A stretch of 64,000 nt of DNA. Source: an uncultured Lachnospiraceae bacterium (GTDB lineage Bacteria > Bacillota > Clostridia > Lachnospirales > Lachnospiraceae). The stretch covers positions 1 through 64,000 of the forward strand of contig CAMWFQ010000004.1 in assembly GCA_947173495.1 (NCBI GenBank). The letters are read 5' to 3'. Below, piece after piece: positions 1-64,000 of the stretch. The notes beneath the pieces were generated by a model, which did not search any database, was not told the DNA's origin, and saw nothing but the letters and a program-made list of their open reading frames with translations. Made by a program: the position numbers and the translations under genes. Every line of letters starts with the position of its first letter. Position 1 is the stretch's first letter.

Positions 1-94
1 GAATAATTTGCCTGAAAAGTGACATTGGACGAGGGTAATAGTTTGCTGTTTAACATATACGGGAAGCCTGCATCCGCAGGATACCCCGGAGGGA

Positions 95-913
95 GTGAAG
101 GAGCGGCTAGAGCAGCAGCCGCCCCGTTCCTTTGCGGGGCATTCCGTCAGCGTCAGTGATGTGCTGGTATTTTACAGGAAAGGCACGGTTATCTCTTACT
201 ATGTGGAAAAAACGGGATTTACGGTGATAGAAAATTTTATCCATAAAGAAAGCGGTCCGTCAGGAGCAGCAGTCTCCATCGACACAACCAATTTTAAAAT
301 CGAAGGGAAAGCCGGGAGCTGGCTTGCCTTTGACAGTATCAGGCTGGAAGGGCAGGAGTTTTTCCTGATGGAACATGAGGCTTACGGGAAGGAAGCCGCA
401 TGGGTGGTGGTAGACGAGGCCGGGCGGCTGGCGGCGGATAACGTGCGGAATGGCTTTGATGGGGAAGTGCGGGGGAAGCTGGAAGAGTACCTCCGCACTT
501 CACAGCCGGAAGCGGAGGGGCGCTGCAGGGAAGGAACCCGGCCACAGCCTGGACCTGAACCGTCAGAACCGGAAAGAGCGCAAATCTGTCAGGAGGAAAT
601 GAAGCCGCACCAAAAAGAATCCGGGGAAGATATGCCAAAGCTTGATAACTGGCAGAAATATATGGAAAACGGGGAATACCTAAGGAGCGCAGAGATCAGC
701 GGGGAGCAGAATTATAACCTGATTGACGGAAGGAAAAACAACGGATATAAGGCTCCGCCCGTGGCAAAGAGTATGCCGCCGAAAGAGAAACCGCAGGGCA
801 GGTCTTCGGTGCTGGCAAAGCTCCACAAAAAACAGGCGGAGATTGCAAAGAGCAGTGGGAAAAAGGAGCGGCAGGCAGCGGTGGAAAAGGATGTGGAGCG
901 GGAACGGAAATAG
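95..913 (+). CDS. YodL/DUF4316-type mobile-element protein, 5' end damaged
   Basis: Accessory protein of the kind found in clostridial conjugative elements; its biochemical role is unknown. Residues ~12-60 carry a YodL-like block (GHSVSVSDVLVF) and residues ~195-220 a DUF4316-like block (SAEISGEQNYNLIDG), separated by a Glu/Pro-rich linker. Homologous-looking coding sequence continues upstream of the GTG at 95 (about 53-94, including GSLHPQDTPEG). That frame runs into a TGA at 20-22 and has no usable start, so the native N-terminus appears lost by deletion or frameshift. The GTG is the only start available and its Shine-Dalgarno spacing is poor. The domain names rest on recognised motifs, not a search. 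The gene lies at the window edge beside the mobilisation module, which fits an element accessory role. Confidence 0.55.
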   Translation: MKERLEQQPPRSFAGHSVSVSDVLVFYRKGTVISYYVEKTGFTVIENFIHKESGPSGAAVSIDTTNFKIEGKAGSWLAFDSIRLEGQEFFLMEHEAYGKEAAWVVVDEAGRLAADNVRNGFDGEVRGKLEEYLRTSQPEAEGRCREGTRPQPGPEPSEPERAQICQEEMKPHQKESGEDMPKLDNWQKYMENGEYLRSAEISGEQNYNLIDGRKNNGYKAPPVAKSMPPKEKPQGRSSVLAKLHKKQAEIAKSSGKKERQAAVEKDVERERK

Positions 914-954
914 AAAAAGGGAGTGTCCGGCTGTGGCCGGATGCTCCCTTTTTT
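914..954 (+). terminator. Rho-independent terminator
   Basis: A 13-bp stem (GGGAG..TCCGGC pairing with GCCGGA..GCTCCC, two wobble pairs) with a short TGTG loop is followed by a T6 run. It is flanked by A5 on the 5' side, so it may also act for the converging DUF1349 gene. Confidence 0.85.
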
Positions 955-978
955 CTGGAAGAAAATCATATTTCCCTA

Positions 979-1581
979 TTAGTCTGGCTGCTGCCCATCA
1001 TGGGCTTTCCATTGGCATTCTGTAATCTCCATGTCAGTAAAAACCGCTTTAAAGGAAGAATCTTCCGGTGAACAGGCATAGATACCAAAGCGGATTTTTC
1101 CATTGCCTTTGTCCATATGGCAGATACGCATCTGGCTGAAATTTACGCCGTCTTCGGAACATTCAATACAGTAGTCGTCTTCCCGGCGGCTAAAGCGGTA
1201 CCACATAGATTTTATGGCGGCAGAAACAGCGGTAGTCGCCCAGTCAGAATACCCGCCATTCGTTACAACGCTGCCTAAATGCTGGAAAGATTCGTTTTCA
1301 TATTCGATGGAACCCTTAAGCCAGTTTTCGCTGTCCAGATACATAACAATGCCGCATTGGTCAAACCGGTGATGGCTTTCGGAAAAATCTGTTTTCACTA
1401 TGAAACTGAAAAATTTCTCATCCGTTTCCATTTGAAAAACCGGCGCATTATCATTTTGGAAATGATAGTAGGTCCTCTGCCATAAGTCAGTGTGGGGCGC
1501 TGTGGTAATTTCTATCCTGCTGTCGTCAATGTGGAAGCTTTTCGGCTGTCTCGTCCATTGGAATTTAGAAATATCCATCAT
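979..1581 (-). CDS. DUF1349 family protein (concanavalin-like fold)
   Basis: A 200-residue protein without signal peptide or membrane segment, matching the DUF1349 family (a concanavalin A/lectin-like beta-sandwich sometimes annotated as a regulator of enolase). Recognisable blocks are the N-terminal KFQWTRQPKSF, the central DQCGIVMYLDSENWLKGSIE and the C-terminal IRFGIYACSP. The length is normal for the family. Start ATG at 1581 is preceded by GGAGGAAAG at good spacing. It is convergent with the YodL-like gene and shares its orientation with the relaxase, as a passenger of the mobilisation module. Its role is not established; carbohydrate binding is a guess from the fold only. Confidence 0.8.
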   Translation of the reverse strand: MMDISKFQWTRQPKSFHIDDSRIEITTAPHTDLWQRTYYHFQNDNAPVFQMETDEKFFSFIVKTDFSESHHRFDQCGIVMYLDSENWLKGSIEYENESFQHLGSVVTNGGYSDWATTAVSAAIKSMWYRFSRREDDYCIECSEDGVNFSQMRICHMDKGNGKIRFGIYACSPEDSSFKAVFTDMEITECQWKAHDGQQPD

Positions 1582-1659
1582 ATACTTTCCTCCATAAAAT
1601 CTACAAAGTCTTTTCGGTTATCCTATCACATTGGATTGCTGCTGGCAAGATTATTCCCT

Positions 1660-3318
1660 TTATTCCCGTACTTGCTTATGTGCCGGTCTGCTGTTCGTAA
1701 GTCCCAGCGCGGCATGGATATTGGTACATACAGTATCCAGTTCTTTCTTCTGCTCACGGTAGGAATAATATCTCTCCTGCCTTTCTTTTTTCTCTGCCAG
1801 CAGCTTTTCCTTCTCCGCTTTCAGCGTCTGCAGGGTGGGAAGCTTCCCATCGCCTGCTTTCTCCTTCAGGAATTTCAGTGCAGTTTCATACAGCGCAATC
1901 TTTGCAGAGTTTTCCTGCCGGAACTGCGCTTTGTTTTTGGATTTCTGTAATTGTGCGTATACGGATTTATTGGCAAGGTACTGTCCGGTATAATGGATCT
2001 GCTCGTTGACCTGCCGGAGCCTTGCTTCGGTGTCTTTTAACTCCTTTAAGGAAGAAGAAGTCTGTCCCCTTAATTCAGCAAGCCGCCCTTCCATGCTTTC
2101 AAGGGTGTCATACCCATGCTCCTGCACATAGGAAAGGGTCTTTGCCATGTTCTGCAGGTTGGAAAGCTTCACTTTATTTGCGTAGGCCCTGCTCTGCTGG
2201 GCTTTGATACAGTTCTGTAAATCCGTTACCAGACGGAGCCCGGATTTCTCAAACGGGGCAGTGGATGTGTCCATACCAGCAGAAATTTCATGCTGGTTGA
2301 CAGAAGGCTTCCTGCTGCGAATATTTTCTTTCGGCAAAATTTCTTTCTGCACAGTCTGGTCTTTTTCTATATTTTTAAGCCGGGAATTATTCCCAATCAG
2401 TTCCATAAGATAATCTTTTTTGTAGTGTGTCCCAAGGTTCCTGCCGGTAATCGGTTTATCCCGGTCAGGGTGGAGGTAGCTGAACCTGCCCCGGCTGATT
2501 TTAAATATGATGTTGAATTTCTCTGAAAGTATCTGTTCAAATTCTTTCAGGTCATGGGCGGAGGCGGCAGCTTCCTCAATCGAAGTGCGGAGGTATTCCT
2601 TCTGTGTCTGGAAGACGGTGATGCGCGGCGTGATGCCCTCTGAAAGCATCTGTCTGTTGCGCTCCTCCAATTTTTTCTGTCCGGTCCGTTTCGCATGGTA
2701 TTCTTTTTCCGTCACCTTCCGTTCCGCTTTGGTGAGCAAATTCACCTGATGGAGATTTTCCCGCTGGCATAAATCCATGAGAGACTGTTTCAGGCAAACG
2801 AGATAATTGTTTGTCAGGTGATGCTTGCGCCCGGCGCGAGAGTCGCAGTCACGCTCCATAAAGTCCTGCCGCTCCACATCATTTTTCCGCAGGCTGTTGA
2901 TGACGATATGCACATGGATGTTGCCGCTGCCATTGTGCCCGTCCATATGGGTGCAGACAAGGGCCTGATGCCCGGGGAAATTTTTCCTGCAATATTCCAG
3001 CCCAAGCTGCTGCGCTTGCTCCCCGGTCAGCCCGCATTCATCCCTGTCTTTCGGATCGAAGCTGATGATGTAGTGGTGGGATTTGATCTCGTCATAGGTC
3101 CGGTTTTTATGGAAGCGGGCATTCAGTTCCTTACATTCCATATCAAAAGAAAACGGGTCACATTCCACCCCGTCAAGGTAATATTCTTCCCGGAGCTGCG
3201 TATTTCCGTTTTCATCAAGGATTGGTTTCCCGGTATATTCGTCATGCTGGAAAATGAGGTAACGTTGTGCTTCCCCATAATCTGCATTCTTACTTGCTAT
3301 GTGTTTGAGTATCGCCAT
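1660..3318 (-). CDS. MOBP-like relaxase (mobilisation nuclease)
   Basis: Relaxase that would nick oriT and pilot single-stranded DNA during conjugative transfer. Residues ~1-220 form the relaxase/VirD2-like domain with the metal-binding motif HMDGHNGSGNIHVHIVIN (HxD...HxHxxxN). A likely nicking tyrosine sits near the N-terminus in RYLIFQHDEYTG. Residues ~340-530 are predominantly charged helix or coiled coil, as is usual for the C-terminal part of these proteins. Length 552 aa is typical. The start overlaps the end of the upstream mobC-like gene by 29 nt, indicating translational coupling. No coupling protein or type IV secretion genes are visible, so transfer may need functions to the left of the window or from a helper element. 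Confidence 0.92.
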   Translation of the reverse strand: MAILKHIASKNADYGEAQRYLIFQHDEYTGKPILDENGNTQLREEYYLDGVECDPFSFDMECKELNARFHKNRTYDEIKSHHYIISFDPKDRDECGLTGEQAQQLGLEYCRKNFPGHQALVCTHMDGHNGSGNIHVHIVINSLRKNDVERQDFMERDCDSRAGRKHHLTNNYLVCLKQSLMDLCQRENLHQVNLLTKAERKVTEKEYHAKRTGQKKLEERNRQMLSEGITPRITVFQTQKEYLRTSIEEAAASAHDLKEFEQILSEKFNIIFKISRGRFSYLHPDRDKPITGRNLGTHYKKDYLMELIGNNSRLKNIEKDQTVQKEILPKENIRSRKPSVNQHEISAGMDTSTAPFEKSGLRLVTDLQNCIKAQQSRAYANKVKLSNLQNMAKTLSYVQEHGYDTLESMEGRLAELRGQTSSSLKELKDTEARLRQVNEQIHYTGQYLANKSVYAQLQKSKNKAQFRQENSAKIALYETALKFLKEKAGDGKLPTLQTLKAEKEKLLAEKKERQERYYSYREQKKELDTVCTNIHAALGLTNSRPAHKQVRE

Positions 3319-3682
3319 GAAAATCTCCTGCCATCTTAATCACTTCATATTTCATTTCATAAATCTGTGCAATGCACCTGTTTATCGCCTGCCGCATTTC
3401 CTGAGAGTGGATTCCTCCCTGGTTAAAGTGGCGGGCAATTTGATTCAGATTGCTCCCGATTTTCCCTAACTCTGCGACCAGCTTTTTTAGTTCCGGCACA
3501 TCTGCCACAATCTCATACTTGACGTTTACTTTCCCTTTCATTACCTGTTTTCGGAGAAATTCTGCAAGGGGCAGCCCTGTCTTGCGGGCATTTTCCATGA
3601 TGATTTCATACTCTGTGTCAGTGAAGCGGAGCATGGCACAGTGGCTGCGCTTTAATTCTTTTTCTTTTTTCGGTCTTGCCAT
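3290..3682 (-). CDS. MobC-like relaxosome accessory protein
   Basis: A 130-residue basic protein with the plasmid mobilisation (MobC/ribbon-helix-helix) pattern: a lysine-rich N-terminus (MARPKKEKELKR), a central helix-rich DNA-binding part (FTDTEYEIIMENARKTGLPL) and the characteristic LGKIGSNLNQIARHFNQGG near residue 90. Such proteins help the relaxase melt and nick oriT. I chose ATG 3682 because the family starts at MARPKK; longer reading upstream has no support. The gene lies directly upstream of the relaxase, overlaps its start and faces the hairpin-rich putative oriT, as expected for a mobCA operon. Confidence 0.88.
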   Translation of the reverse strand: MARPKKEKELKRSHCAMLRFTDTEYEIIMENARKTGLPLAEFLRKQVMKGKVNVKYEIVADVPELKKLVAELGKIGSNLNQIARHFNQGGIHSQEMRQAINRCIAQIYEMKYEVIKMAGDFHGDTQTHSK

Positions 3683-3699
3683 TTCGTATCCTTTCCCGT

Positions 3700-3910
3700 G
3701 ATGGAGCTGGACAGCGCTGCCATGGAATGGCAGCACTGTCGTGCTTCATCACGCTGCGAGAGTGTAACGGTAGCCAGTTCTGCATATCCGGAGGATATGC
3801 CACCGAGGGTATGGGGCGCGGAGGCCCCATCAAGTAAGCCGGAGTGGCTCAAAACGCACGAAGTGGGTTTTGAGTTACGCAGGCGAAACTTGCTCTTCGG
3901 GAATTGAAAG
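3700..3910. other. putative origin of transfer (oriT) region
   Basis: Non-coding DNA immediately upstream of mobC holds four successive inverted repeats: 3710-3723/3727-3740 (13 of 14 paired), 3782-3789/3793-3800, 3811-3817/3824-3830 and 3848-3855/3867-3874. The last is followed by GAAACTTGCTCTTCGGGA. Hairpin arrays next to mobC-relaxase genes are the usual form of oriT. The nic site cannot be fixed from sequence alone. Confidence 0.6.
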
Positions 3911-4326
3911 CCCTCCTATAATAAAAGCCGATTTGAGATAACCTGTGCTACCGCACGGGAAAGAAAAATTTTGAGAAAATGTAGATTGGCAGGGAAGGGG
4001 GAAGTGGTGGCAGCGGGCAAGGGCAGCAAAGCTGCGCTTGCGTAAGAGCGCTCCCGGAGCGAAGCGGCGGGATACGGTATGTGCGGAGGAACGGAGCGCA
4101 TTCCGTAAGCGACTGGGTGGGGAAAGCGTGGATAGCTGCACGATGGAGCGGAATGGTGCAGCCAAAGAAAGCATAGCGAGAGCAAAGCAGGGATATTAAA
4201 ATAGGGAAACTGGGAATATTGGGGAATTTAAATAAGGTAGTCATTTTCTTGAAATGCTGTCTTGTTTTTATGATATTGGATTTGATACAATGTAAATCAT
4301 AAAAATATGAGAAAGGCAGAAACAGC
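3911..4326. other. hairpin-rich intergenic stretch, no gene
   Basis: No supported gene. Between about 4010 and 4200 there are several short perfect hairpins with small loops (for example GCAGC-AAA-GCTGC type and GCGCT...AGCGC), resembling those at 15835-15977. From 4200 on the sequence is AT-rich and carries the likely promoter of cobO. Confidence 0.5.
4262..4291 (+). promoter_or_regulatory. possible sigma-70 promoter of cobO
   Basis: TTGTTT (4262-4267) and TACAAT (4286-4291) are separated by 18 nt, 35 nt before the cobO start. It is a weak match, offered as the best candidate. No riboswitch is evident here. Confidence 0.3.
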
Positions 4327-4854
4327 ATGGTGCATTTATATACAGGAGAGGGAAAAGGGAAGACCAGCGCGGCAATCGGGATTTGTATACGGGCGGCGGG
4401 ATGGAACAGGCAGATTTGTTTTGCGCAGTTTATGAAGGGAAATGATACGGGAGAGGTGCATGTGCTTGAAAGTTTGCCCGCTGTGACAGTTCTGCGGAGC
4501 AGGAAGAATTTCGGTTTTTATCATTCCATGTCCGGGGACGATAAAGCAGAGCTTACGGATATCCATAATGAAATTCTGGACAGGATTTTGGAAATTGCAG
4601 AAAGCGGTAAGTGTGATATGATTATTCTGGATGAAGTGACGTACCCGGTAAAATGGAATTTACTGGATATGGAAAAGCTGCAAAGGCTTCTGGAGATGGG
4701 GAAAGGAGAGTCGGCAGGGAAGATGGAACTGGTGCTGACCGGCCGGGGCGCGGAGGATGTTTTGTCAGATGCTGCCGATTATATTACGGAGATGGTATGT
4801 GTGCGCCACCCTTTTGAAAAAGGGGTGAAGGCGCGAAAAGGGATTGAATTTTAG
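4327..4854 (+). CDS. cobO: corrinoid adenosyltransferase, CobO/BtuR type
   Basis: ATP:cob(I)yrinic acid a,c-diamide (or cobalamin) adenosyltransferase, which attaches the 5'-deoxyadenosyl upper ligand to the reduced cobalt of corrinoids. The P-loop GEGKGKTSA lies at residues 7-15, as in CobO. Further family blocks are QFMKGNDTGE, the acidic IILDEVTYPVKWNL near residue 100 and ELVLTGRGA near 140. At 175 aa it is slightly shorter than many CobO proteins because it lacks the N-terminal arm. It lies just upstream of the riboswitch-controlled operon with a MetH-activation-like gene between, suggesting a separate transcript that serves the same pathway. Confidence 0.93.
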   Translation: MVHLYTGEGKGKTSAAIGICIRAAGWNRQICFAQFMKGNDTGEVHVLESLPAVTVLRSRKNFGFYHSMSGDDKAELTDIHNEILDRILEIAESGKCDMIILDEVTYPVKWNLLDMEKLQRLLEMGKGESAGKMELVLTGRGAEDVLSDAADYITEMVCVRHPFEKGVKARKGIEF

Positions 4855-4862
4855 CGGTTAAG

Positions 4863-5573
4863 ATGGAAAGGAGTATGGCGGCAGAGATGGCGGCTTTTTT
4901 TACAGAACTGCTGGATGGCTTTTTGAAGGCAGACTTTTTGAAGATGGTGCATAAGAAATTTCATTATGGGGAGGAGCAGTTGGAAACTCTGATGGCTGTT
5001 GCCAGGGAAATGCTGCCGGTTATACATGAGGAGGCTTTCTGGGAAAGAGGAGTGGAACACAGTTACGGGGGAGCGCAGGGAGAACCTGGCATGGTCTGTG
5101 AAGAGGTTGTGATGTCTTTGGGGAAGGGATTGGATGACCTGCAGGAAAATTACAGCAGGAAAGGAATGCTGTTGGAAAGTTATATGCTGGAGACTTTAGC
5201 CAGTGAATTATTATTGCGGGGTTACAGCGCTTATAACCGATATGTCGGGATGGAAGGGAAATGGCATGTGGCAAGGTATCATTTCCCCGGGAGTGAGGAA
5301 AAATTTCCTTTGGAAATATTGCCGGATATATTAGGGAAATTGAGTGACAAGGTAAAATGTAATAGCTGCTTTTACATGAATCCAAAAAAAAGTGTGGCTT
5401 TTGTGGCCGAACTGACACAGGATATGGCAGTCCATTGTGAGGGCATTTGTATAGGATGCGGCAGGAAAAATTGCCCCAATAAGATAGCGGAGAACCCGGC
5501 AGAAAGCCGCCTGATGGCAAAGGCGGATATACCATTGAACTATGGATATGGCAGGATTTTTGGGAAAATCTAG
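4863..5573 (+). CDS. MetH activation-domain-like protein with Cys-rich C-terminus
   Basis: A 236-residue soluble protein starting 9 nt after cobO, so probably co-transcribed with it. Residues ~75-185 resemble the S-adenosylmethionine-binding reactivation domain of B12-dependent methionine synthase: a helix-rich LLESYMLETLASELLLRGY, then ARYHFPGSEEKFPLEILPDI and the CFYMNPKKSVAFVAELT strand. The C-terminus contains a CEGICIGCGRKNCPNK cysteine cluster (CxxxCxxCxxxxC) that could bind a metal or Fe-S cluster. Stand-alone versions of this domain occur in Clostridia, where they are thought to act with corrinoid proteins. Assignment is by pattern, and activity on any particular corrinoid enzyme is inference. 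Confidence 0.6.
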   Translation: MERSMAAEMAAFFTELLDGFLKADFLKMVHKKFHYGEEQLETLMAVAREMLPVIHEEAFWERGVEHSYGGAQGEPGMVCEEVVMSLGKGLDDLQENYSRKGMLLESYMLETLASELLLRGYSAYNRYVGMEGKWHVARYHFPGSEEKFPLEILPDILGKLSDKVKCNSCFYMNPKKSVAFVAELTQDMAVHCEGICIGCGRKNCPNKIAENPAESRLMAKADIPLNYGYGRIFGKI

Positions 5574-5622
5574 GGGAACTATGCGGTTAAGGTATTTTAT
5601 TGTAACGGAAAGCAGTCGCTGT

Positions 5623-5668
5623 CATCTGGCAGCAAAGAGCCCAACACATCTGGCAGCAAAGAGCCCAA
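5623..5668 (+). repeat. tandem 24-nt direct repeat upstream of operon promoter
   Basis: A 22-nt identical sequence occurs at 5623-5644 and again at 5647-5668, separated by CA. It ends 8 nt before the -35 box of the cbiK operon promoter. It could be a recent duplication or an activator-binding pair. Confidence 0.8.
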
Positions 5669-5676
5669 AACCATAT

Positions 5677-5704
5677 TTGACATATATATAAAATATGCTA
5701 TACT
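5677..5704 (+). promoter_or_regulatory. sigma-70 promoter of the cobalamin operon
   Basis: A consensus -35 TTGACA (5677-5682) and a -10 TATACT (5699-5704) are separated by 16 nt. Transcription would start near 5711 and run directly into the cobalamin riboswitch. Confidence 0.8.
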
Positions 5705-5769
5705 TTATAGAAATTGAATAAATAACGTTCAGGTGTCAGGACAATGCAGTATTCATATATGCAATACGC

Positions 5770-5960
5770 ATAGCATGTGTTTAGGCATTGGTTCTGGTGA
5801 AAAGGGAAACAGGTGCAAATCCTGTACGAACTCGTCACCGTAATTAGGGAGCAGAAGCCGATATGTCACTGGATGGCAAAGAGAAATTGATCCGGGAAGA
5901 CGGCGGATGCGCTGGTTTGTTTACAAACCTCGATCTTTAAGCCGGGAGACCTGCCTGAAT
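5770..5960 (+). promoter_or_regulatory. cobalamin riboswitch (AdoCbl class)
   Basis: The leader has the conserved blocks of the cobalamin riboswitch in order: GGTGAAAAGGGAAACAGGTG around 5796-5815, AATCCTGTACGAACTC around 5818-5833, ATATGTCACTGG near 5861-5872, GGGAAGACGG near 5894-5903 and the B12 box GCCGGGAGACCTGCC at 5941-5955. It lies between a strong promoter and a terminator ahead of cbiK. Adenosylcobalamin binding is therefore expected to repress the whole downstream operon, probably by premature termination. Confidence 0.93.
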
Positions 5961-6015
5961 GTTGTACGGAAACGTTTGTTTCAGGCCACGAGTAATTGGT
6001 TGTACGTTTGAACTT

Positions 6016-6048
6016 GCAGAAAGCGTCTTTGCGTTCTGCAGGCTTTTT
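6016..6048 (+). terminator. possible expression-platform hairpin
   Basis: GCAGAA..CG pairs with CG..TTCTGC (6016-6039) and is followed by AGGCTTTTT. It sits just downstream of the B12 box and could belong to the riboswitch expression platform. Confidence 0.4.
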
Positions 6049-6095
6049 AGCATAAGGATGTCGCGCGAAGCGTGTCATCCGTTGTTTGTGTACAA

Positions 6096-6140
6096 ATCCT
6101 TTACCATAGCAGTGGCCAGGCCATGGTAAGGGATTTTTTT
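6096..6140 (+). terminator. intrinsic terminator of the riboswitch leader
   Basis: A 12-bp stem (6096-6107 pairing with 6123-6134, one G-U) with a 15-nt loop is followed by T6-7. It ends about 40 nt before the cbiK start, so it is the likely off-state of the cobalamin riboswitch. Confidence 0.88.
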
Positions 6141-6181
6141 ATACAATAAAATTCTGCGAAAAGCAGAGAGAAAAGAGGAGA

Positions 6182-7489
6182 ATGGAAATGAAAAGGAAAT
6201 TAGTTGCTGGTTTATTGATTGGAGTAATGACCTGCTCTCTGGTTCTGACAGGGTGTTCCGGGGATAGTCCGGCTTCAACGGCAAATGTGTCGGAGAGCGA
6301 GGGCGCAGAGGCGCAGCCGGAAACAGAAAATGCGCAGCCGGAAGCGGAAAGTGAGCCGGAGCAGACAGAGGCGGCAGACGGGGAGAGTGGAGCAGGGGCA
6401 GAAAGCGGCGCTGACACCGATCAGGCGGCAGCCGATGAGGTGGCGGATTTGATTGACGCAATTTATGTTCAGACAAGGACAGATGAGACGGACGGGCAGT
6501 GTGCCAGGGCAAAGGAGGCATGGGACGCGCTGACAGATACCCAGAAGGAAATGGTGGAAGGTGAAAATGCCGACCCGGATTATTTTGGCAGGGATACCGG
6601 TGACGCATCGAAGGATGACCCCCGCAATCAGGACGAGATTGGGGAGAATGAGATTCTGGTGGTCAGCTTCGGAACTTCTTTTAATGACAGCCGCGTGGCT
6701 GATATTAAGGGAATTGAAGACGCCATACAGGAGGCGAACCCGGACTGGTCCGTGCGAAGGGCATTTACCGCACAGATTATCATTAACCATGTGCAGGCAC
6801 GGGATAATGAGTTTATCGACAACATGGATCAGGCACTGGAACGCGCGGCCCAAAATGGGGTGAAGAATCTGGTGGTGCAGCCTACCCATCTGATGCACGG
6901 TGCGGAATATGATGAATTGATGGAATCGGTGGAAGCTTATCAGGATAAATTTGAGACGGTAAAGATTGCGGAGCCCTTGCTTGGCGATGTTGGTGCAGAT
7001 GCCTCAGTTGTCAATGAGGATAAGGCAGCGGTAGCGGATGCGATTCTCGCGGCAGCTGTGGCGGATGCGGGCTATGGAAGTCTGGCAGAGGCACAGGAAG
7101 ATAACACGGCATTCGTGTTTTTAGGACATGGCACTTACCATACAGCAAAGGTAAGTTACAGCCAGATGCAGACGCAATTGACGGACATCGGCTGTGTTAA
7201 TGCTTTTGTCGGAACAGTGGAAGGCGACCCGGAAGAAACCGCTTGTGAGACAGTGATGGAGGCAATTGCCAAGGCCGGCTATACGAAGGTGGTTCTGCGC
7301 CCGCTGATGGTAGTAGCAGGCGACCATGCAAACAATGACATGGCAGGAGAGGATGAAGATTCATGGCTGAGTACGTTCAAAGCATCTGGTAAATTTGAAA
7401 GTGTGGACGCGCAGATCAGCGGACTTGGTTCGATTCCTGCAATTCAGGAATTGTATGTACAGCATACAAAGGATGCGCTGGAGCAGTGA
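6182..7489 (+). CDS. cbiK: lipoprotein sirohydrochlorin cobaltochelatase CbiK
   Basis: Anaerobic cobaltochelatase of the CbiK family, which inserts Co(II) into sirohydrochlorin at the entry to the anaerobic B12 pathway. The chelatase domain spans about residues 155-430, with ILVVSFGTSFNDSR, the His-bearing QPTHLMHGAEYDEL (~232), FLGHGTYH (~313) and VVAGDHANNDMAG (~376). Unlike cytoplasmic CbiK it begins with a lipoprotein signal (lipobox VLTGC, cysteine ~23), followed by a Glu/Ala-rich linker (~30-80) and a small helical segment (DALTDTQKEMVEG). The protein should therefore sit outside the membrane. Periplasmic CbiK in Desulfovibrio and surface IhtB in Porphyromonas are known precedents. RBS AGAGGAG precedes ATG 6182. 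It is the first gene after the riboswitch and is followed by importer genes. Confidence 0.93.
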   Translation: MEMKRKLVAGLLIGVMTCSLVLTGCSGDSPASTANVSESEGAEAQPETENAQPEAESEPEQTEAADGESGAGAESGADTDQAAADEVADLIDAIYVQTRTDETDGQCARAKEAWDALTDTQKEMVEGENADPDYFGRDTGDASKDDPRNQDEIGENEILVVSFGTSFNDSRVADIKGIEDAIQEANPDWSVRRAFTAQIIINHVQARDNEFIDNMDQALERAAQNGVKNLVVQPTHLMHGAEYDELMESVEAYQDKFETVKIAEPLLGDVGADASVVNEDKAAVADAILAAAVADAGYGSLAEAQEDNTAFVFLGHGTYHTAKVSYSQMQTQLTDIGCVNAFVGTVEGDPEETACETVMEAIAKAGYTKVVLRPLMVVAGDHANNDMAGEDEDSWLSTFKASGKFESVDAQISGLGSIPAIQELYVQHTKDALEQ

Positions 7490-7589
7490 CGGAGAAGGCA
7501 TGGCTCAGCAGACGGGGATAAAAGGCGGCAGTGAAGGTATCCGACTGCTGTAGAGAAATGCTCCGGAAAAGTTGAAAGAGGAGTTATTA

Positions 7590-8552
7590 ATGAAAAAAAG
7601 CAGAATTTTAACCATAAGTGTACTTCTGTGTGCAGCGCTGTTTTCAGGCTGTACACAGAAAGGTAATATGCAGGAAGAGACTTTGGAGGATGTGGCGGCT
7701 CCCACTGTGGAAAAGGAAGCAAGGACAGCGGAAGATAATGGGGAAGCAGAGACGGAAAAGGAACCGGAGGATATTTCCGAAGATGTAATGCCGCAGGCAG
7801 ATGAGGGAGAAGCGCAGGCAGCCAGTCTGCCGGACGGTGTGTACACAGCGGAATTTAAAACAGACAGCAGTATGTTCCATGTAAGCGAAGCTTGCGATGG
7901 AAAAGGTACGCTGACAGTGGAAAACGGGGAGATGACGATTCATGTCTCCCTGGGTTCTAAGAAGATTTTAAACCTTTATCCCGGAACCGCCGAAGATGCC
8001 GCCAAAGAGGGTGCGGAGCTCTTAATGCCTACAGAGGATACTGTTACTTACAGTGACGGCCTGACGGAAGAGGTTTACGGTTTTGATGTGCCGGTTCCCG
8101 TATTGGAGGAAGAATTTGATCTGGCATTAATCGGAACAAAGGGGAAATGGTATGACCATAAGGTCAGTGTTTCTAAGCCGGAGCCTTTGGATAATGACGG
8201 GCAGACGAAAGCCGGGGATGTGGGCAGCCTTGAGGATGGCTCTTATACGGTAGAGCTTACTTTTGAAGGCGGAAGCGGGAAAGCAACGGTTTTATCCCCG
8301 GCACCGCTTACCGTGGAAGAGGGAGCGGTGAGCGCAACCCTTACATGGAGCAGTTCTAATTATGATTATATGATTGTGGGCGGGGAAAAGTATCTGCCGG
8401 TCAACACAGATGGCAATTCTGTATTTGAGGTTCCGGTTTTGGAATTTGATACGCCTATTGATGTGATTGGCGATACTGTGGCTATGAGCAAACCCCACGA
8501 GGTGGAGTATACAATCACCTTTCATTCAGATACGGTAAAGCCTGCGGAATGA
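7590..8552 (+). CDS. lipoprotein with two NEAT-like beta domains
   Basis: Surface lipoprotein of 320 residues (lipobox LFSGC, cysteine ~20) with an acidic linker and two related beta-rich modules at about residues 75-205 and 215-320. Each begins DGxYTxEFxx and continues GKGTLTVENGEMTIHVSL or GKATVLSPAPLTVEEGAVSA. The second ends in SSNYDYMIVGGEKYLPV. The pattern resembles NEAT or other iron/haem-transport associated Ig-like domains, which suggests tetrapyrrole or metal binding at the cell surface, but this is inference. ATG 7590 was chosen over an upstream TTG because AGAGGAG precedes it. It lies between lipoprotein CbiK and the substrate-binding protein in the riboswitch operon, so it probably works with both. 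Confidence 0.65.
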   Translation: MKKSRILTISVLLCAALFSGCTQKGNMQEETLEDVAAPTVEKEARTAEDNGEAETEKEPEDISEDVMPQADEGEAQAASLPDGVYTAEFKTDSSMFHVSEACDGKGTLTVENGEMTIHVSLGSKKILNLYPGTAEDAAKEGAELLMPTEDTVTYSDGLTEEVYGFDVPVPVLEEEFDLALIGTKGKWYDHKVSVSKPEPLDNDGQTKAGDVGSLEDGSYTVELTFEGGSGKATVLSPAPLTVEEGAVSATLTWSSSNYDYMIVGGEKYLPVNTDGNSVFEVPVLEFDTPIDVIGDTVAMSKPHEVEYTITFHSDTVKPAE

Positions 8553-8565
8553 GAGGTAGGGGGAT

Positions 8566-9810
8566 ATGAAGGAAAAAAAGAAGATTATCATAATCAGTCT
8601 GCTTTTTACAGGACTATCGTGGCTGTATGGCTGCGGCAGTCCTTCTTCTGATTTGGATGTAGGAGCAGGCGGGCAGACACAGGCAGAGTCTGTCGAAGTG
8701 GAAAAGGCAGAAGAGCAGGCAGAGTCCGGAATAGCGGCAAAAGCGGAAGCACAGGCAGAGGCAGGGCTTGTGTATGAAAGCAGCATGGAGCTTTGTTATG
8801 CGGAGAACTTCACGGTAGATTACTACGAGGGCGGCTATACTATGCTGACGACAACCATGGACGGGGAGCGATTTTTGCTCGTGCCGGAAAATGGAGGGAT
8901 ACCGGGAGGACTGGAAGAAGATATCACGGTGCTTTACCGCCCGGTTCAGGATATTTATCTGGTTGCCTCTTCCGCCATGGATATGTTTGCCCAGTTAGGC
9001 AGCATGGATGCGATTGCATTTTCAGGGCAGAAGGAAGATGGGTGGTACATAGAAGCGGCAAGGGAAGCCATGGCAAATGGCGATATTGTGTATGCAGGCA
9101 AGTATAACAGGCCGGATTATGAGCTGATCGTGTCTAAGGGGTGTTCCCTTGCAGTGGAGAACATGATGATTTCCCATTCCCCGGAGGTGATAGAAAAACT
9201 GGAAGAGTTCGGTATCCCCGCCATGATTGACTATTCCAGCTATGAAAACCATCCTCTCGGCAGGGTGGAATGGGTGAAATTTTACGGAACGCTGTTGGGA
9301 AAAGAAGATGAAGCAAACCGGATATTCGAGGAGCAGCGGAAAATTCTTGAAAGGGTAAGTGAGGATGAGAAAACGGACAAGACAGTTGCTTTCTTTTTCA
9401 TCACTTCTAATGGTCTGGTGCAGGTGAGAGAGCCTTCGGACTATATTCCGAAGGTAATAGAACTTGCCGGGGGTAGATATATCTTTGAGGATTTGGGCAG
9501 CCCGGAAACAAAGCGCTCCACCTTGAACATGCAGGTAGAGGAGTTTTACAACGGTGCAAAGGATGCGGATTTTCTGATTTACAACAGTTCCATTGACGGC
9601 GGGGTTTCCAGTGTGGAGGAATTACTGGATAAATGTGGGCCTTTAGCTGATTTTAAGGCGGTCAGGGAAGGGAACGTGTGGTGTACCACAAATGACATGT
9701 ACCAGCAGTCTTTATCCATTGGGTATCTGATGGAGGATATTCACGGTATGCTCCGGGGAAAAGAGGATGGGATGCACTACCTGTTCCCCCTTTCAAAATT
9801 GGAGCAGTGA
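8566..9810 (+). CDS. ABC transporter substrate-binding lipoprotein (FecB/BtuF class)
   Basis: Solute-binding lipoprotein (lipobox LYGCG, cysteine ~23) for a FecCD-type importer. It is 414 residues long with a Glu/Ala-rich linker after the anchor. The core has the two-lobe helical-backbone pattern of cluster A-II binding proteins: QDIYLVASSAMDMFAQLGSMD, IVSKGCSLAVENMM, EEFGIPAMIDYSSYENHPLG and a C-terminal ELAGGRYIFEDLG. The long helix between lobes (GTLLGKEDEANRIFEEQRK) is typical. Ligand class could be corrinoid, sirohydrochlorin or haem; the operon and its riboswitch favour a cobalt tetrapyrrole. It starts 14 nt after the preceding lipoprotein and is followed by permease and ATPase genes. 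Confidence 0.87.
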   Translation: MKEKKKIIIISLLFTGLSWLYGCGSPSSDLDVGAGGQTQAESVEVEKAEEQAESGIAAKAEAQAEAGLVYESSMELCYAENFTVDYYEGGYTMLTTTMDGERFLLVPENGGIPGGLEEDITVLYRPVQDIYLVASSAMDMFAQLGSMDAIAFSGQKEDGWYIEAAREAMANGDIVYAGKYNRPDYELIVSKGCSLAVENMMISHSPEVIEKLEEFGIPAMIDYSSYENHPLGRVEWVKFYGTLLGKEDEANRIFEEQRKILERVSEDEKTDKTVAFFFITSNGLVQVREPSDYIPKVIELAGGRYIFEDLGSPETKRSTLNMQVEEFYNGAKDADFLIYNSSIDGGVSSVEELLDKCGPLADFKAVREGNVWCTTNDMYQQSLSIGYLMEDIHGMLRGKEDGMHYLFPLSKLEQ

Positions 9811-9880
9811 ATCAAAAATAAAGATTTTTGTCGCTCGTTATAAAACCGGGAAAAGGAAATATCGGGAAAAAAGGAGACAT

Positions 9881-9910
9881 ATGGAGGAAAGGGCAGTGAT
9901 AAACATATGA
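9881..9910 (+). CDS. possible 9-codon leader minicistron
   Basis: ATG at 9881 follows a strong AAAAAAGGAGAC Shine-Dalgarno and encodes MEERAVINI. Its TGA (9908-9910) overlaps the permease start (ATGA), so translation could be coupled. There is no evidence that the peptide itself has a role. Confidence 0.3.
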   Translation: MEERAVINI

Positions 9911-10947
9911 GGGATAAGAGAGAACACAGGTGTCTGTTGGCATATATTTTACTTGCGCTGGGGGTTTTGGGTCTTTTTATCCTGAATGTCTGTATTGGCA
10001 GCGTGGGGATTCCTTTGTCGGAGATTGCAGGGGCGCTTACAGGGCGGGAGGGCGATGGAACATCGGTAAGGATTCTGTGGGATATCAGGCTGCCCAGGGC
10101 GGCGGCCGGGTTTTTGCTTGGCGGGGCGCTTTCCCTTTCCGGTTATCTGTTGCAGACTTTTTTCAACAATCCGATTGCCGGGCCTTTTGTACTTGGTATT
10201 TCCTCCGGTGCAAAGATGGCGGTAGCGCTTGTGATGGTATTTTTTATGAGATGGCAGATCCTATCGGGAAGGGAGGTCAGGGTTACTTCGGCATTTATGA
10301 TACTGGCAGCGTTTCTGGGGGCGATGCTGTCCATGGGGTTTGTGCTTCTGATGTCGAGGAAGGTCAGCCATATGTCCATGCTGGTGGTCAGCGGGGTAAT
10401 GATTGGCTATATCTGTTCGGCAGTTACGGAGCTGGTGGTTACTTTTGCAAGTGATGCCCAGATAGTCAATCTCCATAACTGGTCTAGGGGAAGCTTTTCG
10501 GGTATGACCTGGGAGAATGTACAGGTCATGGCTGTGGTGAGCGTTCCTGCTTTCGCGGCGGTGTTTCTGTTGTCAAAGCCTCTTTCAGCATATCGACTTG
10601 GGGAAATCTATGCCCGGAACATGGGGGTAAACCTGAAATTTCTGCGGGTATGTCTGGTAATGCTTTCCAGTATCTTGTCTGCATGTGTGGTGGCTTTTGC
10701 CGGACCGATTTCTTTTGTGGGGATTGCAACGCCGCATCTGGTCAGGAAGCTGTCAGGAACAGCGCAGCCGCTTAAGATGATACCGGCCTGTTTTCTGGGA
10801 GGGAGTGTTTTCTGCCTGTTCAGTGACTTACTGGCAAGAACCCTGCTTGCCCCTACGGAACTTTCTATCAGTACGGTAACGGCGATTTTCGGCGCTCCGG
10901 TGGTGCTATGGATTATGTCGGAGCGTAGAAAAGGGAGGGCGGCATAA
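9907..10947 (+). CDS. FecCD family ABC transporter permease
   Basis: Integral membrane permease of the iron-siderophore/haem/B12 importer family (FecC, BtuC), 346 residues with about 9-10 hydrophobic segments. Typical blocks are DIRLPRAAAGFLLGGALSLS (~60-80), the family NNPIAGPFVLGISSGAK (~93-110), WSRGSFSG (~197) and the C-terminal GPISFVGIATPHLVR (~268-282). It should pair with the binding protein upstream and the ATPase whose start overlaps its stop. ATG 9907 overlaps the stop of a possible minicistron, which suggests translational coupling. Substrate is probably a corrinoid or precursor given the operon context. Confidence 0.93.
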   Translation: MRDKREHRCLLAYILLALGVLGLFILNVCIGSVGIPLSEIAGALTGREGDGTSVRILWDIRLPRAAAGFLLGGALSLSGYLLQTFFNNPIAGPFVLGISSGAKMAVALVMVFFMRWQILSGREVRVTSAFMILAAFLGAMLSMGFVLLMSRKVSHMSMLVVSGVMIGYICSAVTELVVTFASDAQIVNLHNWSRGSFSGMTWENVQVMAVVSVPAFAAVFLLSKPLSAYRLGEIYARNMGVNLKFLRVCLVMLSSILSACVVAFAGPISFVGIATPHLVRKLSGTAQPLKMIPACFLGGSVFCLFSDLLARTLLAPTELSISTVTAIFGAPVVLWIMSERRKGRAA

Positions 10948-11735
10948 TGGAGTATTACTTTCAGACAAGACAGCTCATCGTGGGATATCAGGGGAAACCG
11001 CTGGTTAAGCATATAGAGATCGGCCTTAGTAAGGGAGAAATTATGACGCTGGTGGGTCCTAACGGTGCGGGAAAGTCTACCCTGCTGAAAAGCATTGCGG
11101 GGCAGCTTCGGCTCCTTGGCGGGGCGGTTTTTCTGGATGGAAAGAATACAGGGCAGATGTCAGGCCGGGAACTTTCCCAAAAGATGGCGGTGGTCTTTAC
11201 GGAAAAGATGCAGACGGAGTTAATGACTTGTGAGGACGTGGTAGCTACCGGAAGATATCCGTACACCGGATATTTCGGCATTCTGTCTAAGAAGGACCGC
11301 GCTCTTGTGGGGGAAGCTATGGAACTGGTTCATGTGTCCGGGATCAGACATCAGGATTTTACGGAGGTCAGCGACGGGCAGAGGCAGAGGGTCATGCTTG
11401 CAAGGGCAATCGCTCAGGAACCAGAGGTGATTGTCATGGACGAGCCGGTTTCCTTTCTGGATATCCGGCATAAGCTTGAATTTCTTTCTGTACTCCTTGC
11501 GCTGCGGGAAAAGAAGGGGCTTACGGTGATTATGTCGCTGCATGAACTGGAACTGGCTAAAATTGTTTCCGATAAGATTCTGTGCCTTAAGGGGGAATAT
11601 GTGGAGGGGTATGGTCCGCCGGAGGAGATATTCAGGGGGGATTTTATAAAAAGGCTTTTTGGACTTTCAGAGGAGAACTTTCAGGGGAATGAAAAGCTCC
11701 TTGGGTATCTTGGACGGGTTGGAAGAGGAGAGTAG
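10947..11735 (+). CDS. ABC transporter ATPase (FecE/BtuD class)
   Basis: ATP-binding subunit of the importer, 262 residues. Walker A is GPNGAGKST (~37-45), the signature motif is the variant [16 protein letters not shown] (~143-158), Walker B is [12 protein letters not shown] (~165-176) and the switch His is in MSLHELELA. The C-terminal region [16 protein letters not shown] is typical of FecE/BtuD. The start overlaps the permease stop. The whole importer is embedded within the riboswitch-controlled operon, so it should be repressed when adenosylcobalamin is plentiful. Confidence 0.94.
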
Positions 11736-11737
11736 CA

Positions 11738-13273
11738 ATGGCAAAAGTAATTATGGTTCAGGGAACAATGTCAAATGCGGGGAAGAGTTTTCTGGTTGCG
11801 GGGCTTTGCCGGATTATGCACAGGGACGGATACCGGGTGGCTCCTTTCAAATCCCAGAATATGGCGCTGAATTCCTATATCACGGAGGAAGGGCTTGAGA
11901 TGGGAAGGGCGCAGGTCATGCAGGCAGAGGCAGCGGGCATAAAGCCTATGGTCTGCATGAACCCCATTTTGTTAAAGCCCACAAGCCATACCGGCTCACA
12001 GGTCATTGTAAACGGGGAAGTTCTGGGGAATATGAGCGCCAGGGATTATTTTGTCTATAAGAAAAATCTGGTTCCGGATATCAAAAATGCCTTTCGGAAA
12101 TTGACAGAGTATGCGGATATTATCGTGGTGGAGGGGGCGGGCAGCCCTGCGGAGGTCAATCTGCGGGAAAATGATATTGTGAATATGGGGCTTGCGGAGC
12201 TGATTGATGCCCCGGTGCTTCTGGTGGGGGATATTGACAGGGGCGGCGTGTTTGCCCAGCTTTTGGGAACTCTCATGCTGCTTACGGAAGCGGAGAAGGA
12301 GAGGGTAAAGGGGATTATCATCAATAAATTCAGGGGAGATGCCTCTTTGCTTGATTCCGGTATTGCCATACTGGAACAAAAGGGCGGCGTTCCGGTCATG
12401 GGTGTGGTTCCCTATATGGATGTTGCGCTGGAGGATGAGGACAGCCTGACAGAGCGGTTTGGTCAGAGAAAGAAGGGCTGTATTGACCTTGCGGTAATCC
12501 GATACCCGAGAATATCCAATTTCACGGATTTTAATGTTTTTGAACAGACGCCTTTTGTATCCATCCGCTATGTTACCCGTGCATCTCAGTTGGGCCATCC
12601 GGATATGGTCATTCTTCCCGGAAGTAAGAATACCATGGGGGATTTGAAATGGATGCGCGAAAACGGCATGGAGTCGGCTGTGAAAAAGCTGGCGGCGGAA
12701 ATTCCGGTCTTTGGAATCTGCGGCGGTTATCAGATGCTGGGGGAATGGCTCTCTGACCCGGAAGGGGTAGAGGAGGGAGGAAGCCTTCGGGGAATAGGGC
12801 TGCTTCCCGTGCATACCCGGATGGGGGAGGAAAAGGTGCGCTGCATAACGGAGGGGAAAATCAATTCTGTGGAAGGGATTCTGAAGGGGATTTCCGGGAT
12901 GGAATATGCGGGTTATGAGATTCATATGGGGCGGACTGATTTTGTGGAAGATGAGGCGTTTGGCGGGAAGGAAAAAGCTGTTACACAACAGGAAGGGACA
13001 GAAAGTCGGGTGCGGCAGGCGGATACGGATGTTGTGATTAACAGAGAGAATGTGTATGGAACCTATCTTCATGGGATTTTTGACAGAGGGAAAACCGCTG
13101 CCGCATTGATAGGAGCCCTTGCGGAGCAAAAGGGAATCGGCTTGGCAGGAGCCCACTTTGAGGACTATGGGAGTTTTAAAGAAAGACAGTTTGACAGGCT
13201 GGCGGATACCCTGCGCAAGTATCTGGATATGGAGGAAATTTATGGAATGCTTAAGGAAACCCGGCTTAAATAG
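11738..13273 (+). CDS. cbiP: cobyric acid synthase CbiP/CobQ
   Basis: Glutamine-dependent amidase that amidates the b, d, e and g carboxylates of adenosylcobyrinic acid a,c-diamide. The N-terminal synthetase domain begins with the P-loop-like [16 protein letters not shown] and has [13 protein letters not shown] and [20 protein letters not shown]. The C-terminal type I amidotransferase domain has nucleophile Cys in [11 protein letters not shown] (~328) and His in TYLHGIFD (~443). A Gln/Thr-rich stretch ([18 protein letters not shown], ~413-430) just before the His is longer than usual. Length 511 aa is normal. It starts 2 nt after the ATPase gene. Confidence 0.96.
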
Positions 13274-14471
13274 GAAGATAAATACAGGTGCAGATACAGG
13301 TACAAATACAGATGTAGGCACAGATACAAACGCAATTACAGATACAAACACATTGGAAGCCCTGTTGAAACTGAAAATTGACAGGCCGGATGAAGAAATC
13401 CGCAGAAAGGTTCTTGCAAACTGGGATCATGTGGCAAAACCCTTAAATGGCATGGGGAGGTTTGAGGCTTTGGTTGCGCAGATCGGGGCAGTCAGCCGCA
13501 GGGAAAGACCGGACATTGGGAAGAAGGCTGTCATTATCATGTGTGCCGACAATGGAATCGTTGCGGAGGGAATCAGCCAGTCCGGGCAGGAGGTCACTTT
13601 TGCAGTGGCCAAAAACATGGCAAAAAAGAAATCCTCGGTGGGAAGGATGGCGGAGAGGATTGGCGCAGATACCATTCCGGTAGACATCGGTATGAACTGC
13701 AAGGAAACAATACCGGGAGTATTGGAGCGGAAAATCCGGTGCGGGACAAGGAACTTTAATGAAGAACCGGCTATGACACAGGAGGAAGCCCTGAAAGCAA
13801 TCTTTACCGGAATCAGGCTGGCGGCGGACTGTAAAGAAAAGGGATACGGGATTCTTGCCACAGGAGAGATGGGAATCGGAAATACCACTACCAGCAGCGC
13901 TGTGGCGGCTGCGCTCCTTGGCTGTGACGTTTCCGAAGTGACCGGAAGAGGGGCAGGGCTTTGTGATGAAAAGCTGGCGCACAAGCGTGAGGTCATTGCC
14001 CGGGCGCTTGGACGGTATCATCTGAAAGAGACGGAGGGGGAGAAAGCAGAGGGCATGGAAAAGAAGGCTCTCAGGATTCTGGAAGCAGTTGGCGGCTTTG
14101 ATATAGGCGGTCTTGCCGGGGTTTGTCTGGGCGGCGCTCTTTATCATATACCGGTGGTGCTGGATGGGGTAATCAGTATGGTTGCTGCGCTTTTGGCGGA
14201 GCGGATTCTTCCGGGAACCTGCGGGTATCTGATTCCCTCCCATAAGGGGAAGGAGCCTGCAATGGAAAAAATCTGCCGGGAATTGGGTCTTAGGCCGGTG
14301 ATTGAGGGGGAAATGGCCTTGGGGGAAGGGACGGGGGCGGTGATGATGCTTTCGCTTCTTGACCTGGCACTGGCTGTCTATGAGGACGGGGCGACCTTTT
14401 CGGATATCCGGATAGCGCAATATGAGCGGTATGAAAAGGAAGAGTATGGGGTTTGTGCCCCGATGAAATAG
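13242..14471 (+). CDS. cobT: nicotinate-nucleotide:dimethylbenzimidazole phosphoribosyltransferase CobT
   Basis: Makes the alpha-ribazole phosphate (lower ligand nucleotide) from nicotinate mononucleotide and a base. Core blocks are [54 protein letters not shown] and the catalytic-Glu-bearing [12 protein letters not shown] near the C-terminus. I chose ATG 13242 because GGAGG lies 6 nt upstream; this start overlaps the cbiP stop by 32 nt. It gives an unusual N-terminal extension made of Thr/Asp/Asn/Gly repeats (DNA 13281-13351) before the conserved [15 protein letters not shown]. Which base it activates cannot be told from the sequence. Confidence 0.94.
13281..13351 (+). repeat. degenerate GATACA-type microsatellite in cobT 5' end
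   Basis: About 70 nt of imperfect 6/12/18-nt periodic sequence (ACAGATACAAAC occurs twice, ATACAGGT twice) just past the cbiP stop. It encodes a Thr/Asp/Asn-rich tract at the N-terminus of CobT. Confidence 0.75.
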
Positions 14472-14494
14472 GGAGCAAGTACGGGGATAGGATT

Positions 14495-15082
14495 ATGATG
14501 GTTTTGGTGATTGGAGGAAGCGGAAGCGGGAAGTCGCTCTGGGCAGAGGGCTATGTGGCCTCGTTTCCCGGACAGAAGTATTATCTCGCCACCATGCATA
14601 TTTATGACGAGGAGACCAGAGGGCGGATAGAAAGGCACAGGCGGCAAAGGAGCGGTAAGGGATTTTTCACCATAGAACAGCCGGTGGATATCCGGCTGGC
14701 GGCAGATAAAATAAATTTGTATCAGGAGAGGACAGAAAGCTACAGGCATGGAAAAGGGGTTGCTTTGCTGGAATGTATCGGCAGCCTTGCGGCAAACGAG
14801 ATGTTTGGCGGACAGGAGCCTGCGGCGGAAGAGGCAGTGGTGGAAAAGATTGTAAGCGGGATTGCTTCATTAAAAGAGGAACTTAAGAACCTTGTAATTG
14901 TAAGCAACAATGTTTTTGAGGACGGAAAGGTCTATGATGATACCACAATGGCTTATATCCGCGCCATGGGGTGGATTAATGAAAGGCTTGCGGCTATGGC
15001 GGATCAGGTGGTGGAAGTGGTGGCCGGCATTCCCGTCATATTAAAAGAAGAGCCGGGAGGGAATGTACCATGCACATTTTAA
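14495..15082 (+). CDS. cobU: adenosylcobinamide kinase/guanylyltransferase CobU
   Basis: Bifunctional enzyme that phosphorylates adenosylcobinamide and transfers GMP to it during nucleotide-loop assembly. P-loop GGSGSGKS is at the N-terminus. ATMHIYDEETRGRIERHRRQR carries the histidine expected to form the GMP intermediate, and LLECIGSLAANEMF and VIVSNNVFEDG are family blocks. ATG 14495 (or 14498) was preferred over an upstream TTG because the P-loop must lie close to the start. Length 195 aa is normal. The 3' end overlaps cobS by 13 nt. Confidence 0.94.
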   Translation: MMVLVIGGSGSGKSLWAEGYVASFPGQKYYLATMHIYDEETRGRIERHRRQRSGKGFFTIEQPVDIRLAADKINLYQERTESYRHGKGVALLECIGSLAANEMFGGQEPAAEEAVVEKIVSGIASLKEELKNLVIVSNNVFEDGKVYDDTTMAYIRAMGWINERLAAMADQVVEVVAGIPVILKEEPGGNVPCTF

Positions 15083-15840
15083 AATCCCTTGTCATTGCTT
15101 TTTCGATTTATTCTGCGATTCCTGTCCCCCAGTTTCCATGGGAAGAAAAGGATATGAAGTATATGCTCTGCTTTTTCCCGTGGGTCGGGGCGGTGGCGGG
15201 CATCTGTTTTTATCTGTGGAATGTTCTGTGCCAAAGGCTGGCGGTTGGAAATTTGTGCCGCACCATGGTCGGGGCGGCAATCCCGCTTGTGGTTACGGGG
15301 GGATTTCATGTAGACGGTTTTATGGACACCATGGATGCGCTTCGTTCCTATGGAACGAAAGAAAAGAAGCTGGAAATTTTAAAGGATTCCCACATCGGGG
15401 CATTTGCAGTGATTATGCTTGCGGTATACGGGTTGCTTTATCTCGGGGCTTATTCGGAGGTATTAAGCGTCAGGCTTTTGCGTGTATTAAGCGGCGGATT
15501 CTTTTTATCCCGGTGCCTGAGCGGAATCAGCGTTGTATCTTTTCCTTCGGCAAAAAAGGAAGGGATGCTTTACCATTTTGCGGACAGCTCCCGGAAAAGC
15601 ATTGTGAAATGGTCTTTGTATCTGCAGGGAGTGTGCTGTATCGGTTTTATGCTCTGGCAGTCGCCCGGTGCGGCGGCTGTGACCGGGGCTGCTCTGCTTT
15701 GTTTTTTCTATTATTACTGGCGGAGCAAAAAGGAATTTGGCGGCATTACAGGCGATACGGCAGGCTTTTTTATTCTGGTTTGTGAGGGGAGCATGATGCT
15801 TGTGGCGGCGGTTATGGAGATTGCAGGGAGGTTAGTGTGA
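15070..15840 (+). CDS. cobS: adenosylcobinamide-GDP ribazoletransferase CobS
   Basis: Membrane-embedded cobalamin synthase that joins adenosylcobinamide-GDP and alpha-ribazole (phosphate). It is 256 residues long with about 6-7 hydrophobic segments. The conserved acidic block GGFHVDGFMDTMDALRSY lies at residues ~76-93, followed by KDSHIGAFAVIMLAVY. The start codon lies inside the end of cobU (13-nt overlap). The stop overlaps the base of a multi-hairpin element that separates it from the cobU-like gene. Confidence 0.95.
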   Translation: MHILKSLVIAFSIYSAIPVPQFPWEEKDMKYMLCFFPWVGAVAGICFYLWNVLCQRLAVGNLCRTMVGAAIPLVVTGGFHVDGFMDTMDALRSYGTKEKKLEILKDSHIGAFAVIMLAVYGLLYLGAYSEVLSVRLLRVLSGGFFLSRCLSGISVVSFPSAKKEGMLYHFADSSRKSIVKWSLYLQGVCCIGFMLWQSPGAAAVTGAALLCFFYYYWRSKKEFGGITGDTAGFFILVCEGSMMLVAAVMEIAGRLV

Positions 15841-15977
15841 GAAGTACTTCTAATCACTCGCAGCAAAGGCTGCTTCGCGAAGAAGTACTAAGTCTGCTTT
15901 GCAGACTTTTCTCACACAGGAGAATGCGTGAAATACGGCATTCTCCGCATGGATTTGAGATTCCGCAAAGCGGAATC
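15835..15977 (+). other. cluster of five perfect hairpins between cobS and cobU-like gene
   Basis: An outer 9-bp stem (15835-15843/15909-15917) encloses an 8-bp stem (15843-15850/15882-15889), GCAGC/GCTGC (15860-15864/15869-15873) and AGTCTGC-TTT-GCAGACT (15891-15907). Two further hairpins follow: 15919-15927/15938-15946 (9 bp) and 15959-15966/15970-15977 (8 bp, AAA loop). There is no T-run, so these are not simple terminators. They may act on mRNA stability or coupling within the operon. Confidence 0.85.
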
Positions 15978-15989
15978 ATGGAGGAAAAG

Positions 15990-16373
15990 ATGAAGCTGGT
16001 GATTGGAGGATATGCACAGGGAAAGCTTGCATTTGTACTGGAACATTATGGAGCGGACAGGTGCAGGGTATGGGACGGTGTGTTGCCAAAAGAGGCAGAC
16101 GCCGGAATGGAAATGGTTGTCATTGACCATTTTCATAATTGGGTCAAGGGCTGTATGCTGGGGGGAGGCTGTCCGGAGGCGGAAGTGGGAGAATTTTTGA
16201 AGAATTTCCCGGATTGCGTGATTATCAGCGATGAAATCGGAAACGGTATCGTGCCGGTGGAGGCGTTTGAGAGGCAGTACAGGGAGCAGACGGGAAGAAT
16301 CCTTGTGGAGCTGGCCGGGAAGGCAGAGGAAGTGGTGCGTGTGATATGCGGAATCGGACAGAAAATCAAATAA
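15990..16373 (+). CDS. short CobU-like protein with degenerate P-loop
   Basis: A 127-residue paralogue of the cobinamide kinase fold. It begins MKLVIGGYAQGKLAFVL, where the P-loop GGSGSGKS of CobU is replaced by GGYAQGK. It retains IISDEIGNGIVPVEAFERQYREQTGRILVELAGKAEEV in split form (ISDEIGNGIVPVE and REQTGRILVELAGKA), which matches the C-terminal half of CobU (VSNEVG..., R...G..NQ..A). The guanylyltransferase histidine region is missing. ATG 15990 is preceded by GGAGG at 5 nt; the longer reading upstream crosses the hairpin cluster and is not credible. Its end overlaps cobC by 28 nt. Such short partners recur in Clostridia; function unknown, possibly regulatory or cobinamide binding. Confidence 0.7.
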   Translation: MKLVIGGYAQGKLAFVLEHYGADRCRVWDGVLPKEADAGMEMVVIDHFHNWVKGCMLGGGCPEAEVGEFLKNFPDCVIISDEIGNGIVPVEAFERQYREQTGRILVELAGKAEEVVRVICGIGQKIK

Positions 16374-16963
16374 CGCTTGTGATGATAAGACACGGGGCAA
16401 CATGGTCGAATCAGGAACACAGATATCTGGGGAAAACGGAGGAACCTCTTTCTGAGGAGGGGATAAAGGAACTGCTGTTGTATAAGGAACGGGGAGATTA
16501 TCCGGGGATTGATGCGCTGTTTGCAAGCCCCATGAAAAGATGTGTGCAGACTGCGGAGATTCTTTATCCGGCTCTTGCGCCGGTTTATATAAAAGAGTGG
16601 ACGGAGATAGATTTTGGGGCATTTGAAGGGAAAAATTACAGACAGCTGCAGGGAGATGAACGCTATCAGAAGTGGATTGACAGTAACGGTGCGCTTCCTT
16701 TTCCGGAGGGGGAGAGCAGGGAAACGTTTATGCTGCGCTGTGAGACAGGGTTTGAAAAAATGATAAGGCAAATCAGTAAGGCAGAGGGCGAAATGCCAGA
16801 GACAGTGGGGCTGGTAGTGCATGGAGGCACAATCATGTCGCTGCTTTCCCGATATCTCGGCGGGGATTATTTCAGCTATCAGGCGGCAAATGGAAAAGGA
16901 TATATCTGTAGCTGCCATTGGGAAAGTGCAGGTCTGAAGCTGACAGGGGCAACGGAACTATAG
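16346..16963 (+). CDS. cobC: alpha-ribazole phosphatase CobC (histidine phosphatase)
   Basis: Histidine-phosphatase superfamily enzyme expected to remove the 5'-phosphate from alpha-ribazole phosphate or cobalamin phosphate. The catalytic motif VMIRHGATWSNQEHRYLGKT is at residues ~12-31, with the second Arg in ASPMKRCVQTAE, the acid in EIDFGAFEGKNY and the second His in LVVHGGTIMSLLSRY. Length 205 aa matches the family. The start lies within the end of the cobU-like gene. Placement among nucleotide-loop assembly genes supports CobC over a general phosphoglycerate mutase. Confidence 0.9.
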   Translation: MRNRTENQITLVMIRHGATWSNQEHRYLGKTEEPLSEEGIKELLLYKERGDYPGIDALFASPMKRCVQTAEILYPALAPVYIKEWTEIDFGAFEGKNYRQLQGDERYQKWIDSNGALPFPEGESRETFMLRCETGFEKMIRQISKAEGEMPETVGLVVHGGTIMSLLSRYLGGDYFSYQAANGKGYICSCHWESAGLKLTGATEL

Positions 16964-16985
16964 CGGCCAGGAATGGAGAGCGGAA

Positions 16986-18026
16986 ATGGGATATCACATC
17001 ATTGCGTTTTTTACAGGTTTTTTGCTGGATATGATTCTGGGAGACCCTTACTTTCTCCCTCATCCCGTCCGGCTGATTGGAAGCCTGATTACGAAAACGG
17101 AAAAGTATTTCCGGGGAAAATATTTAAGAAATAGTGGGAGCGGTCAAAACCGGAATACGGGGGCAGGACAGACGCAGCCGGAGCGGAATGGAGAAAAGGA
17201 ACTGCGGCTGGGGATATGGCTTGTGGTCATTGTCACCTTTGCAGCGCCGGTTACAGCGGCGTCTGTGCTGTTACTGGCATACCTGCTCCACCCTTTGGCC
17301 GGGGTAGCTGCGGAAGCGGTTATGACGTATCAGATTCTTGCCGCAAAGTGCCTGAAGGTGGAAAGCATGAAGGTATACCGTTGCCTGAAAAACTCTGATT
17401 TGCAGGGGGCAAGGAAGGCTGTTTCCATGATTGTAGGCAGGGATACCGAATGCCTTGACGGGGAAGGCATTGCCAGGGCGGCGATTGAGACGGTTGCGGA
17501 GAATACTTCTGACGGGGTTATTGCGCCCATGCTGTATACGGCGGTGGGAGGGCCGGTGTTGGGGTTCTGGTATAAGGCGGTCAACACATTGGATTCCATG
17601 GTAGGGTATAAGAATGAGAAGTATCTCTATTTCGGAAGGGCGGCCGCAAGGCTGGACGACGGGGTAAATTATATCCCGGCAAGAATCAGCGCATATCTTA
17701 TGATTTTGGCTGCCTGCATAGGTGGAAAGCGCTTTTCGGGGAAATGGGCATTATCCATTTACAGGAGAGACAACCGTAAACACGCAAGCCCCAACTCCGC
17801 CCAGACAGAATCGGTGTGTGCGGGGGCGTTGGGGATACGGCTTGCCGGGGATGCCAGTTATTTTGGGAAAGTGGTAAAAAAACCGTATATCGGGGATGAC
17901 CTGCGTAAGGTGGAGTTTGAAGATATCAGGTTTGCAAACCGGCTGATGTATCTGACAGCCTGGCTTGGGGAGATTATATTTCTGCTTTTTATGGTATTGG
18001 TTTGGAGGCTTTTTGCTGGAGTTTGA
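16986..18026 (+). CDS. cbiB: adenosylcobinamide-phosphate synthase CbiB
   Basis: Integral membrane enzyme that joins adenosylcobyric acid with (R)-1-amino-2-propanol phosphate. Family blocks are LLDMILGDPYFLPHPVRLIG (~14-33), SMIVGRDTECLDGEGIARAA (~142-161), AVNTLDSMVGYKNEKYLYFG (~198-217) and HASPNSAQTESVCAGAL near 264. Hydrophobic segments occur at the N-terminus, ~75-105, ~230 and the C-terminus. A low-complexity Gly/Asn/Gln insertion (~42-62, SGSGQNRNTGAGQTQPE) follows the first conserved block. It precedes cobD, which makes its aminopropanol-phosphate substrate. Confidence 0.94.
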   Translation: MGYHIIAFFTGFLLDMILGDPYFLPHPVRLIGSLITKTEKYFRGKYLRNSGSGQNRNTGAGQTQPERNGEKELRLGIWLVVIVTFAAPVTAASVLLLAYLLHPLAGVAAEAVMTYQILAAKCLKVESMKVYRCLKNSDLQGARKAVSMIVGRDTECLDGEGIARAAIETVAENTSDGVIAPMLYTAVGGPVLGFWYKAVNTLDSMVGYKNEKYLYFGRAAARLDDGVNYIPARISAYLMILAACIGGKRFSGKWALSIYRRDNRKHASPNSAQTESVCAGALGIRLAGDASYFGKVVKKPYIGDDLRKVEFEDIRFANRLMYLTAWLGEIIFLLFMVLVWRLFAGV

Positions 18027-18061
18027 ATCATTGCCGGGCGCAGTTTTTGGGAGGAAGGTCG

Positions 18062-19099
18062 ATGAAAGGGATACATGGAGGGGATATCTATAGGAACCGG
18101 ATAGAGCTTGATTTTTCTGTCAATATCAATCCCCTTGGCATACCGGAGGCGGTAAAGGAAGCCTTGCATAAAGCGGTAGAGAACTGCGACAGATATCCGG
18201 ATATTGACGGGGAAGAACTGAAAAAAGCGGTCAGCAGAATGTTGGAAGTACCAGCGGAATACTTGCTTTTCGGGAATGGAGCGTCAGAGCTGTTTATGGC
18301 ATGCGTCCATGGAATCAGGCCAGGGCGGACAGTGATACCGGTGCCATCTTTTTACGGGTATGAATATGCAGCCGGGGCAGCCGGAGGAGAGATTGTTTAT
18401 TACGGAATGAGAGAAGAAAATGTGTTTCGGCTTGGGGAAGAATTTTTTTCGGTGCTGACGCAGGATACCGGACTTTTGTTTGTGGCAAATCCGGGCAATC
18501 CATTTGGAACTCTCATGAGCAGGGAGTATTTGAGAAAGCTGCTATCCCATTGCAGGGAGAGAGGAATTTATGTAGTATTGGATGAATGTTTTATTGAGTT
18601 TTGTGAGGGAAACCGTTCTTTTACTGATGAGATGGAAGAGTATGATAATTTAATTCTTGTCAGGGCTTTTACGAAAATATTTGCCATTCCAGGGGTGCGG
18701 CTCGGGTATCTTGTCTGCTCCAACCGAAAGCTCCTTGGAAGGATAGCAGGGCAGCTCCCGGAGTGGAATCTTTCCGTTTTTGCACAGGCGGCAGGATGCG
18801 CGTGTGCCGCACAGAAGGAGTTTCTTATCAAAACGGCAGGCTATGTGGCAAAGGAAAGACAGTTTCTGGCAGAGGGGCTTAAAGGGGCCGGCATCCATGT
18901 GATTTCCGGGGAGGCAAATTTTCTGCTGGTTTACAGTGGGGAAGATTTGTATGGGAAGTTACTTAAGAAAGGTATCCTGATCCGGGATTGCGGGAATTAC
19001 AGGGGATTGTCAAAGGGGTTTTACCGGATTGCGGTAAAAAGCAGAAAAGAGAATGAGACATTATTAAAGGCGATAGAAGAATGCGCCAGGGAGGGATAA
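18062..19099 (+). CDS. cobD: threonine-phosphate decarboxylase CobD
   Basis: PLP-dependent decarboxylase that makes (R)-1-amino-2-propanol phosphate from threonine phosphate. It is related to histidinol-phosphate aminotransferase. N-terminal HGGDIYRNRIELDFSVNINP and LFGNGASELFMA are typical. VVLDECFIEFCEG contains the PLP-contact Asp, and AFTKIFAIPGVRLGYLVC contains the Schiff-base Lys and anchoring Arg. ATG 18062 is preceded by GGGAGGAAGG; the longer upstream reading has no family similarity. It follows cbiB and precedes cbiC by 1 nt. Confidence 0.93.
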   Translation: MKGIHGGDIYRNRIELDFSVNINPLGIPEAVKEALHKAVENCDRYPDIDGEELKKAVSRMLEVPAEYLLFGNGASELFMACVHGIRPGRTVIPVPSFYGYEYAAGAAGGEIVYYGMREENVFRLGEEFFSVLTQDTGLLFVANPGNPFGTLMSREYLRKLLSHCRERGIYVVLDECFIEFCEGNRSFTDEMEEYDNLILVRAFTKIFAIPGVRLGYLVCSNRKLLGRIAGQLPEWNLSVFAQAAGCACAAQKEFLIKTAGYVAKERQFLAEGLKGAGIHVISGEANFLLVYSGEDLYGKLLKKGILIRDCGNYRGLSKGFYRIAVKSRKENETLLKAIEECAREG

Positions 19100-19100
19100 C

Positions 19101-19748
19101 TTGGACAGACTAAGCGGGATAGAATATCTAAGGCCGGAGGAAATTGAGAGAAAGAGCTTTGAGATACTTTCGGCAGAACTTGTGGAACGGGGGATTATGC
19201 TTCCAGCATCAGAGGAAATGGTCACGAAGCGAGTGATTCATACCAGTGCGGATTTTGATTATGCAAAAACCATGACCTACTCTGAAAATGCGGTGGAAAT
19301 TGCCGGAAAGCTCCTGCTTGGCGGCGCGGACATTGTGACGGACACCAACATGGCGCTATCCGGAATTAATAAAAAGGCGCTTGCAAAGCTGGGCGGGGAG
19401 GCGCACTGTTTTATGGCGGATGAGGATGTGGCAAGGCTTGCCGGGCAGCAGGGCAGGACCAGGGCGGCTCTTAGCATGGAGAAAGCGGCAAAGATTGGGA
19501 AGCCTGTCATTTTCGCAATCGGTAACGCTCCTACTGCATTGATACAGTTGTACGAAATGATACAGGAAGGATATTTTAAGCCGGCTTTTGTGATTGGAGT
19601 TCCGGTAGGGTTTGTGAATGTGGAGGCTGCAAAGGAACTGATTATGAAGAGTGGAGTTCCTTACATTGTGAATCGGGGCAGAAAGGGAGGCAGTAGTATT
19701 GCCGCCGCCATATGTAATGCGATTTTGTATAGGTGTGTACAGCGTTAG
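19101..19748 (+). CDS. cbiC: precorrin-8X/cobalt-precorrin-8 methylmutase CbiC
   Basis: Catalyses the methyl migration from C11 to C12 that yields (cobalt-)cobyrinic acid. The catalytic histidine lies in KRVIHTSADFDYA (~50), and VTDTNMALSGINK and VIFAIGNAPTALIQLYEMI are conserved blocks. The length of 215 aa is normal. The start is TTG at 19101, supported by GGAGG at suitable spacing and by the conserved N-terminal YLRPEEIERKSFEIL. It ends 10 nt before cbiD. Confidence 0.94.
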   Translation: MDRLSGIEYLRPEEIERKSFEILSAELVERGIMLPASEEMVTKRVIHTSADFDYAKTMTYSENAVEIAGKLLLGGADIVTDTNMALSGINKKALAKLGGEAHCFMADEDVARLAGQQGRTRAALSMEKAAKIGKPVIFAIGNAPTALIQLYEMIQEGYFKPAFVIGVPVGFVNVEAAKELIMKSGVPYIVNRGRKGGSSIAAAICNAILYRCVQR

Positions 19749-19758
19749 GAGAAGCATT

Positions 19759-20922
19759 ATGCGGTGTGGATTTACAACGGGAAGCTGTGCGGCGGCAGCG
19801 GCAAAAGCGGCGGCGTATATGCTCCTGACGGGAAAGATGAAAACAGAGATTACCATAGAAACGCCAAAGGGAATCCCTTACCGAGCCGACATTCTGGATA
19901 TTGCTAGAGGGGAGGATGTGGTAAGCTGCGGGGTGGAAAAGGACGGAGGGGATGACCCGGACGTGACCACGGGTGCGTGGATTTATGCAAAAGTTTCTTT
20001 CGCTGAAAACAGGAATACGGCGGGAATCTGGAAAGATGGATTGCAGGCGGAGGAAAACAGGCAGGAGATATATATTGACGGCGGTACAGGGGTAGGAAGG
20101 GTGACGAAGCCGGGGCTGGATCAGCCGGTAGGAAATGCGGCAATTAATCATGTTCCCAGAGAGATGATCCGCAGGGAGGTGCTTGAGGTCTGCCGGATTG
20201 CAGATTACAGGGGCAGCCTTAAGGTCGAGATTTTTGTGCCGGAAGGGGAGCGGCTGGCCGCACAGACTTTTAATCCCAGACTTGGAATCGTGGGAGGCAT
20301 TTCCATATTGGGAACAAGCGGGATTGTGGAGCCTATGAGCAGCCAGGCCATTCTGGATACCATCAGGGTGGAACTGAACCAGAGAAGGGTGCAGGGCTTT
20401 CATTATGCGGCAATCACGCCGGGAAATTATGGGCAGGAATTTATGAAGCGGGCTTACGGATATGACCTGGACCGGAGTGTGAAATGCAGTAATTTTATCG
20501 GAGAGACCATTGATATGGCAGTGGAACTTGGGTTTTCCAAAGTCCTTTTAACCGGGCATATCGGCAAGTTGATTAAAGTGGCGGGCGGAATTATGAATAC
20601 CCATTCCAGGGAGGCGGACGCCCGGATGGAGCTGCTTGCCGCATTTGCCATAAAAGAGGGAGCGGAGCCGAAGCAATGCCGCAGGATATTAGAGTGCGTG
20701 ACCACGGAGGAAGCGGTGGCGGTGCTTGCGGAAAACGGAAAAGTCCGTCCGGTGATGGAATATGCGGCGGAGCGTATCTGCTATTATCTGGAAAAGCGCG
20801 CAGGAGGGAATTTGCAGATGGATTGTGTCCTGTATTCCAATGAATACGGGGAACTGGCAAGGAGTAAGGGGGCGGAAGAATGGTTTATTTTGTTGGCGCA
20901 GGATGCGGAGCGGCAGATTTGA
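19759..20922 (+). CDS. cbiD: cobalt-precorrin-5B C1-methyltransferase CbiD
   Basis: Methylates C1 of the corrin ring in the anaerobic pathway. The family start is MRCGFTTGSCAAAAAKAA, so ATG 19759 (after AGGAGA) is chosen over longer upstream readings. Further blocks are EDVVSCGVEKDGGDDPDVT, GGISILGTSGIVEPMSSQA and LLTGHIGKLIKVAGGIMNTH. Length 387 aa is normal for CbiD. The 3' end overlaps cbiF by 43 nt, consistent with translational coupling. Confidence 0.95.
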   Translation: MRCGFTTGSCAAAAAKAAAYMLLTGKMKTEITIETPKGIPYRADILDIARGEDVVSCGVEKDGGDDPDVTTGAWIYAKVSFAENRNTAGIWKDGLQAEENRQEIYIDGGTGVGRVTKPGLDQPVGNAAINHVPREMIRREVLEVCRIADYRGSLKVEIFVPEGERLAAQTFNPRLGIVGGISILGTSGIVEPMSSQAILDTIRVELNQRRVQGFHYAAITPGNYGQEFMKRAYGYDLDRSVKCSNFIGETIDMAVELGFSKVLLTGHIGKLIKVAGGIMNTHSREADARMELLAAFAIKEGAEPKQCRRILECVTTEEAVAVLAENGKVRPVMEYAAERICYYLEKRAGGNLQMDCVLYSNEYGELARSKGAEEWFILLAQDAERQI

Positions 20923-21641
20923 TTACAGTCAGGGGAATGCGGCTGCTCTCTCAGGCGGAAGTAATTGTTTATGCGGGTTCTCTGGTAAATCCGGAACTGC
21001 TTGCCTATGCAAAGGAAGGGTGCGAGATATATAACAGTGCAAAGCTGACCCTTGAGGAAGTGATTGCTGTTATGAAAAGGGCACAGGATGGTGGAAAGAT
21101 GTTGGTCCGGCTGCATACCGGAGACGCCAGTGTTTATGGGGCGGTCAGGGAGCAGATGGATGAACTTGACAGGCTGGGAATCCCTTATGAGAGCTGCCCG
21201 GGGGTGAGTGCCTGTTTTGGGGCGGCGGCTTCCTTAAATCTGGAATATACCCTGCCCGGGGTTTCCCAATCCCTGATTATTACGCGAATGGAAGGGAAAA
21301 CAAAGGTGCCGGAAAAAGAGCGGATTGAGAGCCTTGCAGTGCATCAGGCATCCATGGCGATTTATTTAAGCACCGGAATGCTGGAGGAACTCAGTAAAAG
21401 GCTGATTGCGGGCGGATACCGGAAGGATACGCCCGCCGCCCTTGTCTATAAGGCAACATGGCCGGAAGAGGAAGCCTATCTCTGTACGGTGGGAACGCTG
21501 TATGAGACGGCCGGAGAGCATGGCATTACCAAAACGGCGCTGGTACTGGTGGGAGATGTAGTCACGCATCAGCATTACAGCCGGTCCAGACTGTATGCCC
21601 CGGATTTCTCCACGGAGTTTCGGGATCGGAGGCTGACATGA
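20880..21641 (+). CDS. cbiF: cobalt-precorrin-4 C11-methyltransferase CbiF
   Basis: SAM-dependent tetrapyrrole methylase acting at C11. The N-terminal VYFVGAGCGAADLITVRG is the family GxGxGxxDL loop. The central VRLHTGDASVYGAVREQMD and SCPGVSACFGAAASLNLEYT are the SAM-binding blocks that distinguish CbiF/CobM. The C-terminal TALVLVGDVV closes the fold. Length 253 aa is typical. It starts inside cbiD and overlaps cbiG by 4 nt (ATGA). Confidence 0.95.
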   Translation: MVYFVGAGCGAADLITVRGMRLLSQAEVIVYAGSLVNPELLAYAKEGCEIYNSAKLTLEEVIAVMKRAQDGGKMLVRLHTGDASVYGAVREQMDELDRLGIPYESCPGVSACFGAAASLNLEYTLPGVSQSLIITRMEGKTKVPEKERIESLAVHQASMAIYLSTGMLEELSKRLIAGGYRKDTPAALVYKATWPEEEAYLCTVGTLYETAGEHGITKTALVLVGDVVTHQHYSRSRLYAPDFSTEFRDRRLT

Positions 21642-22804
21642 AAATAAGTATCATCAGTTTTACACGCAGCGGAAGAATGCTTGCGGGGCGGCTTGCAAAG
21701 GAATTGGCAGAGACGGATAAAATGGAAATCCAGCTATATACGAAATACAGGGGATATCTTGATGAGGAAAAACAACGGGAATCGGTACTGTTTGTGGAGG
21801 GCTCGGTAGGCGAATGGGCAAAGGCGCAGCTGCAGGAGAAAAATGCCACGCTGTTTATAGGAGCCTGCGGCATTGCGGTCAGGGCAGTCGCCCCGTATCT
21901 GACGGATAAGCTTCATGACCCCGCGGTGCTTGTGATGGACGAGAAGGGGAGATATGTGATTCCAATCCTTTCCGGGCATATGGGCGGCGCCAATGGGCTG
22001 GCAGAGTTTTTGGCTGGAAGGACAGGGGCACAGCCGGTCATCACTACCGCAACGGATATTGGCGGGATGTTTGCAGTGGATTTGTTTGCCAAAAGGAACG
22101 GGCTTTCCATTATAAACAGGGAAGGAATTGCGGCAGTATCTGCAAAAGTATTGGCGGGGGAGAAGATTACGCTTTCCATAGAAAGGGGTCATATCAAAGG
22201 GTATGCTTCCATACCGGAGGAGGTAAAGGTGGTGGAATACCCGCCGGAGAGGGAGGCGGAATGCCCCATAGATGAGGCGGCAGATATTTCCCGGAAAGAG
22301 GATTCGGCGGACGTGGCAGTCACTTCCCGGAGAGAGAAAGCGGCGGATGTGGCAGTTACTTCACGGAGAGGGAACCTGGGCGCGCTGCTTGTTTTAAGGC
22401 CAAAGGAATATGTGATTGGTCTTGGTTGTAAAAAAGGAAAACAGGTTCAGGAAATTGAAAGCTTTATCTCCGAAAAGCTTAAGAAACTGGGTATTCTGCC
22501 GGAAGAGATCTGGGCGCTTGCTTCTATTACGCTAAAAAAAGAGGAGCCGGGAATCCTTGCGTGGTGCCGGAAAACAAATATTCCCTTTTTTACCTATACT
22601 CCGCAGGAACTTATGGAGACGGAAGGGGAGTTTACCGGGTCTTTGTTTGTGCAGGAGCAGGTGGGTGTTGACAACGTGTGCGAGCGGGCGGCCATGAAAG
22701 CCTGCGGTATGGGCGGAAGGCTGATTGCCGGAAAATATGCACAGGACGGAATGACGATTGCGGTTGCGAAAAGGGAATGGAGCGTGAATTTTGATGGGGA
22801 ATAA
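21638..22804 (+). CDS. cbiG: cobalt-precorrin-5A hydrolase CbiG
   Basis: Opens the C20 lactone and expels acetaldehyde in the anaerobic ring contraction. The N-terminal domain has LFIGACGIAVRAVAPYL, PILSGHMGGANGLAEFLA and ATDIGGMFAVDLFAKRN. The C-terminal domain starts VIGLGCKKGKQVQEIE and has CERAAMKACGMGGRLIAGK. Between them (residues ~212-246) is a repetitive charged linker in which ADVAVTSRR occurs twice, encoded by imperfect 36-bp repeats. The enzyme is otherwise of normal length. ATGA coupling with cbiF; the 3' end overlaps cbiH. Confidence 0.94.
   Translation: MKISIISFTRSGRMLAGRLAKELAETDKMEIQLYTKYRGYLDEEKQRESVLFVEGSVGEWAKAQLQEKNATLFIGACGIAVRAVAPYLTDKLHDPAVLVMDEKGRYVIPILSGHMGGANGLAEFLAGRTGAQPVITTATDIGGMFAVDLFAKRNGLSIINREGIAAVSAKVLAGEKITLSIERGHIKGYASIPEEVKVVEYPPEREAECPIDEAADISRKEDSADVAVTSRREKAADVAVTSRRGNLGALLVLRPKEYVIGLGCKKGKQVQEIESFISEKLKKLGILPEEIWALASITLKKEEPGILAWCRKTNIPFFTYTPQELMETEGEFTGSLFVQEQVGVDNVCERAAMKACGMGGRLIAGKYAQDGMTIAVAKREWSVNFDGE
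22281..22370 (+). repeat. imperfect 30-36 bp in-frame repeats within cbiG
   Basis: Three in-frame units beginning GCGG(C/A)(A/C)GAT..., two of which encode ADVAVTSRR, fall in the linker between the CbiG domains. The third, diverged unit encodes ADISRKEDS. Confidence 0.75.
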
Positions 22805-23573
22805 AAACAGGATTACTATCGTGGGAATGGGACCGGGAAAAGAAGAGATGATGACAGGGGAAGCAATTGCGGCTTTGGAGCGGTCGGACGTAATCGTTGG
22901 ATATACGGTATACTTACAGCTTTTGGGGGAGCGTTTCAGGGAAAAGGAACTGCTCTCTACTCCTATGCGCCAGGAGCGGGAGCGTTGCATTCTCTGCTTT
23001 CAGGAAGCTGCAAAGGGAAAGCGGGTATCTCTTGTATGCAGTGGGGATGCGGGGATTTACGGGATGGCATCCCTGATGTATGAAATAGGGAGAGATTATC
23101 CGGGTACGGAACTTATGGTGATAGCGGGAGTTACGGCGGCAAGCAGCGGCGGGGCAGTTCTCGGAGCGCCTTTAAACCACGATTTCTGTGTGATCAGCTT
23201 AAGTGATTTGCTGACGCCCTGGGAGAAGATTGAAAAAAGGCTTCTGGCCGCTTCCGCAGGGGATTTTGCCATTGCCATTTATAATCCTTCCAGCAATAAA
23301 AGGAAAGATTATTTAAGGCGGGCATGCGACATTCTGCTTGGCAGTATGGAGGCAGAGCGCCCCTGTGGTTATGTGGAAAATATAGGCAGGGAAGGAACCA
23401 GGGCGGAGGTTTGTACCTTAAAGGAATTGCGGGAGAAAGAAGTGAATATGTTTACAACGGTGTTTGTGGGAAATTCCGGTTCTGAGATTATAAACGGAAA
23501 ACTGGTGACTAAAAGGGGCTACAGGCAGGAGGATATGGGTGAAAGACTTACTGATATTTGCGGGAACAACTGA
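22794..23573 (+). CDS. cbiH: cobalt-precorrin-3 C17-methyltransferase CbiH
   Basis: SAM-dependent methylase that methylates C17 and drives ring contraction. The N-terminal ITIVGMGPGKEEMMTGEA is the methylase loop; VIVGYTVYLQLL, SLVCSGDAGIYGMASLMYE and GAPLNHDFCVISLSDLLTPW are diagnostic of CbiH/CobJ rather than CbiL. ATG 22794 was preferred over the TTG 3 nt upstream. Length 259 aa is typical; longer CbiH fusions with Fe-S domains exist but not here. The 3' end overlaps the next gene by 35 nt. Confidence 0.94.
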   Translation: MGNKNRITIVGMGPGKEEMMTGEAIAALERSDVIVGYTVYLQLLGERFREKELLSTPMRQERERCILCFQEAAKGKRVSLVCSGDAGIYGMASLMYEIGRDYPGTELMVIAGVTAASSGGAVLGAPLNHDFCVISLSDLLTPWEKIEKRLLAASAGDFAIAIYNPSSNKRKDYLRRACDILLGSMEAERPCGYVENIGREGTRAEVCTLKELREKEVNMFTTVFVGNSGSEIINGKLVTKRGYRQEDMGERLTDICGNN

Positions 23574-25644
23574 GGGGAGGAAGCTGTCGGAGTATCTGGC
23601 GGCTGTGGGAATCGGCCATACGCTCTGCGTTGCAACGCAGTATGGGGAAATTGTCTTAAAAAGCCATCCGGCTGTAAAGGTTCATCAGGGAAGGATGGGA
23701 CAGGAAGAAATAAGGGAACTCATCGGGCGGGGGAATTATCTTGCGGTAGTAGACGCAACCCACCCTTACGCAGAGGTCGTTACCAGGAATATCAGGGCGG
23801 CAGTTGATGAGTTGAATGCTCTGCAGTCTGTTTCCGGCGGGAGGGGAATTTTGTATTTCCGGCTGAAAAGAGACGTGTCTCTTTCTTATAGAAAAGAAGG
23901 CGTTACCTTTTTCGACACAATCCATGCCTGTGCGGAGGCGTTAAAGGAAACGGAAGGAAATATTCTTCTGACTACGGGAAGTAAGGAACTGACCTGTTAT
24001 TGTGTTTCAGATGAGGTTAAAAAAAGGCTTTATGTCAGGGTTCTGCCCAGCGTGGAAAGTCTTTCCCTGTGTATGGAGCAGGGAATCTGCGGGAAACAGG
24101 TTATTGCCATGCAGGGTCCTTTTTCAGCGTCCATGAATGAAGCAATGCTCAGGCAATATGGAATTTCGGTTCTGGTCACAAAGGAAAGCGGGGTATCAGG
24201 GGGATTTTCGGAAAAACTGGAGGCTGCGAAAAAAACAGGGACAGCGGTATTTGTGGTCGGACGCCCGAAGGACGAGGGGATTTCTTTTTATAAAGTGTGC
24301 CGGGAGTTGGAAAGGCTTTATGGGAAGAAGCTTTGCAACGAAGATTTTTTACAGATTACCCTTGCCGGTGTGGGCATGGGGAGCAGGAGTGGGCTGACGA
24401 AAGAAGTGCAGGAGGCGGTGGACGAGGCGGATGTTTTGCTGGGTGCTGAAAGGATACTGTCTCCTTTTCGGCCAAAGCTGGAAAAACGCCCGATTTATCA
24501 GGCGGAGCAGATCATTCCATATTTAAAGAAAATGCAGGAAAACCATGGGCTTCCGGGAGACTTGCCTGCGGAGGATATCCCCTTTGAGGATATGCCTTTT
24601 GCGGGGAAAAGGGTAGTTGTACTTTTTTCCGGGGACAGTGGTTTTTACAGTGGATGCCGGGGGCTATACCGCGCACTTATGGAAGAAATCCGCGCGGGAG
24701 GCTTAAATGCTTCGCTCCGTGTCCTTCCGGGGGTTTCTTCGGTTGCAACCCTTGCGGCCCGTATGGGGGAAAGCTGGCAGGATGCGGTCATTTACAGTAT
24801 GCATGGAAAAGAATTATCGGGAATTGTGAAAAAGATAGAAAGAAATGAGAAGACCTTTCTCCTTATGTCCGGGGTCAGGGACGTAAACCGGCTGGGGGAG
24901 CTTCTGGAAAAAGCGGATATGGGGGAATGCGAGGTGACTGTGGCCTATCAGCTATCCTATGGGGAAGAATGGGTCAGGACACTTTCCCCGAAAGAGTGCC
25001 GCAGCCTTGCAGAGGAAGGTCTGTATACCTGCATGGTAAGAAATTCCCATGCGGGCAGGGCATCTCTTACCCACGGTAAGGCGGACGGGGAGTTTATCAG
25101 GGGCAAGGTTCCCATGACGAAGGAGGAAGTGCGGGAGATCAGTATCTGTAAGCTGCGGTTATATCCGGGGGCGGTTGTTTATGACATTGGCAGCGGAACT
25201 GGTTCGGTTGCGGTGGAGGCGGCGGGGCTTTCGGAAGAGATGCGGGTTTATGCCATAGAACAGAAACAGGAAGCGGTATCCCTGATCAGGGAGAACAAAG
25301 AAAAATTCAGGCTGGATAATATAACGGTGGTGGAGGCAGGAGCGCCGGAAGGGCTTAAAAATTTGCCTGCCCCTACTCATGCCTTTATCGGGGGAAGCGG
25401 GGGATACCTTAAGGAAATACTGGATGAGCTGTATCGGAGAACCCCCGGAATGCGGGTTGTGGTCAATGCGGTCAGCATGGAAACCATCTGTGAGATGAAA
25501 GAGTGTCTTGGCGATTTTGGGATAAGGGATGCGGAAATGGTGCAGGTGCAGGTAAGCCGGGTAAAGGAAATGGGAAATTATCATTTGATGAAAGCGGAAA
25601 ACCCGGTGTGGATATGTGCTTTTAATCTGGGGGAATGTAAATGA
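23539..25644 (+). CDS. cbiJET: trifunctional CbiJ-CbiE-CbiT fusion
   Basis: Three consecutive anaerobic-pathway enzymes in one 701-residue chain. Residues ~1-255 are cobalt-precorrin-6A reductase (IFAGTTEGRKLSEYL, VVDATHPYAEVVTRNI, VLVTKESGVSGGFSEKLEAA). Residues ~272-505 are the CbiE C5-methyltransferase (ITLAGVGMGSRSGLTKEVQ, VVVLFSGDSGFYSGCRGLY, VLPGVSSVATLAARMG). Residues ~520-701 are the CbiT C15-methyltransferase/decarboxylase (GKVPMTKEEVREISICKL and the SAM loop VVYDIGSGTGSVAVEAA). CbiET fusions (CobL-like) are common; the added reductase is less usual. The GTG start at 23539 follows AGGAGGA and the stop overlaps the cbiA start (ATGA). Confidence 0.94.
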   Translation: MKDLLIFAGTTEGRKLSEYLAAVGIGHTLCVATQYGEIVLKSHPAVKVHQGRMGQEEIRELIGRGNYLAVVDATHPYAEVVTRNIRAAVDELNALQSVSGGRGILYFRLKRDVSLSYRKEGVTFFDTIHACAEALKETEGNILLTTGSKELTCYCVSDEVKKRLYVRVLPSVESLSLCMEQGICGKQVIAMQGPFSASMNEAMLRQYGISVLVTKESGVSGGFSEKLEAAKKTGTAVFVVGRPKDEGISFYKVCRELERLYGKKLCNEDFLQITLAGVGMGSRSGLTKEVQEAVDEADVLLGAERILSPFRPKLEKRPIYQAEQIIPYLKKMQENHGLPGDLPAEDIPFEDMPFAGKRVVVLFSGDSGFYSGCRGLYRALMEEIRAGGLNASLRVLPGVSSVATLAARMGESWQDAVIYSMHGKELSGIVKKIERNEKTFLLMSGVRDVNRLGELLEKADMGECEVTVAYQLSYGEEWVRTLSPKECRSLAEEGLYTCMVRNSHAGRASLTHGKADGEFIRGKVPMTKEEVREISICKLRLYPGAVVYDIGSGTGSVAVEAAGLSEEMRVYAIEQKQEAVSLIRENKEKFRLDNITVVEAGAPEGLKNLPAPTHAFIGGSGGYLKEILDELYRRTPGMRVVVNAVSMETICEMKECLGDFGIRDAEMVQVQVSRVKEMGNYHLMKAENPVWICAFNLGECK

Positions 25645-27107
25645 AGATAAAAAGAATCATGATAGCAGCGCCAAAGAGCGGAAGCGGGAAGACCACGGTT
25701 ACCTGTGCGCTTTTGCAGGCATTGAAGAATAAGGGAGAAGCCCCGGTAGCTTTTAAGTGCGGGCCGGACTATATTGACCCCATGTTTCACGAAAAGGCGC
25801 TGGGCGTCCCTTCTTACAATCTGGATACCTTTTTTACAGGCAGGGAGCAGACCGGACAGCTTTTTGAAAATCATGCGGCGGGAGCAAAAGTTGCTGTCAT
25901 GGAAGGGGTCATGGGGCTTTATGACGGGCTGGGGGGAATCCGGGAAGAGGGGTCTTCCTATCATCTGGCAAAGATAACCGGTACGCCTGTTGTGCTTGTG
26001 GCAGATGTGAAAGGGATGGGGCGTTCCATCCTCCCATTTCTGGCAGGGTTTTTACAGTATGATACGGAGCGTCTGATCAGGGGCGTCATCCTGAACAGGA
26101 TTTCCGAAAGATTATATGAAACTATAAAGCCTATGATCGAAAAGGAGCTGCATCTGTCTGTGACTGGTTTTTTGCCGGAGAAGGAAGGGTTCCATGTGGG
26201 AAGCCGCCATCTGGGGCTTGTCATGCCGGATGAACTGGAAGGGATTAAGGGCAGGCTGGCAAAGCTTTCAGCAGAATTTGAAAAGACTGTATCGCTGCCG
26301 GATATTATGAGGATAGCAGGAAGTGCGGGAGAGGTGGAGAAAGCCGGTACAGGGAGCCAATCGGAAGATGAATCGGAAGAAGAGGCAGGATGGGGGAGGG
26401 CAGCAGATGATTTGGAAAGAGGCGTGGGCTGGGGAAAACCGGCAGGCGAATCCATGCGGAAGGATGGCGTAGAGACAAAGCCGGTAATTGCAGTGGCAAG
26501 GGATGAGGCTTTTTGCTTTTATTACAGGGATAATCTTTTATTGCTACAGGAAAACGGGGCGAGGCTTGTCTGGTTTTCACCGCTCCATGATGAAAGACTG
26601 CCGGACGCATGTAACGGGCTTTTGATCGGGGGCGGTTATCCGGAATTGTATGCGGAAAAGTTAAGCAAAAATATTACCATGCGAAAGTCGGTGCGGGAGG
26701 CGGTGGAAAGGGGGATGCCGGTAGTGGCAGAGTGCGGCGGCTTTATGTATCTGCATGGTGCGCTCATTGACAGGGAAGGAACCAGTTATGCCATGGCCGG
26801 GGTCATTCCTGCAAAGTGTTATGATACCGGGAAGTTGGTACGTTTTGGTTATATCGAAATGCAGGAGAAGAAAAGCTGCTTTTTGCCGGAAGGCAGTAAA
26901 ATTAAGGGGCATGAATTTCATTATTATGACAGTACCTGTAATGGTGAAGATATTATGGCGGTAAAGCCGGTAACGGGCAAAGGTTATTTTTGTGTGATAG
27001 AGGAAGAAAATAAATGGATGGGATTTCCGCATTTGTATTATCCGTCCAATCCTGCATTTGCGAAATTATTTGTTGAAAAGGCAGGGGTATACGGAAAAGA
27101 AATATGA
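25641..27107 (+). CDS. cbiA: cobyrinic acid a,c-diamide synthase CbiA
   Basis: Glutamine-dependent amidase that amidates the a and c acetates of (cobalt-)cobyrinic acid. N-terminal IAAPKSGSGKTTVTCALLQAL contains the P-loop; FKCGPDYIDPMFHEKALG and VMEGVMGLYDGLGG are family motifs. The C-terminal amidotransferase has the nucleophile in VVAECGGFMYLHG (~365) and a FHYYDST motif. Residues ~230-275 (DNA about 26,330-26,470) are a Glu/Gly/Trp-rich insertion between domains. Last gene of the riboswitch-controlled operon; ATGA coupling with the upstream fusion. Confidence 0.95.
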   Translation: MKIKRIMIAAPKSGSGKTTVTCALLQALKNKGEAPVAFKCGPDYIDPMFHEKALGVPSYNLDTFFTGREQTGQLFENHAAGAKVAVMEGVMGLYDGLGGIREEGSSYHLAKITGTPVVLVADVKGMGRSILPFLAGFLQYDTERLIRGVILNRISERLYETIKPMIEKELHLSVTGFLPEKEGFHVGSRHLGLVMPDELEGIKGRLAKLSAEFEKTVSLPDIMRIAGSAGEVEKAGTGSQSEDESEEEAGWGRAADDLERGVGWGKPAGESMRKDGVETKPVIAVARDEAFCFYYRDNLLLLQENGARLVWFSPLHDERLPDACNGLLIGGGYPELYAEKLSKNITMRKSVREAVERGMPVVAECGGFMYLHGALIDREGTSYAMAGVIPAKCYDTGKLVRFGYIEMQEKKSCFLPEGSKIKGHEFHYYDSTCNGEDIMAVKPVTGKGYFCVIEEENKWMGFPHLYYPSNPAFAKLFVEKAGVYGKEI

Positions 27108-27379
27108 AAAATACAGTTATATTTAGTTGCTGAAACGGTCTGGCTGGCAGGGTCAGGCTGTTTTTGTTTTAAGCATAAAGTAAAAATCGTTCGACAAAAT
27201 TAATGAAACACGGACGGAAAAGAAAGAATGATGTTGGGAAAAGGCGGATGGCGCTGGCGTAAAAAGGCGGAAAATGTAAAAAGGCTTGCAAGTGCCCTTT
27301 TATGGGAAAAAGGGCACAGCCAGTCACTTCCCAAAAAACAGGGACAACTTTATAATAAACACCAATCGGGAGGAACAGG
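27108..27379. other. operon end and intergenic region
   Basis: No gene seen. A hairpin GTGCCCTTTT...AAAAGGGCAC (27292-27317) and a TATAAT at 27351 precede the XRE gene. I see no strong T-tailed terminator directly after cbiA. Confidence 0.4.
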
Positions 27380-27715
27380 ATGATAAGCAGGGGAAGCACG
27401 GATCTAGGGGGTATAGTGAAAGAATTGCGCATGGCAAAAGGGATGAGCAGGGTGGAGGTGTCGGAAGCGGCGGGCATCAGCGAATCCCATTTAAAGAAGA
27501 TAGAGACCGGGGCAAGGCAGCCGGGGCTGGGCACATACCAAAAGGTAATGGCAGTACTGGGAGCGGATATTGTCATTAAATTTATTGCTGGAACTGTGAA
27601 GGGGGACTGTACCGAAAGGATGCAGAAAGTGCTACTGGAAAGTACAGAATCACAGGCACTTTTTCTGGTAAAGGTATTGGAGACCATGGCGGCAGAACTA
27701 AAGAAAATCGAGTAG
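27380..27715 (+). CDS. XRE-family helix-turn-helix regulator
   Basis: A 111-residue DNA-binding protein. The Cro/CI-type helix-turn-helix occupies residues ~10-60 (VKELRMAKGMSRVEVSEAAG, SESHLKKIETG, PGLGTYQKVMAVLG). The C-terminal half is helical and probably mediates dimerisation. Start ATG 27380 follows GGAACAGG. It stands alone between the cobalamin operon and the recombinase module, so it could regulate element excision or transfer; this is positional inference. An 11-bp perfect hairpin (27735-27745/27767-27777) follows it. Confidence 0.85.
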   Translation: MISRGSTDLGGIVKELRMAKGMSRVEVSEAAGISESHLKKIETGARQPGLGTYQKVMAVLGADIVIKFIAGTVKGDCTERMQKVLLESTESQALFLVKVLETMAAELKKIE

Positions 27716-27734
27716 GGGGAAACTGGATGTTGCT

Positions 27735-27777
27735 GGCCTGCCCGGGGATACCTGTTTAAGGCGCTTCCGGGCAGGCC
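27735..27777 (+). other. 11-bp perfect inverted repeat after XRE gene
   Basis: GGCCTGCCCGG (27735-27745) pairs with CCGGGCAGGCC (27767-27777) around a 21-nt loop. There is no T-run, so a terminator function is uncertain. Confidence 0.7.
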
Positions 27778-28548
27778 TGTGACTACAGGCTGTAAGATGG
27801 AAATTTCTACTTTTTGGATAAATGCTGTGGATAAAACCCTTATGGGCATGGCTTCCATGGACGGGCAGCGTACCTTGACAACAAAAGCCCCGGCAGCTTC
27901 AACTATATGCCGGAGTGGAATATCAGTATGTATGGACACAAAATATTCGGAACACCTGAAAGGGTGATGAGGGGAGAGCTTCGCGGAGAGATATTTGTCT
28001 GTGCATATGGCGGGTGGCAGCGCCATAGGGCAGATCAAACGAGGAACCGTAACAGGAGAAGGAAAAATAGGAGCGGCATCCCCGGCATGGGGCAGCAGTG
28101 GCAGGCTGTCTTGAAACGCTGGATGATAATGATACCACTGCCGGAGATCACGGCAGCCGGAGCGGCGTCCGGGATGTGCTGCAGCGTGGAAGGGTGCTAC
28201 AGGGCATTGGGCAGTCGGCCAGACGGTCTTTACATATTCCGGCCCACGCCGGGGGAGGGAAAATCAAAAACCATGACAGGGCAATGATTTATGCGGATTT
28301 GCGGCGAACTGCCCTGTATGGCGTGTGGGAATTATTTTGTGGATAAAATCTTTCAGATTCAGATACAGATTTCAGGGAAAGGCTGGACGCATACATATTT
28401 TTATGATACCAGATAACAGCGGTATCTATCAGGCCCAGGCAAGGGGGACACCAGATAAAAGTATATACCGGACAGGACGTAATGCATTGCGCCGGATATG
28501 GCACAGCATTATGGCCTGCCTTATTTTTTCATATCGGGAGGTGTCTGC
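27778..28548 (+). other. about 770 bp of possible decayed coding DNA
   Basis: No intact gene is supported. One frame from about 27,871 to 28,030 is coding-like (YLDNKSPGSFNYMPEWN, then ISMYGHKIFGTPERVMRGEL), but it lacks a start and runs into an Arg-rich, random-looking tail. Short coding-like patches in other frames (for example YADLRRTALYGVWELF near 28,285-28,335) suggest a frameshifted relic. I do not recognise the parent family. Confidence 0.35.
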
Positions 28549-28797
28549 ATGACCGTGGAAGAGCACAGGAGGTTTCTTGGGCAGGATTTTGAGGACGTGA
28601 AGATGGAGGAATTAAAGGACATAAGCAGGATAAGGATTGACCGGGACAGGACGGTGGAGGAAAAAAAGGAACAGTACCTTGGGAAAGTAGGGAACCCCTA
28701 CCTCGTAAGGGTCGGAAGCACAATGGTAAAGATACGCTTTGCCAATAACGGGGTAAGTTTCGAGGATGCCTTTGAAGGCCTGCTCCTTATGGGGTAA
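28549..28797 (+). CDS. DUF6870-like small protein
   Basis: An 82-residue soluble protein of unknown function: EEHRRFLGQDFEDVKMEEL at the N-terminus, a central RIDRDRTVEEKKEQYLGKVG and a C-terminal NPYLVRVGSTMVKIRFANNG. The pattern matches small proteins (DUF6870) repeatedly found beside large serine recombinases in Clostridia. ATG 28549 follows GGGAGG at good spacing. It precedes the first recombinase by 180 nt, suggesting a role in recombination or its control, but nothing in the sequence shows this. Confidence 0.75.
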   Translation: MTVEEHRRFLGQDFEDVKMEELKDISRIRIDRDRTVEEKKEQYLGKVGNPYLVRVGSTMVKIRFANNGVSFEDAFEGLLLMG

Positions 28798-28859
28798 CGG
28801 TAGAAATAAGTCGAAATATTATAAGAAAGCAGTGGAAAAATGCAGCGGTTTATGGTAAG

Positions 28860-28928
28860 ATTGGATTTGAGGAAAGACAGGCGGGTATCCTATAGGAAAG
28901 GCGCACCCGTATCAGCTTCAAATCTAAT
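28860..28928 (+). promoter_or_regulatory. structured leader upstream of first recombinase
   Basis: An 11-bp stem (28860-28870/28918-28928, one wobble) encloses a smaller CGGGT...ACCCG pairing. It ends 51 nt before the recombinase start and has no T-run. It may be a leader structure or part of an attachment/regulatory site. Confidence 0.45.
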
Positions 28929-28979
28929 AAGAGTTTACTGGCGTTTGTCCTGCTTGACAATTTAAGGAGGATTACGCAC

Positions 28980-30668
28980 ATGGGTAAAACAGTAAACAGA
29001 ATCTACCATGCCGCCATCTATGTAAGGCTTTCCAAGGAAGACGGCGATGTTGCCGGTCCTGCAAAGGCAGAGAGCAACAGCATTTCCAACCAGAAAAATC
29101 TGATCAGAGATTTCCTGAAAGACAAAGACGATATTATAGTGGTTTCCGAGCGCGTGGATGACGGTTACAGTGGCTCTAATTTTGAGCGCCCCGGCTTCCA
29201 GATGATGATGGAGGACATCAGAAGGGGAAAAGTTGACTGTGTGGTCGTGAAGGACCTGTCACGTTTCGGGAGGGAGTATATTGATTCCGGGAAGTATATC
29301 GAAAGGCTGTTCCCGGCCCTTGGGGTGCGCTTTATCGCCATTAATGACCATATCGACAGCAGGGAGGAAAGCGGCAGGGACGATATTGTCGTCCCGTTCA
29401 AGAACTTGATGAATGACGCCTACTGCCGGGATATTTCCATAAAGATACGCAGCCATCTGGAAGTGAAGCGGAAGAACGGTGAGTACACAGGCGCATTTAC
29501 GCCCTATGGCTATAAGAAAGATGAAAATGACAGGAACAAACTGGTCCCCGATTTATATGCGGCAGGAGTTGTGAAAGACATATTCCGTATGAAGCTGCGC
29601 GGGATGAGCCAGGCCGCCATCGCGGACCGGCTGAACGGGCAGGGGGTATTGTCCCCGGTGGAATACAAGCACAGCCTTGGCATCCGCATTCAGGATCACT
29701 TTAAGACGCATGAACAGGCAGAATGGAGCCCGGTGGCTGTACGCAGGATACTTGAAAACGAGGTATATGTGGGGACGCTGGTGCAGGGCAGGCATTCCAC
29801 GCCGAACCATAAGGTAAAGAAGATTGTGGACAAGCCAGAGGAGGAATGGGTCAGGGTAGAGGATAACCACGAGCCGGTCATCAGCAGGCGGGAGTTTGCT
29901 ATCGTCCAGAGACTTCTCGGCATGGACACGAGGACGTCACCGAATGAGGAGGAAGTCTATGTGCTGGCAGGGATTGCGGTGTGCGCGGAGTGCGGCGCAC
30001 CCATGGTCAAGCGCAGCGTCCCGGCAGGCGGGAAGGTCTATTCCTATTATATCTGCTCCAAAAATGCTGCGACAAAGGAGTGCGGGCCGCACCGCATCCC
30101 GAAGGGGAAGCTGGAAAGCCTTGTATTCGAGGTGCTGAAGACGCATATCGCCAACGTCCTTGATACCGGGAGGATATTGGAATATGTCAATACAGTACCG
30201 TTCCAGGAGTTGGAAATTAAGGAACTGGAAAGGCAGAAGGAGGCGAAAGAGCAGGAGGCGCAGCGGTGCCGGGAACTGCGGGATATGTTGTACGAGGATT
30301 TAAAAGACGGGGTCGTTTCAAGAGAAGATTATGCGGAGCTGTATGAAGGCTATACCGGCAGGAGGAAGAAAGCGGAGGAGGCAGTGCGGAAACTCCGGCA
30401 TGAGATACAGGACGTGATGGATGCCAGAACGGATAAATATGAATGGCTCCGTTTTTTTAAAGAATACCAGAACATCAGCGTGTTAAGCAGGATGGCGGTG
30501 GTGGAGCTGGTTGACCGGGTAAGGGTGTCTGACAAAAACCATGTTGAGATTGACTTTAATTTTCAGGACTGCTTCCAGTCGGCGCTCCGCCAGTTACAGT
30601 CTGCGGGCTGCACGGTATGCACAGGGGAAAACGGAAGAATAGATATCCAGAGAAGGGAGGTCGTGTGA
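28980..30668 (+). CDS. large serine recombinase 1
   Basis: Site-specific large serine recombinase, 562 residues. The N-terminal resolvase domain has the nucleophilic serine in AAIYVRLSKEDGD (~15), VVKDLSRFGREYIDSGKYIE (~85) and the YCRDISIKIRSHLEVKRKNG linker. The recombinase domain follows (~165-300). A zinc ribbon CAECGAPM...YYICSKN lies at ~335-365, then a coiled coil (~405-480) and a basic C-terminus. RBS AAGGAGG lies upstream. First of three tandem recombinases; the next gene starts 1 nt after its stop, so they form one operon. Confidence 0.95.
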   Translation: MGKTVNRIYHAAIYVRLSKEDGDVAGPAKAESNSISNQKNLIRDFLKDKDDIIVVSERVDDGYSGSNFERPGFQMMMEDIRRGKVDCVVVKDLSRFGREYIDSGKYIERLFPALGVRFIAINDHIDSREESGRDDIVVPFKNLMNDAYCRDISIKIRSHLEVKRKNGEYTGAFTPYGYKKDENDRNKLVPDLYAAGVVKDIFRMKLRGMSQAAIADRLNGQGVLSPVEYKHSLGIRIQDHFKTHEQAEWSPVAVRRILENEVYVGTLVQGRHSTPNHKVKKIVDKPEEEWVRVEDNHEPVISRREFAIVQRLLGMDTRTSPNEEEVYVLAGIAVCAECGAPMVKRSVPAGGKVYSYYICSKNAATKECGPHRIPKGKLESLVFEVLKTHIANVLDTGRILEYVNTVPFQELEIKELERQKEAKEQEAQRCRELRDMLYEDLKDGVVSREDYAELYEGYTGRRKKAEEAVRKLRHEIQDVMDARTDKYEWLRFFKEYQNISVLSRMAVVELVDRVRVSDKNHVEIDFNFQDCFQSALRQLQSAGCTVCTGENGRIDIQRREVV

Positions 30669-30669
30669 C

Positions 30670-31941
30670 ATGGCAAGAAAATCAAGGAAAACTGATTTTG
30701 TGAATACGGGAAAAGTGGCAGCGGAAACGGCTGTAAAGGGAGAGAAGCCCGTATTCCGGGCGGGGCTGTACGCAAGGCTCTCCCTTGAAAGCGGGGCAAA
30801 TAAGGAACGCGGGACCATAGAAAACCAGATGAGGCTTTTGAAAAAATTTGTGGAGGGTGCGGATGATATCGTAGTGGAGCGTGAATATATGGACGTTTCC
30901 AAGACCGGCACAAATTTCGAGAGGGACGGCTTTGAGGAAATGATGCGCGACATCAGGGACGGACGCATCAACTGCGTGGTTGTAAAGGACCTGTCTCGGC
31001 TTGGCAGGAACTATGTGGAGGCTGGAAATTATGTGGAACGGATATTCCCTTTCTTTGAAGTGCGTTTCATTGCAGTGACTGACGGATACGATTCCGCAAG
31101 GGAAGACGCCGACCTCTCTGTGTGTATGGCGAATATCTTCAATGAGTTTTATTCGAGGGACCTGGCGAAAAAAATCCGGTCTGCCTACCGTTCCCACTGG
31201 AAAAAGGGCAGCAATGTGTGCGGGAACCTTGCATACGGGCTCATGGGAGACCCGCTGGATAAGCACCGTATCACAGCTGACCCGGACGCTGCCCCGGTGG
31301 TGCGGCGTATTTTTGAAATGTTTGTGAATGAGAAAATGGGGTATGCGCAGATAGCAAAAACCCTGAATGACGAGGGTGTGATCGGGCCGAAGGCATACAA
31401 GCATTTCAAAAGAACAAAGGAACTGCCGGAAAATTATAACCCTGAGTGGAGGGGCAACACTGTTTCACGGATGCTCTGCAACCCTTATTATGCAGGGGAC
31501 AGCAGGCACAACGAGTATGGCAGTGACAGTTTCGCGGAAAAAAAGCAGTGGCAGGAGCCGGAAGAAAACTGGATCATCGTGGAGGGCACCCATGAGCCGG
31601 TCGTGCCAAGGGCGCTGTATCTCAAAGCGCAAGAAAGGTTAAAGGAAATCCATGGGAACTCCCCGAAGTATGGGAAGAAAAACGGGGGCGAGCTTGCCTG
31701 CCGGAATTTCTATAAAAAAAAGATCGTATGCGGTGACTGCGGCGCAACCATGTACCTTATTAAACATCCGAACGGGACAACGGATTTTGTATGCGGCAGG
31801 CACCAGACAAAGAAGGTATGTAGCAGGAAAAGCGTTTCTGAAAATGCTGTCAATGATGAAGTTTTCCGTGTCATCCATGCCCATATGAACGTATATGTTG
31901 ACAGCATGGAAATGTTAAGGCGGATGAACCGGAAAGCATGA
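30670..31941 (+). CDS. large serine recombinase 2, catalytic part (split gene)
   Basis: A 423-residue serine recombinase. Ser nucleophile in AGLYARLSLESGANKERG, then VVKDLSRLGRNYVEAGNYVE, EFYSRDLAKKIRSAYRSHW and a zinc ribbon CGDCGATM...FVCGRHQTKKVC. It ends abruptly after the ribbon (MEMLRRMNRKA) where the other two recombinases continue into a coiled coil. That missing coiled coil is encoded by the next frame, which begins with ATGA overlap. Either one or two bases were lost or gained near 31,930-31,940, or the protein is made as two coupled chains. Start ATG 30670, preceded by GGGAGG. Confidence 0.9.
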   Translation: MARKSRKTDFVNTGKVAAETAVKGEKPVFRAGLYARLSLESGANKERGTIENQMRLLKKFVEGADDIVVEREYMDVSKTGTNFERDGFEEMMRDIRDGRINCVVVKDLSRLGRNYVEAGNYVERIFPFFEVRFIAVTDGYDSAREDADLSVCMANIFNEFYSRDLAKKIRSAYRSHWKKGSNVCGNLAYGLMGDPLDKHRITADPDAAPVVRRIFEMFVNEKMGYAQIAKTLNDEGVIGPKAYKHFKRTKELPENYNPEWRGNTVSRMLCNPYYAGDSRHNEYGSDSFAEKKQWQEPEENWIIVEGTHEPVVPRALYLKAQERLKEIHGNSPKYGKKNGGELACRNFYKKKIVCGDCGATMYLIKHPNGTTDFVCGRHQTKKVCSRKSVSENAVNDEVFRVIHAHMNVYVDSMEMLRRMNRKA

Positions 31942-32360
31942 AAAAGTATGACGTGCTTTCAAAGGAGATCCAGAAGCTCCACCATGAAATGGAAAAGGTG
32001 GCGGCGCACAGGCAGCATTTATATGAGGATTATGCGGAACGGCTGATTGACGCGGGGCAGTATGAAGCCTTTGCCGATAAAGATGCAGCCGCAGAAGCGG
32101 AACTCCGGAAAAGGATAAATGAGGTTACGGAATACCAGAGAAAATATGACCGGAATTACTGTGCCAGCCAGGACTGGGAAGCAGCGATCAACAAGTACCG
32201 GAATATCCGGCACCTGACAAAAAAGATGGTGGACGCATTTGTGGAGAAGATTGAGATTTTTTCAGCAGGGAAAGTGACCGTGCATTTGATATATGATGAT
32301 ATGCTGGACGAGCTGGTGGCTTACACGAAGGAAAGGGAGGCAGAAGGCCATGGGGAATAA
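31938..32360 (+). CDS. large serine recombinase 2, C-terminal coiled-coil part
   Basis: A 140-residue chain lacking any catalytic motif. It is the natural continuation of the preceding recombinase: a helical YDVLSKEIQKLHHEMEKVAA, the AERLIDAGQYEAFADKD helix and the terminal KKMVDAFVEKIEIFSAGKVT beta segment seen at the end of large serine recombinases. It overlaps the upstream stop by 4 nt. It could be a frameshifted half-gene or a translationally coupled second subunit. No strong ribosome binding site lies directly before it, so coupling would be required. Confidence 0.8.
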   Translation: MKKYDVLSKEIQKLHHEMEKVAAHRQHLYEDYAERLIDAGQYEAFADKDAAAEAELRKRINEVTEYQRKYDRNYCASQDWEAAINKYRNIRHLTKKMVDAFVEKIEIFSAGKVTVHLIYDDMLDELVAYTKEREAEGHGE

Positions 32361-33948
32361 AAAGACTGCAATCTATATCCGCCTTTCTGATGAAGACAGT
32401 CATGTTGACAGAACCGTAAAGGCGGAGAGCAACAGCGTTGCGGCGCAGAGGCTTCTGATCAGGGACTATATGCAGAGGAACAGCCTTTCCGCTGCCCCGG
32501 AAGATACATCAGAGTACGTGGACGATGGTTTTTCAGGCACAAATTTCCAGCGGCCGGCATTCCGCAGGATGATGGATGACGCAAAACGCGGGGAGATCGG
32601 CTGCATTATCGTCAAGGATTTTTCAAGGTTCGGGCGAGACCATCTGGAGACTGGCAACTACCTTGAACGGATCTTCCCGCTGCTGGGGATACGGTTCATT
32701 TCCGTGAATGACCAGTTTGACAGTGAGGACTGCATGGGAATGACAGGGGGAATGAGCGTCGCCCTGAAAAACATCATCAATTCCATGTACAGCCGGGATT
32801 TATCAAAAAAAGTGAAGAGCGCAATGGGGACAAGGGCCGCCCGCGGTGAATACATGGGCGCGTTCGCTCCTTACGGATATATAAAGAACCCAGATAATGT
32901 CCACCAGCTTATTCCCGATGAAGAAGCGGCGGGAATTGTTCGGACGATATATACAATGGCGGCGGAGGGGAAGAAAAAGCCGGAGATTGCACGGTTCCTT
33001 AACGAGCAGGGCATCCCTACCTGCATGGAACATTTTCAGGCGCTGGGGCTGAAAAGAAAAAGCTATAAGGAAAAAGAGAAAAAGCTGTGGACCATTACAA
33101 CCATTGGCGACATGCTGAAGAAAGAGGTTTATCTCGGAAAGACCATCTGGAGGAAAACAAGGCAGGCGGAAGTCGGCTCGAAGCGTCAGATTAAAAATGA
33201 CAGGTCTGAATGGATTGTCATAGAGGGGACGCATGAGCCCATTGTGTCGCAGGAACTGTTTGACACAGCGAATGCAAAGGCGTTCACGTATGAGAAGAAA
33301 AAGGTACCTGCAGGGCGCAAACCGCAGCCAATCCTTTTCTGCCCGTACTGCGGAAGGCGACTTGTGCTGACCAGCTGGGGAAAATCCTACCGGTGCGGGG
33401 AGGCGGCAACTTCTGGCATTGCGGAATGCAGGACGCTCCATGTGGACAAAGGTCGGCTGGAAAATGCCATACTGTCCTGCACCCGCACCATGGCGGGCAT
33501 GGTGTCGGCGGAGGCGGACAGAAAGAAAAAAGAACTGTCGCAGACGGTATCTGTTGAAGAAGAAATAAGGAAGCTGGAAGCGGAAGGAAAGAGGCTTTCC
33601 GCAAGGAAACTCAGGCTTTATGAGGATTACCGCTCCGGGAATATCACAAAAGACAAGTACCGTAAAGAGTATGAAACCGCCGCCAGCCGGATTCTGGAAA
33701 TAGAAAAGAGGATACCGGAGCTTAAGGACGAAGTTATCCGGATCAGGGAACAGGTGCAGCACCTGAAAGAGAAGGAGACGGAGTTGGATGGGCTGGCAAT
33801 ACTTGAAACTTTTGACAAGGGTAGGCTGTCTATGGTGATTGACAGTGTACAGGTCTACAGCGAAAAGAGGATAGAGATTGTCTGGAAGATGAATGACTGG
33901 TTCTTCCCCGGAGTAGCAGGGGAGAAAGAAGTGGTTGCATTGCAATAA
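32350..33948 (+). CDS. large serine recombinase 3
   Basis: A 532-residue serine recombinase with Ser nucleophile in TAIYIRLSDEDSHVD, IIVKDFSRFGRDHLETGNYL and SRDLSKKVKSAMGTRAARGE. The recombinase domain (~155-290) is followed by a zinc ribbon CPYCGRRL...YRCGEAATSGIAEC and a coiled coil (~390-475). ATG 32350 was chosen because GGGAGG lies upstream and the conserved N-terminus starts there; it overlaps the previous gene by 11 nt. All three recombinases differ clearly in sequence, so they are old paralogues rather than a recent duplication. A terminator follows. Confidence 0.95.
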   Translation: MGNKKTAIYIRLSDEDSHVDRTVKAESNSVAAQRLLIRDYMQRNSLSAAPEDTSEYVDDGFSGTNFQRPAFRRMMDDAKRGEIGCIIVKDFSRFGRDHLETGNYLERIFPLLGIRFISVNDQFDSEDCMGMTGGMSVALKNIINSMYSRDLSKKVKSAMGTRAARGEYMGAFAPYGYIKNPDNVHQLIPDEEAAGIVRTIYTMAAEGKKKPEIARFLNEQGIPTCMEHFQALGLKRKSYKEKEKKLWTITTIGDMLKKEVYLGKTIWRKTRQAEVGSKRQIKNDRSEWIVIEGTHEPIVSQELFDTANAKAFTYEKKKVPAGRKPQPILFCPYCGRRLVLTSWGKSYRCGEAATSGIAECRTLHVDKGRLENAILSCTRTMAGMVSAEADRKKKELSQTVSVEEEIRKLEAEGKRLSARKLRLYEDYRSGNITKDKYRKEYETAASRILEIEKRIPELKDEVIRIREQVQHLKEKETELDGLAILETFDKGRLSMVIDSVQVYSEKRIEIVWKMNDWFFPGVAGEKEVVALQ

Positions 33949-33974
33949 AGTAATTATAGGAAATAATATGGAAA

Positions 33975-34010
33975 GGACATCATGGAAGCTGGTTCTGTGG
34001 TGTCTTTTCT
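33975..34010 (+). terminator. probable terminator after recombinase 3
   Basis: GACATCA (33976-33982) pairs with TGGTGTC (33998-34004, one wobble) and is followed by TTTTCT, 27 nt after the recombinase stop. Confidence 0.6.
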
Positions 34011-34045
34011 CTTGAGAAATAAAGTGTTATTTTTTTAGATTTTGC

Positions 34046-34639
34046 TTGACAAAAGCAGAGATGATAGGCTTGAGGTGGGAAGATGTCGATGTGGAGAACA
34101 GAACTATTGATATAAACCATTCCTTATACTATTTTGCAGGAAGAAGAAATAAATCATCAAGTAAATGGGTTATCAATGCGCCGAAGACGGAAGCGGGAAG
34201 CCGGGTGATTCCAATGGTAGATACAGTTTATACTGCTTTGATGGAAGAACGGTCACGACAGGCAGAAGAAGGAACATCGTGTCAGACGCAGATTGAGGAT
34301 ATGACAGGCTTTATTTTCTGCAATAGGTTTTATGAGGTATATACGCCGGAATCTATTAACCGGGAATTGAAGAGAATTATTGAGAATCACAATTCTACTG
34401 AAGAAGTCCGGGCTGTAAAAGAAAAAAGAGATGCGGTATTATTGCCTCAATTTACCTGTCATTATTTAAGACACACTTTTTGTACCAGATTATGCGAAGC
34501 GGATGTCCATATCAAAGTAATTCAGACAATTATGGGGCACAAAGATATTCAGACAACAATGGATATCTATGCAGAAGTAACCGAGTGGAAGAAAAAGGCT
34601 TTCCTCAATGAGATTTTTGAACAAATGAAACTTTTTTAG
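34046..34639 (+). pseudogene. tyrosine recombinase (integrase), N-terminally truncated
   Basis: The C-terminal catalytic part of a phage/Tn916-type integrase. It has IGLRWEDVDVENRTIDI, the HYLRHTFCTRLCEADVH box (HxxR) and IMGHKDIQTTMDIYAEV (His and the nucleophilic Tyr). The N-terminal arm-binding and core-binding domains are absent. Homology starts at about 34,050, just after where the first catalytic arginine (GLRKAE-type motif) should be; here the sequence reads CLTKAEMIGLRW. A TTG at 34046 could start translation but would give an inactive protein. The break lies only ~40 nt past the terminator of the serine-recombinase module, so that element probably inserted into, or recombined with, this gene. 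Confidence 0.9.
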
Positions 34640-34645
34640 TATTAC

Positions 34646-34777
34646 GAGAAGTCCTTTGGGCTAATCGGGTGCAACAGGAAAACTTTAACTGCAACATAAG
34701 TGCAACAAACGGGGTTTTTACTGCACTTAATAATACTCGATAATACTTTTTAGAAATTAAGTCAAAACGGATAGATA
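34646..34777 (+). repeat. long direct repeat, left copy (element end)
   Basis: A 132-bp sequence that recurs almost identically at 43671-43791. This copy has an extra 11-nt duplication (GTGCAACATAA-like) around 34,693-34,704. It starts 6 nt after the integrase stop and probably represents the integrase-proximal terminus of a Tn916-like element. Confidence 0.92.
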
Positions 34778-34814
34778 AGCGATAATACACCATAATAAGT
34801 TTTTTTGACTTATA

Positions 34815-34979
34815 ATGGAGGAAAAGCAGCAGATCCTCGCACTGGGAGCGGGCAGTATCAGCAAACGGATCTTTCCTGACGGCAGGATCGAGTGGTGCGA
34901 GAATGTGAAGGAGCTGGCCCAGTATATCGAGAGAATCGATGAGATGATTGGGAGAAAACGGAAACTTCTTGAGGATTAA
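34815..34979 (+). pseudogene. hemZ: hemZ 3' fragment (coproporphyrinogen dehydrogenase)
   Basis: Only the last ~54 codons of an oxygen-independent coproporphyrinogen III oxidase-like protein (HemZ) remain: EEKQQILALGAGSISKRIF, then ENVKELAQYIERIDEMIGRK. Homology begins at about 34,809 (LIMEEKQ), 32 nt after the direct repeat ends, which shows that an element end sits inside the former hemZ gene. The internal ATG at 34815 makes a short frame but has no good ribosome binding site, so it is a relic. The natural hemZ terminator (35066-35106) is still present downstream. The 5' part of hemZ is not in this window. Confidence 0.85.
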
Positions 34980-35065
34980 AAGGAGTTTTTGTTGTACATC
35001 AATTTTTTATCCAATGGTACTGAATAATACTTGATGATGTAGAGGAATAACCTGATATAGCGCCT

Positions 35066-35106
35066 AAAGGACAATCTTATTCTAACGAATGAGACTGTCC
35101 TTTTTT
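35066..35106 (+). terminator. Rho-independent terminator (former hemZ)
   Basis: AAAGGACA (35066-35073) pairs with TGTCCTTT (35096-35103), with an inner ATTC/GAAT pairing and a T6 run. Confidence 0.82.
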
Positions 35107-35203
35107 GCTATAGTCAATCATCAAGCATTTGTATATTGTCTCGGTATCAGCGATGACACAAGAAGGAAAAACGCAAAGAAAACCCAAGAGGATCCTAATT
35201 TAC

Positions 35204-35256
35204 TTGACTTTTAAATCTTACTAGCGTAATATTTAAAGCAAATCTTACTTGTGTAA
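35204..35256 (+). promoter_or_regulatory. promoter with two BlaI-type operators
   Basis: TTGACT (35204-35209), 17-nt spacer and TAATAT (35227-35232) form a near-consensus promoter. TTAC-TAGC-GTAA (35218-35229) overlaps the -10 box and TTAC-TTGT-GTAA (35245-35256) lies just downstream. The same TTAC-N4-GTAA dyad occurs three times near blaI (43491-43603), so BlaI binding is likely. Confidence 0.75.
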
Positions 35257-35270
35257 GAATTAAAAGCAAT

Positions 35271-35654
35271 GGAGAAAAAGCAAAATCTTATGGGTACTTA
35301 TGATATGTATGGGGATTGGTGCAATAACCATATGTGCAATGCAAAGGCAGCATTGAAAATTGGTGCCAATATTCTAATATGAAAATAGTGAAACGGAAAT
35401 ACAACTGGTGGACAGCGGATATGGACAGGGACAGATTTTAATCAATCCATCGCACATGGCTTGTATTTATACGGCTTTTGCAATGAGGAAATGTAATAAA
35501 GCCGCATCTGCTCTATAGTCAGGAAACGAAAACCGAATATTGGATTCCCAATGCTTTTTTAGTGGATCAAACAAACATCGTAGTAGGAGGAAGCGGTTAT
35601 GGTGTTGGAAAAGACAGACAGGTTTTGGAAAGCTGGGTTAATCGAAAAAAATAA
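35271..35654 (+). pseudogene. PBP2a-like transpeptidase pseudogene
   Basis: Remnant of a class B penicillin-binding protein of the low-affinity MecA/PbpX type. After ATG 35271 (MEKK) a +1 frame gives a membrane anchor (ILWVLMICMGIGAITICAM). Then most of the gene is missing. From ~35,397 the sequence reads LVDSGYGQGQILINPSHMA and CIYTAFA. After another frameshift it continues NEGNVIKPHLLYSQETK and TEYWIPNAFLVDQTNIVV, up to a stop at 35,652. SGYGQGQILINP and KPHLL are typical of PBP2a-type proteins. It is therefore deleted internally and frameshifted at least twice, yet its BlaI-type promoter is intact. Confidence 0.78.
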
Positions 35655-36888
35655 AAAAGCTCTTTCATCTGCAATGATAATACTGATATTGTCAATAATG
35701 ACAGGGTGCAGCGATGACACACCAGAGGTATCAGAGATTGAGATAACGCAGCAAGACAGTGAAGTATATTCTTTCGATAATAATGATTCTGCTGATGTAG
35801 AGCGTATAGCGGAGATTCTCAGTGATATTTATGAGGAAGCAGTAGATACAAATACATTGGGAAGTCTGGATATTATGCGGCGCATGGTTGCTGTACTTGG
35901 TGAAAATGGTTATGTGGCTGTTGACAGCGGGAATCAGATTGATATGGTGCAGGCAGAGCAGGCGTTTGATTTTTGTAAAGCAGTAGATGAAAAAGAGATA
36001 GATGAATTGACCATTATAGTGGTTATGGAGATGGGGATTCGTAAATTTGATTTGAAAACGGAGGACGGCAATGTAAATATTGTCAGAGGATATTATCAAT
36101 ATGACCGGAATGGCAGTTTGCAGAACAGAAGTACGGTAAGCTACCTGGCGGACTTCTGGCAGTATACGGAGGAAGGATATCTAATCTTTGAGGGGAGCTG
36201 CTTTTCAGATGAAAGTTATATATTGACATTAAGCGACACACCGGAACATACGATGCTTCGGATTTTGCCCTTGGATGAAAAGTGCAGGGAATATAACCGA
36301 AAGTATATCCTGCCAGTTGGTTATGAACAAAACAACCTGTTTCTCTGTAATTGGAGCGAGGATGATTTTGGGGATGTGGACTTTTACGATTTATTTGACA
36401 GGTTCTATCCGATGATGCACAGCCAGTCAGTGCCTTATATGGCGGATGAAAATTTAGGAGTTGGAGCTGTTTATCAAGTACCGGAAGAACTATTTGAAAA
36501 TGTGATCGGGGCATATATCAATATAGACTGTGAAACGCTCCGTTCTAAAACAACATATCTTTCAGAGCTTGCCGCCTATGAATATAGACCACGAGGATTT
36601 TACGAGGTGGAATATCCGGATATTGCGTATCCGGAAGTAGTGAGTTATACGGAGAACGAGGACGGGACAGTTACGCTTTATATCAATGCAGTATACCCCG
36701 ATGGAAATATGTCTAAGGAGTTTTCACACACAACCGTAATCCGTCCATTCAGTGAAGACAGTTTTCAGTATGTATTGAATGAGATAACCTTACCAGAAGG
36801 AGACTATGATATTTGGTGGCATTCCAATCGGTTGACGGAGAAAGAAAGGGAAAATCTTTACCCGAAAGAGGTTTATGGAGGGACTTAA
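35599..36888 (+). CDS. lipoprotein of unknown function (DUF6070-like), paralogue 1
   Basis: A 429-residue predicted lipoprotein: a hydrophobic stretch SAMIILILSIMTGC ending in a lipobox at ~36, after a longer than usual N-terminal segment. The mature part has mixed alpha/beta character with no known catalytic motif. Recurring blocks are TVSYLADFWQYTEEGYLIFEG, RILPLDEKCREYNRKYI and EVVSYTENEDGTVTLYINAV, all of which have counterparts in the next gene. ATG 35599 follows AGGAGGA; it overlaps the tail of the PBP pseudogene. The family may be DUF6070, but I am not certain. It is probably transcribed from the BlaI-type promoter upstream unless another promoter exists. Confidence 0.7.
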   Translation: MVLEKTDRFWKAGLIEKNKKALSSAMIILILSIMTGCSDDTPEVSEIEITQQDSEVYSFDNNDSADVERIAEILSDIYEEAVDTNTLGSLDIMRRMVAVLGENGYVAVDSGNQIDMVQAEQAFDFCKAVDEKEIDELTIIVVMEMGIRKFDLKTEDGNVNIVRGYYQYDRNGSLQNRSTVSYLADFWQYTEEGYLIFEGSCFSDESYILTLSDTPEHTMLRILPLDEKCREYNRKYILPVGYEQNNLFLCNWSEDDFGDVDFYDLFDRFYPMMHSQSVPYMADENLGVGAVYQVPEELFENVIGAYINIDCETLRSKTTYLSELAAYEYRPRGFYEVEYPDIAYPEVVSYTENEDGTVTLYINAVYPDGNMSKEFSHTTVIRPFSEDSFQYVLNEITLPEGDYDIWWHSNRLTEKERENLYPKEVYGGT

Positions 36889-36891
36889 ATA

Positions 36892-38169
36892 GTGGAAGAT
36901 GTAAAATGGCTTTTCAAAAGGTATGATTTCCTCATTGTGCTAATGGCAGTCATTGTTATAACAGGCAGTATTGCTTTGGGGAAAAGAGATACGAAAAGGA
37001 ACACAGAGGAAGAGTGGGAACATCCGGTCGTAATTGAAAGTACGGAAGCTGTAAAAGAAGATGAATCAGTAGAATGTTTTGGGGAAGAGACCCCAACTCC
37101 TGCCGAAGCTCCCATAGGGGAGAAGTCAGAACCTGTCAGTATCCTGACAGCAGAAGAAGAACAGGATTTACAGGACGAGGCAATGTCGGCAGCGGAGCAG
37201 TGCATGGAGCTTTATAAGGAGATTGAAATTGCATATCTTGAGACGGAGTATTCCCGCATTAAGAATTTTTCTGAAAAACAGAGAAAAGATGTGGTAAAGC
37301 GGTTGGGAAAACAGGGGGTTGTAAGTGTTTCTGATGATAGGAACATGGAAAATTATCAGAAAATGGAGGATTTTTATTCTGATTATATTTCCGGCAGGGA
37401 TGCGATGATTACAGTGTTTGATGTACACAGGGAGGGGAACATAAGCGCCATGACATTTATTCATAGAAAAGGGAAGATACAATCTTATTATGTTTCGATA
37501 GGCTGGCGGGAAGACGGTATACCGGAAATAAAGGATTTTGGGAGCAATGATCTGGAAGAGATAAGGCTGACCGAGAAAGGGTATTTTATTTATACAAATA
37601 CAGAGGTGGTCGCACATGGAAATCTGCGGGAGTATTACAGGGTAAAGCCATTATCGGATGAATGCAGGGAGCTGACAAAAAAGTACATATATGGACTTAG
37701 CTTCGTGAACTATAATATGCTTGTAACAAACTGGGACGCCGATAATGTGGAGGAAATTTTAATGCCTCGTATGTTTGAAGATATATACCGGGTATACACA
37801 AATGAGCCTTTCAGGACGGAAGGAGGTCTGATTCCTGCGGAGATTTATGAGCGTGTTATGACCACCTGTTTTCCGGTATCCGTAGAACAGGTGAGGGAAT
37901 ATTGCGGTTATCATGCAGATGCGGGCGGCTATGAATATGAAATGATATTTGCACGACAGTTTCCGCCTTTTGGGGAAGTGGTAGATTACAAACATAATGA
38001 GGATGGGACAATCACACTTTTTGTAGACGGAGTCTGGATCGATTACAATTCAGATTATGCTTTCACAAACCAGATTGTAGTCCAGCCATTCCCGGATGGG
38101 ACATTCCGGTATCTGTCTAATATGATTGAACAAAAGGAACTGGAACTGCCACAAATAGGAAAAGGATAG
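36892..38169 (+). CDS. membrane-anchored protein of unknown function, paralogue 2
   Basis: A 425-residue paralogue of the preceding gene, sharing the sequence order TEKGYFIYTNTEVVAHGNL, VKPLSDECRELTKKYIYGL, FEDIYRVYTNEPFRTEGG and VVDYKHNEDGTITLFVDGVW. Here the N-terminus is a single uncleaved or signal-type helix (YDFLIVLMAVIVITGSIAL) without a lipobox cysteine, followed by a Glu/Pro-rich linker. The GTG start at 36892 lies 3 nt after the previous stop and follows GGAGGG. The tandem arrangement indicates a duplicated gene pair working in the envelope; the function is unknown. Confidence 0.75.
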   Translation: MEDVKWLFKRYDFLIVLMAVIVITGSIALGKRDTKRNTEEEWEHPVVIESTEAVKEDESVECFGEETPTPAEAPIGEKSEPVSILTAEEEQDLQDEAMSAAEQCMELYKEIEIAYLETEYSRIKNFSEKQRKDVVKRLGKQGVVSVSDDRNMENYQKMEDFYSDYISGRDAMITVFDVHREGNISAMTFIHRKGKIQSYYVSIGWREDGIPEIKDFGSNDLEEIRLTEKGYFIYTNTEVVAHGNLREYYRVKPLSDECRELTKKYIYGLSFVNYNMLVTNWDADNVEEILMPRMFEDIYRVYTNEPFRTEGGLIPAEIYERVMTTCFPVSVEQVREYCGYHADAGGYEYEMIFARQFPPFGEVVDYKHNEDGTITLFVDGVWIDYNSDYAFTNQIVVQPFPDGTFRYLSNMIEQKELELPQIGKG

Positions 38170-38243
38170 TTCAATTTCCTGCAGCAGGATAAAAAAATGG
38201 AATCGCCATAGTTCTTGTACAAGACGAGAAGGGATATGGAGCA

Positions 38244-39257
38244 ATGAAAAAGGTAATGAAATTTGTATTTGGATTTGTGGTTGTCATCTTTATTATAATT
38301 GCTGTGTTTTGGGGGAGCTTTGTCTATGTGTCAGATTACAAAATAACAAAGGCAGACATGTCAGTTTCACCGGATGGAACTTATGAACTGGTTTTACAGG
38401 CTGTGGGAGAAGCTGATTTCCCCTTTGGTTCGGCTTCCGGAAGGCTGATTCTTTATGAGGGCAAAAGCAGAATATCCAAAGCAGACTTTGAATTGTTTGA
38501 TGATGGTGGAAGCATACGCAGCAGTGTATGGGAGGTTACATGGCATGAGGATTCTGTGGAAGTTATTTTGTCCGGAGATGAACAGTTCGATGAGCAGATT
38601 ATTTTGTACTTCGATGGTAGGAAAGAGAGAAAGCAATTAACGGATAAAGAGAAGCTCACAGAAAATGAGAATGTAAATGAAAATGCGGTAATAAATTCAC
38701 AGGCAGCATATGTAAGTGAACCAGAAAATCAAGAAAATATTGAAATGGGCGAGAAAGATACGAATTTGGATGATAATAATTCAATAGATGACGATATTCT
38801 AATAGATGAAATATACAAGTATATGATATCGGAGCAATCGTTCGATGTTATATTAGATGACTGGGGAAAAGTTACCTTTGTATCTTGTAAGCCGACTTAT
38901 GATGTCGAACATGAGTATGCTTCCTTTTTCCTGCTTAGGGATGAACAGATATTATATAGATTTCCTTATCGTTATGAAGATAATACAATGGGGCATGAAG
39001 GTTCTTTTGATAGTGTTGGTGCAGTTGCTTTTCGGGATATCAATGATGATGGGAAAGATGACATAATTGTCATAGTATATTATGTTTCCGGAGCAGGACC
39101 GACAGGTATGGTTCCCCGTCCGGATATCAGAATATTTATAGCTGAGGAAAATGAATTTTATCTTGCAGAAGATGTGGTAACAGATATTGAACAGCATATA
39201 TTGGCAAAAGATATAACGATTGAATCTGTTTGTAATTACTTAAAAAACAATAATTGA
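38244..39257 (+). CDS. membrane-anchored protein with FG-GAP-like repeat
   Basis: A 337-residue protein with one N-terminal membrane helix (VMKFVFGFVVVIFIIIAVFW) and an extracellular body. Residues ~30-130 form a beta-rich domain (SVSPDGTYELVLQAVGEADF). Residues ~135-190 are an Asn/Glu/Asp-rich linker. The C-terminal ~130 residues contain AVAFRDINDDGKDDIIVIVY, a DxNxDGxxD calcium-binding/FG-GAP-type loop. The start ATG 38244 is preceded by GGATATGGAGC. It follows the paralogue pair in the same orientation. Function unknown. Confidence 0.75.
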   Translation: MKKVMKFVFGFVVVIFIIIAVFWGSFVYVSDYKITKADMSVSPDGTYELVLQAVGEADFPFGSASGRLILYEGKSRISKADFELFDDGGSIRSSVWEVTWHEDSVEVILSGDEQFDEQIILYFDGRKERKQLTDKEKLTENENVNENAVINSQAAYVSEPENQENIEMGEKDTNLDDNNSIDDDILIDEIYKYMISEQSFDVILDDWGKVTFVSCKPTYDVEHEYASFFLLRDEQILYRFPYRYEDNTMGHEGSFDSVGAVAFRDINDDGKDDIIVIVYYVSGAGPTGMVPRPDIRIFIAEENEFYLAEDVVTDIEQHILAKDITIESVCNYLKNNN

Positions 39258-39274
39258 TTTGATGAGGTAAAAAA

Positions 39275-40141
39275 ATGAATATTTTGGTGATTGGCGGTAC
39301 AAAATTTTTTGGTATACATATGGTAAATGAACTTTTAGACCAAGGTCATGATATTACAATAGCTACAAGAGGGATGAAAACTGACGGATATGGGGATAGA
39401 GTGCAGCGGATTTTTCTTGATAGAACAGATAAAATGAGTATGAAAAATGGGTTAAGCCAAAAAAGATATGACGTTGTAATTGATAAAATTGCTTATTGCT
39501 CCAATGAAATAAAATATGTAATGGAGGCAGTAGAGTGTGACAGATATATCTATATGTCAAGTACAGCAGTTTATGAATCCATGCACATGAATACGGTTGA
39601 ATCGGACTTTGACGGTAGTTCCAAAGAGTTGATATGGTGTGATAGAGGGGATTTCCCATACGAGGAAATAAAGCGACAGGCAGAGTGTGCGCTATGGAAG
39701 AAGTACGTCGATAGAAATTGGATTGCGGTACGATATCCATTTGTAATAGGAAAAGATGATTATACAAAGAGATTGCTTTTTTATGTGGAACATATCATGA
39801 AATCTATTCCAATGAATGTTGATAATTTGAATGCTCAGATGGGATATATTCGTTCCGATGAAGCAGGAAAGTTCATGGCTTTTTTGATTGATAAGGATAT
39901 CAGAGGGGCAATTAATGGAAGCTCGGAAGGCACTATTTCCATAAGAGAAATCATTGAGTATGTTGAAAAGAAAACAGGAACTAAGGCAATTATTAGCAAA
40001 AAAGGAGAAGATGCTCCATATAATGGCGTGCCGGTATATAGTATCAATACGAAAAAAGCAGAATTATTGGGATTTCGATTCTCGGTACTTCAAGATTGGA
40101 TATATGAACTTTTAGATTATTATATTAAATTGGTTAATTAA
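39275..40141 (+). CDS. NAD-dependent epimerase/dehydratase family protein
   Basis: A 288-residue short-chain dehydrogenase/reductase of the extended (epimerase) type. The N-terminal NILVIGGTKFFGIHMVNELL contains the dinucleotide loop GGTKFFG. The region YIYMSSTAVYES gives a catalytic Ser-type position, and the expected YxxxK appears as YEEIKRQAE. The pattern resembles SDR proteins related to plastid RNA-binding CSP41-like enzymes. AT-rich codon use differs from the GC-richer cobalamin operon. It lies 17 nt after the FG-GAP protein, so co-transcription is likely. Substrate unknown. Confidence 0.82.
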   Translation: MNILVIGGTKFFGIHMVNELLDQGHDITIATRGMKTDGYGDRVQRIFLDRTDKMSMKNGLSQKRYDVVIDKIAYCSNEIKYVMEAVECDRYIYMSSTAVYESMHMNTVESDFDGSSKELIWCDRGDFPYEEIKRQAECALWKKYVDRNWIAVRYPFVIGKDDYTKRLLFYVEHIMKSIPMNVDNLNAQMGYIRSDEAGKFMAFLIDKDIRGAINGSSEGTISIREIIEYVEKKTGTKAIISKKGEDAPYNGVPVYSINTKKAELLGFRFSVLQDWIYELLDYYIKLVN

Positions 40142-40199
40142 AATTCCATTGATCGGACAAGTATTTAAAGATAAAATCTTAATTTATGAGGTGTAAAAA

Positions 40200-41099
40200 A
40201 TGTTAAAATATAAAATATACATAATCATTATTGTTGCTATGTGCTTATTCGTTGGATGCGGTAATAGCAATACTAGACAAGATGACAATGAGATTCAAGA
40301 TGCTATTCATTTTGCAGAATACAGCGGTTATTGGTCTTGTGAGGGAAAGTCACATGAACAGATTTTAGCCGAAGGAGGAATTGAACTATCCTGCACAATT
40401 ACAGAAGATAATCAATTTTCGGGAACACTTTTTTCACAACAGGAAATAACAGAACGGTTAGCCACGATTGAGGATATTAGTGGGAAAATAGAACAGGCAG
40501 AATTATATTTTGATTATACTGATGACGAATGGGGAAACGGTGGAACATTGCATATTCAGTTTCTAAGCGACAGTATATATGTGGAGGTATTGAATGATAA
40601 AAACGCAGCTCATGGCAGTGATTATGGTATCAGCGGCGCTTTTGAGCTGATAAGAGAGAAAGAGGATATTACAGAGAATGGCATTGCCGTTGATTCGGAT
40701 TATCATTCGTCATGGACAGAAGAAGAAATAATAAGCGCAGTAAGTGAGAGAAGCCAATATTATAAAGCCAGCGCATATTATTCTGAAATAATTGATTATT
40801 GGGAAAATGTCAGAGAAGTACGGGATATTTCAAACTTCATTGAACCGTTGTTTGAAACGGATAAGAAATACTATACAAAAGAGGAATTTGAAAATGAGCC
40901 AATGCTGGTAATTCATTTAGCTAAGAATGAAATATATGCAAGGCATGGATATATATTTGCAGATAAAGATTTATACAACTATTTTATGGGATGTATTTGG
41001 TATAGTCCAACTTGTGACACCGCAGATTTTGACGATAGCACATTCAATGAATATGAGAGGGCGAATCTTGAAATATTGGCTGATTTAGATACTTATTAA
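40200..41099 (+). CDS. YARHG-domain lipoprotein
   Basis: A 299-residue lipoprotein (lipobox LFVGCG, cysteine ~20). The C-terminal ~80 residues are a YARHG domain: AKNEIYARHGYIFADKDLYNYF followed by CIWYSPTC and FNEYERANLEILADLD. This domain is common in extracellular proteins of gut Firmicutes and is presumed to bind cell wall. The middle region has no recognised fold. ATG 40200 follows GAGGTG. A strong hairpin terminator lies 14 nt downstream, ending the rightward gene group. Confidence 0.85.
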   Translation: MLKYKIYIIIIVAMCLFVGCGNSNTRQDDNEIQDAIHFAEYSGYWSCEGKSHEQILAEGGIELSCTITEDNQFSGTLFSQQEITERLATIEDISGKIEQAELYFDYTDDEWGNGGTLHIQFLSDSIYVEVLNDKNAAHGSDYGISGAFELIREKEDITENGIAVDSDYHSSWTEEEIISAVSERSQYYKASAYYSEIIDYWENVREVRDISNFIEPLFETDKKYYTKEEFENEPMLVIHLAKNEIYARHGYIFADKDLYNYFMGCIWYSPTCDTADFDDSTFNEYERANLEILADLDTY

Positions 41100-41113
41100 A
41101 ATCATATTTGAGA

Positions 41114-41170
41114 AAATGCTCTCTTTTAAGTAACTGCATTTTGCATGGATTACTTAAAAAGGGAGCATTT
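41114..41170. terminator. bidirectional intrinsic terminator
   Basis: A ~20-bp stem (41114-41133 pairing with 41150-41170, few mismatches) is flanked by A-rich and T-rich tails. It serves the YARHG gene and can also serve the convergent blaR1. Confidence 0.88.
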
Positions 41171-41200
41171 TTGCATGCTTGAGAGCATTGGATCAGATTG

Positions 41201-43000
41201 TTATTGTTTCCATATACCCATATGGGACAGGATGGAGAGAGAGATTTCTGATGCTTTACTGCCTGTGGCATTTTCTGCGGCTTGGATGTTGGTGGCAAAA
41301 AAGTATGTGTTGCCAGTGGTTTCAAGTAAGCCCACAAACCAGCCATTTACATCTTGACCGTCTACACGTCTGGTTCCGGTTTTTCCGTAAAAACTTTCAT
41401 TTTCAGATGAAAAAAGGCAGATGGAATCCTTTACAGCATTTACATTTTCCGGGGAAAAGCCAAAGTCATTGTTGTATAAGTTTGTCAAAAGTTCAACCTG
41501 CTCCACCGGGGAAATTTTTAGTGCCCCCTGTATCCAATAAGAGGAAAGGTCTGAATTTATAATTTCATTTCCATATCCTATTTCCTTAATGTAACTGCGG
41601 AGGGCAGATGTGCCGAGCTGTCGGTCTATTTCCTGAAAGTACCAGTTGACGGAGGATTGCATTGCAGAATACAGATTCTGATCAGCGTTCCATGCTTCAA
41701 ATGGATAGTCAGTTTCATTCCATGCCATGAAAGAATCATCTGGCGCAATCACACCTTCTTCCAGACCAAACAGCGCATCATAAATTTTGTAAGTAGAATT
41801 TGGGGCTGTCCTTAAAGTGGCTTGCTCTATGTCATAGACATTCCATGTATCGCCGTTTAGATCATAGAGTACAAAGCAGCCCTCATATCCACTGAACCAG
41901 GCAGACAGGTCAATCGTGGAAACTTTGTCGGAGGGAATATTCCACTGATACCAGCTCTGCTCTGCGGCATAGGTGGAGAGTATTGGGGCAAACCCGAAAA
42001 GAATAACACTGATCGTGACGAAAGCAGTAAATCCCTTTAACTTTCTGAAAACAGAAGGCTTTTTATAAGAGGAGATATTAGCAATTCTTTGTTGCATCTG
42101 CTTCATGCTTCCGCTGATTTCGGCAGCAAAGGGGAAAGGTGTAAGTGAAACTTTCTCCGCAAAATTGATGAGGGTATTTCCGTAATCTTCATAATCGCTT
42201 TCATCAAGCAGCTTCAGGACGGATGTGTCACAGGCAACCTCCCGTTCATTCCGCATTTCTTTCAGTGCATACCAGACACATGGGTTACACCAGTAGAGTA
42301 CACCGAAAAAGTTCATAAGATAACTTGCCAGTGCGTCTTTGTGCCTGTAATGCTGTAATTCATGTAACAGCATATACCGCATATCCGCAGCATTAAAATC
42401 CGATATGAGGTGGATGGGAAGATAAATGCGGGGGTTGAATAATCCCACAATAACGGGGGATTTCAGGAAGGCGGTGCTGTAAACGGGAATCTTTCTTTTT
42501 ATTTTCATCTCCCTTAAACAGTTATGATATAAAATACGGACAGTCTTGTTCTGCAGGGGGAGCGCAGACTTTTTCATGGCGTTTAATCGGGATACGGATT
42601 TTATCACTAATAAAATCATAGCCAAAATGCCAACCAGCCATATACCACACAAAATCAGTCCAATAATGGAGGGTGTTTCCCTGCTGACAGACAGTGCAAA
42701 ATCATTCATCTGATTTACAGCGCCGGACGTATTTGGATTTAGGACACCTTCTGTAATCGTCCCCTTGTTTGATGATACAGCATTTTTCCATACGCCAAGT
42801 AATGTGAAAATTAGTGTAAAAGAAGCCGGACGAAAGGGAACAAACGGGACTGCAAGAATCCCAAGCAGCAAAAACCATAAATTGAACTGCATCCGGCTGG
42901 TTAAATAATTTTTAAATGCCCGTTTTACGATAATAAGAAAACCTATGATGATACAAATAAAAATATTACATAGGAAAAAGCGTATTCCAAAATTTGCCAT
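41201..43000 (-). CDS. blaR1: BlaR1-type beta-lactam sensor/signal transducer
   Basis: Membrane sensor that detects beta-lactams and inactivates BlaI through an M56 metalloprotease domain. N-terminal membrane helices span ~5-130. The zinc motif is HELQHYRHKDALASYL (~213) with the downstream glutamate in NEREVACD. A further helix lies near 315-335. The extracellular C-terminal ~250 residues form a penicillin-binding sensor domain with the acylated serine in NSTYK, SVN and KTG (GKTGTRRVDG). Length 599 aa is normal. It lies 78 nt after blaI on the same strand. Its gene and the BlaI operators near the PBP relic suggest a formerly complete inducible resistance system. Confidence 0.93.
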   Translation of the reverse strand: MANFGIRFFLCNIFICIIIGFLIIVKRAFKNYLTSRMQFNLWFLLLGILAVPFVPFRPASFTLIFTLLGVWKNAVSSNKGTITEGVLNPNTSGAVNQMNDFALSVSRETPSIIGLILCGIWLVGILAMILLVIKSVSRLNAMKKSALPLQNKTVRILYHNCLREMKIKRKIPVYSTAFLKSPVIVGLFNPRIYLPIHLISDFNAADMRYMLLHELQHYRHKDALASYLMNFFGVLYWCNPCVWYALKEMRNEREVACDTSVLKLLDESDYEDYGNTLINFAEKVSLTPFPFAAEISGSMKQMQQRIANISSYKKPSVFRKLKGFTAFVTISVILFGFAPILSTYAAEQSWYQWNIPSDKVSTIDLSAWFSGYEGCFVLYDLNGDTWNVYDIEQATLRTAPNSTYKIYDALFGLEEGVIAPDDSFMAWNETDYPFEAWNADQNLYSAMQSSVNWYFQEIDRQLGTSALRSYIKEIGYGNEIINSDLSSYWIQGALKISPVEQVELLTNLYNNDFGFSPENVNAVKDSICLFSSENESFYGKTGTRRVDGQDVNGWFVGLLETTGNTYFFATNIQAAENATGSKASEISLSILSHMGIWKQ

Positions 43001-43078
43001 AATAATAACCCTGCCTTTCTATAACCTGCAAATTTGTGATGTGGGAACAAATTTGCCAATTGAAAAATCCCTGATTTT

Positions 43079-43468
43079 TCAATTTTTCCCCCTGTCTTTT
43101 GAACCCTTTGCGAGAAGGGAACGGAGCGTGTCAATTTCTGATTCGGAGAGTTTGTCACCTTCGATATAGGCAGAAAGCATTGCAGTAATATCTCCGTCGT
43201 AATAGCGTTCAAGAAAAGAGTGGCTTTCCTGACCGATATATTCTTTTTCTTCTATCAAAGGCGTGTAAACGAATACCCTGCTCTGCTTTTCATAGGAAAG
43301 CGCCCCTTTGGTTACAAGCCGCTTTATCAAGGTTTGTATTGTTTTAGGACTCCATTTTGTAGTTTGGGTTAATTTTTCGGTGATTTCATTGGTACTGATC
43401 GGTGCGTGTTTCCATATGACTTTCATCACTTCAAATTCGGCTTCTGAAATTTGTGGCAATGTTTTCAT
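43079..43468 (-). CDS. blaI: BlaI/MecI-type repressor
   Basis: A 129-residue winged-helix repressor. The N-terminal ISEAEFEVMKVIWKHAPIST and TEKLTQTTKWSPKTIQTLIK are the BlaI/MecI/CopY DNA-binding part, RLVTKGALSYEKQSRVFVYTP is the wing, and the C-terminal RYYDGDITAMLSAYIEGDKL is the dimerisation helix that BlaR1 cleaves. Start ATG 43468 follows AAGGAGGGG. Its promoter region has three TTAC-N4-GTAA dyads, consistent with autoregulation. Confidence 0.95.
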   Translation of the reverse strand: MKTLPQISEAEFEVMKVIWKHAPISTNEITEKLTQTTKWSPKTIQTLIKRLVTKGALSYEKQSRVFVYTPLIEEKEYIGQESHSFLERYYDGDITAMLSAYIEGDKLSESEIDTLRSLLAKGSKDRGKN

Positions 43469-43490
43469 CTGTAATCCCCTCCTTAAATCT

Positions 43491-43603
43491 TACAGTTGTA
43501 ATATACATTATAATGTGAAAATGAGAAAATGTCAATTTTTCAATAAATTTCTCTTGAATTTAAATCTCACAAGTGTAATAATATAAAATATTACAGAGGT
43601 AAG
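43491..43603 (-). promoter_or_regulatory. blaI promoter and three BlaI operators
   Basis: On the minus strand TTGACA (43531-43536) and TATAAT (43508-43513) have a 17-nt spacer. The dyads TTACAGTTGTAA (43491-43502), TCACAAGTGTAA (43568-43579) and TTACAGAGGTAA (43592-43603) share the TTAC-N4-GTAA form. The two rightmost dyads lie near a possible rightward promoter whose gene has been lost. Confidence 0.8.
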
Positions 43604-43670
43604 ATTTTGAAGAAAATGGATTGTGGTGAAATGTGAGGATATAGAATGGGTAAAGTAATGATATTAGCTT

Positions 43671-43791
43671 GAGAAGTCCTTTGGGCTAATCGGGTGCAAC
43701 AGGAAAACCTTAACTGCAACAAACGGGGTTTTTACAGCACTTAATAATACTCGATATTACTTTTTAGAAATTAAGTCAAAACGGATAGATA
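43671..43791 (+). repeat. long direct repeat, right copy (element end)
   Basis: A 121-bp near-identical copy of 34646-34777, lacking the 11-nt internal duplication and differing at about four other bases. It directly abuts the truncated DUF4062 gene. No integrase is attached to this copy. Confidence 0.92.
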
Positions 43792-44018
43792 AAAGGCTTG
43801 CACCGGTCGATCTCATCCAGACATACGGACAGAACCTTCCGGGATCCTTCCTCGCTGTCCAGATCGCCGGTATTAACGCCCCATCGAAGATCGCAGACCT
43901 CCACGTCTTCCCCGTACTGCCGGGCCACGGCCCGGAGATTTGGCACCACGGTTGTATGTATGACGTCGCGTTCTGTCTGCATATCACGGAATGTACTTGA
44001 GATAAATATTTTTCGCAT
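43788..44018 (-). pseudogene. DUF4062-domain protein, 5' fragment only
   Basis: The first ~77 codons of a protein with an N-terminal DUF4062 domain: RKIFISSTFRDMQTERDVI, VVPNLRAVARQYGEDVEV and RWGVNTGDLDSEEG, ending at EIDRCKPF where the direct repeat begins. Intact homologues are large and often carry NACHT/AAA-type ATPase and repeat domains. Here everything after the break is missing. The start ATG 44018 follows GAGGGGGAC and the promoter is intact, so a truncated peptide could be made. The break marks an insertion or recombination point. Confidence 0.85.
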
Positions 44019-44051
44019 TGATGTCCCCCTCTTCCTTTTGCCGTCTGTTTC

Positions 44052-44080
44052 AGTATACTTCATTGACGGTAATCCGGCAA
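44052..44080 (-). promoter_or_regulatory. sigma-70 promoter of the truncated DUF4062 gene
   Basis: On the minus strand TTGCCG (44075-44080) and TATACT (44052-44057) have a 17-nt spacer, about 35 nt before the start codon. Confidence 0.65.
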
Positions 44081-44454
44081 GGGAGTCAGGGAATCAGGCC
44101 ATGGAGGCAGATGAGATGCTCCAGAGGGCCATGCTGGAGATAGTAGTGGCGTATCGTTAAAAGCAGGAACTACATCATTTTGCACAATACTATACATAGT
44201 ATTTATGCTTATACGTTCATAATTTAACCACAATATATTGCGATTCTGTCTGCTTGTAACAGAAGCTGTTTATATAATTTTCTACACCTGTTTTCGGGGC
44301 TTTTCTTTGATTTTTACTTCCTTTCGTGATATGATCTTTTGTAAAATAAACGACAAATGATTTTGACGTTTACTCTGATGGCCGGATCCAGGCCGATCTA
44401 AATCAATACTGCAAATCTAAACTTCTAATCATCTCACACAGAAAGGACAATTCT
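44081..44454. other. intergenic stretch, no gene recognised
   Basis: AT-rich beyond 44,165. A short frame ending VAYR* at 44,160 has no supported start. I see no RNA gene here. Confidence 0.4.
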
Positions 44455-45375
44455 ATGCATCATATCTCAAACACCGGTCATGCCGGCACTTTCCGTTTTT
44501 CTGCCTCAGGTCCCCTTTCCATTCCCATGACAAATGATTATCTGTTCCGTGCGCTCCTTCAGCGAAACAATCATGTACTGATCGGGTTAGTATCATCACT
44601 GCTCCACCTTCCGCCTTCGGATATTTACTCTGCCGTGATCACCAATCCCATTGAATTGGGAGACACCATTGATAATAAAACCTTTATTCTGGATATTAAG
44701 GTTTCTTTGAATGATAATGCAGTCATACATCTCGAAATGCAGGTTATCAACGAACATAACTGGACAGACCGTTCCTTAAGCTACCTGTGCAGAAGCTTTG
44801 ACAATCTGAAACCCGGAGAGAAGTATCAGACTGTGCGTCCTGTGATCCAGATCGGGCTTCTTAATTTCACCTTATTTCCGGAATACCCGGAATTTTATGC
44901 CACCTATAAATTTTTAAATGTAAAGAATCATACGCTGTATAGTGACAAGCTCCGTCTTAGTGTGTTAAACTTAACCCGTACAGATTTGGCTTCTGAAGAG
45001 GATAAACACTACCAGATTGATTATTGGGCGTCCCTTTTTAAAGCCACCACATGGGAGGAGCTTAAGATGTTGTCGCAGAAAAACGAATACATCGGCGAAG
45101 CCGCAGAAACTGTCTACCAGCTCAGTCAGGAAGAAAAGATCCGTATGCAGTGCGAGGCCCGGGAGGATTACTACCGGACTCAGCGGGGATGGCAGGATAT
45201 GCTGGCGCAGAAGGACAATGAAATCGCTGAGAAGGACAATATAATCATTGAAAAAAATAATATCCTTGTGGAAAAGGAAGCTGTCATCCGGGAAAAGGAT
45301 GAGACTATAAAAAGCGTCACCTCTGAATATGACCAGCTTCTGGCATGGGCAAGGAAGCATGGATATGGTTCGTGA
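44455..45375 (+). CDS. Rpn family PD-(D/E)XK nuclease/putative transposase
   Basis: A 306-residue member of the Rpn (recombination-promoting nuclease, formerly PDDEXK transposase-like) family. The N-terminal NDYLFRALLQRNNHVLIGL, the nuclease core FILDIKVSLNDNAVIHLEMQ (D...ExQ) and DRSLSYLCRSFDNLKPGE are diagnostic. The C-terminal ~65 residues are a coiled coil of short periodic units (EKDN/EKNN/EKEA/EKDE), a length-variable tail typical of the family. Start ATG 44455 follows AAAGGAC. It has its own surroundings and is followed by a terminator ~220 nt downstream. Rpn proteins are thought to act on DNA, with roles in recombination and phage defence. Confidence 0.9.
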   Translation: MHHISNTGHAGTFRFSASGPLSIPMTNDYLFRALLQRNNHVLIGLVSSLLHLPPSDIYSAVITNPIELGDTIDNKTFILDIKVSLNDNAVIHLEMQVINEHNWTDRSLSYLCRSFDNLKPGEKYQTVRPVIQIGLLNFTLFPEYPEFYATYKFLNVKNHTLYSDKLRLSVLNLTRTDLASEEDKHYQIDYWASLFKATTWEELKMLSQKNEYIGEAAETVYQLSQEEKIRMQCEAREDYYRTQRGWQDMLAQKDNEIAEKDNIIIEKNNILVEKEAVIREKDETIKSVTSEYDQLLAWARKHGYGS

Positions 45376-45598
45376 TATTTCTGTATTTTCCAGGCTGCAG
45401 GTCGTTTTGACTTACAGCCTTAAATTATTGGGAAAGAAAACAAAGCAGGAGGAGCTTGTCCCCAGGTGGGAAAAGGGGGGAAAGGGACCCGGCAAACTGC
45501 TGATCGGGACGAGGAGTGCCCTGATGGATAAGATATGCAGGCTGATACAGGAGCGGACGGTTGACGCTTACTATTTAAATTGAATAAAGGTTATCTAT

Positions 45599-45638
45599 GG
45601 TAGCTGTTAATTCTAACGGAAAATCAGCTACCTTTTTT
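45599..45638 (+). terminator. Rho-independent terminator
   Basis: GGTAGCTG (45599-45606) pairs with CAGCTACC (45625-45632) and is followed by T6. The T-run runs into a dispersed repeat (45633-45700). Confidence 0.88.
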
Positions 45639-45700
45639 ATGCACACGGGCACCGGAGAAAAAATGCCAGCAGAAGTCGACGGGGGGCCGGTGCGCGAGTA
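45633..45700 (+). repeat. dispersed terminator-linked repeat, copy A
   Basis: A 68-nt sequence similar to 62431-62499. It begins in the terminator T-run with TTTTTTATGCACACGGGCACC and forms a hairpin GCACCGG...CCGGTGC. The paired bases differ from copy B in a compensatory way. Confidence 0.8.
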
Positions 45701-45711
45701 GTGGAGAAGTA

Positions 45712-45759
45712 TTGACTTTCAACATTTTATCTGCTAATATGAAAGCATGTACTTGCATG
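45712..45759 (+). promoter_or_regulatory. tetR promoter with operator
   Basis: TTGACT (45712-45717) and TAATAT (45735-45740) have a 17-nt spacer. GCATGTACTTGCATG (45745-45759) lies immediately downstream; its reverse complement matches 14 of 15 bases of a site in front of ilvB (46424-46438). This suggests autoregulation by the TetR protein. Confidence 0.78.
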
Positions 45760-45776
45760 AAAGGAGATGAGCTGAG

Positions 45777-46352
45777 TTGGATGAAACAAGCCAGAAAATT
45801 ATTGACGCAGCAATGATATTAGTCCGGGACAAGGGATATGTTGCAACAACCACGAAAGAGATCGCAAGGGTAGCAGGCGTAAACGAGTGTACCCTGTTCC
45901 GCAAGTTTGAGAGTAAAAAGGATATTGTTTTGCAGGGAGCGAATCAGGCAGGCTGGCGTGCGAATGTTGTACCGGAGATTTTTGAAAATGTAGAGTGGGA
46001 TTTGCAGGCAGATTTGGAAATGTTCATGGAGGCATACATTGACAGGATGACACCGGATTTCGTTAATCTGTCAATCGGTTTGAGGGCACCACAGCTCTAT
46101 GAGGAAACCAAACAGCTCATTATGAAGGTTCCACAGGCTTTTTTGGAGACATTTACTGATTACCTGGATAAGATGTGCGAGATGGGGAAAATACCGGAGA
46201 AGGACTTTAAGACACTGGCATTGACCGTATTTTCAGCAACATTCGGCTACACATTTCTGAAGGCATCGTTTGGAAAAGAGCTTACGGATATTGAGAAAGA
46301 TAAGTATATAAAAAAAAGTGTGCAGATGTTTGTAAAAGGAATCTGTCAGTAA
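45777..46352 (+). CDS. TetR/AcrR family regulator
   Basis: A 191-residue repressor. The N-terminal helix-turn-helix is typical of TetR: IIDAAMILVRDKGYVATTTK, EIARVAGVNECTLFRKFESK. The C-terminal ligand domain is all-helical with no recognised ligand signature. The start is TTG at 45777, supported by AAGGAGATGA and the conserved ETSQKIIDAA. It lies 106 nt upstream of ilvB and both promoters contain a CATG-N6/7-CATG dyad, so it probably controls acetolactate synthase expression as well as itself. Confidence 0.9.
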   Translation: MDETSQKIIDAAMILVRDKGYVATTTKEIARVAGVNECTLFRKFESKKDIVLQGANQAGWRANVVPEIFENVEWDLQADLEMFMEAYIDRMTPDFVNLSIGLRAPQLYEETKQLIMKVPQAFLETFTDYLDKMCEMGKIPEKDFKTLALTVFSATFGYTFLKASFGKELTDIEKDKYIKKSVQMFVKGICQ

Positions 46353-46420
46353 GGTTTGGCGCTGTCAGAAGGTAATGTTGCAGGAAACGGCAGGAGTCGT
46401 TTCCTAATAAAATAAATAAT

Positions 46421-46440
46421 ATGCATGCAAGCACATGCAT
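46421..46440 (+). promoter_or_regulatory. TetR operator upstream of ilvB
   Basis: A perfect inverted repeat ATGCATG-N6-CATGCAT ends 18 nt before the ilvB start. Its core CATGCAAGCACATGC is nearly identical to the site in the tetR promoter. Confidence 0.7.
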
Positions 46441-46458
46441 TAATAAATGGAGGAAGTT

Positions 46459-48198
46459 ATGAAACAGATTACAGGTGCAGATTTATTTGTGAAAGCACTA
46501 AAAGAAGAAGCAGTTGACACATTATTTGCTTATCCGGGGGGACAGGCGATAGATCTGTTTAATGCACTGTATGGAGAAAGAGAAATAAATGTGATCCTGC
46601 CGCGTCATGAGCAGGGTTTAATTCATGCGGCAGATGGTTATGCACGTTCCACGGGAAAAGTTGGCGTCTGTCTTGTGACAAGCGGACCGGGGGCTACGAA
46701 TCTCGTTACAGGCATTGCTACCGCAAATTATGACAGCGTACCGCTGGTATGTTTTACGGGACAGGTGCCGATCCACCTCATTGGGAATGATACTTTTCAG
46801 GAGGTGGACTTTGTAGGCATTACAAGAAGTATCTGTAAATATGCAGTAATGGTACGAAGAAGAGAGGATTTGGCAGAAACAATCAAAAAGGCGTTTTATA
46901 TTGCAAAGACAGGAAAACCGGGGGTAGTAGTTGTTGATCTGCCAAAGGATGTTCAGAGCGCTTACGGCAGAGACTTTTACCCGCAAGAAATTGCGGTCAG
47001 AGGTTATAAGCCGAAACTTTCTGTACATATGGGACAGTTAAATAAAGCGCTGGACCTCTTGAACCATGCTGTAAAGCCTGTTTTCCTGATCGGCGGCGGA
47101 GTGAATATTGCCCATGCAAATAAGGAAATGACACAGCTTGCAGAGCTGACTGGCGTGCCTGTTATTACGACGATCATGGGAAAAGGGGCAATACCCACAA
47201 CAAACAGTTTATATGTTGGCAATATAGGGATTCATGGGAGCTATGCTGCAAATTCAGCAATCAGTAACTGTGATGTTCTTTTTTCAATAGGAACACGGTT
47301 CAATGACCGCATTACAGGGAAAATAGAAGAATTTGCAGTACATGCAAAGATTATCCATATTGATGTGGATGCAGCATCTATTTCCCGGAATATTGATGTG
47401 GATATTCCTATTGTTGCTGATGCAAAAAAGGCGATATATGCTTTGCTTGAAAAGGCAAAGCCGCTGCATATCTCAGAATGGACAGATGAAATCAACCGTT
47501 GGAAAAAGGAATATCCGATTGATATGGGGAAAGCCGGTCTGACGCCACAAATGATTATTCAATCCATAAATGAAATGTTCAAAGATGCTATTGTTACTAC
47601 AGATGTGGGACAAAATCAATTGTGGACAACACAATTTCTTGAGATTGGTGAGAATAATCAAATGCTGACATCAGGCGGTTTGGGAACAATGGGATATGGT
47701 TTCCCGGCAGCAATCGGAGCAAAACTTGGTAATCCACATAAAGATGTCATTGTTATATCCGGCGATGGTGGTATGCAGATGAATATTCAGGAAATGGCGA
47801 CTGCAATTGTTTATGAACTGCCAATTATCATCTGCATACTGAATAACGGATATTTAGGGAATGTGCGGCAATGGCAGGAAATGTTTTATGACAGACGGTA
47901 TTCGAGTACCTGTATGCGTTATCGGAGAAGCTGTGAGATAGGATGTAACCAACCTGATCATTGTTGTCCAGAATATACGCCAGATTTTATCGCACTGGCA
48001 GAAAGCTATGGCGCAAAAGGAATTCGAGTCACAAGAGCAGAAGATATAAAAAGAGCTTTAATCCATGCAAAACAGAATTCAAAAACACCTACAATTATTG
48101 AGTTTATCATAGACAGGGAAGTCAATGTCATGCCGATTGTTCCGCCGGGGAAGCCTCTTAATGACATGATTTTGGAAAGAGAGGAAGGCAGAGAATGA
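46459..48198 (+). CDS. ilvB: acetolactate synthase large subunit
   Basis: Thiamine-pyrophosphate enzyme condensing pyruvate units (or pyruvate and 2-ketobutyrate) in branched-chain amino acid synthesis. The N-terminal LFAYPGGQAIDLFNALYG, catalytic Glu region LPRHEQGLIHAADGYAR, GVCLVTSGPGATNLVTGIA and the C-terminal TPP motif VISGDGGMQMNIQEMATA...NNGYLG are all present. Near residue 485-505 it has a Cys-rich insertion, CMRYRRSCEIGCNQPDHCC, where classical enzymes have only a short loop. ATG 46459 follows GGAGG; an earlier ATG overlaps that site. Its partner small subunit overlaps by 4 nt. Confidence 0.95.
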   Translation: MKQITGADLFVKALKEEAVDTLFAYPGGQAIDLFNALYGEREINVILPRHEQGLIHAADGYARSTGKVGVCLVTSGPGATNLVTGIATANYDSVPLVCFTGQVPIHLIGNDTFQEVDFVGITRSICKYAVMVRRREDLAETIKKAFYIAKTGKPGVVVVDLPKDVQSAYGRDFYPQEIAVRGYKPKLSVHMGQLNKALDLLNHAVKPVFLIGGGVNIAHANKEMTQLAELTGVPVITTIMGKGAIPTTNSLYVGNIGIHGSYAANSAISNCDVLFSIGTRFNDRITGKIEEFAVHAKIIHIDVDAASISRNIDVDIPIVADAKKAIYALLEKAKPLHISEWTDEINRWKKEYPIDMGKAGLTPQMIIQSINEMFKDAIVTTDVGQNQLWTTQFLEIGENNQMLTSGGLGTMGYGFPAAIGAKLGNPHKDVIVISGDGGMQMNIQEMATAIVYELPIIICILNNGYLGNVRQWQEMFYDRRYSSTCMRYRRSCEIGCNQPDHCCPEYTPDFIALAESYGAKGIRVTRAEDIKRALIHAKQNSKTPTIIEFIIDREVNVMPIVPPGKPLNDMILEREEGRE

Positions 48199-48698
48199 AA
48201 AAGAGATGGATTTGTTTATTTGTTGAAAATGAAGTAGGTGTGCTTGTCCGTATTTCGGGTTTGTTTTCCGGCAAGTCTTATAATCTGGACAGCCTGACGG
48301 TCGGAGCTACACAGGACAGTACCATATCACGGATGACAATCAGTTTAACAAGCGATGACAGGACTTTTGAACAGATCAAAAAACAGCTTGACAGGAGTGT
48401 TGAAGTAATCAAAGTAGTAGATTATACAGATAGATCTATCCACATGAAAGAAATTTTATTTGTTAAGGTAAATTATTGTTCCGATACAGATATAACGGAA
48501 CTGTTTCGCATTTCAAAAGTATTCGGAGTTGCAATTATTGACTATGATGGCAATACGGTCCTTTTGGAATGTACTCAGACAGAAAACAGGAATGATGATT
48601 TGATCGCCTTACTGAAAAGAAAGTTTGCAAGCAGGATAGAGATCGTAAGGGGAGGAAGTGTTGCGATTGAAGCAGTCAGTATGTCTGAAAGAGGATGA
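48195..48698 (+). CDS. ilvH: acetolactate synthase small (regulatory) subunit
   Basis: ACT-domain regulatory subunit. The N-terminal ICLFVENEVGVLVRISGLFS and RGYNIDSL-like KSYNLDSLTVGATQDSTISR form the first ACT domain; KEILFVKVNYCSDTDITELF starts the second half. Length 167 aa is normal. ATGA overlap with ilvB indicates coupled translation and a 1:1 complex. Small subunits of this type usually confer feedback inhibition by valine. Confidence 0.94.
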   Translation: MKKRWICLFVENEVGVLVRISGLFSGKSYNLDSLTVGATQDSTISRMTISLTSDDRTFEQIKKQLDRSVEVIKVVDYTDRSIHMKEILFVKVNYCSDTDITELFRISKVFGVAIIDYDGNTVLLECTQTENRNDDLIALLKRKFASRIEIVRGGSVAIEAVSMSERG

Positions 48699-48757
48699 AA
48701 GTATTAAACAATATCGCATTAATCTGAGGTAATGCTCGGATTTTTTGAAAAAGCCCG

Positions 48758-48790
48758 GGAACCTTTTGGTCGGTTTCTTTATCATACTAT
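48758..48790 (+). promoter_or_regulatory. possible ECF-type promoter of the sigma factor gene
   Basis: GGAACCTTTT (48758-48767) resembles the -35 element recognised by many ECF sigma factors, with CATACT about 16 nt downstream. Offered as a candidate autoregulatory promoter only. Confidence 0.35.
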
Positions 48791-48838
48791 ACAGCAGCTG
48801 CTTGAGAGCATAAAACAGAGGAGGTGGATGCGGCAGTG

Positions 48839-49306
48839 ATGAATAAGGAACAATTTGAGAAAGAGATTCGGACCTATACTTCGAATCTGTACAGGATCGC
48901 ATACGGCATTCTGCAAAATCACGAGGACGCGGAAGACGCCGTCAGTGAGACGATCCTTAAAGCGTATGAGAAATTACACACCCTGCGCCGTCCGGAATGC
49001 TTCCGTGCATGGTTGATGCAGATTGCTGCTAATGAAGCGAAGAAGATCTATGCAGGAAACAAGAGGCGTGCCCCTGTGGAGGATATGGAGAGATACCTGC
49101 CGGCTTTTGAAGACGAATATCACGAGCTATGGGATCTGGTGATGGGACTGGAAGTCAGTTATCGTGAGACGATCCTGCTTTATTTCTATGAGCGTTTCTC
49201 TGTTGCGGAGATCGCAAAAGCGCTTCGGATTCCTGAGGGCACCGTAAAATCCCGGCTTTCCCGGGGGAAGAAGCGGCTGCGGGAGCAGCTGTCGGACCGG
49301 GGATAA
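48839..49306 (+). CDS. ECF (sigma-70 family) sigma factor
   Basis: A 155-residue extracytoplasmic-function sigma factor. Region 2 is TYTSNLYRIAYGILQNHEDA with EDAVSETILKAYEKLHTL; region 4 is ETILLYFYERFSVAEIAKAL followed by RIPEGTVKSRLSRGKKRL. No extra domains. ATG 48839 was chosen (GGAGG ~14 nt upstream); a GTG 3 nt earlier is equally possible. The next gene encodes a single-span protein with a cytosolic N-terminus, the expected position of an anti-sigma factor. Confidence 0.92.
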   Translation: MNKEQFEKEIRTYTSNLYRIAYGILQNHEDAEDAVSETILKAYEKLHTLRRPECFRAWLMQIAANEAKKIYAGNKRRAPVEDMERYLPAFEDEYHELWDLVMGLEVSYRETILLYFYERFSVAEIAKALRIPEGTVKSRLSRGKKRLREQLSDRG

Positions 49307-49404
49307 AAGGGCGGATCAGGGAGCCGCTGCCGGATGTGCCTGACTGAGTGTGATGGCATTGGAAGAGAGTGTGGATATTATAGAAAAAGGAGGTTTGATC
49401 CGTT

Positions 49405-51009
49405 ATGAGAAGTAAATGCGACAGAACAGATCGATTTGAACAGGAGTTATTCCGGATGGCAGAGCGGGAGAAAATGGCAATACCCGAGTCCTTATACGGA
49501 AGAGTTGATGACACGCTTGCCGGTTTGAAGCAAAAAAGATATCGGGTCAGAAGGAAATGGAAAAAGGCTGTGCTTCTGGCGGCGGCACTCACGGCCATGT
49601 GCTCTATTACGGTGATGGCGGCAGTGGGAGCTCTGCAGCAACGGATGGAAGCGATGAACGAACAGGAGATGGAGGCTTATTTTGTGCAGATACATGCCAG
49701 TAAGATAGGTGCGGATAATTACAACAGGCCTCTGACTGATGAGGAAGAGCAGCGTATGAAGGAGCTGCGCACGGCCTATGAGCAGGAGGCGCTGTTCCCG
49801 GAGAAGCTTCTTACCATGCTTTCGGAGCCGGAAGCGTATCGTGGAAAAGGCGTTGGCTTTTACAAGGGTACTTCGACCTTTTTCCTGCCGGAAGAGAGCC
49901 TGAGTGATGAAGAATTGCTTCAGATGATCGATTTCACATACAAGCGTGATTACAGTCTGCAGGCTTTGAATGAGAAGATAGAAACGGGAGAGATGTCGTT
50001 CCCGGCAAAAGAGATTGCAGAGGAAACAAACGCAGAAAAAACAAACGCAGGGGAGGAATTGACGATCCGTTACACGGGAGAACTGCCCGTGCAAAAGATG
50101 GCGGCGGGGCGGAACTGCATCTACCTGACTGGCAAAAACAGTATTCATAAGATGGAGATCGGCAGCAGTGATTCGGAACTGTTTTTCAACGATTTTGAAA
50201 ATGACACGTACATCAGTGATATGTATGAGGATAAAGAAGGAAATCTCTATCTCGCACTGCATGAGCGGATAGATGACATCGGAGAAGATGCGGGAAATAC
50301 AGGAGCTGCCGGGTATGCGGCAGACGTCGGTCTGGGCAGTGTGACGATCGCAGGGGAAAGATATCGGCCCGGACTCTGGATCCTGAATGCAGAGAAAGAG
50401 GTGGTGAAGAAGATCGATCTGGCTTTTGATTCGGAACAGGAGTATGGCCGGATCAGTAAGGTGACGCGAATGGTTGTGGATGAAGAGGGATATATCTATC
50501 TTCGCGGCGTCGGCCTCCGCAATGCGCTGCTTTTGGTACTGGACGGGCAGGGAAATTATGTGAAAAGCATTACTTCTGAAACTTATGACTGCCATGATCT
50601 GGGCGGCCTGGGGATCGGCAGGGACGGTAAGGTTTATACCCAGATACAGGCGGGCGACAACATGGGGATTGCCGCAGTCGATCTGGAAAAAGGCGGCCTG
50701 GGCGAAGTCTATATGGACATCGTACCGGAAGGAACGATCATGCTGGATCTCATCGCGCCCGGATCGGAGACGGATCTGGTCTTCTGGGGCTATGACGGTA
50801 TTTTCACGTATGATCTGGGGGAGAAAAATGCGGACAACATTCTGCCCGCCTATCAAGCGCCCTGCGACTGGGAAGGCGTGATGTACTGCGCGCTTCCGGA
50901 CGGCCGGGTCGTATTCGGCGACCGCACGGAATTCCGACAGGAAGGAAACAGTATGGTCAGTGTACCGGAGAAAATCTGCTTTTACTATGTGACGACTGCT
51001 CCGAAGTAA
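49405..51009 (+). CDS. putative anti-sigma/beta-propeller membrane protein
   Basis: A 534-residue protein with a ~55-residue cytosolic N-terminus (RFEQELFRMAEREKMAIPES), one membrane helix (KAVLLAAALTAMCSITVMAA, ~57-76) and a large extracellular part. Residues ~80-200 are helical. Residues ~225-530 consist of repeated beta blades, for example LPVQKMAAGRNCIYLTG, MVVDEEGYIYLRGVGL and GIGRDGKVYTQIQAGDN, reading like a beta-propeller. Position directly after the ECF sigma gene suggests an anti-sigma or sensor role, but no zinc-binding anti-sigma motif is seen. Start ATG 49405 follows AAAGGAGG. Confidence 0.7.
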   Translation: MRSKCDRTDRFEQELFRMAEREKMAIPESLYGRVDDTLAGLKQKRYRVRRKWKKAVLLAAALTAMCSITVMAAVGALQQRMEAMNEQEMEAYFVQIHASKIGADNYNRPLTDEEEQRMKELRTAYEQEALFPEKLLTMLSEPEAYRGKGVGFYKGTSTFFLPEESLSDEELLQMIDFTYKRDYSLQALNEKIETGEMSFPAKEIAEETNAEKTNAGEELTIRYTGELPVQKMAAGRNCIYLTGKNSIHKMEIGSSDSELFFNDFENDTYISDMYEDKEGNLYLALHERIDDIGEDAGNTGAAGYAADVGLGSVTIAGERYRPGLWILNAEKEVVKKIDLAFDSEQEYGRISKVTRMVVDEEGYIYLRGVGLRNALLLVLDGQGNYVKSITSETYDCHDLGGLGIGRDGKVYTQIQAGDNMGIAAVDLEKGGLGEVYMDIVPEGTIMLDLIAPGSETDLVFWGYDGIFTYDLGEKNADNILPAYQAPCDWEGVMYCALPDGRVVFGDRTEFRQEGNSMVSVPEKICFYYVTTAPK

Positions 51010-51524
51010 AGCCTTTGCTTTCAGATCCTGATCTGCGCCCCTTTTTCTTTCTTAAATCGTATGGATGCAGAGAGAAAACGGGAGTTGCAGGAAAGTGATA
51101 AGTCTATCCACTTATTATGTAGTTTATATTATTACTTTATTAAGCGATATATTATGCTGTTGTGCCCTGTGAGAAATACTTTCTTGCAGGGCACTTTCTG
51201 TGCGCAGGCCCGCATAAGGAAATTCGATTTGATAGACTGAAGGCACTGAACGTCCGTCCGTACACGCTGCAGATTTCAAAATGTCTGGTGTTAAGGAGAT
51301 GCCACGCAAAATAGCAGAAAAAATTGAAATGTAATCTCTGATTGCTTGTAATGTAAAATACATTTTCCTATACTTAAATCTGCCAATAGGCATGGTGCGA
51401 ATTGGCAGATGCTTTTTCATGACAAGGAAAGAGGTCATGAATCAACAAGGAGGTGAACTTGTTCACCTTACAAATATTATGCTGACGCCCCAATTTGCAG
51501 GTGTTGGCAACAAGGAGGATTTAT
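51010..51524. other. intergenic region with several hairpins
   Basis: No gene supported. It contains an inverted repeat CAGATC-CT-GATCTG with a T-run (51022-51045), an 8-bp hairpin GTGCCCTG/CAGGGCAC (51162-51194), a strong terminator at 51378-51418 and the palindrome GGTGAAC-TT-GTTCACC at 51451-51466, overlapping an AAGGAGG. Confidence 0.5.
51378..51418 (+). terminator. Rho-independent terminator
   Basis: ATCTGCCAAT (51378-51387) pairs perfectly with ATTGGCAGAT (51401-51410), followed by GCTTTTTC. It lies 100 nt before the XRE-DUF4097 gene with no obvious gene immediately upstream, so it may end a small transcript. Confidence 0.82.
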
Positions 51525-52418
51525 ATGACATTTGCAGAAAAATTAAAATTTATCCGTAAGCAGGCAGGGATGTCGCAGGAGCAGCTTTCGGAGAAGCTTG
51601 GCGTATCACGGCAGGCAGTTACCAAATGGGAGACGGATGCGGGCATTCCTGATATCGAAAATATTATGGCGGTCTCCGCGTTGTTTGGCATTTCCATTGA
51701 TGAGCTGCTTTCAAACGAAAAAGGAGCGAAAAAACCGGAAAAGTATCTATATGAGAGTATTACGGAGTACGATATTGACGAGCCGAAACGCTATGATATG
51801 AAGTTCGGCGGAGCAAAGCAATTTACTCTTTCGGGCTATGAGGGTGAAAAAATCCGTGTCCGTCTTGTATCCAATACCATGTCCACGCTTCAGAATGATT
51901 TTAAGGTCAGGATTGATGACACCAGAAAGCGGATAGATGTGGATGTAAACCGTAAAAATGGAGTGACGGAAGCGGCGGCAAAAGAAGCGGTCAGTATTTT
52001 TGTCCAGATACCGGCACCGTATATTGGAAAAATCGAGTGTGCTGTCAATGCGGAGACAGTGGAAATCCGTTCTTTGGCGTGTGACAGCATAGAACTCGAT
52101 ACAAAGACACCGGGCGTTACACTTGAGGATGTTGTTGGATCGGTGGAGATCAACTGTAACCTTGACATGGAAGTGGTCTGCCATACCTTAAATGGAGAGG
52201 TGGCAATCAATCAGGTGTCGGCAACTTCAAAAATCCACGTTCCGGAAGGAGCGGCTTTTACTGCCATTGCGAAGGGGATCGGCACAAGTATAACCTATGA
52301 GAAGGAGGGAAAACAGACGAAGGATTTCAGTATACCGGATGCGGAGAACCTGATTGAACTGAACGGGATCAAGAGCGAGCTTGTAATCAGTACCGGCAAA
52401 GCTTTACAGTGCCTGTAA
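51525..52418 (+). CDS. XRE regulator fused to DUF4097-like beta domain
   Basis: A 297-residue protein. Residues ~1-62 are a Cro/CI helix-turn-helix (LKFIRKQAGMSQEQLSEKLG, VSRQAVTKWETDAGIPDIEN). Residues ~85-290 are a repetitive beta-rich region (VEIRSLACDSIELDTKTPGV, GSVEINCNLDMEVVCHTLNG) resembling DUF4097-type adhesin-like beta-helices often found with bacterial regulators. No membrane segment. ATG 51525 follows AAGGAGG. The 3' end is 17 nt before the CPBP protease gene, so the two are probably one operon. Confidence 0.82.
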   Translation: MTFAEKLKFIRKQAGMSQEQLSEKLGVSRQAVTKWETDAGIPDIENIMAVSALFGISIDELLSNEKGAKKPEKYLYESITEYDIDEPKRYDMKFGGAKQFTLSGYEGEKIRVRLVSNTMSTLQNDFKVRIDDTRKRIDVDVNRKNGVTEAAAKEAVSIFVQIPAPYIGKIECAVNAETVEIRSLACDSIELDTKTPGVTLEDVVGSVEINCNLDMEVVCHTLNGEVAINQVSATSKIHVPEGAAFTAIAKGIGTSITYEKEGKQTKDFSIPDAENLIELNGIKSELVISTGKALQCL

Positions 52419-52435
52419 AGGAGGGGTATAATAGG

Positions 52436-53221
52436 ATGAAAACAAATTATTTGAAGAAATACATCATCAGCTCCTATATTCTGGTCTGGGCGCTTATTAT
52501 TTTTGTGGCAGGAACGGCAAGCCTGGTCTTTCATGCGCCGCCCGTTATAATGTGGCTGGTCCGCAATCTGATCGCCTGGTCGCCAACGTATCTGCTTTTG
52601 CTTGGATGGAAGTATTTCAGACCGGAGGAGACGAGAACGGTTTTTGTGAAACGGTGCTTTTCGGGTAAAATAAAACTGCTTCCGCTGCTGAGTTCTTTTG
52701 CCCTCACGTTTGGGATCAGTGTTCTGGCGCTGTTTCTATTTTCCGGTATCACAGGAAAGCCGATATTGTCCTATATTAATCTGGGAAAAACAGCACTGCC
52801 GCTCAGTATTTTTCTCTCCTTATCTTCGGGACCGACAGGCGAAGAACTGGGGTGGCGGGGCTTTATGCGGGAGGAATTTAACAGAAGGTACAGCTTCCTG
52901 AAATCTTCTGTCTGTCAGGGCCTGGTGTGGTGCTTCTGGCATACTCTGTTGTGGGTGGTAGATTCGGATTTTACAGACTGGAGGGCAATCCCCTATGTCA
53001 TTTCCAATATTGTTGTCATTACCAGCATGACCGTTTTGATGAACATGTTTCTGGAACGGCATAATAATCTGCTCTACTCGGTATTGCTACACTTTGGCTT
53101 TAATATTATTTATGTGTTTCTGGATGCGGATATAGGATTTTTCATGATTCTGACCGTTCTTTATCTGATGATTACACCGACTGCTGTATTGATAAGGAAC
53201 AAATCGAAAGGGAAACGATAA
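52436..53221 (+). CDS. CPBP family intramembrane metalloprotease
   Basis: A 261-residue multi-span membrane protein with about 7-8 helices. The CPBP (Abi/CAAX protease) motifs are present: GPTGEELGWRGFM (EExxxR), LVWCFWHTLLWV (FxxxH) and YSVLLHFGFNII (HxxxN). Members process or bind membrane substrates and some give bacteriocin self-immunity. ATG 52436 follows AAGGAGGGG. Pairing with an XRE regulator is common for CPBP immunity-type proteins; specific function is unknown. Confidence 0.88.
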   Translation: MKTNYLKKYIISSYILVWALIIFVAGTASLVFHAPPVIMWLVRNLIAWSPTYLLLLGWKYFRPEETRTVFVKRCFSGKIKLLPLLSSFALTFGISVLALFLFSGITGKPILSYINLGKTALPLSIFLSLSSGPTGEELGWRGFMREEFNRRYSFLKSSVCQGLVWCFWHTLLWVVDSDFTDWRAIPYVISNIVVITSMTVLMNMFLERHNNLLYSVLLHFGFNIIYVFLDADIGFFMILTVLYLMITPTAVLIRNKSKGKR

Positions 53222-53284
53222 AATGATTTTGATGATTGATGGATGCAACGAGAAAACAGGCAGGGAAGCAAATGGGGGGAGCTT

Positions 53285-53905
53285 ATGATGTTATCGCGGA
53301 AACTTTTTTTGGCGTCCTTATTTAAGGATGTGTCTCAAATATTTGTAGAGTTTGCCAATGAAAAACTTGCAGGTAAAACTGTAACATTTATTCCAACAGC
53401 CGCATTGCCGGACAAACTGGATTTTCACATTAAATATAGTAAAGAATTATTATCTGAAATGGGGCTTATTGTTGATGAACTGGAAATTTCGACGGCTGCG
53501 CATTCAGATATAGAAAACAAATTAGAGAATAATGATTATATTTATGTCGCGGGAGGGAACACGTTCTTTCTGCTTCAGGAAATGAATCGGTCAGATGCGG
53601 GAAATATAGTCAAAAAACAAATCAATGCAGGAAAACTCTTTATAGGAGAATCTGCCGGCGCAATTTTACTGGCACCTGATATTGAATATGCAAAAGATAC
53701 GGATCATCCCCTTGCAGCGCCGTTGCTAAAAACGTTTGAAGGATTGAACATGATCGATTTTTATCCTGTGCCGCACTATAAAAACGATCCATTAGGGGAA
53801 GCCGTGGAGTTGGTAATTTCAAAGTATGGTACGAAATTGCCGCTTGTTCCGTTCAGTAATTCACAGGCGATACTTGTTACCGGAAAGGAGAAGAAAATTA
53901 TATGA
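53285..53905 (+). CDS. peptidase E-like (S51) / class I glutamine amidotransferase-like protein
   Basis: A 206-residue cytosolic protein of the S51 dipeptidase E family. The nucleophile serine lies in KLFIGESAGAILLAPDIEYA, preceded by DYIYVAGGNTFFLLQEMN, which is characteristic. The C-terminal DFYPVPHYKNDPLGEAVELV carries the likely histidine. Start ATG 53285 follows GGGGGGAG. The stop overlaps the GNAT gene start by 4 nt (ATGA), so the two are translated together. Peptidase E cleaves N-terminal Asp dipeptides, but activity here is not proven by sequence. Confidence 0.85.
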   Translation: MMLSRKLFLASLFKDVSQIFVEFANEKLAGKTVTFIPTAALPDKLDFHIKYSKELLSEMGLIVDELEISTAAHSDIENKLENNDYIYVAGGNTFFLLQEMNRSDAGNIVKKQINAGKLFIGESAGAILLAPDIEYAKDTDHPLAAPLLKTFEGLNMIDFYPVPHYKNDPLGEAVELVISKYGTKLPLVPFSNSQAILVTGKEKKII

Positions 53906-54426
53906 TTTACGAAACACGGGGACACCTGACGGTTCGTGATATGGAATACGAAGATGCGCAGGTATTTACAGACGCGGAAACAGAGCAGGGCTGGCATGCG
54001 TCAGTGGACAAGTATCTGAAAAGACTGGACGACCAGAAGGCGGGAAATGCGATTTCTCTGGTCGCGGAGTATTGCGGCAAAGGGGCAGGTTATATCAATG
54101 TTTATCCGGATGCCCGGACCGGAGCCTTTGGCGGGAAGGGATATCCGGAGATCGTGGACTTTGGCGTACTGGAAAAGTACCGGAATCTGGGGATCGGATC
54201 AGCGCTTATGGATATTGCGGAGAAGATCGCCGCCCAATACGCCGACACGGTATATCTCGGCGTGGGACTCCACAGCGGCTATGGAAGCGCCCAGCGGATG
54301 TATGTAAAGCGCGGCTATCTGCCGGATGGCTCCGGTGTCTGGTTCAGAGACAAGGTTTGCGGACCATATGAAGAATGCGTCAATGATGACGATCTGGTTC
54401 TTTATCTTTCCAAAAAACTGAGATAG
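53902..54426 (+). CDS. GNAT family N-acetyltransferase
   Basis: A 174-residue acetyltransferase. The acetyl-CoA loop is VLEKYRNLGIGSALMDIAEK (~96-115, RxxGIG), preceded by a beta bulge PEIVDFGVL and followed by VYLGVGLHSGYGSAQRMYVK. N-terminal GHLTVRDMEYEDAQVF is typical. The substrate is unknown. ATGA overlap with the peptidase E-like gene. The stop lies 18 nt from the end of the convergent HD-ATPase gene. Confidence 0.88.
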   Translation: MIYETRGHLTVRDMEYEDAQVFTDAETEQGWHASVDKYLKRLDDQKAGNAISLVAEYCGKGAGYINVYPDARTGAFGGKGYPEIVDFGVLEKYRNLGIGSALMDIAEKIAAQYADTVYLGVGLHSGYGSAQRMYVKRGYLPDGSGVWFRDKVCGPYEECVNDDDLVLYLSKKLR

Positions 54427-54443
54427 GGGTATGGAACACGGGA

Positions 54444-57400
54444 TCACCAGCCTATTTTGACCACACAAAAATCATCCTCCGTCAGATCATCGGCAATCTT
54501 AATCCCCAAATGGCCAAGGCAGCGGAGCTGTTCAAGCAACAGATTGATATTCCGGATCAGACCGCGTCCTTCAAACATCTTTGCGATGATCTGCTGATAG
54601 ATGCCCGGAACATATTTTTCCAGGGTATCCCGGTTCCGGATCAGCCAGCGAGAAAAGGGATGGCTTGCATTATAAGGACAATAGCTGTCCTGCACATCGG
54701 AGTCCGGATGGGTAAGCATCAGGGACAGCTTTGTAATATCGTCATGACAGGGATATAGAAACATGGCGGGAGTAAAAAGCGGCATTTCATCTGAGGAAGA
54801 GCCGGGGAGTTTTTTCATCAGGCAGACAGAGAAATCTGTCGGATCCATTCTGCTGATCTTCAGATCAAATGAGCGCAACAGTACAGACAAATGGAAGGGA
54901 CCCATGTACCCGGCATTCAGCTCAATTTTTTCCTGTGTCTGCAGCTGTTTTTCCAACGCTTCCAGAGAGAGATCGCCTTTCTTTGTTGAAAAAAGCAGAT
55001 TGGACGCCAGAGAGGGATTTTGATCCAGGATCTGCCAGTAGCGCTGTGCAGAAATCCGTTCATGCCATACAGCCATTGAGCTCCGGTATCCTCTGTACCT
55101 CCAGTTGCTGATCAGAGAGCAAAGCATCCTGTTTGCAGTGGCTTCTAATGTACAGTTCAGGGCAAGAGGCAGTTCGTAGATCATATTTCGTGAAAGATTC
55201 AGATCGGGACAATATTCATCTTTCAGCATCAGGATGGTAAGATTCAAAAAGTCAGTGCCAAAGGGAAGCAGAAAAGAAGTATCTGAGAAGATTCCGTTAT
55301 GGGCATTGACAGAACCATAAAAGATCCCCTGCTTGTTATTGATCAGATGACTGTGTCGTACAAACCATTTTTGAAACCACTCCAGACTTTCAATCTGCGC
55401 TCTGGGGAATCTGCTGAAGGTCGTATCAACAACAGCCTGATAGACGCGGGCCTTGTTAACCGGTATGTCCTTAAAGTCTTCTATCTGGAGAGCGGAGATC
55501 AGGGATCTCCTTTGTGGAAAATCCTGATCCAGATTCAGCCTGATATGGGATTGGTTTAACCCGAGCTGCAGTTCCGGCAAAAGACTCTCCGCGAGAGAAT
55601 TTGCCGCCGCAAGTGAAGACAGTCCGAAATACGTCCACAGGGTATAGCAGGATTCTCCCCAGTCACAGCGGATTCCAAAACGGATTTCCGGTATATATTC
55701 ATCTTCAAGCCCTTCTGTGCGCCAATAGCCCTCCTCCTCCACATTGACAAAAACAGTCGCGCCCTTGATCAGGGGACTGTCGGTGAAATAATCAAGTGGC
55801 AGGCAGTAGACGGCAATGCTTGGTTTTTGCGTCCAGGTATAATCGGGATACTTTTCTTTCAGCGCAAAGAAATCCTGTTCCGGGAGGGGAAAACGGGCAA
55901 GGGCTTCATATTTTCCATCGGGAGAAATAGGAACCAGTCTATGGACAGCATCCATAAAATCCTGTTCCGTTTCATAATCATAGCAGCCCTCTATCCCTTC
56001 ATAGTGAACGGGGATTTCCGGATATACGACATACTGATCGATAATATCTTTGAAACTTCTGGCATTGTTCCCCTGATAGGGGTTGGTCCGGACGGCAATG
56101 ACAGTTCCCGGACAGGAGATGAATTTTTGCTTTCGGTCACCAGCATCCGGCATATCCGGTGCAATGCTCCGGTGTTCCTCTTCATTTGCCAGATAATAGT
56201 AACCGCTGACTCCCTTAATACTCAGACGGTATGCCGGATAATAGGTGCCGTTTTCCATAAAATGCTTCGTGGTGACTTCCACACAGGTGTTTTGGGAGTC
56301 GCTCATGAAACAGGATAATATCCCAATCCCGAACCGGCTGATGGGCTGATAGCCCTCGTCTGCTTCACTGCGGATCCGGTCTGCCTGAAACTGATCGGAG
56401 CGGTAATAAGAGCGGCCGATTTTTAAGAAGGATTCCCGGATCATTTCCTCAGTCATTCCAATTCCGTTATCTTCAATCCGGAACCAGTAACAGCCCTCCG
56501 TATCTACCCATGTGCGGATATTGATCTGAGGCTTCCAGTTCCTGGAGAGATTTTTGTCCAGCTGCTTCCGTGTCCGCACGGCATCAATGGCATTTTGGAG
56601 AAGCTCCCGCACAAACACTGCCGGATCACTGTAAAGATTCCGACCGATCAGAAGATCCAGAACGCCTTTTTGATCCAGGGTGAATCTATAGTCTCCGGAC
56701 AGATAGCCCTTTGCAGTGATCTGTCGTTCCACTTTTGCGGGAATTTCCAGAGATTTCCAGCGCGCTTCCATATAACTTACCATTTTTCTGCTGTTGGATA
56801 ACTCCTGATCTGTCCATTCCAGATAAGAAGAGATGGCCTGCTCTACCTGGATATTGGTGCACTCCGCACGGTAAAGAAGTTCCGGGTGCTCTCCCTTTAC
56901 AAAAGAAAAACCTCTCGAAGCTTTATGCTTTTCCCATTCTAAGCGGCTTAACTCATTTTCCATTCCGTCCAGTCTGGCCAGATTAATGTAACCATACAGG
57001 GAGTCAGGCGCGCGGGTTGCGTCGAAATCCAGAATATCTCCCAATCGGAGAAGAACCGAGCAAAAGAGCAGGTCAAGCTCAGAAGAATATTTCCCCAGTT
57101 TGAGAATCGTCTGCACATCCTCGCCGTGGCTCTCGCAGACAGCGATCAGCTCGTTTACACTGATGGCGGACCCCAGTGCTTCGGGCCAGGAAACATTCAT
57201 GAGCTGCGTTCTGACTCTTCTGTGATGTTCCGAGCGAACGTAATGCTGAATGATAGTATCTGTAATCTCGCCGCTCTGGTGTGCAATGTTGTAGTCTGCG
57301 GGATGTCGGCTTAAATAGACCTGCATACAGTCCGGCCAGCCTCTGAGATATTCTTTTTCTTCGTCAGAAATACTCATCCCGATATCATGGCAGCAGGCGG

Positions 57401-57662
57401 ACATGATAAGAAGGGCGCATTCACTTAAGGAGAGATTTTCCCTTAAATCACCTATAAGATTCAGCATTTGGGTCATCACGTTGCAGAAGTGCGTTTCATC
57501 ATGCAGGGTATAGGTTTTAAAGGTATCACGAATGGTTTTGGACAAATCAATCCCATACTGGCAGATTTCCCAGACAGCAGTCGTAAATGAGGCAGCATTG
57601 CCCTTTTCGCGCTCTGCCTTTTGATAAAACAATTTCCAAAGTTTATGTTCCTTAACAGACAT
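54444..57662 (-). CDS. HD domain-Hsp90-like (GHKL) ATPase protein
   Basis: A very large (1,072-residue) soluble protein. Residues ~15-270 contain an HD phosphohydrolase-like domain: YTLHDETHFCNVMTQMLNLI, IMSACCHDIGMSISDEEKEY and SVLLRLGDILDFDATRAPD supply the H...HD...D ligands. Residues ~320-560 contain a GHKL/Hsp90-type ATP-binding fold: FVRELLQNAIDAVRTRK (N box), RIEDNGIGMTEEMIRESFLK (G1) and ISRFGIGILSCFMSDS (G2). The remaining ~500 residues are not recognised. ATG 57662 was chosen because GAGGG lies 6 nt upstream. Similar HD-HATPase proteins are of unknown function; roles in stress or phage defence have been speculated. It is divergent from nothing nearby and convergent with the GNAT gene. 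Confidence 0.85.
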   Translation of the reverse strand: MSVKEHKLWKLFYQKAEREKGNAASFTTAVWEICQYGIDLSKTIRDTFKTYTLHDETHFCNVMTQMLNLIGDLRENLSLSECALLIMSACCHDIGMSISDEEKEYLRGWPDCMQVYLSRHPADYNIAHQSGEITDTIIQHYVRSEHHRRVRTQLMNVSWPEALGSAISVNELIAVCESHGEDVQTILKLGKYSSELDLLFCSVLLRLGDILDFDATRAPDSLYGYINLARLDGMENELSRLEWEKHKASRGFSFVKGEHPELLYRAECTNIQVEQAISSYLEWTDQELSNSRKMVSYMEARWKSLEIPAKVERQITAKGYLSGDYRFTLDQKGVLDLLIGRNLYSDPAVFVRELLQNAIDAVRTRKQLDKNLSRNWKPQINIRTWVDTEGCYWFRIEDNGIGMTEEMIRESFLKIGRSYYRSDQFQADRIRSEADEGYQPISRFGIGILSCFMSDSQNTCVEVTTKHFMENGTYYPAYRLSIKGVSGYYYLANEEEHRSIAPDMPDAGDRKQKFISCPGTVIAVRTNPYQGNNARSFKDIIDQYVVYPEIPVHYEGIEGCYDYETEQDFMDAVHRLVPISPDGKYEALARFPLPEQDFFALKEKYPDYTWTQKPSIAVYCLPLDYFTDSPLIKGATVFVNVEEEGYWRTEGLEDEYIPEIRFGIRCDWGESCYTLWTYFGLSSLAAANSLAESLLPELQLGLNQSHIRLNLDQDFPQRRSLISALQIEDFKDIPVNKARVYQAVVDTTFSRFPRAQIESLEWFQKWFVRHSHLINNKQGIFYGSVNAHNGIFSDTSFLLPFGTDFLNLTILMLKDEYCPDLNLSRNMIYELPLALNCTLEATANRMLCSLISNWRYRGYRSSMAVWHERISAQRYWQILDQNPSLASNLLFSTKKGDLSLEALEKQLQTQEKIELNAGYMGPFHLSVLLRSFDLKISRMDPTDFSVCLMKKLPGSSSDEMPLFTPAMFLYPCHDDITKLSLMLTHPDSDVQDSYCPYNASHPFSRWLIRNRDTLEKYVPGIYQQIIAKMFEGRGLIRNINLLLEQLRCLGHLGIKIADDLTEDDFCVVKIGW

Positions 57663-57710
57663 TTTCATCCCTCGCAATCTGTAAAGTGTTATCTGATGGT
57701 ATCCATCGCC

Positions 57711-58124
57711 TTATATCAGAGGATCTTCCCATCTGCCCGGATTCATGTCATCCTTTGCCAGGCCGGCTAAAATATCCTCATAGTGCTTTAATTTGTGTTC
57801 CATATATGCAGCGGTGGCATTTGCCTCCTGTGCTTTCCGGCGTACCTGCTCATACTGCTCGGAGATGATCCGGTATCTTGCCAGGAGATTTTCCTCGGAT
57901 TCTTCCAAGCGGCACAGGCGGCAGTATTCCTGGATAGATTTGATAGAGGCGCCGCAGTTTCTGAGATATGTGATACCCTGCATCCAGTTGACAGATTCAT
58001 CGTCAAACACACGGCGGTTTCCCTGATCCCTCCTGCAGGGCAGCAGGCCAATATCCGTATAATAACGGATGGTGTGCTCTGTGGTATGAAATCGTTCTGC
58101 AAATTGCCTGATGGTATAAAGCAT
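57711..58124 (-). CDS. MerR family regulator
   Basis: A 137-residue MerR-type regulator. The N-terminal winged helix-turn-helix LYTIRQFAERFHTTEHTIRY, YTDIGLLPCRRDQGNRRVFD and the coiled-coil dimerisation helix (ISEQYEQVRRKAQEANATAA) are present. There is no metal-binding cysteine array beyond CRLCRLEES, so an organic or redox signal is more likely. ATG 58124 follows GGAGGAC. It is divergent from an aldo/keto reductase gene, and the intervening region contains a promoter with the long 19-nt spacer and dyad typical of MerR control. Confidence 0.92.
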   Translation of the reverse strand: MLYTIRQFAERFHTTEHTIRYYTDIGLLPCRRDQGNRRVFDDESVNWMQGITYLRNCGASIKSIQEYCRLCRLEESEENLLARYRIISEQYEQVRRKAQEANATAAYMEHKLKHYEDILAGLAKDDMNPGRWEDPLI

Positions 58125-58166
58125 AGAGTCCTCCAAAAGAAAGTTGTAATTTCCCACAAAAAGGGA

Positions 58167-58197
58167 TTGACTTCGAGCAACACGAAGCTGATATACT
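58167..58197 (+). promoter_or_regulatory. MerR-type promoter of the aldo/keto reductase gene
   Basis: TTGACT (58167-58172) and TATACT (58192-58197) are separated by 19 nt, the overlong spacing typical of MerR-activated promoters. The dyad CTTCG-N7-CGAAG (58171-58187) lies in the spacer where MerR proteins bind. Confidence 0.83.
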
Positions 58198-58206
58198 CAG
58201 CATAAT

Positions 58207-58369
58207 ACGAAGCGCGGCTTCGCGCAATACATAAATTTCAGGAGAGAAGAGTGAAAGATTTTTCAAATCTTTCCTCTGCAAGTTTGTGTCTGCGCTGCAT
58301 CCACAAACTTGTTAAGCCATTTTATGGATTTAGCCATATCATGGCTTTGCGCAACAAAGCAGCGCAGAA
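58207..58369 (+). promoter_or_regulatory. structured 5' leader with hairpins and possible pseudoknot
   Basis: Between promoter and gene are GCGCG-GCTT-CGCGC (58212-58225), a 9-bp hairpin (58253-58261/58265-58273), a 10-bp hairpin (58279-58288/58302-58311) and AAGCCAT/ATGGCTT (58314-58320/58341-58347). The loop CTGCGCTGC (58290-58298) is perfectly complementary to GCAGCGCAG (58359-58367) just before the start codon. Confidence 0.7.
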
Positions 58370-58381
58370 ATGGGGTTAAAT

Positions 58382-59509
58382 ATGGGCTATTTAGGAGAAG
58401 AGATCAGAAAGTTGGGATTTGGCCTGATGCGGCTGCCACAGAAGGAAGGAATCATCGATGGAGAGCAGGTAAAAGAAATGGTGGATCTGTTTATGGAAGC
58501 GGGATTCACTTATTTTGATACGGCATGGGCCTATGCGGGAAGCGAAGATGCCATTCGTAAGGCGCTGGTGGAGCGCTATCCGCGGGAAAGCTATCAGCTG
58601 GCCACCAAGAATGCGGCGTGGATCAACTGTAAGACCAGGGAGGAAGCATATGCCCAGTTTGATACGTCCCTGAAACAGACAGGGGCAGGGTATTTTGATT
58701 TTTATCTGCTTCATAATCTGGGAGAGGGCAGATCCCGCTATTTTGACGAATATGATATGTGGAGATGGGTACAGGAAAAAAAGAAAGAAGGCCTGGTGCG
58801 GCATATAGGATTTTCTTTTCATTCCACACCGGAAGAACTGGAGGCGATATTGAAGGCCCATCCGGAAATGGAGTTTGTTCAGCTTCAGATTAATTATGCA
58901 GACTGGGAAAATCCTGCCGTGCAGTCGCGGCGCTGTTACGAAGTGGCAAGAGCGTATGGCAAGCCGGTGATCATCATGGAACCGGTTAAAGGCGGAATGC
59001 TGGCGACGCCTCCGGCTTCTGTGGAGAAGATTCTGAAAGCGTCAGAGCCGGAAAGCTCAGTGGCATCCTGGGCAGTGCGTTTTGCCGCTGATCTGGAAGG
59101 GATTATCACGGTTCTCTCAGGAATGAGCAATGTGGAGCAGATGAAAGACAATCTGTCTTATATGAAGACATTTGCCGGTTTTACAAAAGAACAGAAGGAA
59201 ACCTTAAAGCAGGCGCAGTCGGAATTGAAGAAAATTCTCCTGATTCCATGTACTTCCTGCAACTATTGCGCCAAGGTATGTCCTATGAATATCGGAATTT
59301 CAGGATCCTTTACCGCAATGAACTATCTGACGCTTTACGGTGATATCAGTGCTGCAAAGCATCAGGAAGAATGGCTGGTGGGCGGCCACGGGCAAAAGAG
59401 TGCGGACCAGTGTATCAAATGTGGAAAATGTGAGGAAGCATGTCCTCAGCACATTGCCATCAGAGAGAATCTGAAAAAAGTAAGATCAAGTATCCTTTCC
59501 GACGGATGA
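58382..59509 (+). CDS. aldo/keto reductase with C-terminal 2[4Fe-4S] ferredoxin domain
   Basis: A 375-residue oxidoreductase. The N-terminal (beta/alpha)8 aldo/keto reductase part has KLGFGLMRLPQKEG, YFDTAWAYAGSEDAIRKAL (catalytic Asp/Tyr), HNLGEGRSRYFDEYDMW and SFHSTPEELEAIL. The C-terminal ~90 residues carry two ferredoxin-like clusters, CTSCNYCAKVCPMNI and CIKCGKCEEACPQHI. Such enzymes couple NAD(P)H-type reduction to Fe-S electron transfer in anaerobes. Start could be ATG 58370 or 58382; 58382 is preferred by GGGG spacing. Transcribed from a MerR-type promoter, divergent from merR. Confidence 0.9.
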   Translation: MGYLGEEIRKLGFGLMRLPQKEGIIDGEQVKEMVDLFMEAGFTYFDTAWAYAGSEDAIRKALVERYPRESYQLATKNAAWINCKTREEAYAQFDTSLKQTGAGYFDFYLLHNLGEGRSRYFDEYDMWRWVQEKKKEGLVRHIGFSFHSTPEELEAILKAHPEMEFVQLQINYADWENPAVQSRRCYEVARAYGKPVIIMEPVKGGMLATPPASVEKILKASEPESSVASWAVRFAADLEGIITVLSGMSNVEQMKDNLSYMKTFAGFTKEQKETLKQAQSELKKILLIPCTSCNYCAKVCPMNIGISGSFTAMNYLTLYGDISAAKHQEEWLVGGHGQKSADQCIKCGKCEEACPQHIAIRENLKKVRSSILSDG

Positions 59510-59560
59510 CGGCGGAGAATCCGGTGCGGTGTATGTCTGTGTGAACTATGGGGAGGCAGG

Positions 59561-59650
59561 ATGTCCAAAGAAAATGGAAGAGTATTCTATATTGACACCA
59601 TAAGCTTTTTGTATGATAATCGCATGTATATACTTACGGAAATGAAGTAA
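59561..59650 (+). CDS. possible 29-residue small protein
   Basis: ATG 59561 follows GGGAGGCAGG and opens a frame encoding a 29-residue peptide (MSKENGRVFYIDTISFLYDN then RMYILTEMK). It is the only short frame in this gap with a good ribosome binding site. No homology is recognised, so it may be chance. Confidence 0.3.
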   Translation: MSKENGRVFYIDTISFLYDNRMYILTEMK

Positions 59651-59708
59651 GCAGGAAATGTGACAGGAAAAACCGTACAGAAAATGCAAGGTAAGGAGTT
59701 TGTGGGAA

Positions 59709-61073
59709 ATGCCTTCTGTGAGCATTATTGTTCCGATTTATAATGCGGAAAAAACGATTGAGAGATGTGTGAACAGCATACTGAACCAGACATATAAAGA
59801 TTTTGAACTGCTGTTATTGGATGATGGCAGTACAGATAATTCCGGGACGATCTGTGATGATTATGCCAAAAGGGATATGCGAGTCAGGGTATTTCATAAA
59901 GAGAATTCAGGAGTTTCCGACACCCGGAATCAGGGGATCGACATGGCGGAGGGAGAGTATCTGCAATTTGTAGACAGCGATGACTGGATCATTCCGGAGG
60001 CCACGGGATTCCTGCTCCGTGCGGCAGCAGAGCACGGCTGCGATATGGTGATTGGCGATTTTTACAGAGTAATCGGCGAACGTGTCGCACAAAAGGGGAC
60101 AATTGAAAAGGATGGCATTTTGGACAGGAAGGACTACGCTTCCAATATGATGCGGAAACCGGCGGATTTCTATTATGGGGTTCTGTGGAATAAGTTTTAC
60201 AGGAGATCCATTATAAAAGAGCATCAGATAAAGATGGATACTGCCGTCAGCTGGTGTGAGGATTTCATCTTCAATATGGAATATGTCCGGTATATCAATA
60301 CGGTCTACGTGCTGAAGGTCCCAATGTATTATTATGTAAAGACAAAGGATTCTCTGGTCTCCCAGGGGCTCAGCATGAAAAAGACGATTCAGATGAAACG
60401 CATGGTTTTCGCATTTTACAATCATTTTTACAAGGATGTTCTGGGCGAGGAGGATTATGAAAAAAGACGGGGGCAGGTATACCGTTTTCTGCTGGACGCA
60501 GCCAGTGACGGAAGTGTATCGCCTTTAGATCTACATGGAAATTATAAGCTTGGCAGCGAGAGGACGAAGGTAAGCGAAGGGATACAGGAAGGGGAAGGGA
60601 TCTTCTTTGATCTTTACAGAGAAAGGAAGCTGTTGGAAAAACTGTTTGACGTAGTGGCGCTGAGAAATGATCTGACAACGGTTGATATCAAGATCTTGTA
60701 TTATTTGAACGGTCCCCACGAAAAGTGCACGCGGAAAGAAATGTCGGATATTCTGGATATTCCCGTACGGAAAATAAATGTCTCTGTCCAAAAATTGCTG
60801 GCAAAAGAAATGATTGCAGTGCCGGAGGAGGAAAAAGGCAGAGGCAGAACCAAAAGCGGGACAAAGGGAAAACAGCAGGAAGAGAAAAGAAAAGCCGGAA
60901 TTGAGGAATACACGATGACACAGGAGGCCGAGAACATCCTTTCGGAGACATTGTTTGGCCTGTATGACATGGAGCAGATCCAGTATGAGGGCTTTTCACA
61001 GGAAGAAATTGAATTGTATGAAAAGCTGAATGAAAAGCGGAAGAAAAATATTAAAACGGCTCTCAGGACATGA
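59709..61073 (+). CDS. glycosyltransferase family 2 fused to a MarR-like winged helix
   Basis: A 454-residue protein. Residues ~1-200 are a GT-A glycosyltransferase: VSIIVPIYNAEKTIERCVNS, LLLLDDGSTDNSGTICDDYA and the DxD-type motif QFVDSDDWI, then WNKFYRRSIIKEHQIKMD. Residues ~310-454 read like a MarR-family winged helix: TTVDIKILYYLNGPHEKCTR, KEMSDILDIPVRKINVSVQK, LLAKEMIAVPEEEKGRGRTK and the C-terminal GFSQEEIELYEKLNEKRKKN. ATG 59709 was chosen because AAGGAG lies 10 nt upstream. The acceptor sugar is unknown. The fusion is unusual. Confidence 0.85.
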   Translation: MPSVSIIVPIYNAEKTIERCVNSILNQTYKDFELLLLDDGSTDNSGTICDDYAKRDMRVRVFHKENSGVSDTRNQGIDMAEGEYLQFVDSDDWIIPEATGFLLRAAAEHGCDMVIGDFYRVIGERVAQKGTIEKDGILDRKDYASNMMRKPADFYYGVLWNKFYRRSIIKEHQIKMDTAVSWCEDFIFNMEYVRYINTVYVLKVPMYYYVKTKDSLVSQGLSMKKTIQMKRMVFAFYNHFYKDVLGEEDYEKRRGQVYRFLLDAASDGSVSPLDLHGNYKLGSERTKVSEGIQEGEGIFFDLYRERKLLEKLFDVVALRNDLTTVDIKILYYLNGPHEKCTRKEMSDILDIPVRKINVSVQKLLAKEMIAVPEEEKGRGRTKSGTKGKQQEEKRKAGIEEYTMTQEAENILSETLFGLYDMEQIQYEGFSQEEIELYEKLNEKRKKNIKTALRT

Positions 61074-61436
61074 TTCCCTCGCAGTTAAGAAAGCGCCCTG
61101 ACAGGATTGCAGCAATACAAAAGGATGAAAAATACCGCGAAACATTTGCCGGCAGGATTGAGAGATTTTGGAATTGGGCGGATTTACTTTTCAGGCAACA
61201 GTAGTAGAGCTGAATGGCAATAACATTTTGGCGGAACCTTTACGGGAGTTCCCAGCCGCAAAAAGAGCCATCCGTGGTTAAGGTATACGAAGTATCAGAG
61301 CTCTCGGCTTTCCGCTTCTTAATTTTTTCCGCAATTTGAGTAACTGTGTTTTGAATTTTGCCTGCTGAATGTGGGAGAAATTGGAAAAAGATTATCTGTT
61401 TGATGGAAGATCCTTGGATATTTATTTTAATTGGAT
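61074..61436. other. intergenic region with possible gene relic
   Basis: No intact gene. A short coding-like patch near 61,170-61,270 (GGFTFQATVVELNGNNILAE) resembles the beginning of DUF3221-type proteins but is quickly broken by stops in all frames. Confidence 0.35.
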
Positions 61437-61832
61437 TTAGTCCTGTTTTTTACTTTGGTAATATCCAAAACATATCATAGTCCAAATCCCAGGCACAACT
61501 GCATATCCGGCATTTACTTGTCCTTGATTATCAAGTACATAACAACCACCTATAAATGTTAAAGTCAGAAAAACAATTCCTAAAATCAATGCTATTTTTT
61601 GGATCCGCCCTATCTTTTCTATAAGAATGACTTTTACTATCATGCAAACTGCCAATAATACAAGCGTTAATAATCCATTTATCAAAATGCTGGTATGCCA
61701 TGGAGCAGATTGCATAGCATATAAATACGGATATTTTCTAAAATGCCAGTATTTATATAGTCCTGAGCCAATGAACATACCAATAAACGAGCCCATGATA
61801 ATATTTAGTATCTGATTTATCTTCTTTTTCAC
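61437..61832 (-). CDS. small four-helix membrane protein
   Basis: A 131-residue hydrophobic protein with four predicted membrane segments (NIIMGSFIGMFIGSGLYKYW, ILINGLLTLVLLAVCMIVKV, IALILGIVFLTLTFIGGCYV, VPGIWTMICFGYY) and a basic N-terminus. GTG 61832 was chosen since GAGGAGG precedes it. Similar small membrane proteins of unknown function are common in Clostridia. No partner gene adjoins it. Confidence 0.75.
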   Translation of the reverse strand: MKKKINQILNIIMGSFIGMFIGSGLYKYWHFRKYPYLYAMQSAPWHTSILINGLLTLVLLAVCMIVKVILIEKIGRIQKIALILGIVFLTLTFIGGCYVLDNQGQVNAGYAVVPGIWTMICFGYYQSKKQD

Positions 61833-62014
61833 GGCTATCCTCCTCAAAAAAATCTTTTATATCATACTATATTTTACTGCATGTTTCAATGTATGTAAAA
61901 TAGTCAGAACGTATTTTTATTCATCATAAATCTATATTTATAGGCTCGTTTTCAGTGGGCACACAATTCTGAAAAGGGAGATATTTAATTTCCCCGTTCT
62001 GCACAATCCCACGC

Positions 62015-62375
62015 CTAACTGTAATTGATGATAGGCAGGAATCGGGATATGTTCGGCTGATAACTGTGTCGCAATCTGATACGGACCGTAACCCTCCAAA
62101 GTCATTCGGAATATCCATCTGACAATGGGCGTTGCCACTTCATCAATCACCACCCATTGGTTTTTGTCCCCGCTGTCTTTCAGATAGCCGTATGGCGGAC
62201 TGCTCGCAACGTGTTTTCCGCTTTCGCCTTTTGCCTTAAAGGTGGACTTGATTTTCTTGCTTATGTCCTTTGCATAGTATTCGTTGATTACGTCACGGAA
62301 CGGAAGGAAATCATCATCAAAGCCCGAACCCGTATCAACACCCTCGAAGAAGATGCAAAGTTTATAGGCATGAAA
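62015..62375 (-). pseudogene. relic of a Tn4451/Tn5397-type serine recombinase
   Basis: An internal fragment of a large serine recombinase: EGVDTGSGFDDDFLPFRDVI, NEYYAKDISKKIKSTFKAKG, ESGKHVASSPPYGYLKD and VRWIFRMTLEGYGPYQIATQ. The catalytic serine domain is missing upstream and everything after IPIPAYHQ is replaced by unrelated sequence. It is therefore a dead remnant of an element unrelated to the three recombinases at 28,980-33,948. Confidence 0.85.
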
Positions 62376-62404
62376 TAAGGAAAATTGCATAAAGTAAATA
62401 TATG

Positions 62405-62436
62405 GGCTGTCTCGTTTTGAAGGGACAGTCTTTTTT
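62405..62436 (+). terminator. Rho-independent terminator
   Basis: GGCTGTCTC (62405-62413) pairs with GGGACAGTC (62422-62430, wobbles allowed) around an 8-nt loop and is followed by T6, which runs into dispersed repeat copy B. No rightward gene is recognised upstream. Confidence 0.75.
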
Positions 62437-62499
62437 ATGCACACGGGCACCCAGAGGAAAAATGTCAGCAGAAGCTGACGGGTGCCCGGCGCGCGGGTA
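62431..62499 (+). repeat. dispersed terminator-linked repeat, copy B
   Basis: A 69-nt sequence matching copy A (45633-45700). It starts TTTTTTATGCACACGGGCACC and forms nested hairpins GGGCACCC...GGGTGCCC and GTCAGC-AGAA-GCTGAC. A shorter partial copy (TGCACACGGGC) recurs near 62,528. Confidence 0.8.
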
Positions 62500-62548
62500 G
62501 GGAGAAAAAAGCCTTCCCTACTCGATTGCACACGGGCGCGCCCACCCA

Positions 62549-62815
62549 TCAGCCGCGGAAATATTTTTGACATGCTTTTCCACAAGCCAAAAGAATCATA
62601 TAAATTATAAACACATTTAACAGAAGCCCTAATGGGTTTAGATGCATTGACAGGAAAGGATTCACAGCAGGTTTCGTATCATAAACGGATAGAAATGATA
62701 TCGGAAAACCGACCTGATATTGGAAATTATCTGTTACCTTAAAAGGCAAAAAATAAGATAATACAATTTCGATCCATAATGCTGAATGGAATAGCTTCCA
62801 GTTAATTTTTTTCAT
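62549..62815 (-). CDS. small membrane protein of unknown function
   Basis: An 88-residue protein with hydrophobic segments at both ends (FHSALWIEIVLSYFLPF and LNPLGLLLNVFIIYMILLAC). ATG 62815 follows AAGGAG. No family is recognised and no partner gene adjoins it. Confidence 0.6.
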   Translation of the reverse strand: MKKINWKLFHSALWIEIVLSYFLPFKVTDNFQYQVGFPISFLSVYDTKPAVNPFLSMHLNPLGLLLNVFIIYMILLACGKACQKYFRG

Positions 62816-63202
62816 AGATACTCCTTGCGCTTTATTATCATCATCTGCGTCAAATCCCGATGGAATTTATATGTTTGATTATAAAAGAACTATCTGCTTT
62901 TTACAATGTGCATTTATCAGTTTGTCTGGACGGTACGTGATCCCGACAACAGAAAGCCTGCTTCCTGTTGTCATGAATGGACATGCTGATATGTTTGCCG
63001 GGCTCGTTGCCTGCAGGAATAAATTTAGTAATAAAACAATCTTTGGAAAACGAAAAAACATAAAATAATTTACATTAATTCCATATATGGTATTGGAAAC
63101 AGCATGATTATGCGCGATAGTCAAATATAGGTCTAGAGTGGGAAAACTACAATCCCGTAAAATTTATGCATGGCATAGCAAAGGCAATTCGCGAGGATTA
63201 TC
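62816..63202. other. intergenic stretch, no supported gene
   Basis: AT-rich sequence with stops in most frames. A minus-strand frame of 81 codons exists (62879-63124) but has no ribosome binding site or recognisable family. Confidence 0.4.
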
Positions 63203-63892
63203 ATGCGTAGGAGTTATGAAGAATTTTTACACAGACTTAACCAGTACAGATTACGGTTGAATATGACACAGGAAGAGACAAGTAATGGTCTTGGCATTAC
63301 ACAGAGCCAGTTCAGCAAAATGGAGCTTGGAAAGACCATTGTTCCATATAAGGTATTAGAGCTCCTTATGAAAATGGGATGGGATGTTGATTACCTTGTT
63401 ACAGGAAAGGAATCATCTGTCGATACCTCAGAACTGAATGACTTGATAATACAGGCGGGAGATGAGTATAAAAAAGAGTTATTGTCTGTTATGGCATGGC
63501 TGCTGGAGCAGGGAGTTGAAAAGTGTGTTGCAGATACGAGCTTTGAGACAAAATGCGAGATTGAAATACTGAAGATGCGGGCAAAAGAAGAGACTTCTGA
63601 ATCTGTTTTGTTTGAAATCAGGAAGATTTCCGGACTGGCGCAGATTCCAATGTCCGAAAAACTGGGTGTAAATATCAAAAAGTATCGTATGCTGGAGAAA
63701 GAACAGGTCAACCCCGATGCAGAGCTTCTGCTTCAGATTTATAAGGTGACTGGTTGCAGACCCAGCTTACTTTTTGATGTCTCCAATGTAGAGAGTATGA
63801 TCATAGATGATTTATGGGGGCAGGTTACGCCCCGCGTCCGACAGAATATTTTGTCACTTGTAAAACAGGTACTCTGGTTTCTGAAAATGTGA
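63203..63892 (+). CDS. XRE-family protein with two HTH-like segments
   Basis: A 229-residue regulator. The first helix-turn-helix is at ~10-60 (QYRLRLNMTQEETSNGLGIT, QSQFSKMELGKTIVPYK). A second HTH-like segment lies at ~145-200 (EIRKISGLAQIPMSEKLGVN, KYRMLEKEQVNPDAELLLQI). It starts ATG 63203 after GAGGAT. The downstream response-regulator gene begins 61 nt later in the same direction, so the two may form a signalling unit. Target unknown. Confidence 0.82.
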   Translation: MRRSYEEFLHRLNQYRLRLNMTQEETSNGLGITQSQFSKMELGKTIVPYKVLELLMKMGWDVDYLVTGKESSVDTSELNDLIIQAGDEYKKELLSVMAWLLEQGVEKCVADTSFETKCEIEILKMRAKEETSESVLFEIRKISGLAQIPMSEKLGVNIKKYRMLEKEQVNPDAELLLQIYKVTGCRPSLLFDVSNVESMIIDDLWGQVTPRVRQNILSLVKQVLWFLKM

Positions 63893-63952
63893 AAAAAAGT
63901 CTGCCAGGAGTTTCTATATTCAGATGGTCTATTGCACGATAAAGGGGGAGAC

Positions 63953-64000
63953 ATGAGAAAGTCAGTTTTAATTGTCGAAGATAGTAAGCCACAGTTGGAA
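63953..64000 (+). CDS. response regulator, 5' end only (runs off the window)
   Basis: ATG 63953 after GGGGGAG begins MRKSVLIVEDSKPQLE, the first beta strand and acidic pocket (VLIVEDS) of a CheY-like receiver domain. Only 16 codons are inside the window, so the output domain is not visible. Confidence 0.75.
   Translation, partial: MRKSVLIVEDSKPQLE

Follow-up and report, generated by a model that had tools for sequence, protein, structure and literature searches.

Gene content of the window

The analysed stretch of DNA, here called the window, is 64,000 nt and opens at base 1 of contig C4 (219,671 bp) in an assembly of 4.58 Mb and 52 contigs. The G+C content is near 50% until 34 kb and 34–43% in the following 10 kb (39% on the drop at 34 kb). 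Up to this drop, one element combines a mob module, a cob cluster of 22.8 kb (positions 4327–27107) that includes a cobalamin riboswitch, and a module of XRE, DUF6870 and three serine recombinases (Table 1). The three modules are present as claimed in a preliminary description of this DNA, and each has profile matches.

Table 1. Positions of the element's features and of its target gene in the window, with the match or observation behind each assignment
Feature	Position	Strand	Evidence
LPD18/DUF4316/YodL protein	95–913	+	Pfam; 81% aa vs G029; tail of conjugation region, contig begins just upstream
DUF1349 protein	979–1581	-	PF07081 5.1e-66
Relaxase (MobA/VirD2-like)	1660–3318	-	PF03432 3.4e-16
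NikA/MobC-like relaxosome protein	3290–3736	-	PF21983 6.1e-18; 84% aa in G029, G021, G194
Conserved stretch upstream of mobC, candidate oriT region	3737–4130	.	within 82% nt match to G029 and G194
Cargo slot, here holding the cob cluster alone	4131–27177	+	homology break points vs G029 and G194
cobO/btuR, corrinoid adenosyltransferase	4327–4854	+	PF02572 1.2e-52
236-aa protein, conserved beside cobO	4863–5573	+	no Pfam match; PDB 1j6r E 0.0012
Cobalamin riboswitch	5766–5972	+	RF00174 83.1 bits vs gathering 31.5
CbiK-like protein, lipoprotein-like signal	6182–7489	+	PF06180 4.2e-69 over 158–433
Lipoprotein-like protein, sub-threshold NEAT match	7572–8552	+	PF05031 25 bits, cut-off 32.8; signal by eye
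BtuF/C/D-like ABC importer, corrinoid/iron-complex type, 3 genes	8566–11735	+	best NCBIfam models under their cut-offs
cbiP	11738–13273	+	NF001989 632.6 bits
cobT (ORF start too long)	13119–14471	+	TIGR03160 324 bits
cobU-like 1	14453–15082	+	NF004469 90 bits, under cut-off
cobS	15070–15840	+	PF02654 5e-49
cobU-like 2	15837–16373	+	PF02283 6.7e-12
cobC-like phosphatase	16346–16963	+	TIGR03162 1.6e-29, under cut-off
cbiB	16986–18026	+	TIGR00380 209 bits
cobD	18002–19099	+	TIGR01140 263 bits, cut-off 290.6
cbiC	19101–19748	+	NF006137 216 bits, under cut-off 294
cbiD	19699–20922	+	TIGR00312 437 bits
cbiF	20880–21641	+	TIGR01465 323 bits
cbiG	21638–22804	+	NF004466 264 bits, under cut-off 326
cbiH	22791–23573	+	TIGR01466 286 bits
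cbiJ-cbiE-cbiT fusion	23539–25644	+	TIGR00715, TIGR02467, TIGR02469 above cut-offs
cbiA	25641–27107	+	NF002204 440 bits
XRE-type regulator	27380–27715	+	PF01381 3.8e-11
DUF6870 protein	28498–28797	+	PF21757 1.3e-23
Large serine recombinase 1	28980–30668	+	PF00239, PF07508, PF13408
Large serine recombinase 2	30670–32360	+	7-bp deletion, split into 30670–31941 and 31938–32360
Large serine recombinase 3	32293–33948	+	PF00239, PF07508, PF13408
attR half-site TTGACAAAAGCA + core GA, right end of element	34046–34059	+	identical in 16/16 aligned copies
Target: C-terminal half of tyrosine recombinase gene, outside element	34060–34639	+	PF00589 4.2e-21 from profile position 39

The window relaxase is 83% identical in aa sequence to those of Parablautia muri D42-62 (G029), bacterium 1xD8-48 (G021), P. 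intestinalis and G194, a cob-free relative of the element. Both the relaxase and MobC of the mob module described earlier are found; its oriT may lie in a candidate region, the conserved stretch upstream of mobC, after which the window, G029 and G194 diverge at one common point. The ORF at 3948–4328 has no family match. The DUF1349 protein has no match by tblastn in the searched stretches of G029 and G021. The G029 counterpart of the 95–913 protein comes after a 2,829-aa helicase-like protein.

The cob cluster includes cbiA, B, C, D, E, F, G, H, J, T and P, and cobD, U, S, T and O, several of them with NCBIfam matches under the curated cut-off. Its gene order is that of the complete clusters which the genus has outside the element; these do not lie beside mob or recombinase modules. 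As judged from these matches, the cluster would encode enzymes from corrin-ring methylation through cobalamin assembly. The 236-aa protein weakly matches a methionine synthase-like chain, and its predicted fold has a mean pLDDT of 56, too poor for use. The CbiK-like N-terminus ends in ...LVLTGCS, a lipobox as judged by eye. The presence of CbiK and a NEAT-like protein with lipoprotein-like signals, both assigned by eye, suggests that CbiK may serve uptake.

The five PF00590 methylases of the source genome are CbiF, CbiH, CbiE, a CobA-HemD fusion and a 16S rRNA methyltransferase; CbiL is not among them. Counting the source genome (G000), five cob-bearing genomes were searched, and none has CbiL among its tetrapyrrole methylases; in the other four (G009, G021, G029 and the 59%-complete G035) the methylases outside the cluster are CobA-type or 16S rRNA methyltransferases. 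The source genome has no second cbiF/H/E set; that of the window is the only one found. No hem or cobA genes are present in the visible part of the element. Contig C7 of the source genome encodes a class-III aminotransferase that is probably HemL, HemB, HemC fused to a siroheme-synthase-like domain that could act as cobalt chelatase, and CobA-HemD. With the genes for the early tetrapyrrole steps lying outside the element, the element would supply the lower pathway to a host already making precorrin-2. The "near-complete anaerobic B12 pathway" of the preliminary description holds for most steps, but cbiL, hem and cobA are missing from the visible part of the element. B12 may be produced from the cluster, and the proposed conversion of auxotrophs to producers would be limited by the absent CbiL and by dependence on host hem and cobA genes.

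The three large serine recombinase genes of the module first described are adjacent, in one orientation and near one end; the middle one is frameshifted. A comparison of reading frames with 10 other copies shows that recombinase 2 of the window is the only out-of-frame copy of the 11.

The right end and the interrupted integrase gene

The sequence TTGACAAAAGCAGA is identical in 16/16 aligned right ends from 13 genomes, and the sequences diverge directly past the GA. These right ends represent 14 of the 15 loci obtained by a recombinase search of relatives' contigs, together with C4 and C29 of the source genome. At the fifteenth locus, L097, the recombinase set is decayed, no end motif is recognisable and an integrase fragment adjoins. 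Two close recombinase modules are present in IMG/VR; one (L193) has the same right end and the other is on a contig that stops within recombinase 3.

The reading frame across the right end of the window encodes LTKAE and then runs on into a tyrosine recombinase C-terminus. The right end is therefore inside a tyrosine recombinase gene, as had been proposed, with the C-terminal half read from 34046. An uninterrupted homologue of the target gene is present in G015 and is 81% identical in nt sequence over this half. The element had been given a span of 1–34050. It does have a right end, at position 34,059; base 1 is the start of contig C4 and not an element end.

Pfam Phage_integrase was detected in 12/12 flanks scanned, with 11/12 starting at profile position 39 and one at 53. 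The flanks were the window's own, that of G029 and ten others; L086 (29 aa to the contig end), L096, L098 and C29 were left out. By tblastn the flanking integrases are 24–40% identical to the window's own in 11 of 15 loci, and the remaining 4 have no match at 1e-6. That the flanking integrases are diverse yet are mostly cut at the same profile position implies that the target is a conserved region rather than one gene. Contig C29 of the source genome has a 7.7-kb segment with the same type of ends, situated between two halves of another integrase gene.

A search for att repeats flanking the unit had been suggested as a check. A shared att sequence is found at the right end, which is identical in all aligned copies, and both ends are seen in G194 (contig C7, locus L084); the left end of the window's own copy is unseen. 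At the left junction of G194 the N-terminal half of an integrase ends in ...LLFYSGCRIGD, and at the right junction, 116.7 kb on, the C-terminal half of one integrase starts. When the halves are joined at the GA crossover they read, by eye, SGCRIG-E-ALALTASDID, which we take to be the usual Box I motif of tyrosine recombinases.

In the proposed mechanism, the serine recombinases would join the element site (...TTGACAAAAGCA-GA-...) to an attB in an integrase gene. This attB would be the stretch of a tyrosine recombinase gene that encodes the conserved Box I motif (G-x-R-x-G-E). A crossover at the GA of the Glu codon would split the target gene, and excision would restore it. The excised circle would be moved by the relaxase and type IV secretion. 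We infer which recombinase acts, as well as excision and transfer by conjugation.

Relatives of the element and the cargo slot

The G029 contig has, to the left of the relaxase, genes for VirD4-like, VirB6/TrbL, PrgI, VirB4, NlpC/P60, topoisomerase and helicase-like proteins; its conjugation region is also matched by the TrbL_2 profile. Among the matches listed, the VirB4 is 59–67% identical to CD1110-family proteins. The conjugation genes of G194 show 94–100% aa identity to those of G029, and the conjugation region of G021 matches that of G029 at 92–98.4%, in pieces. Type IV secretion genes are thus found in G029 and G194; the window's own contig starts before they are reached, and the assembly has no match to them.

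The order YodL/LPD, relaxase, MobC, cob, XRE, DUF6870, three recombinases and broken integrase recurs in G029 and G021. This repetition in other genomes indicates that the layout of the window is not a chance arrangement. The idea that the modules form one mobile unit is supported by the order and conjugation genes of G029 and G021, and by G194, with both ends and other cargo. The complete ICE would have, in order, conjugation genes, the YodL/LPD protein, relaxase-MobC, an exchangeable cargo slot, XRE, DUF6870, the large serine recombinase triplet and attR.

The left boundary of the element was sought in the full assembly, but no neighbouring contig was recovered. The left half was not found with G029 topoisomerase-helicase DNA, whose sole match in the assembly is the window's own 56–891, or with G194 left-end DNA, whose best match, on C35 at 70%, was taken as another, unannotated locus. 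The N-terminal half of the target integrase was not found with the G015 N-terminal sequence, a diverged homologue that makes for a weak test. As the matches to these G029 and G194 queries are absent beyond the window start, the window's own copy is an ICE by homology and not by its own sequence. Taken with the relatives, the window very probably contains the right-hand portion, 34 kb or more, of a Tn1549/CTn5-like ICE with cob cargo, triplet-driven insertion at an attB in integrase Box I, and conjugative transfer.

The frameshifted middle recombinase and the unseen left end weaken the mobility claim for the window's own copy, but not for the family. This copy may be incomplete or immobile. The same two observations, the missing left half and a deletion unique among 11 copies, would fit a dead remnant, i.e., an old insertion with the left half lost, the recombinases decaying and cob chromosomally fixed. 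We consider this rather unlikely. Base 1 is a contig edge, so a loss is not established; the relaxase, MobC and recombinases 1 and 3 are open frames, and the attR half-site is fully identical.

The homology between the elements of the window, G029 and G194 ends at 4129–4131 and restarts at 27178–27180. In the window and G029 the slot between these points has hardly any content besides the cob cluster. That of G194 has 40 kb of other cargo, mostly carbohydrate genes as read by eye from the translations. The relaxase region of P. intestinalis is 98.2% identical to that of P. muri but is followed by other genes, and there is no cob match within the 20 kb searched past it; for isolate P. intestinalis D8-82 no cob cluster was found. 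The cob cluster is present in 3 of 10 scorable right halves (the window's own, L091 and L094; the others are L084–L088, L093 and L097).

Many relatives have cob outside the element; a DNA match of any strength to the cbiA region was detected in 72/194 genomes. This could mean that the genus has long carried cob as a chromosomal cluster, with the element merely inserted alongside and the boundaries misleading. Such an arrangement is extremely improbable, since sequence shared with the element flanks cob on either side, with break points at the same two positions in G029 and G021 and, around other cargo, in G194, and since the element end is 7 kb past cob. The neighbours of the outside clusters also differ, as far as contigs reach, and none was seen with cob at the same locus and without the mob and recombinase modules, the arrangement that had been named as evidence against an element.

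Apparent movement of the cob cluster between species

The elements of P. muri and 1xD8-48 are 99.97% identical over 31,984 + 6,266 bp, cob included; the rpoB genes of the two genomes are 82.1% identical. A relative of the element that is almost identical in two species suggests that B12-making ability moves between species. Contamination or a strain mix-up could produce the same identity, as G021 has an estimated contamination of 7% and the isolate names are alike. This explanation is highly improbable. The two elements interrupt different integrase genes, their left regions have the lower, piecewise identity given above, and the first 20 kb of the G021 right flank has no G029 match above 93%, although this flank is mobile-looking and does not by itself prove the species assignment.

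The cob cluster of the window is 85.4% identical to that of G009 (rpoB 82.3%), and the G029 cluster is 92–96% identical, piecewise, to that of G001 (rpoB 82.8%). Element genes do not lie next to the cluster of either G009 or G001. The cob DNA of the window and G029 is only 70.9% identical. The match between G001 and G029 starts 134 bp ahead of cobO and ends approximately 20 bp past cbiA; that between the window and G009 starts 74 bp ahead of cobO and ends 3 bp past cbiA. Over 11 shared taxa, the tree of six cob proteins and the rpoB tree are mutually rejected by the AU test (p 9.6e-8 and 1.4e-52). Twelve proteins beside the G009 and G035 clusters were found in none of the other 16/18 sources compared, several of which have little flank. 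These identities, borders, trees and flanks point to repeated movement of cob between genomes and sites, with at least two lineages in the slot. A 1,089-bp tract (20830–21918) is identical between the window and G009 amid 83–95% identity, and may represent a recent exchange or an assembly artefact.

The three cob-bearing copies agree in slot, orientation and gene order, which would be expected if cob entered the element once, long ago, and co-evolved with it without second loading or replacement. Such a history is improbable. Element proteins of the window and G029 are 83–86% identical, against 70.9% for their cob DNA; the two cob clusters group with different outside clusters with full support; the recombinase tree joins the window's copy to the cob-free G194 (0.925); and other cargo is found in copies with 98–100% identical relaxase regions. 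By these comparisons cob was most probably loaded into the element at least twice, or replaced. It is an evenly balanced question whether cob is a nomadic block, swapped at near operon-exact borders into the slot of an ICE that is itself a hyperparasite homing on integrase Box I. Searches of phage sequences gave no element copy, and the CbiA relatives they gave are under 60% identity. A plasmid search gave no element copy and one 144-bp match.

The TnpX/TndX elements (Tn4451, Tn5397) have a single recombinase, a GA core and other targets. They share a large serine recombinase with the element described here, and the TnpX core is given as 2 bp in the available part of one paper (PMC3158075). 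The same text describes CTn5/Tn6103-like conjugative transposons of C. difficile, which are similar in having a serine recombinase, a variable accessory module and nested smaller elements; they differ, in the portion available, in having a single large serine recombinase and different target genes, and no B12 cargo is mentioned there (PMC3158075). It is with CD1110-family proteins that the VirB4 of the window's relatives matches. Another close type, in the available part of its description, is that of streptococcal ICEs with a Tn1549-type module and a serine integrase triplet, which target hsdM, traG and mutT (Ambroset et al. 2016, PMC4701971). As here, three adjacent serine integrases are near one end, insertion is inside a gene and the repeats are very short; one known target is the traG of another ICE. 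They differ, as far as that part of the paper goes, in that the present target is the Box I region of a tyrosine recombinase and the cargo a cob cluster. A possible likeness to a Tn1549-type conjugation module comes from VirB4, PrgI, TrbL_2, NlpC/P60 and topoisomerase in G029, not in the window. In the literature searched, which lacked most subscription papers, neither an ICE with a cob cluster nor serine recombinase-mediated insertion into a tyrosine recombinase gene was seen. The triplet ICE type is thus known, and the integrase-gene target and cob cargo would be new relative to this literature.

Synthesis of B12 is patchy among gut bacteria and shapes the dependence between them. A conjugative-type element with most of the corrin pathway, nearly identical in two species with rpoB 18% apart, offers a concrete and testable route by which this trait is gained. 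The targeting of conserved catalytic codons in the integrases of other elements would explain how a single recombinase module can find a site across many hosts; it also provides serine recombinases whose natural site is defined. If the hyperparasite reading is true, the ICE could integrate into a very large number of other mobile elements and silence them, as the Box I motif is common to tyrosine recombinases, while carrying B12 synthesis between species.

Identical tracts and accessory proteins of the cobalamin cluster

Two tracts of the cob cluster, the riboswitch (261 bp) and cbiF (1,089 bp), are identical to those of G009, a genome with a closely related cluster outside the element. This is unlike the overall identity between the two clusters, which is about 85%. 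The identical tracts represent either recent recombination or an assembly artefact.

Directly 3' of the riboswitch, CbiK-like and NEAT-like lipoprotein-like proteins are encoded with a BtuFCD-type importer. This set looks like one for tetrapyrrole or corrinoid uptake, rather than a cytosolic chelatase. A 236-aa protein adjoins cobO in all six aligned clusters; Cys residues cluster at its C-terminus, and it weakly resembles a methionine synthase-like chain (PDB 1j6r, E 0.0012).

Positions of the features
Feature	Locus	Position
236-aa protein	window	4863-5573
Riboswitch tract	window	5785-6045
CbiK-like to importer set	window	6182-11735
cbiF tract	window	20830-21918
Split VirD4-like and topoisomerase genes, P. 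muri	L076; L056/L057	4340-8589; G029 34.0-43.4 kb
7.7-kb segment with the element's end type	L067 (own contig C29)	about 7,306-15,020

Nested elements in Parablautia muri and loci right of the element

In P. muri D42-62 (G029), which carries the same element, a 625-aa ORF that appears intron-like by eye divides the VirD4-like gene in two. The topoisomerase gene is split by a segment bearing a serine recombinase. The inserts in both genes are nested elements.

Right of the element, window 41201-43000 encodes a penicillin-binding transpeptidase domain fused to a BlaR1-type M56 peptidase domain. Positions 51515-52381, with an HTH protein, show 71-72% identity to the left edge of the cargo slot in G194, a cob-free relative.

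A segment with the same end type on contig C29

The 7.7-kb segment is flanked by two halves of another integrase gene, and the element's three serine recombinases have no match within it. It encodes a metallo-beta-lactamase-fold protein, a zeta-toxin-like kinase and a protein of 1,420 aa whose matches are trypsin-like and NACHT-like. The segment may be a passenger with a defence role that is mobilised in trans.
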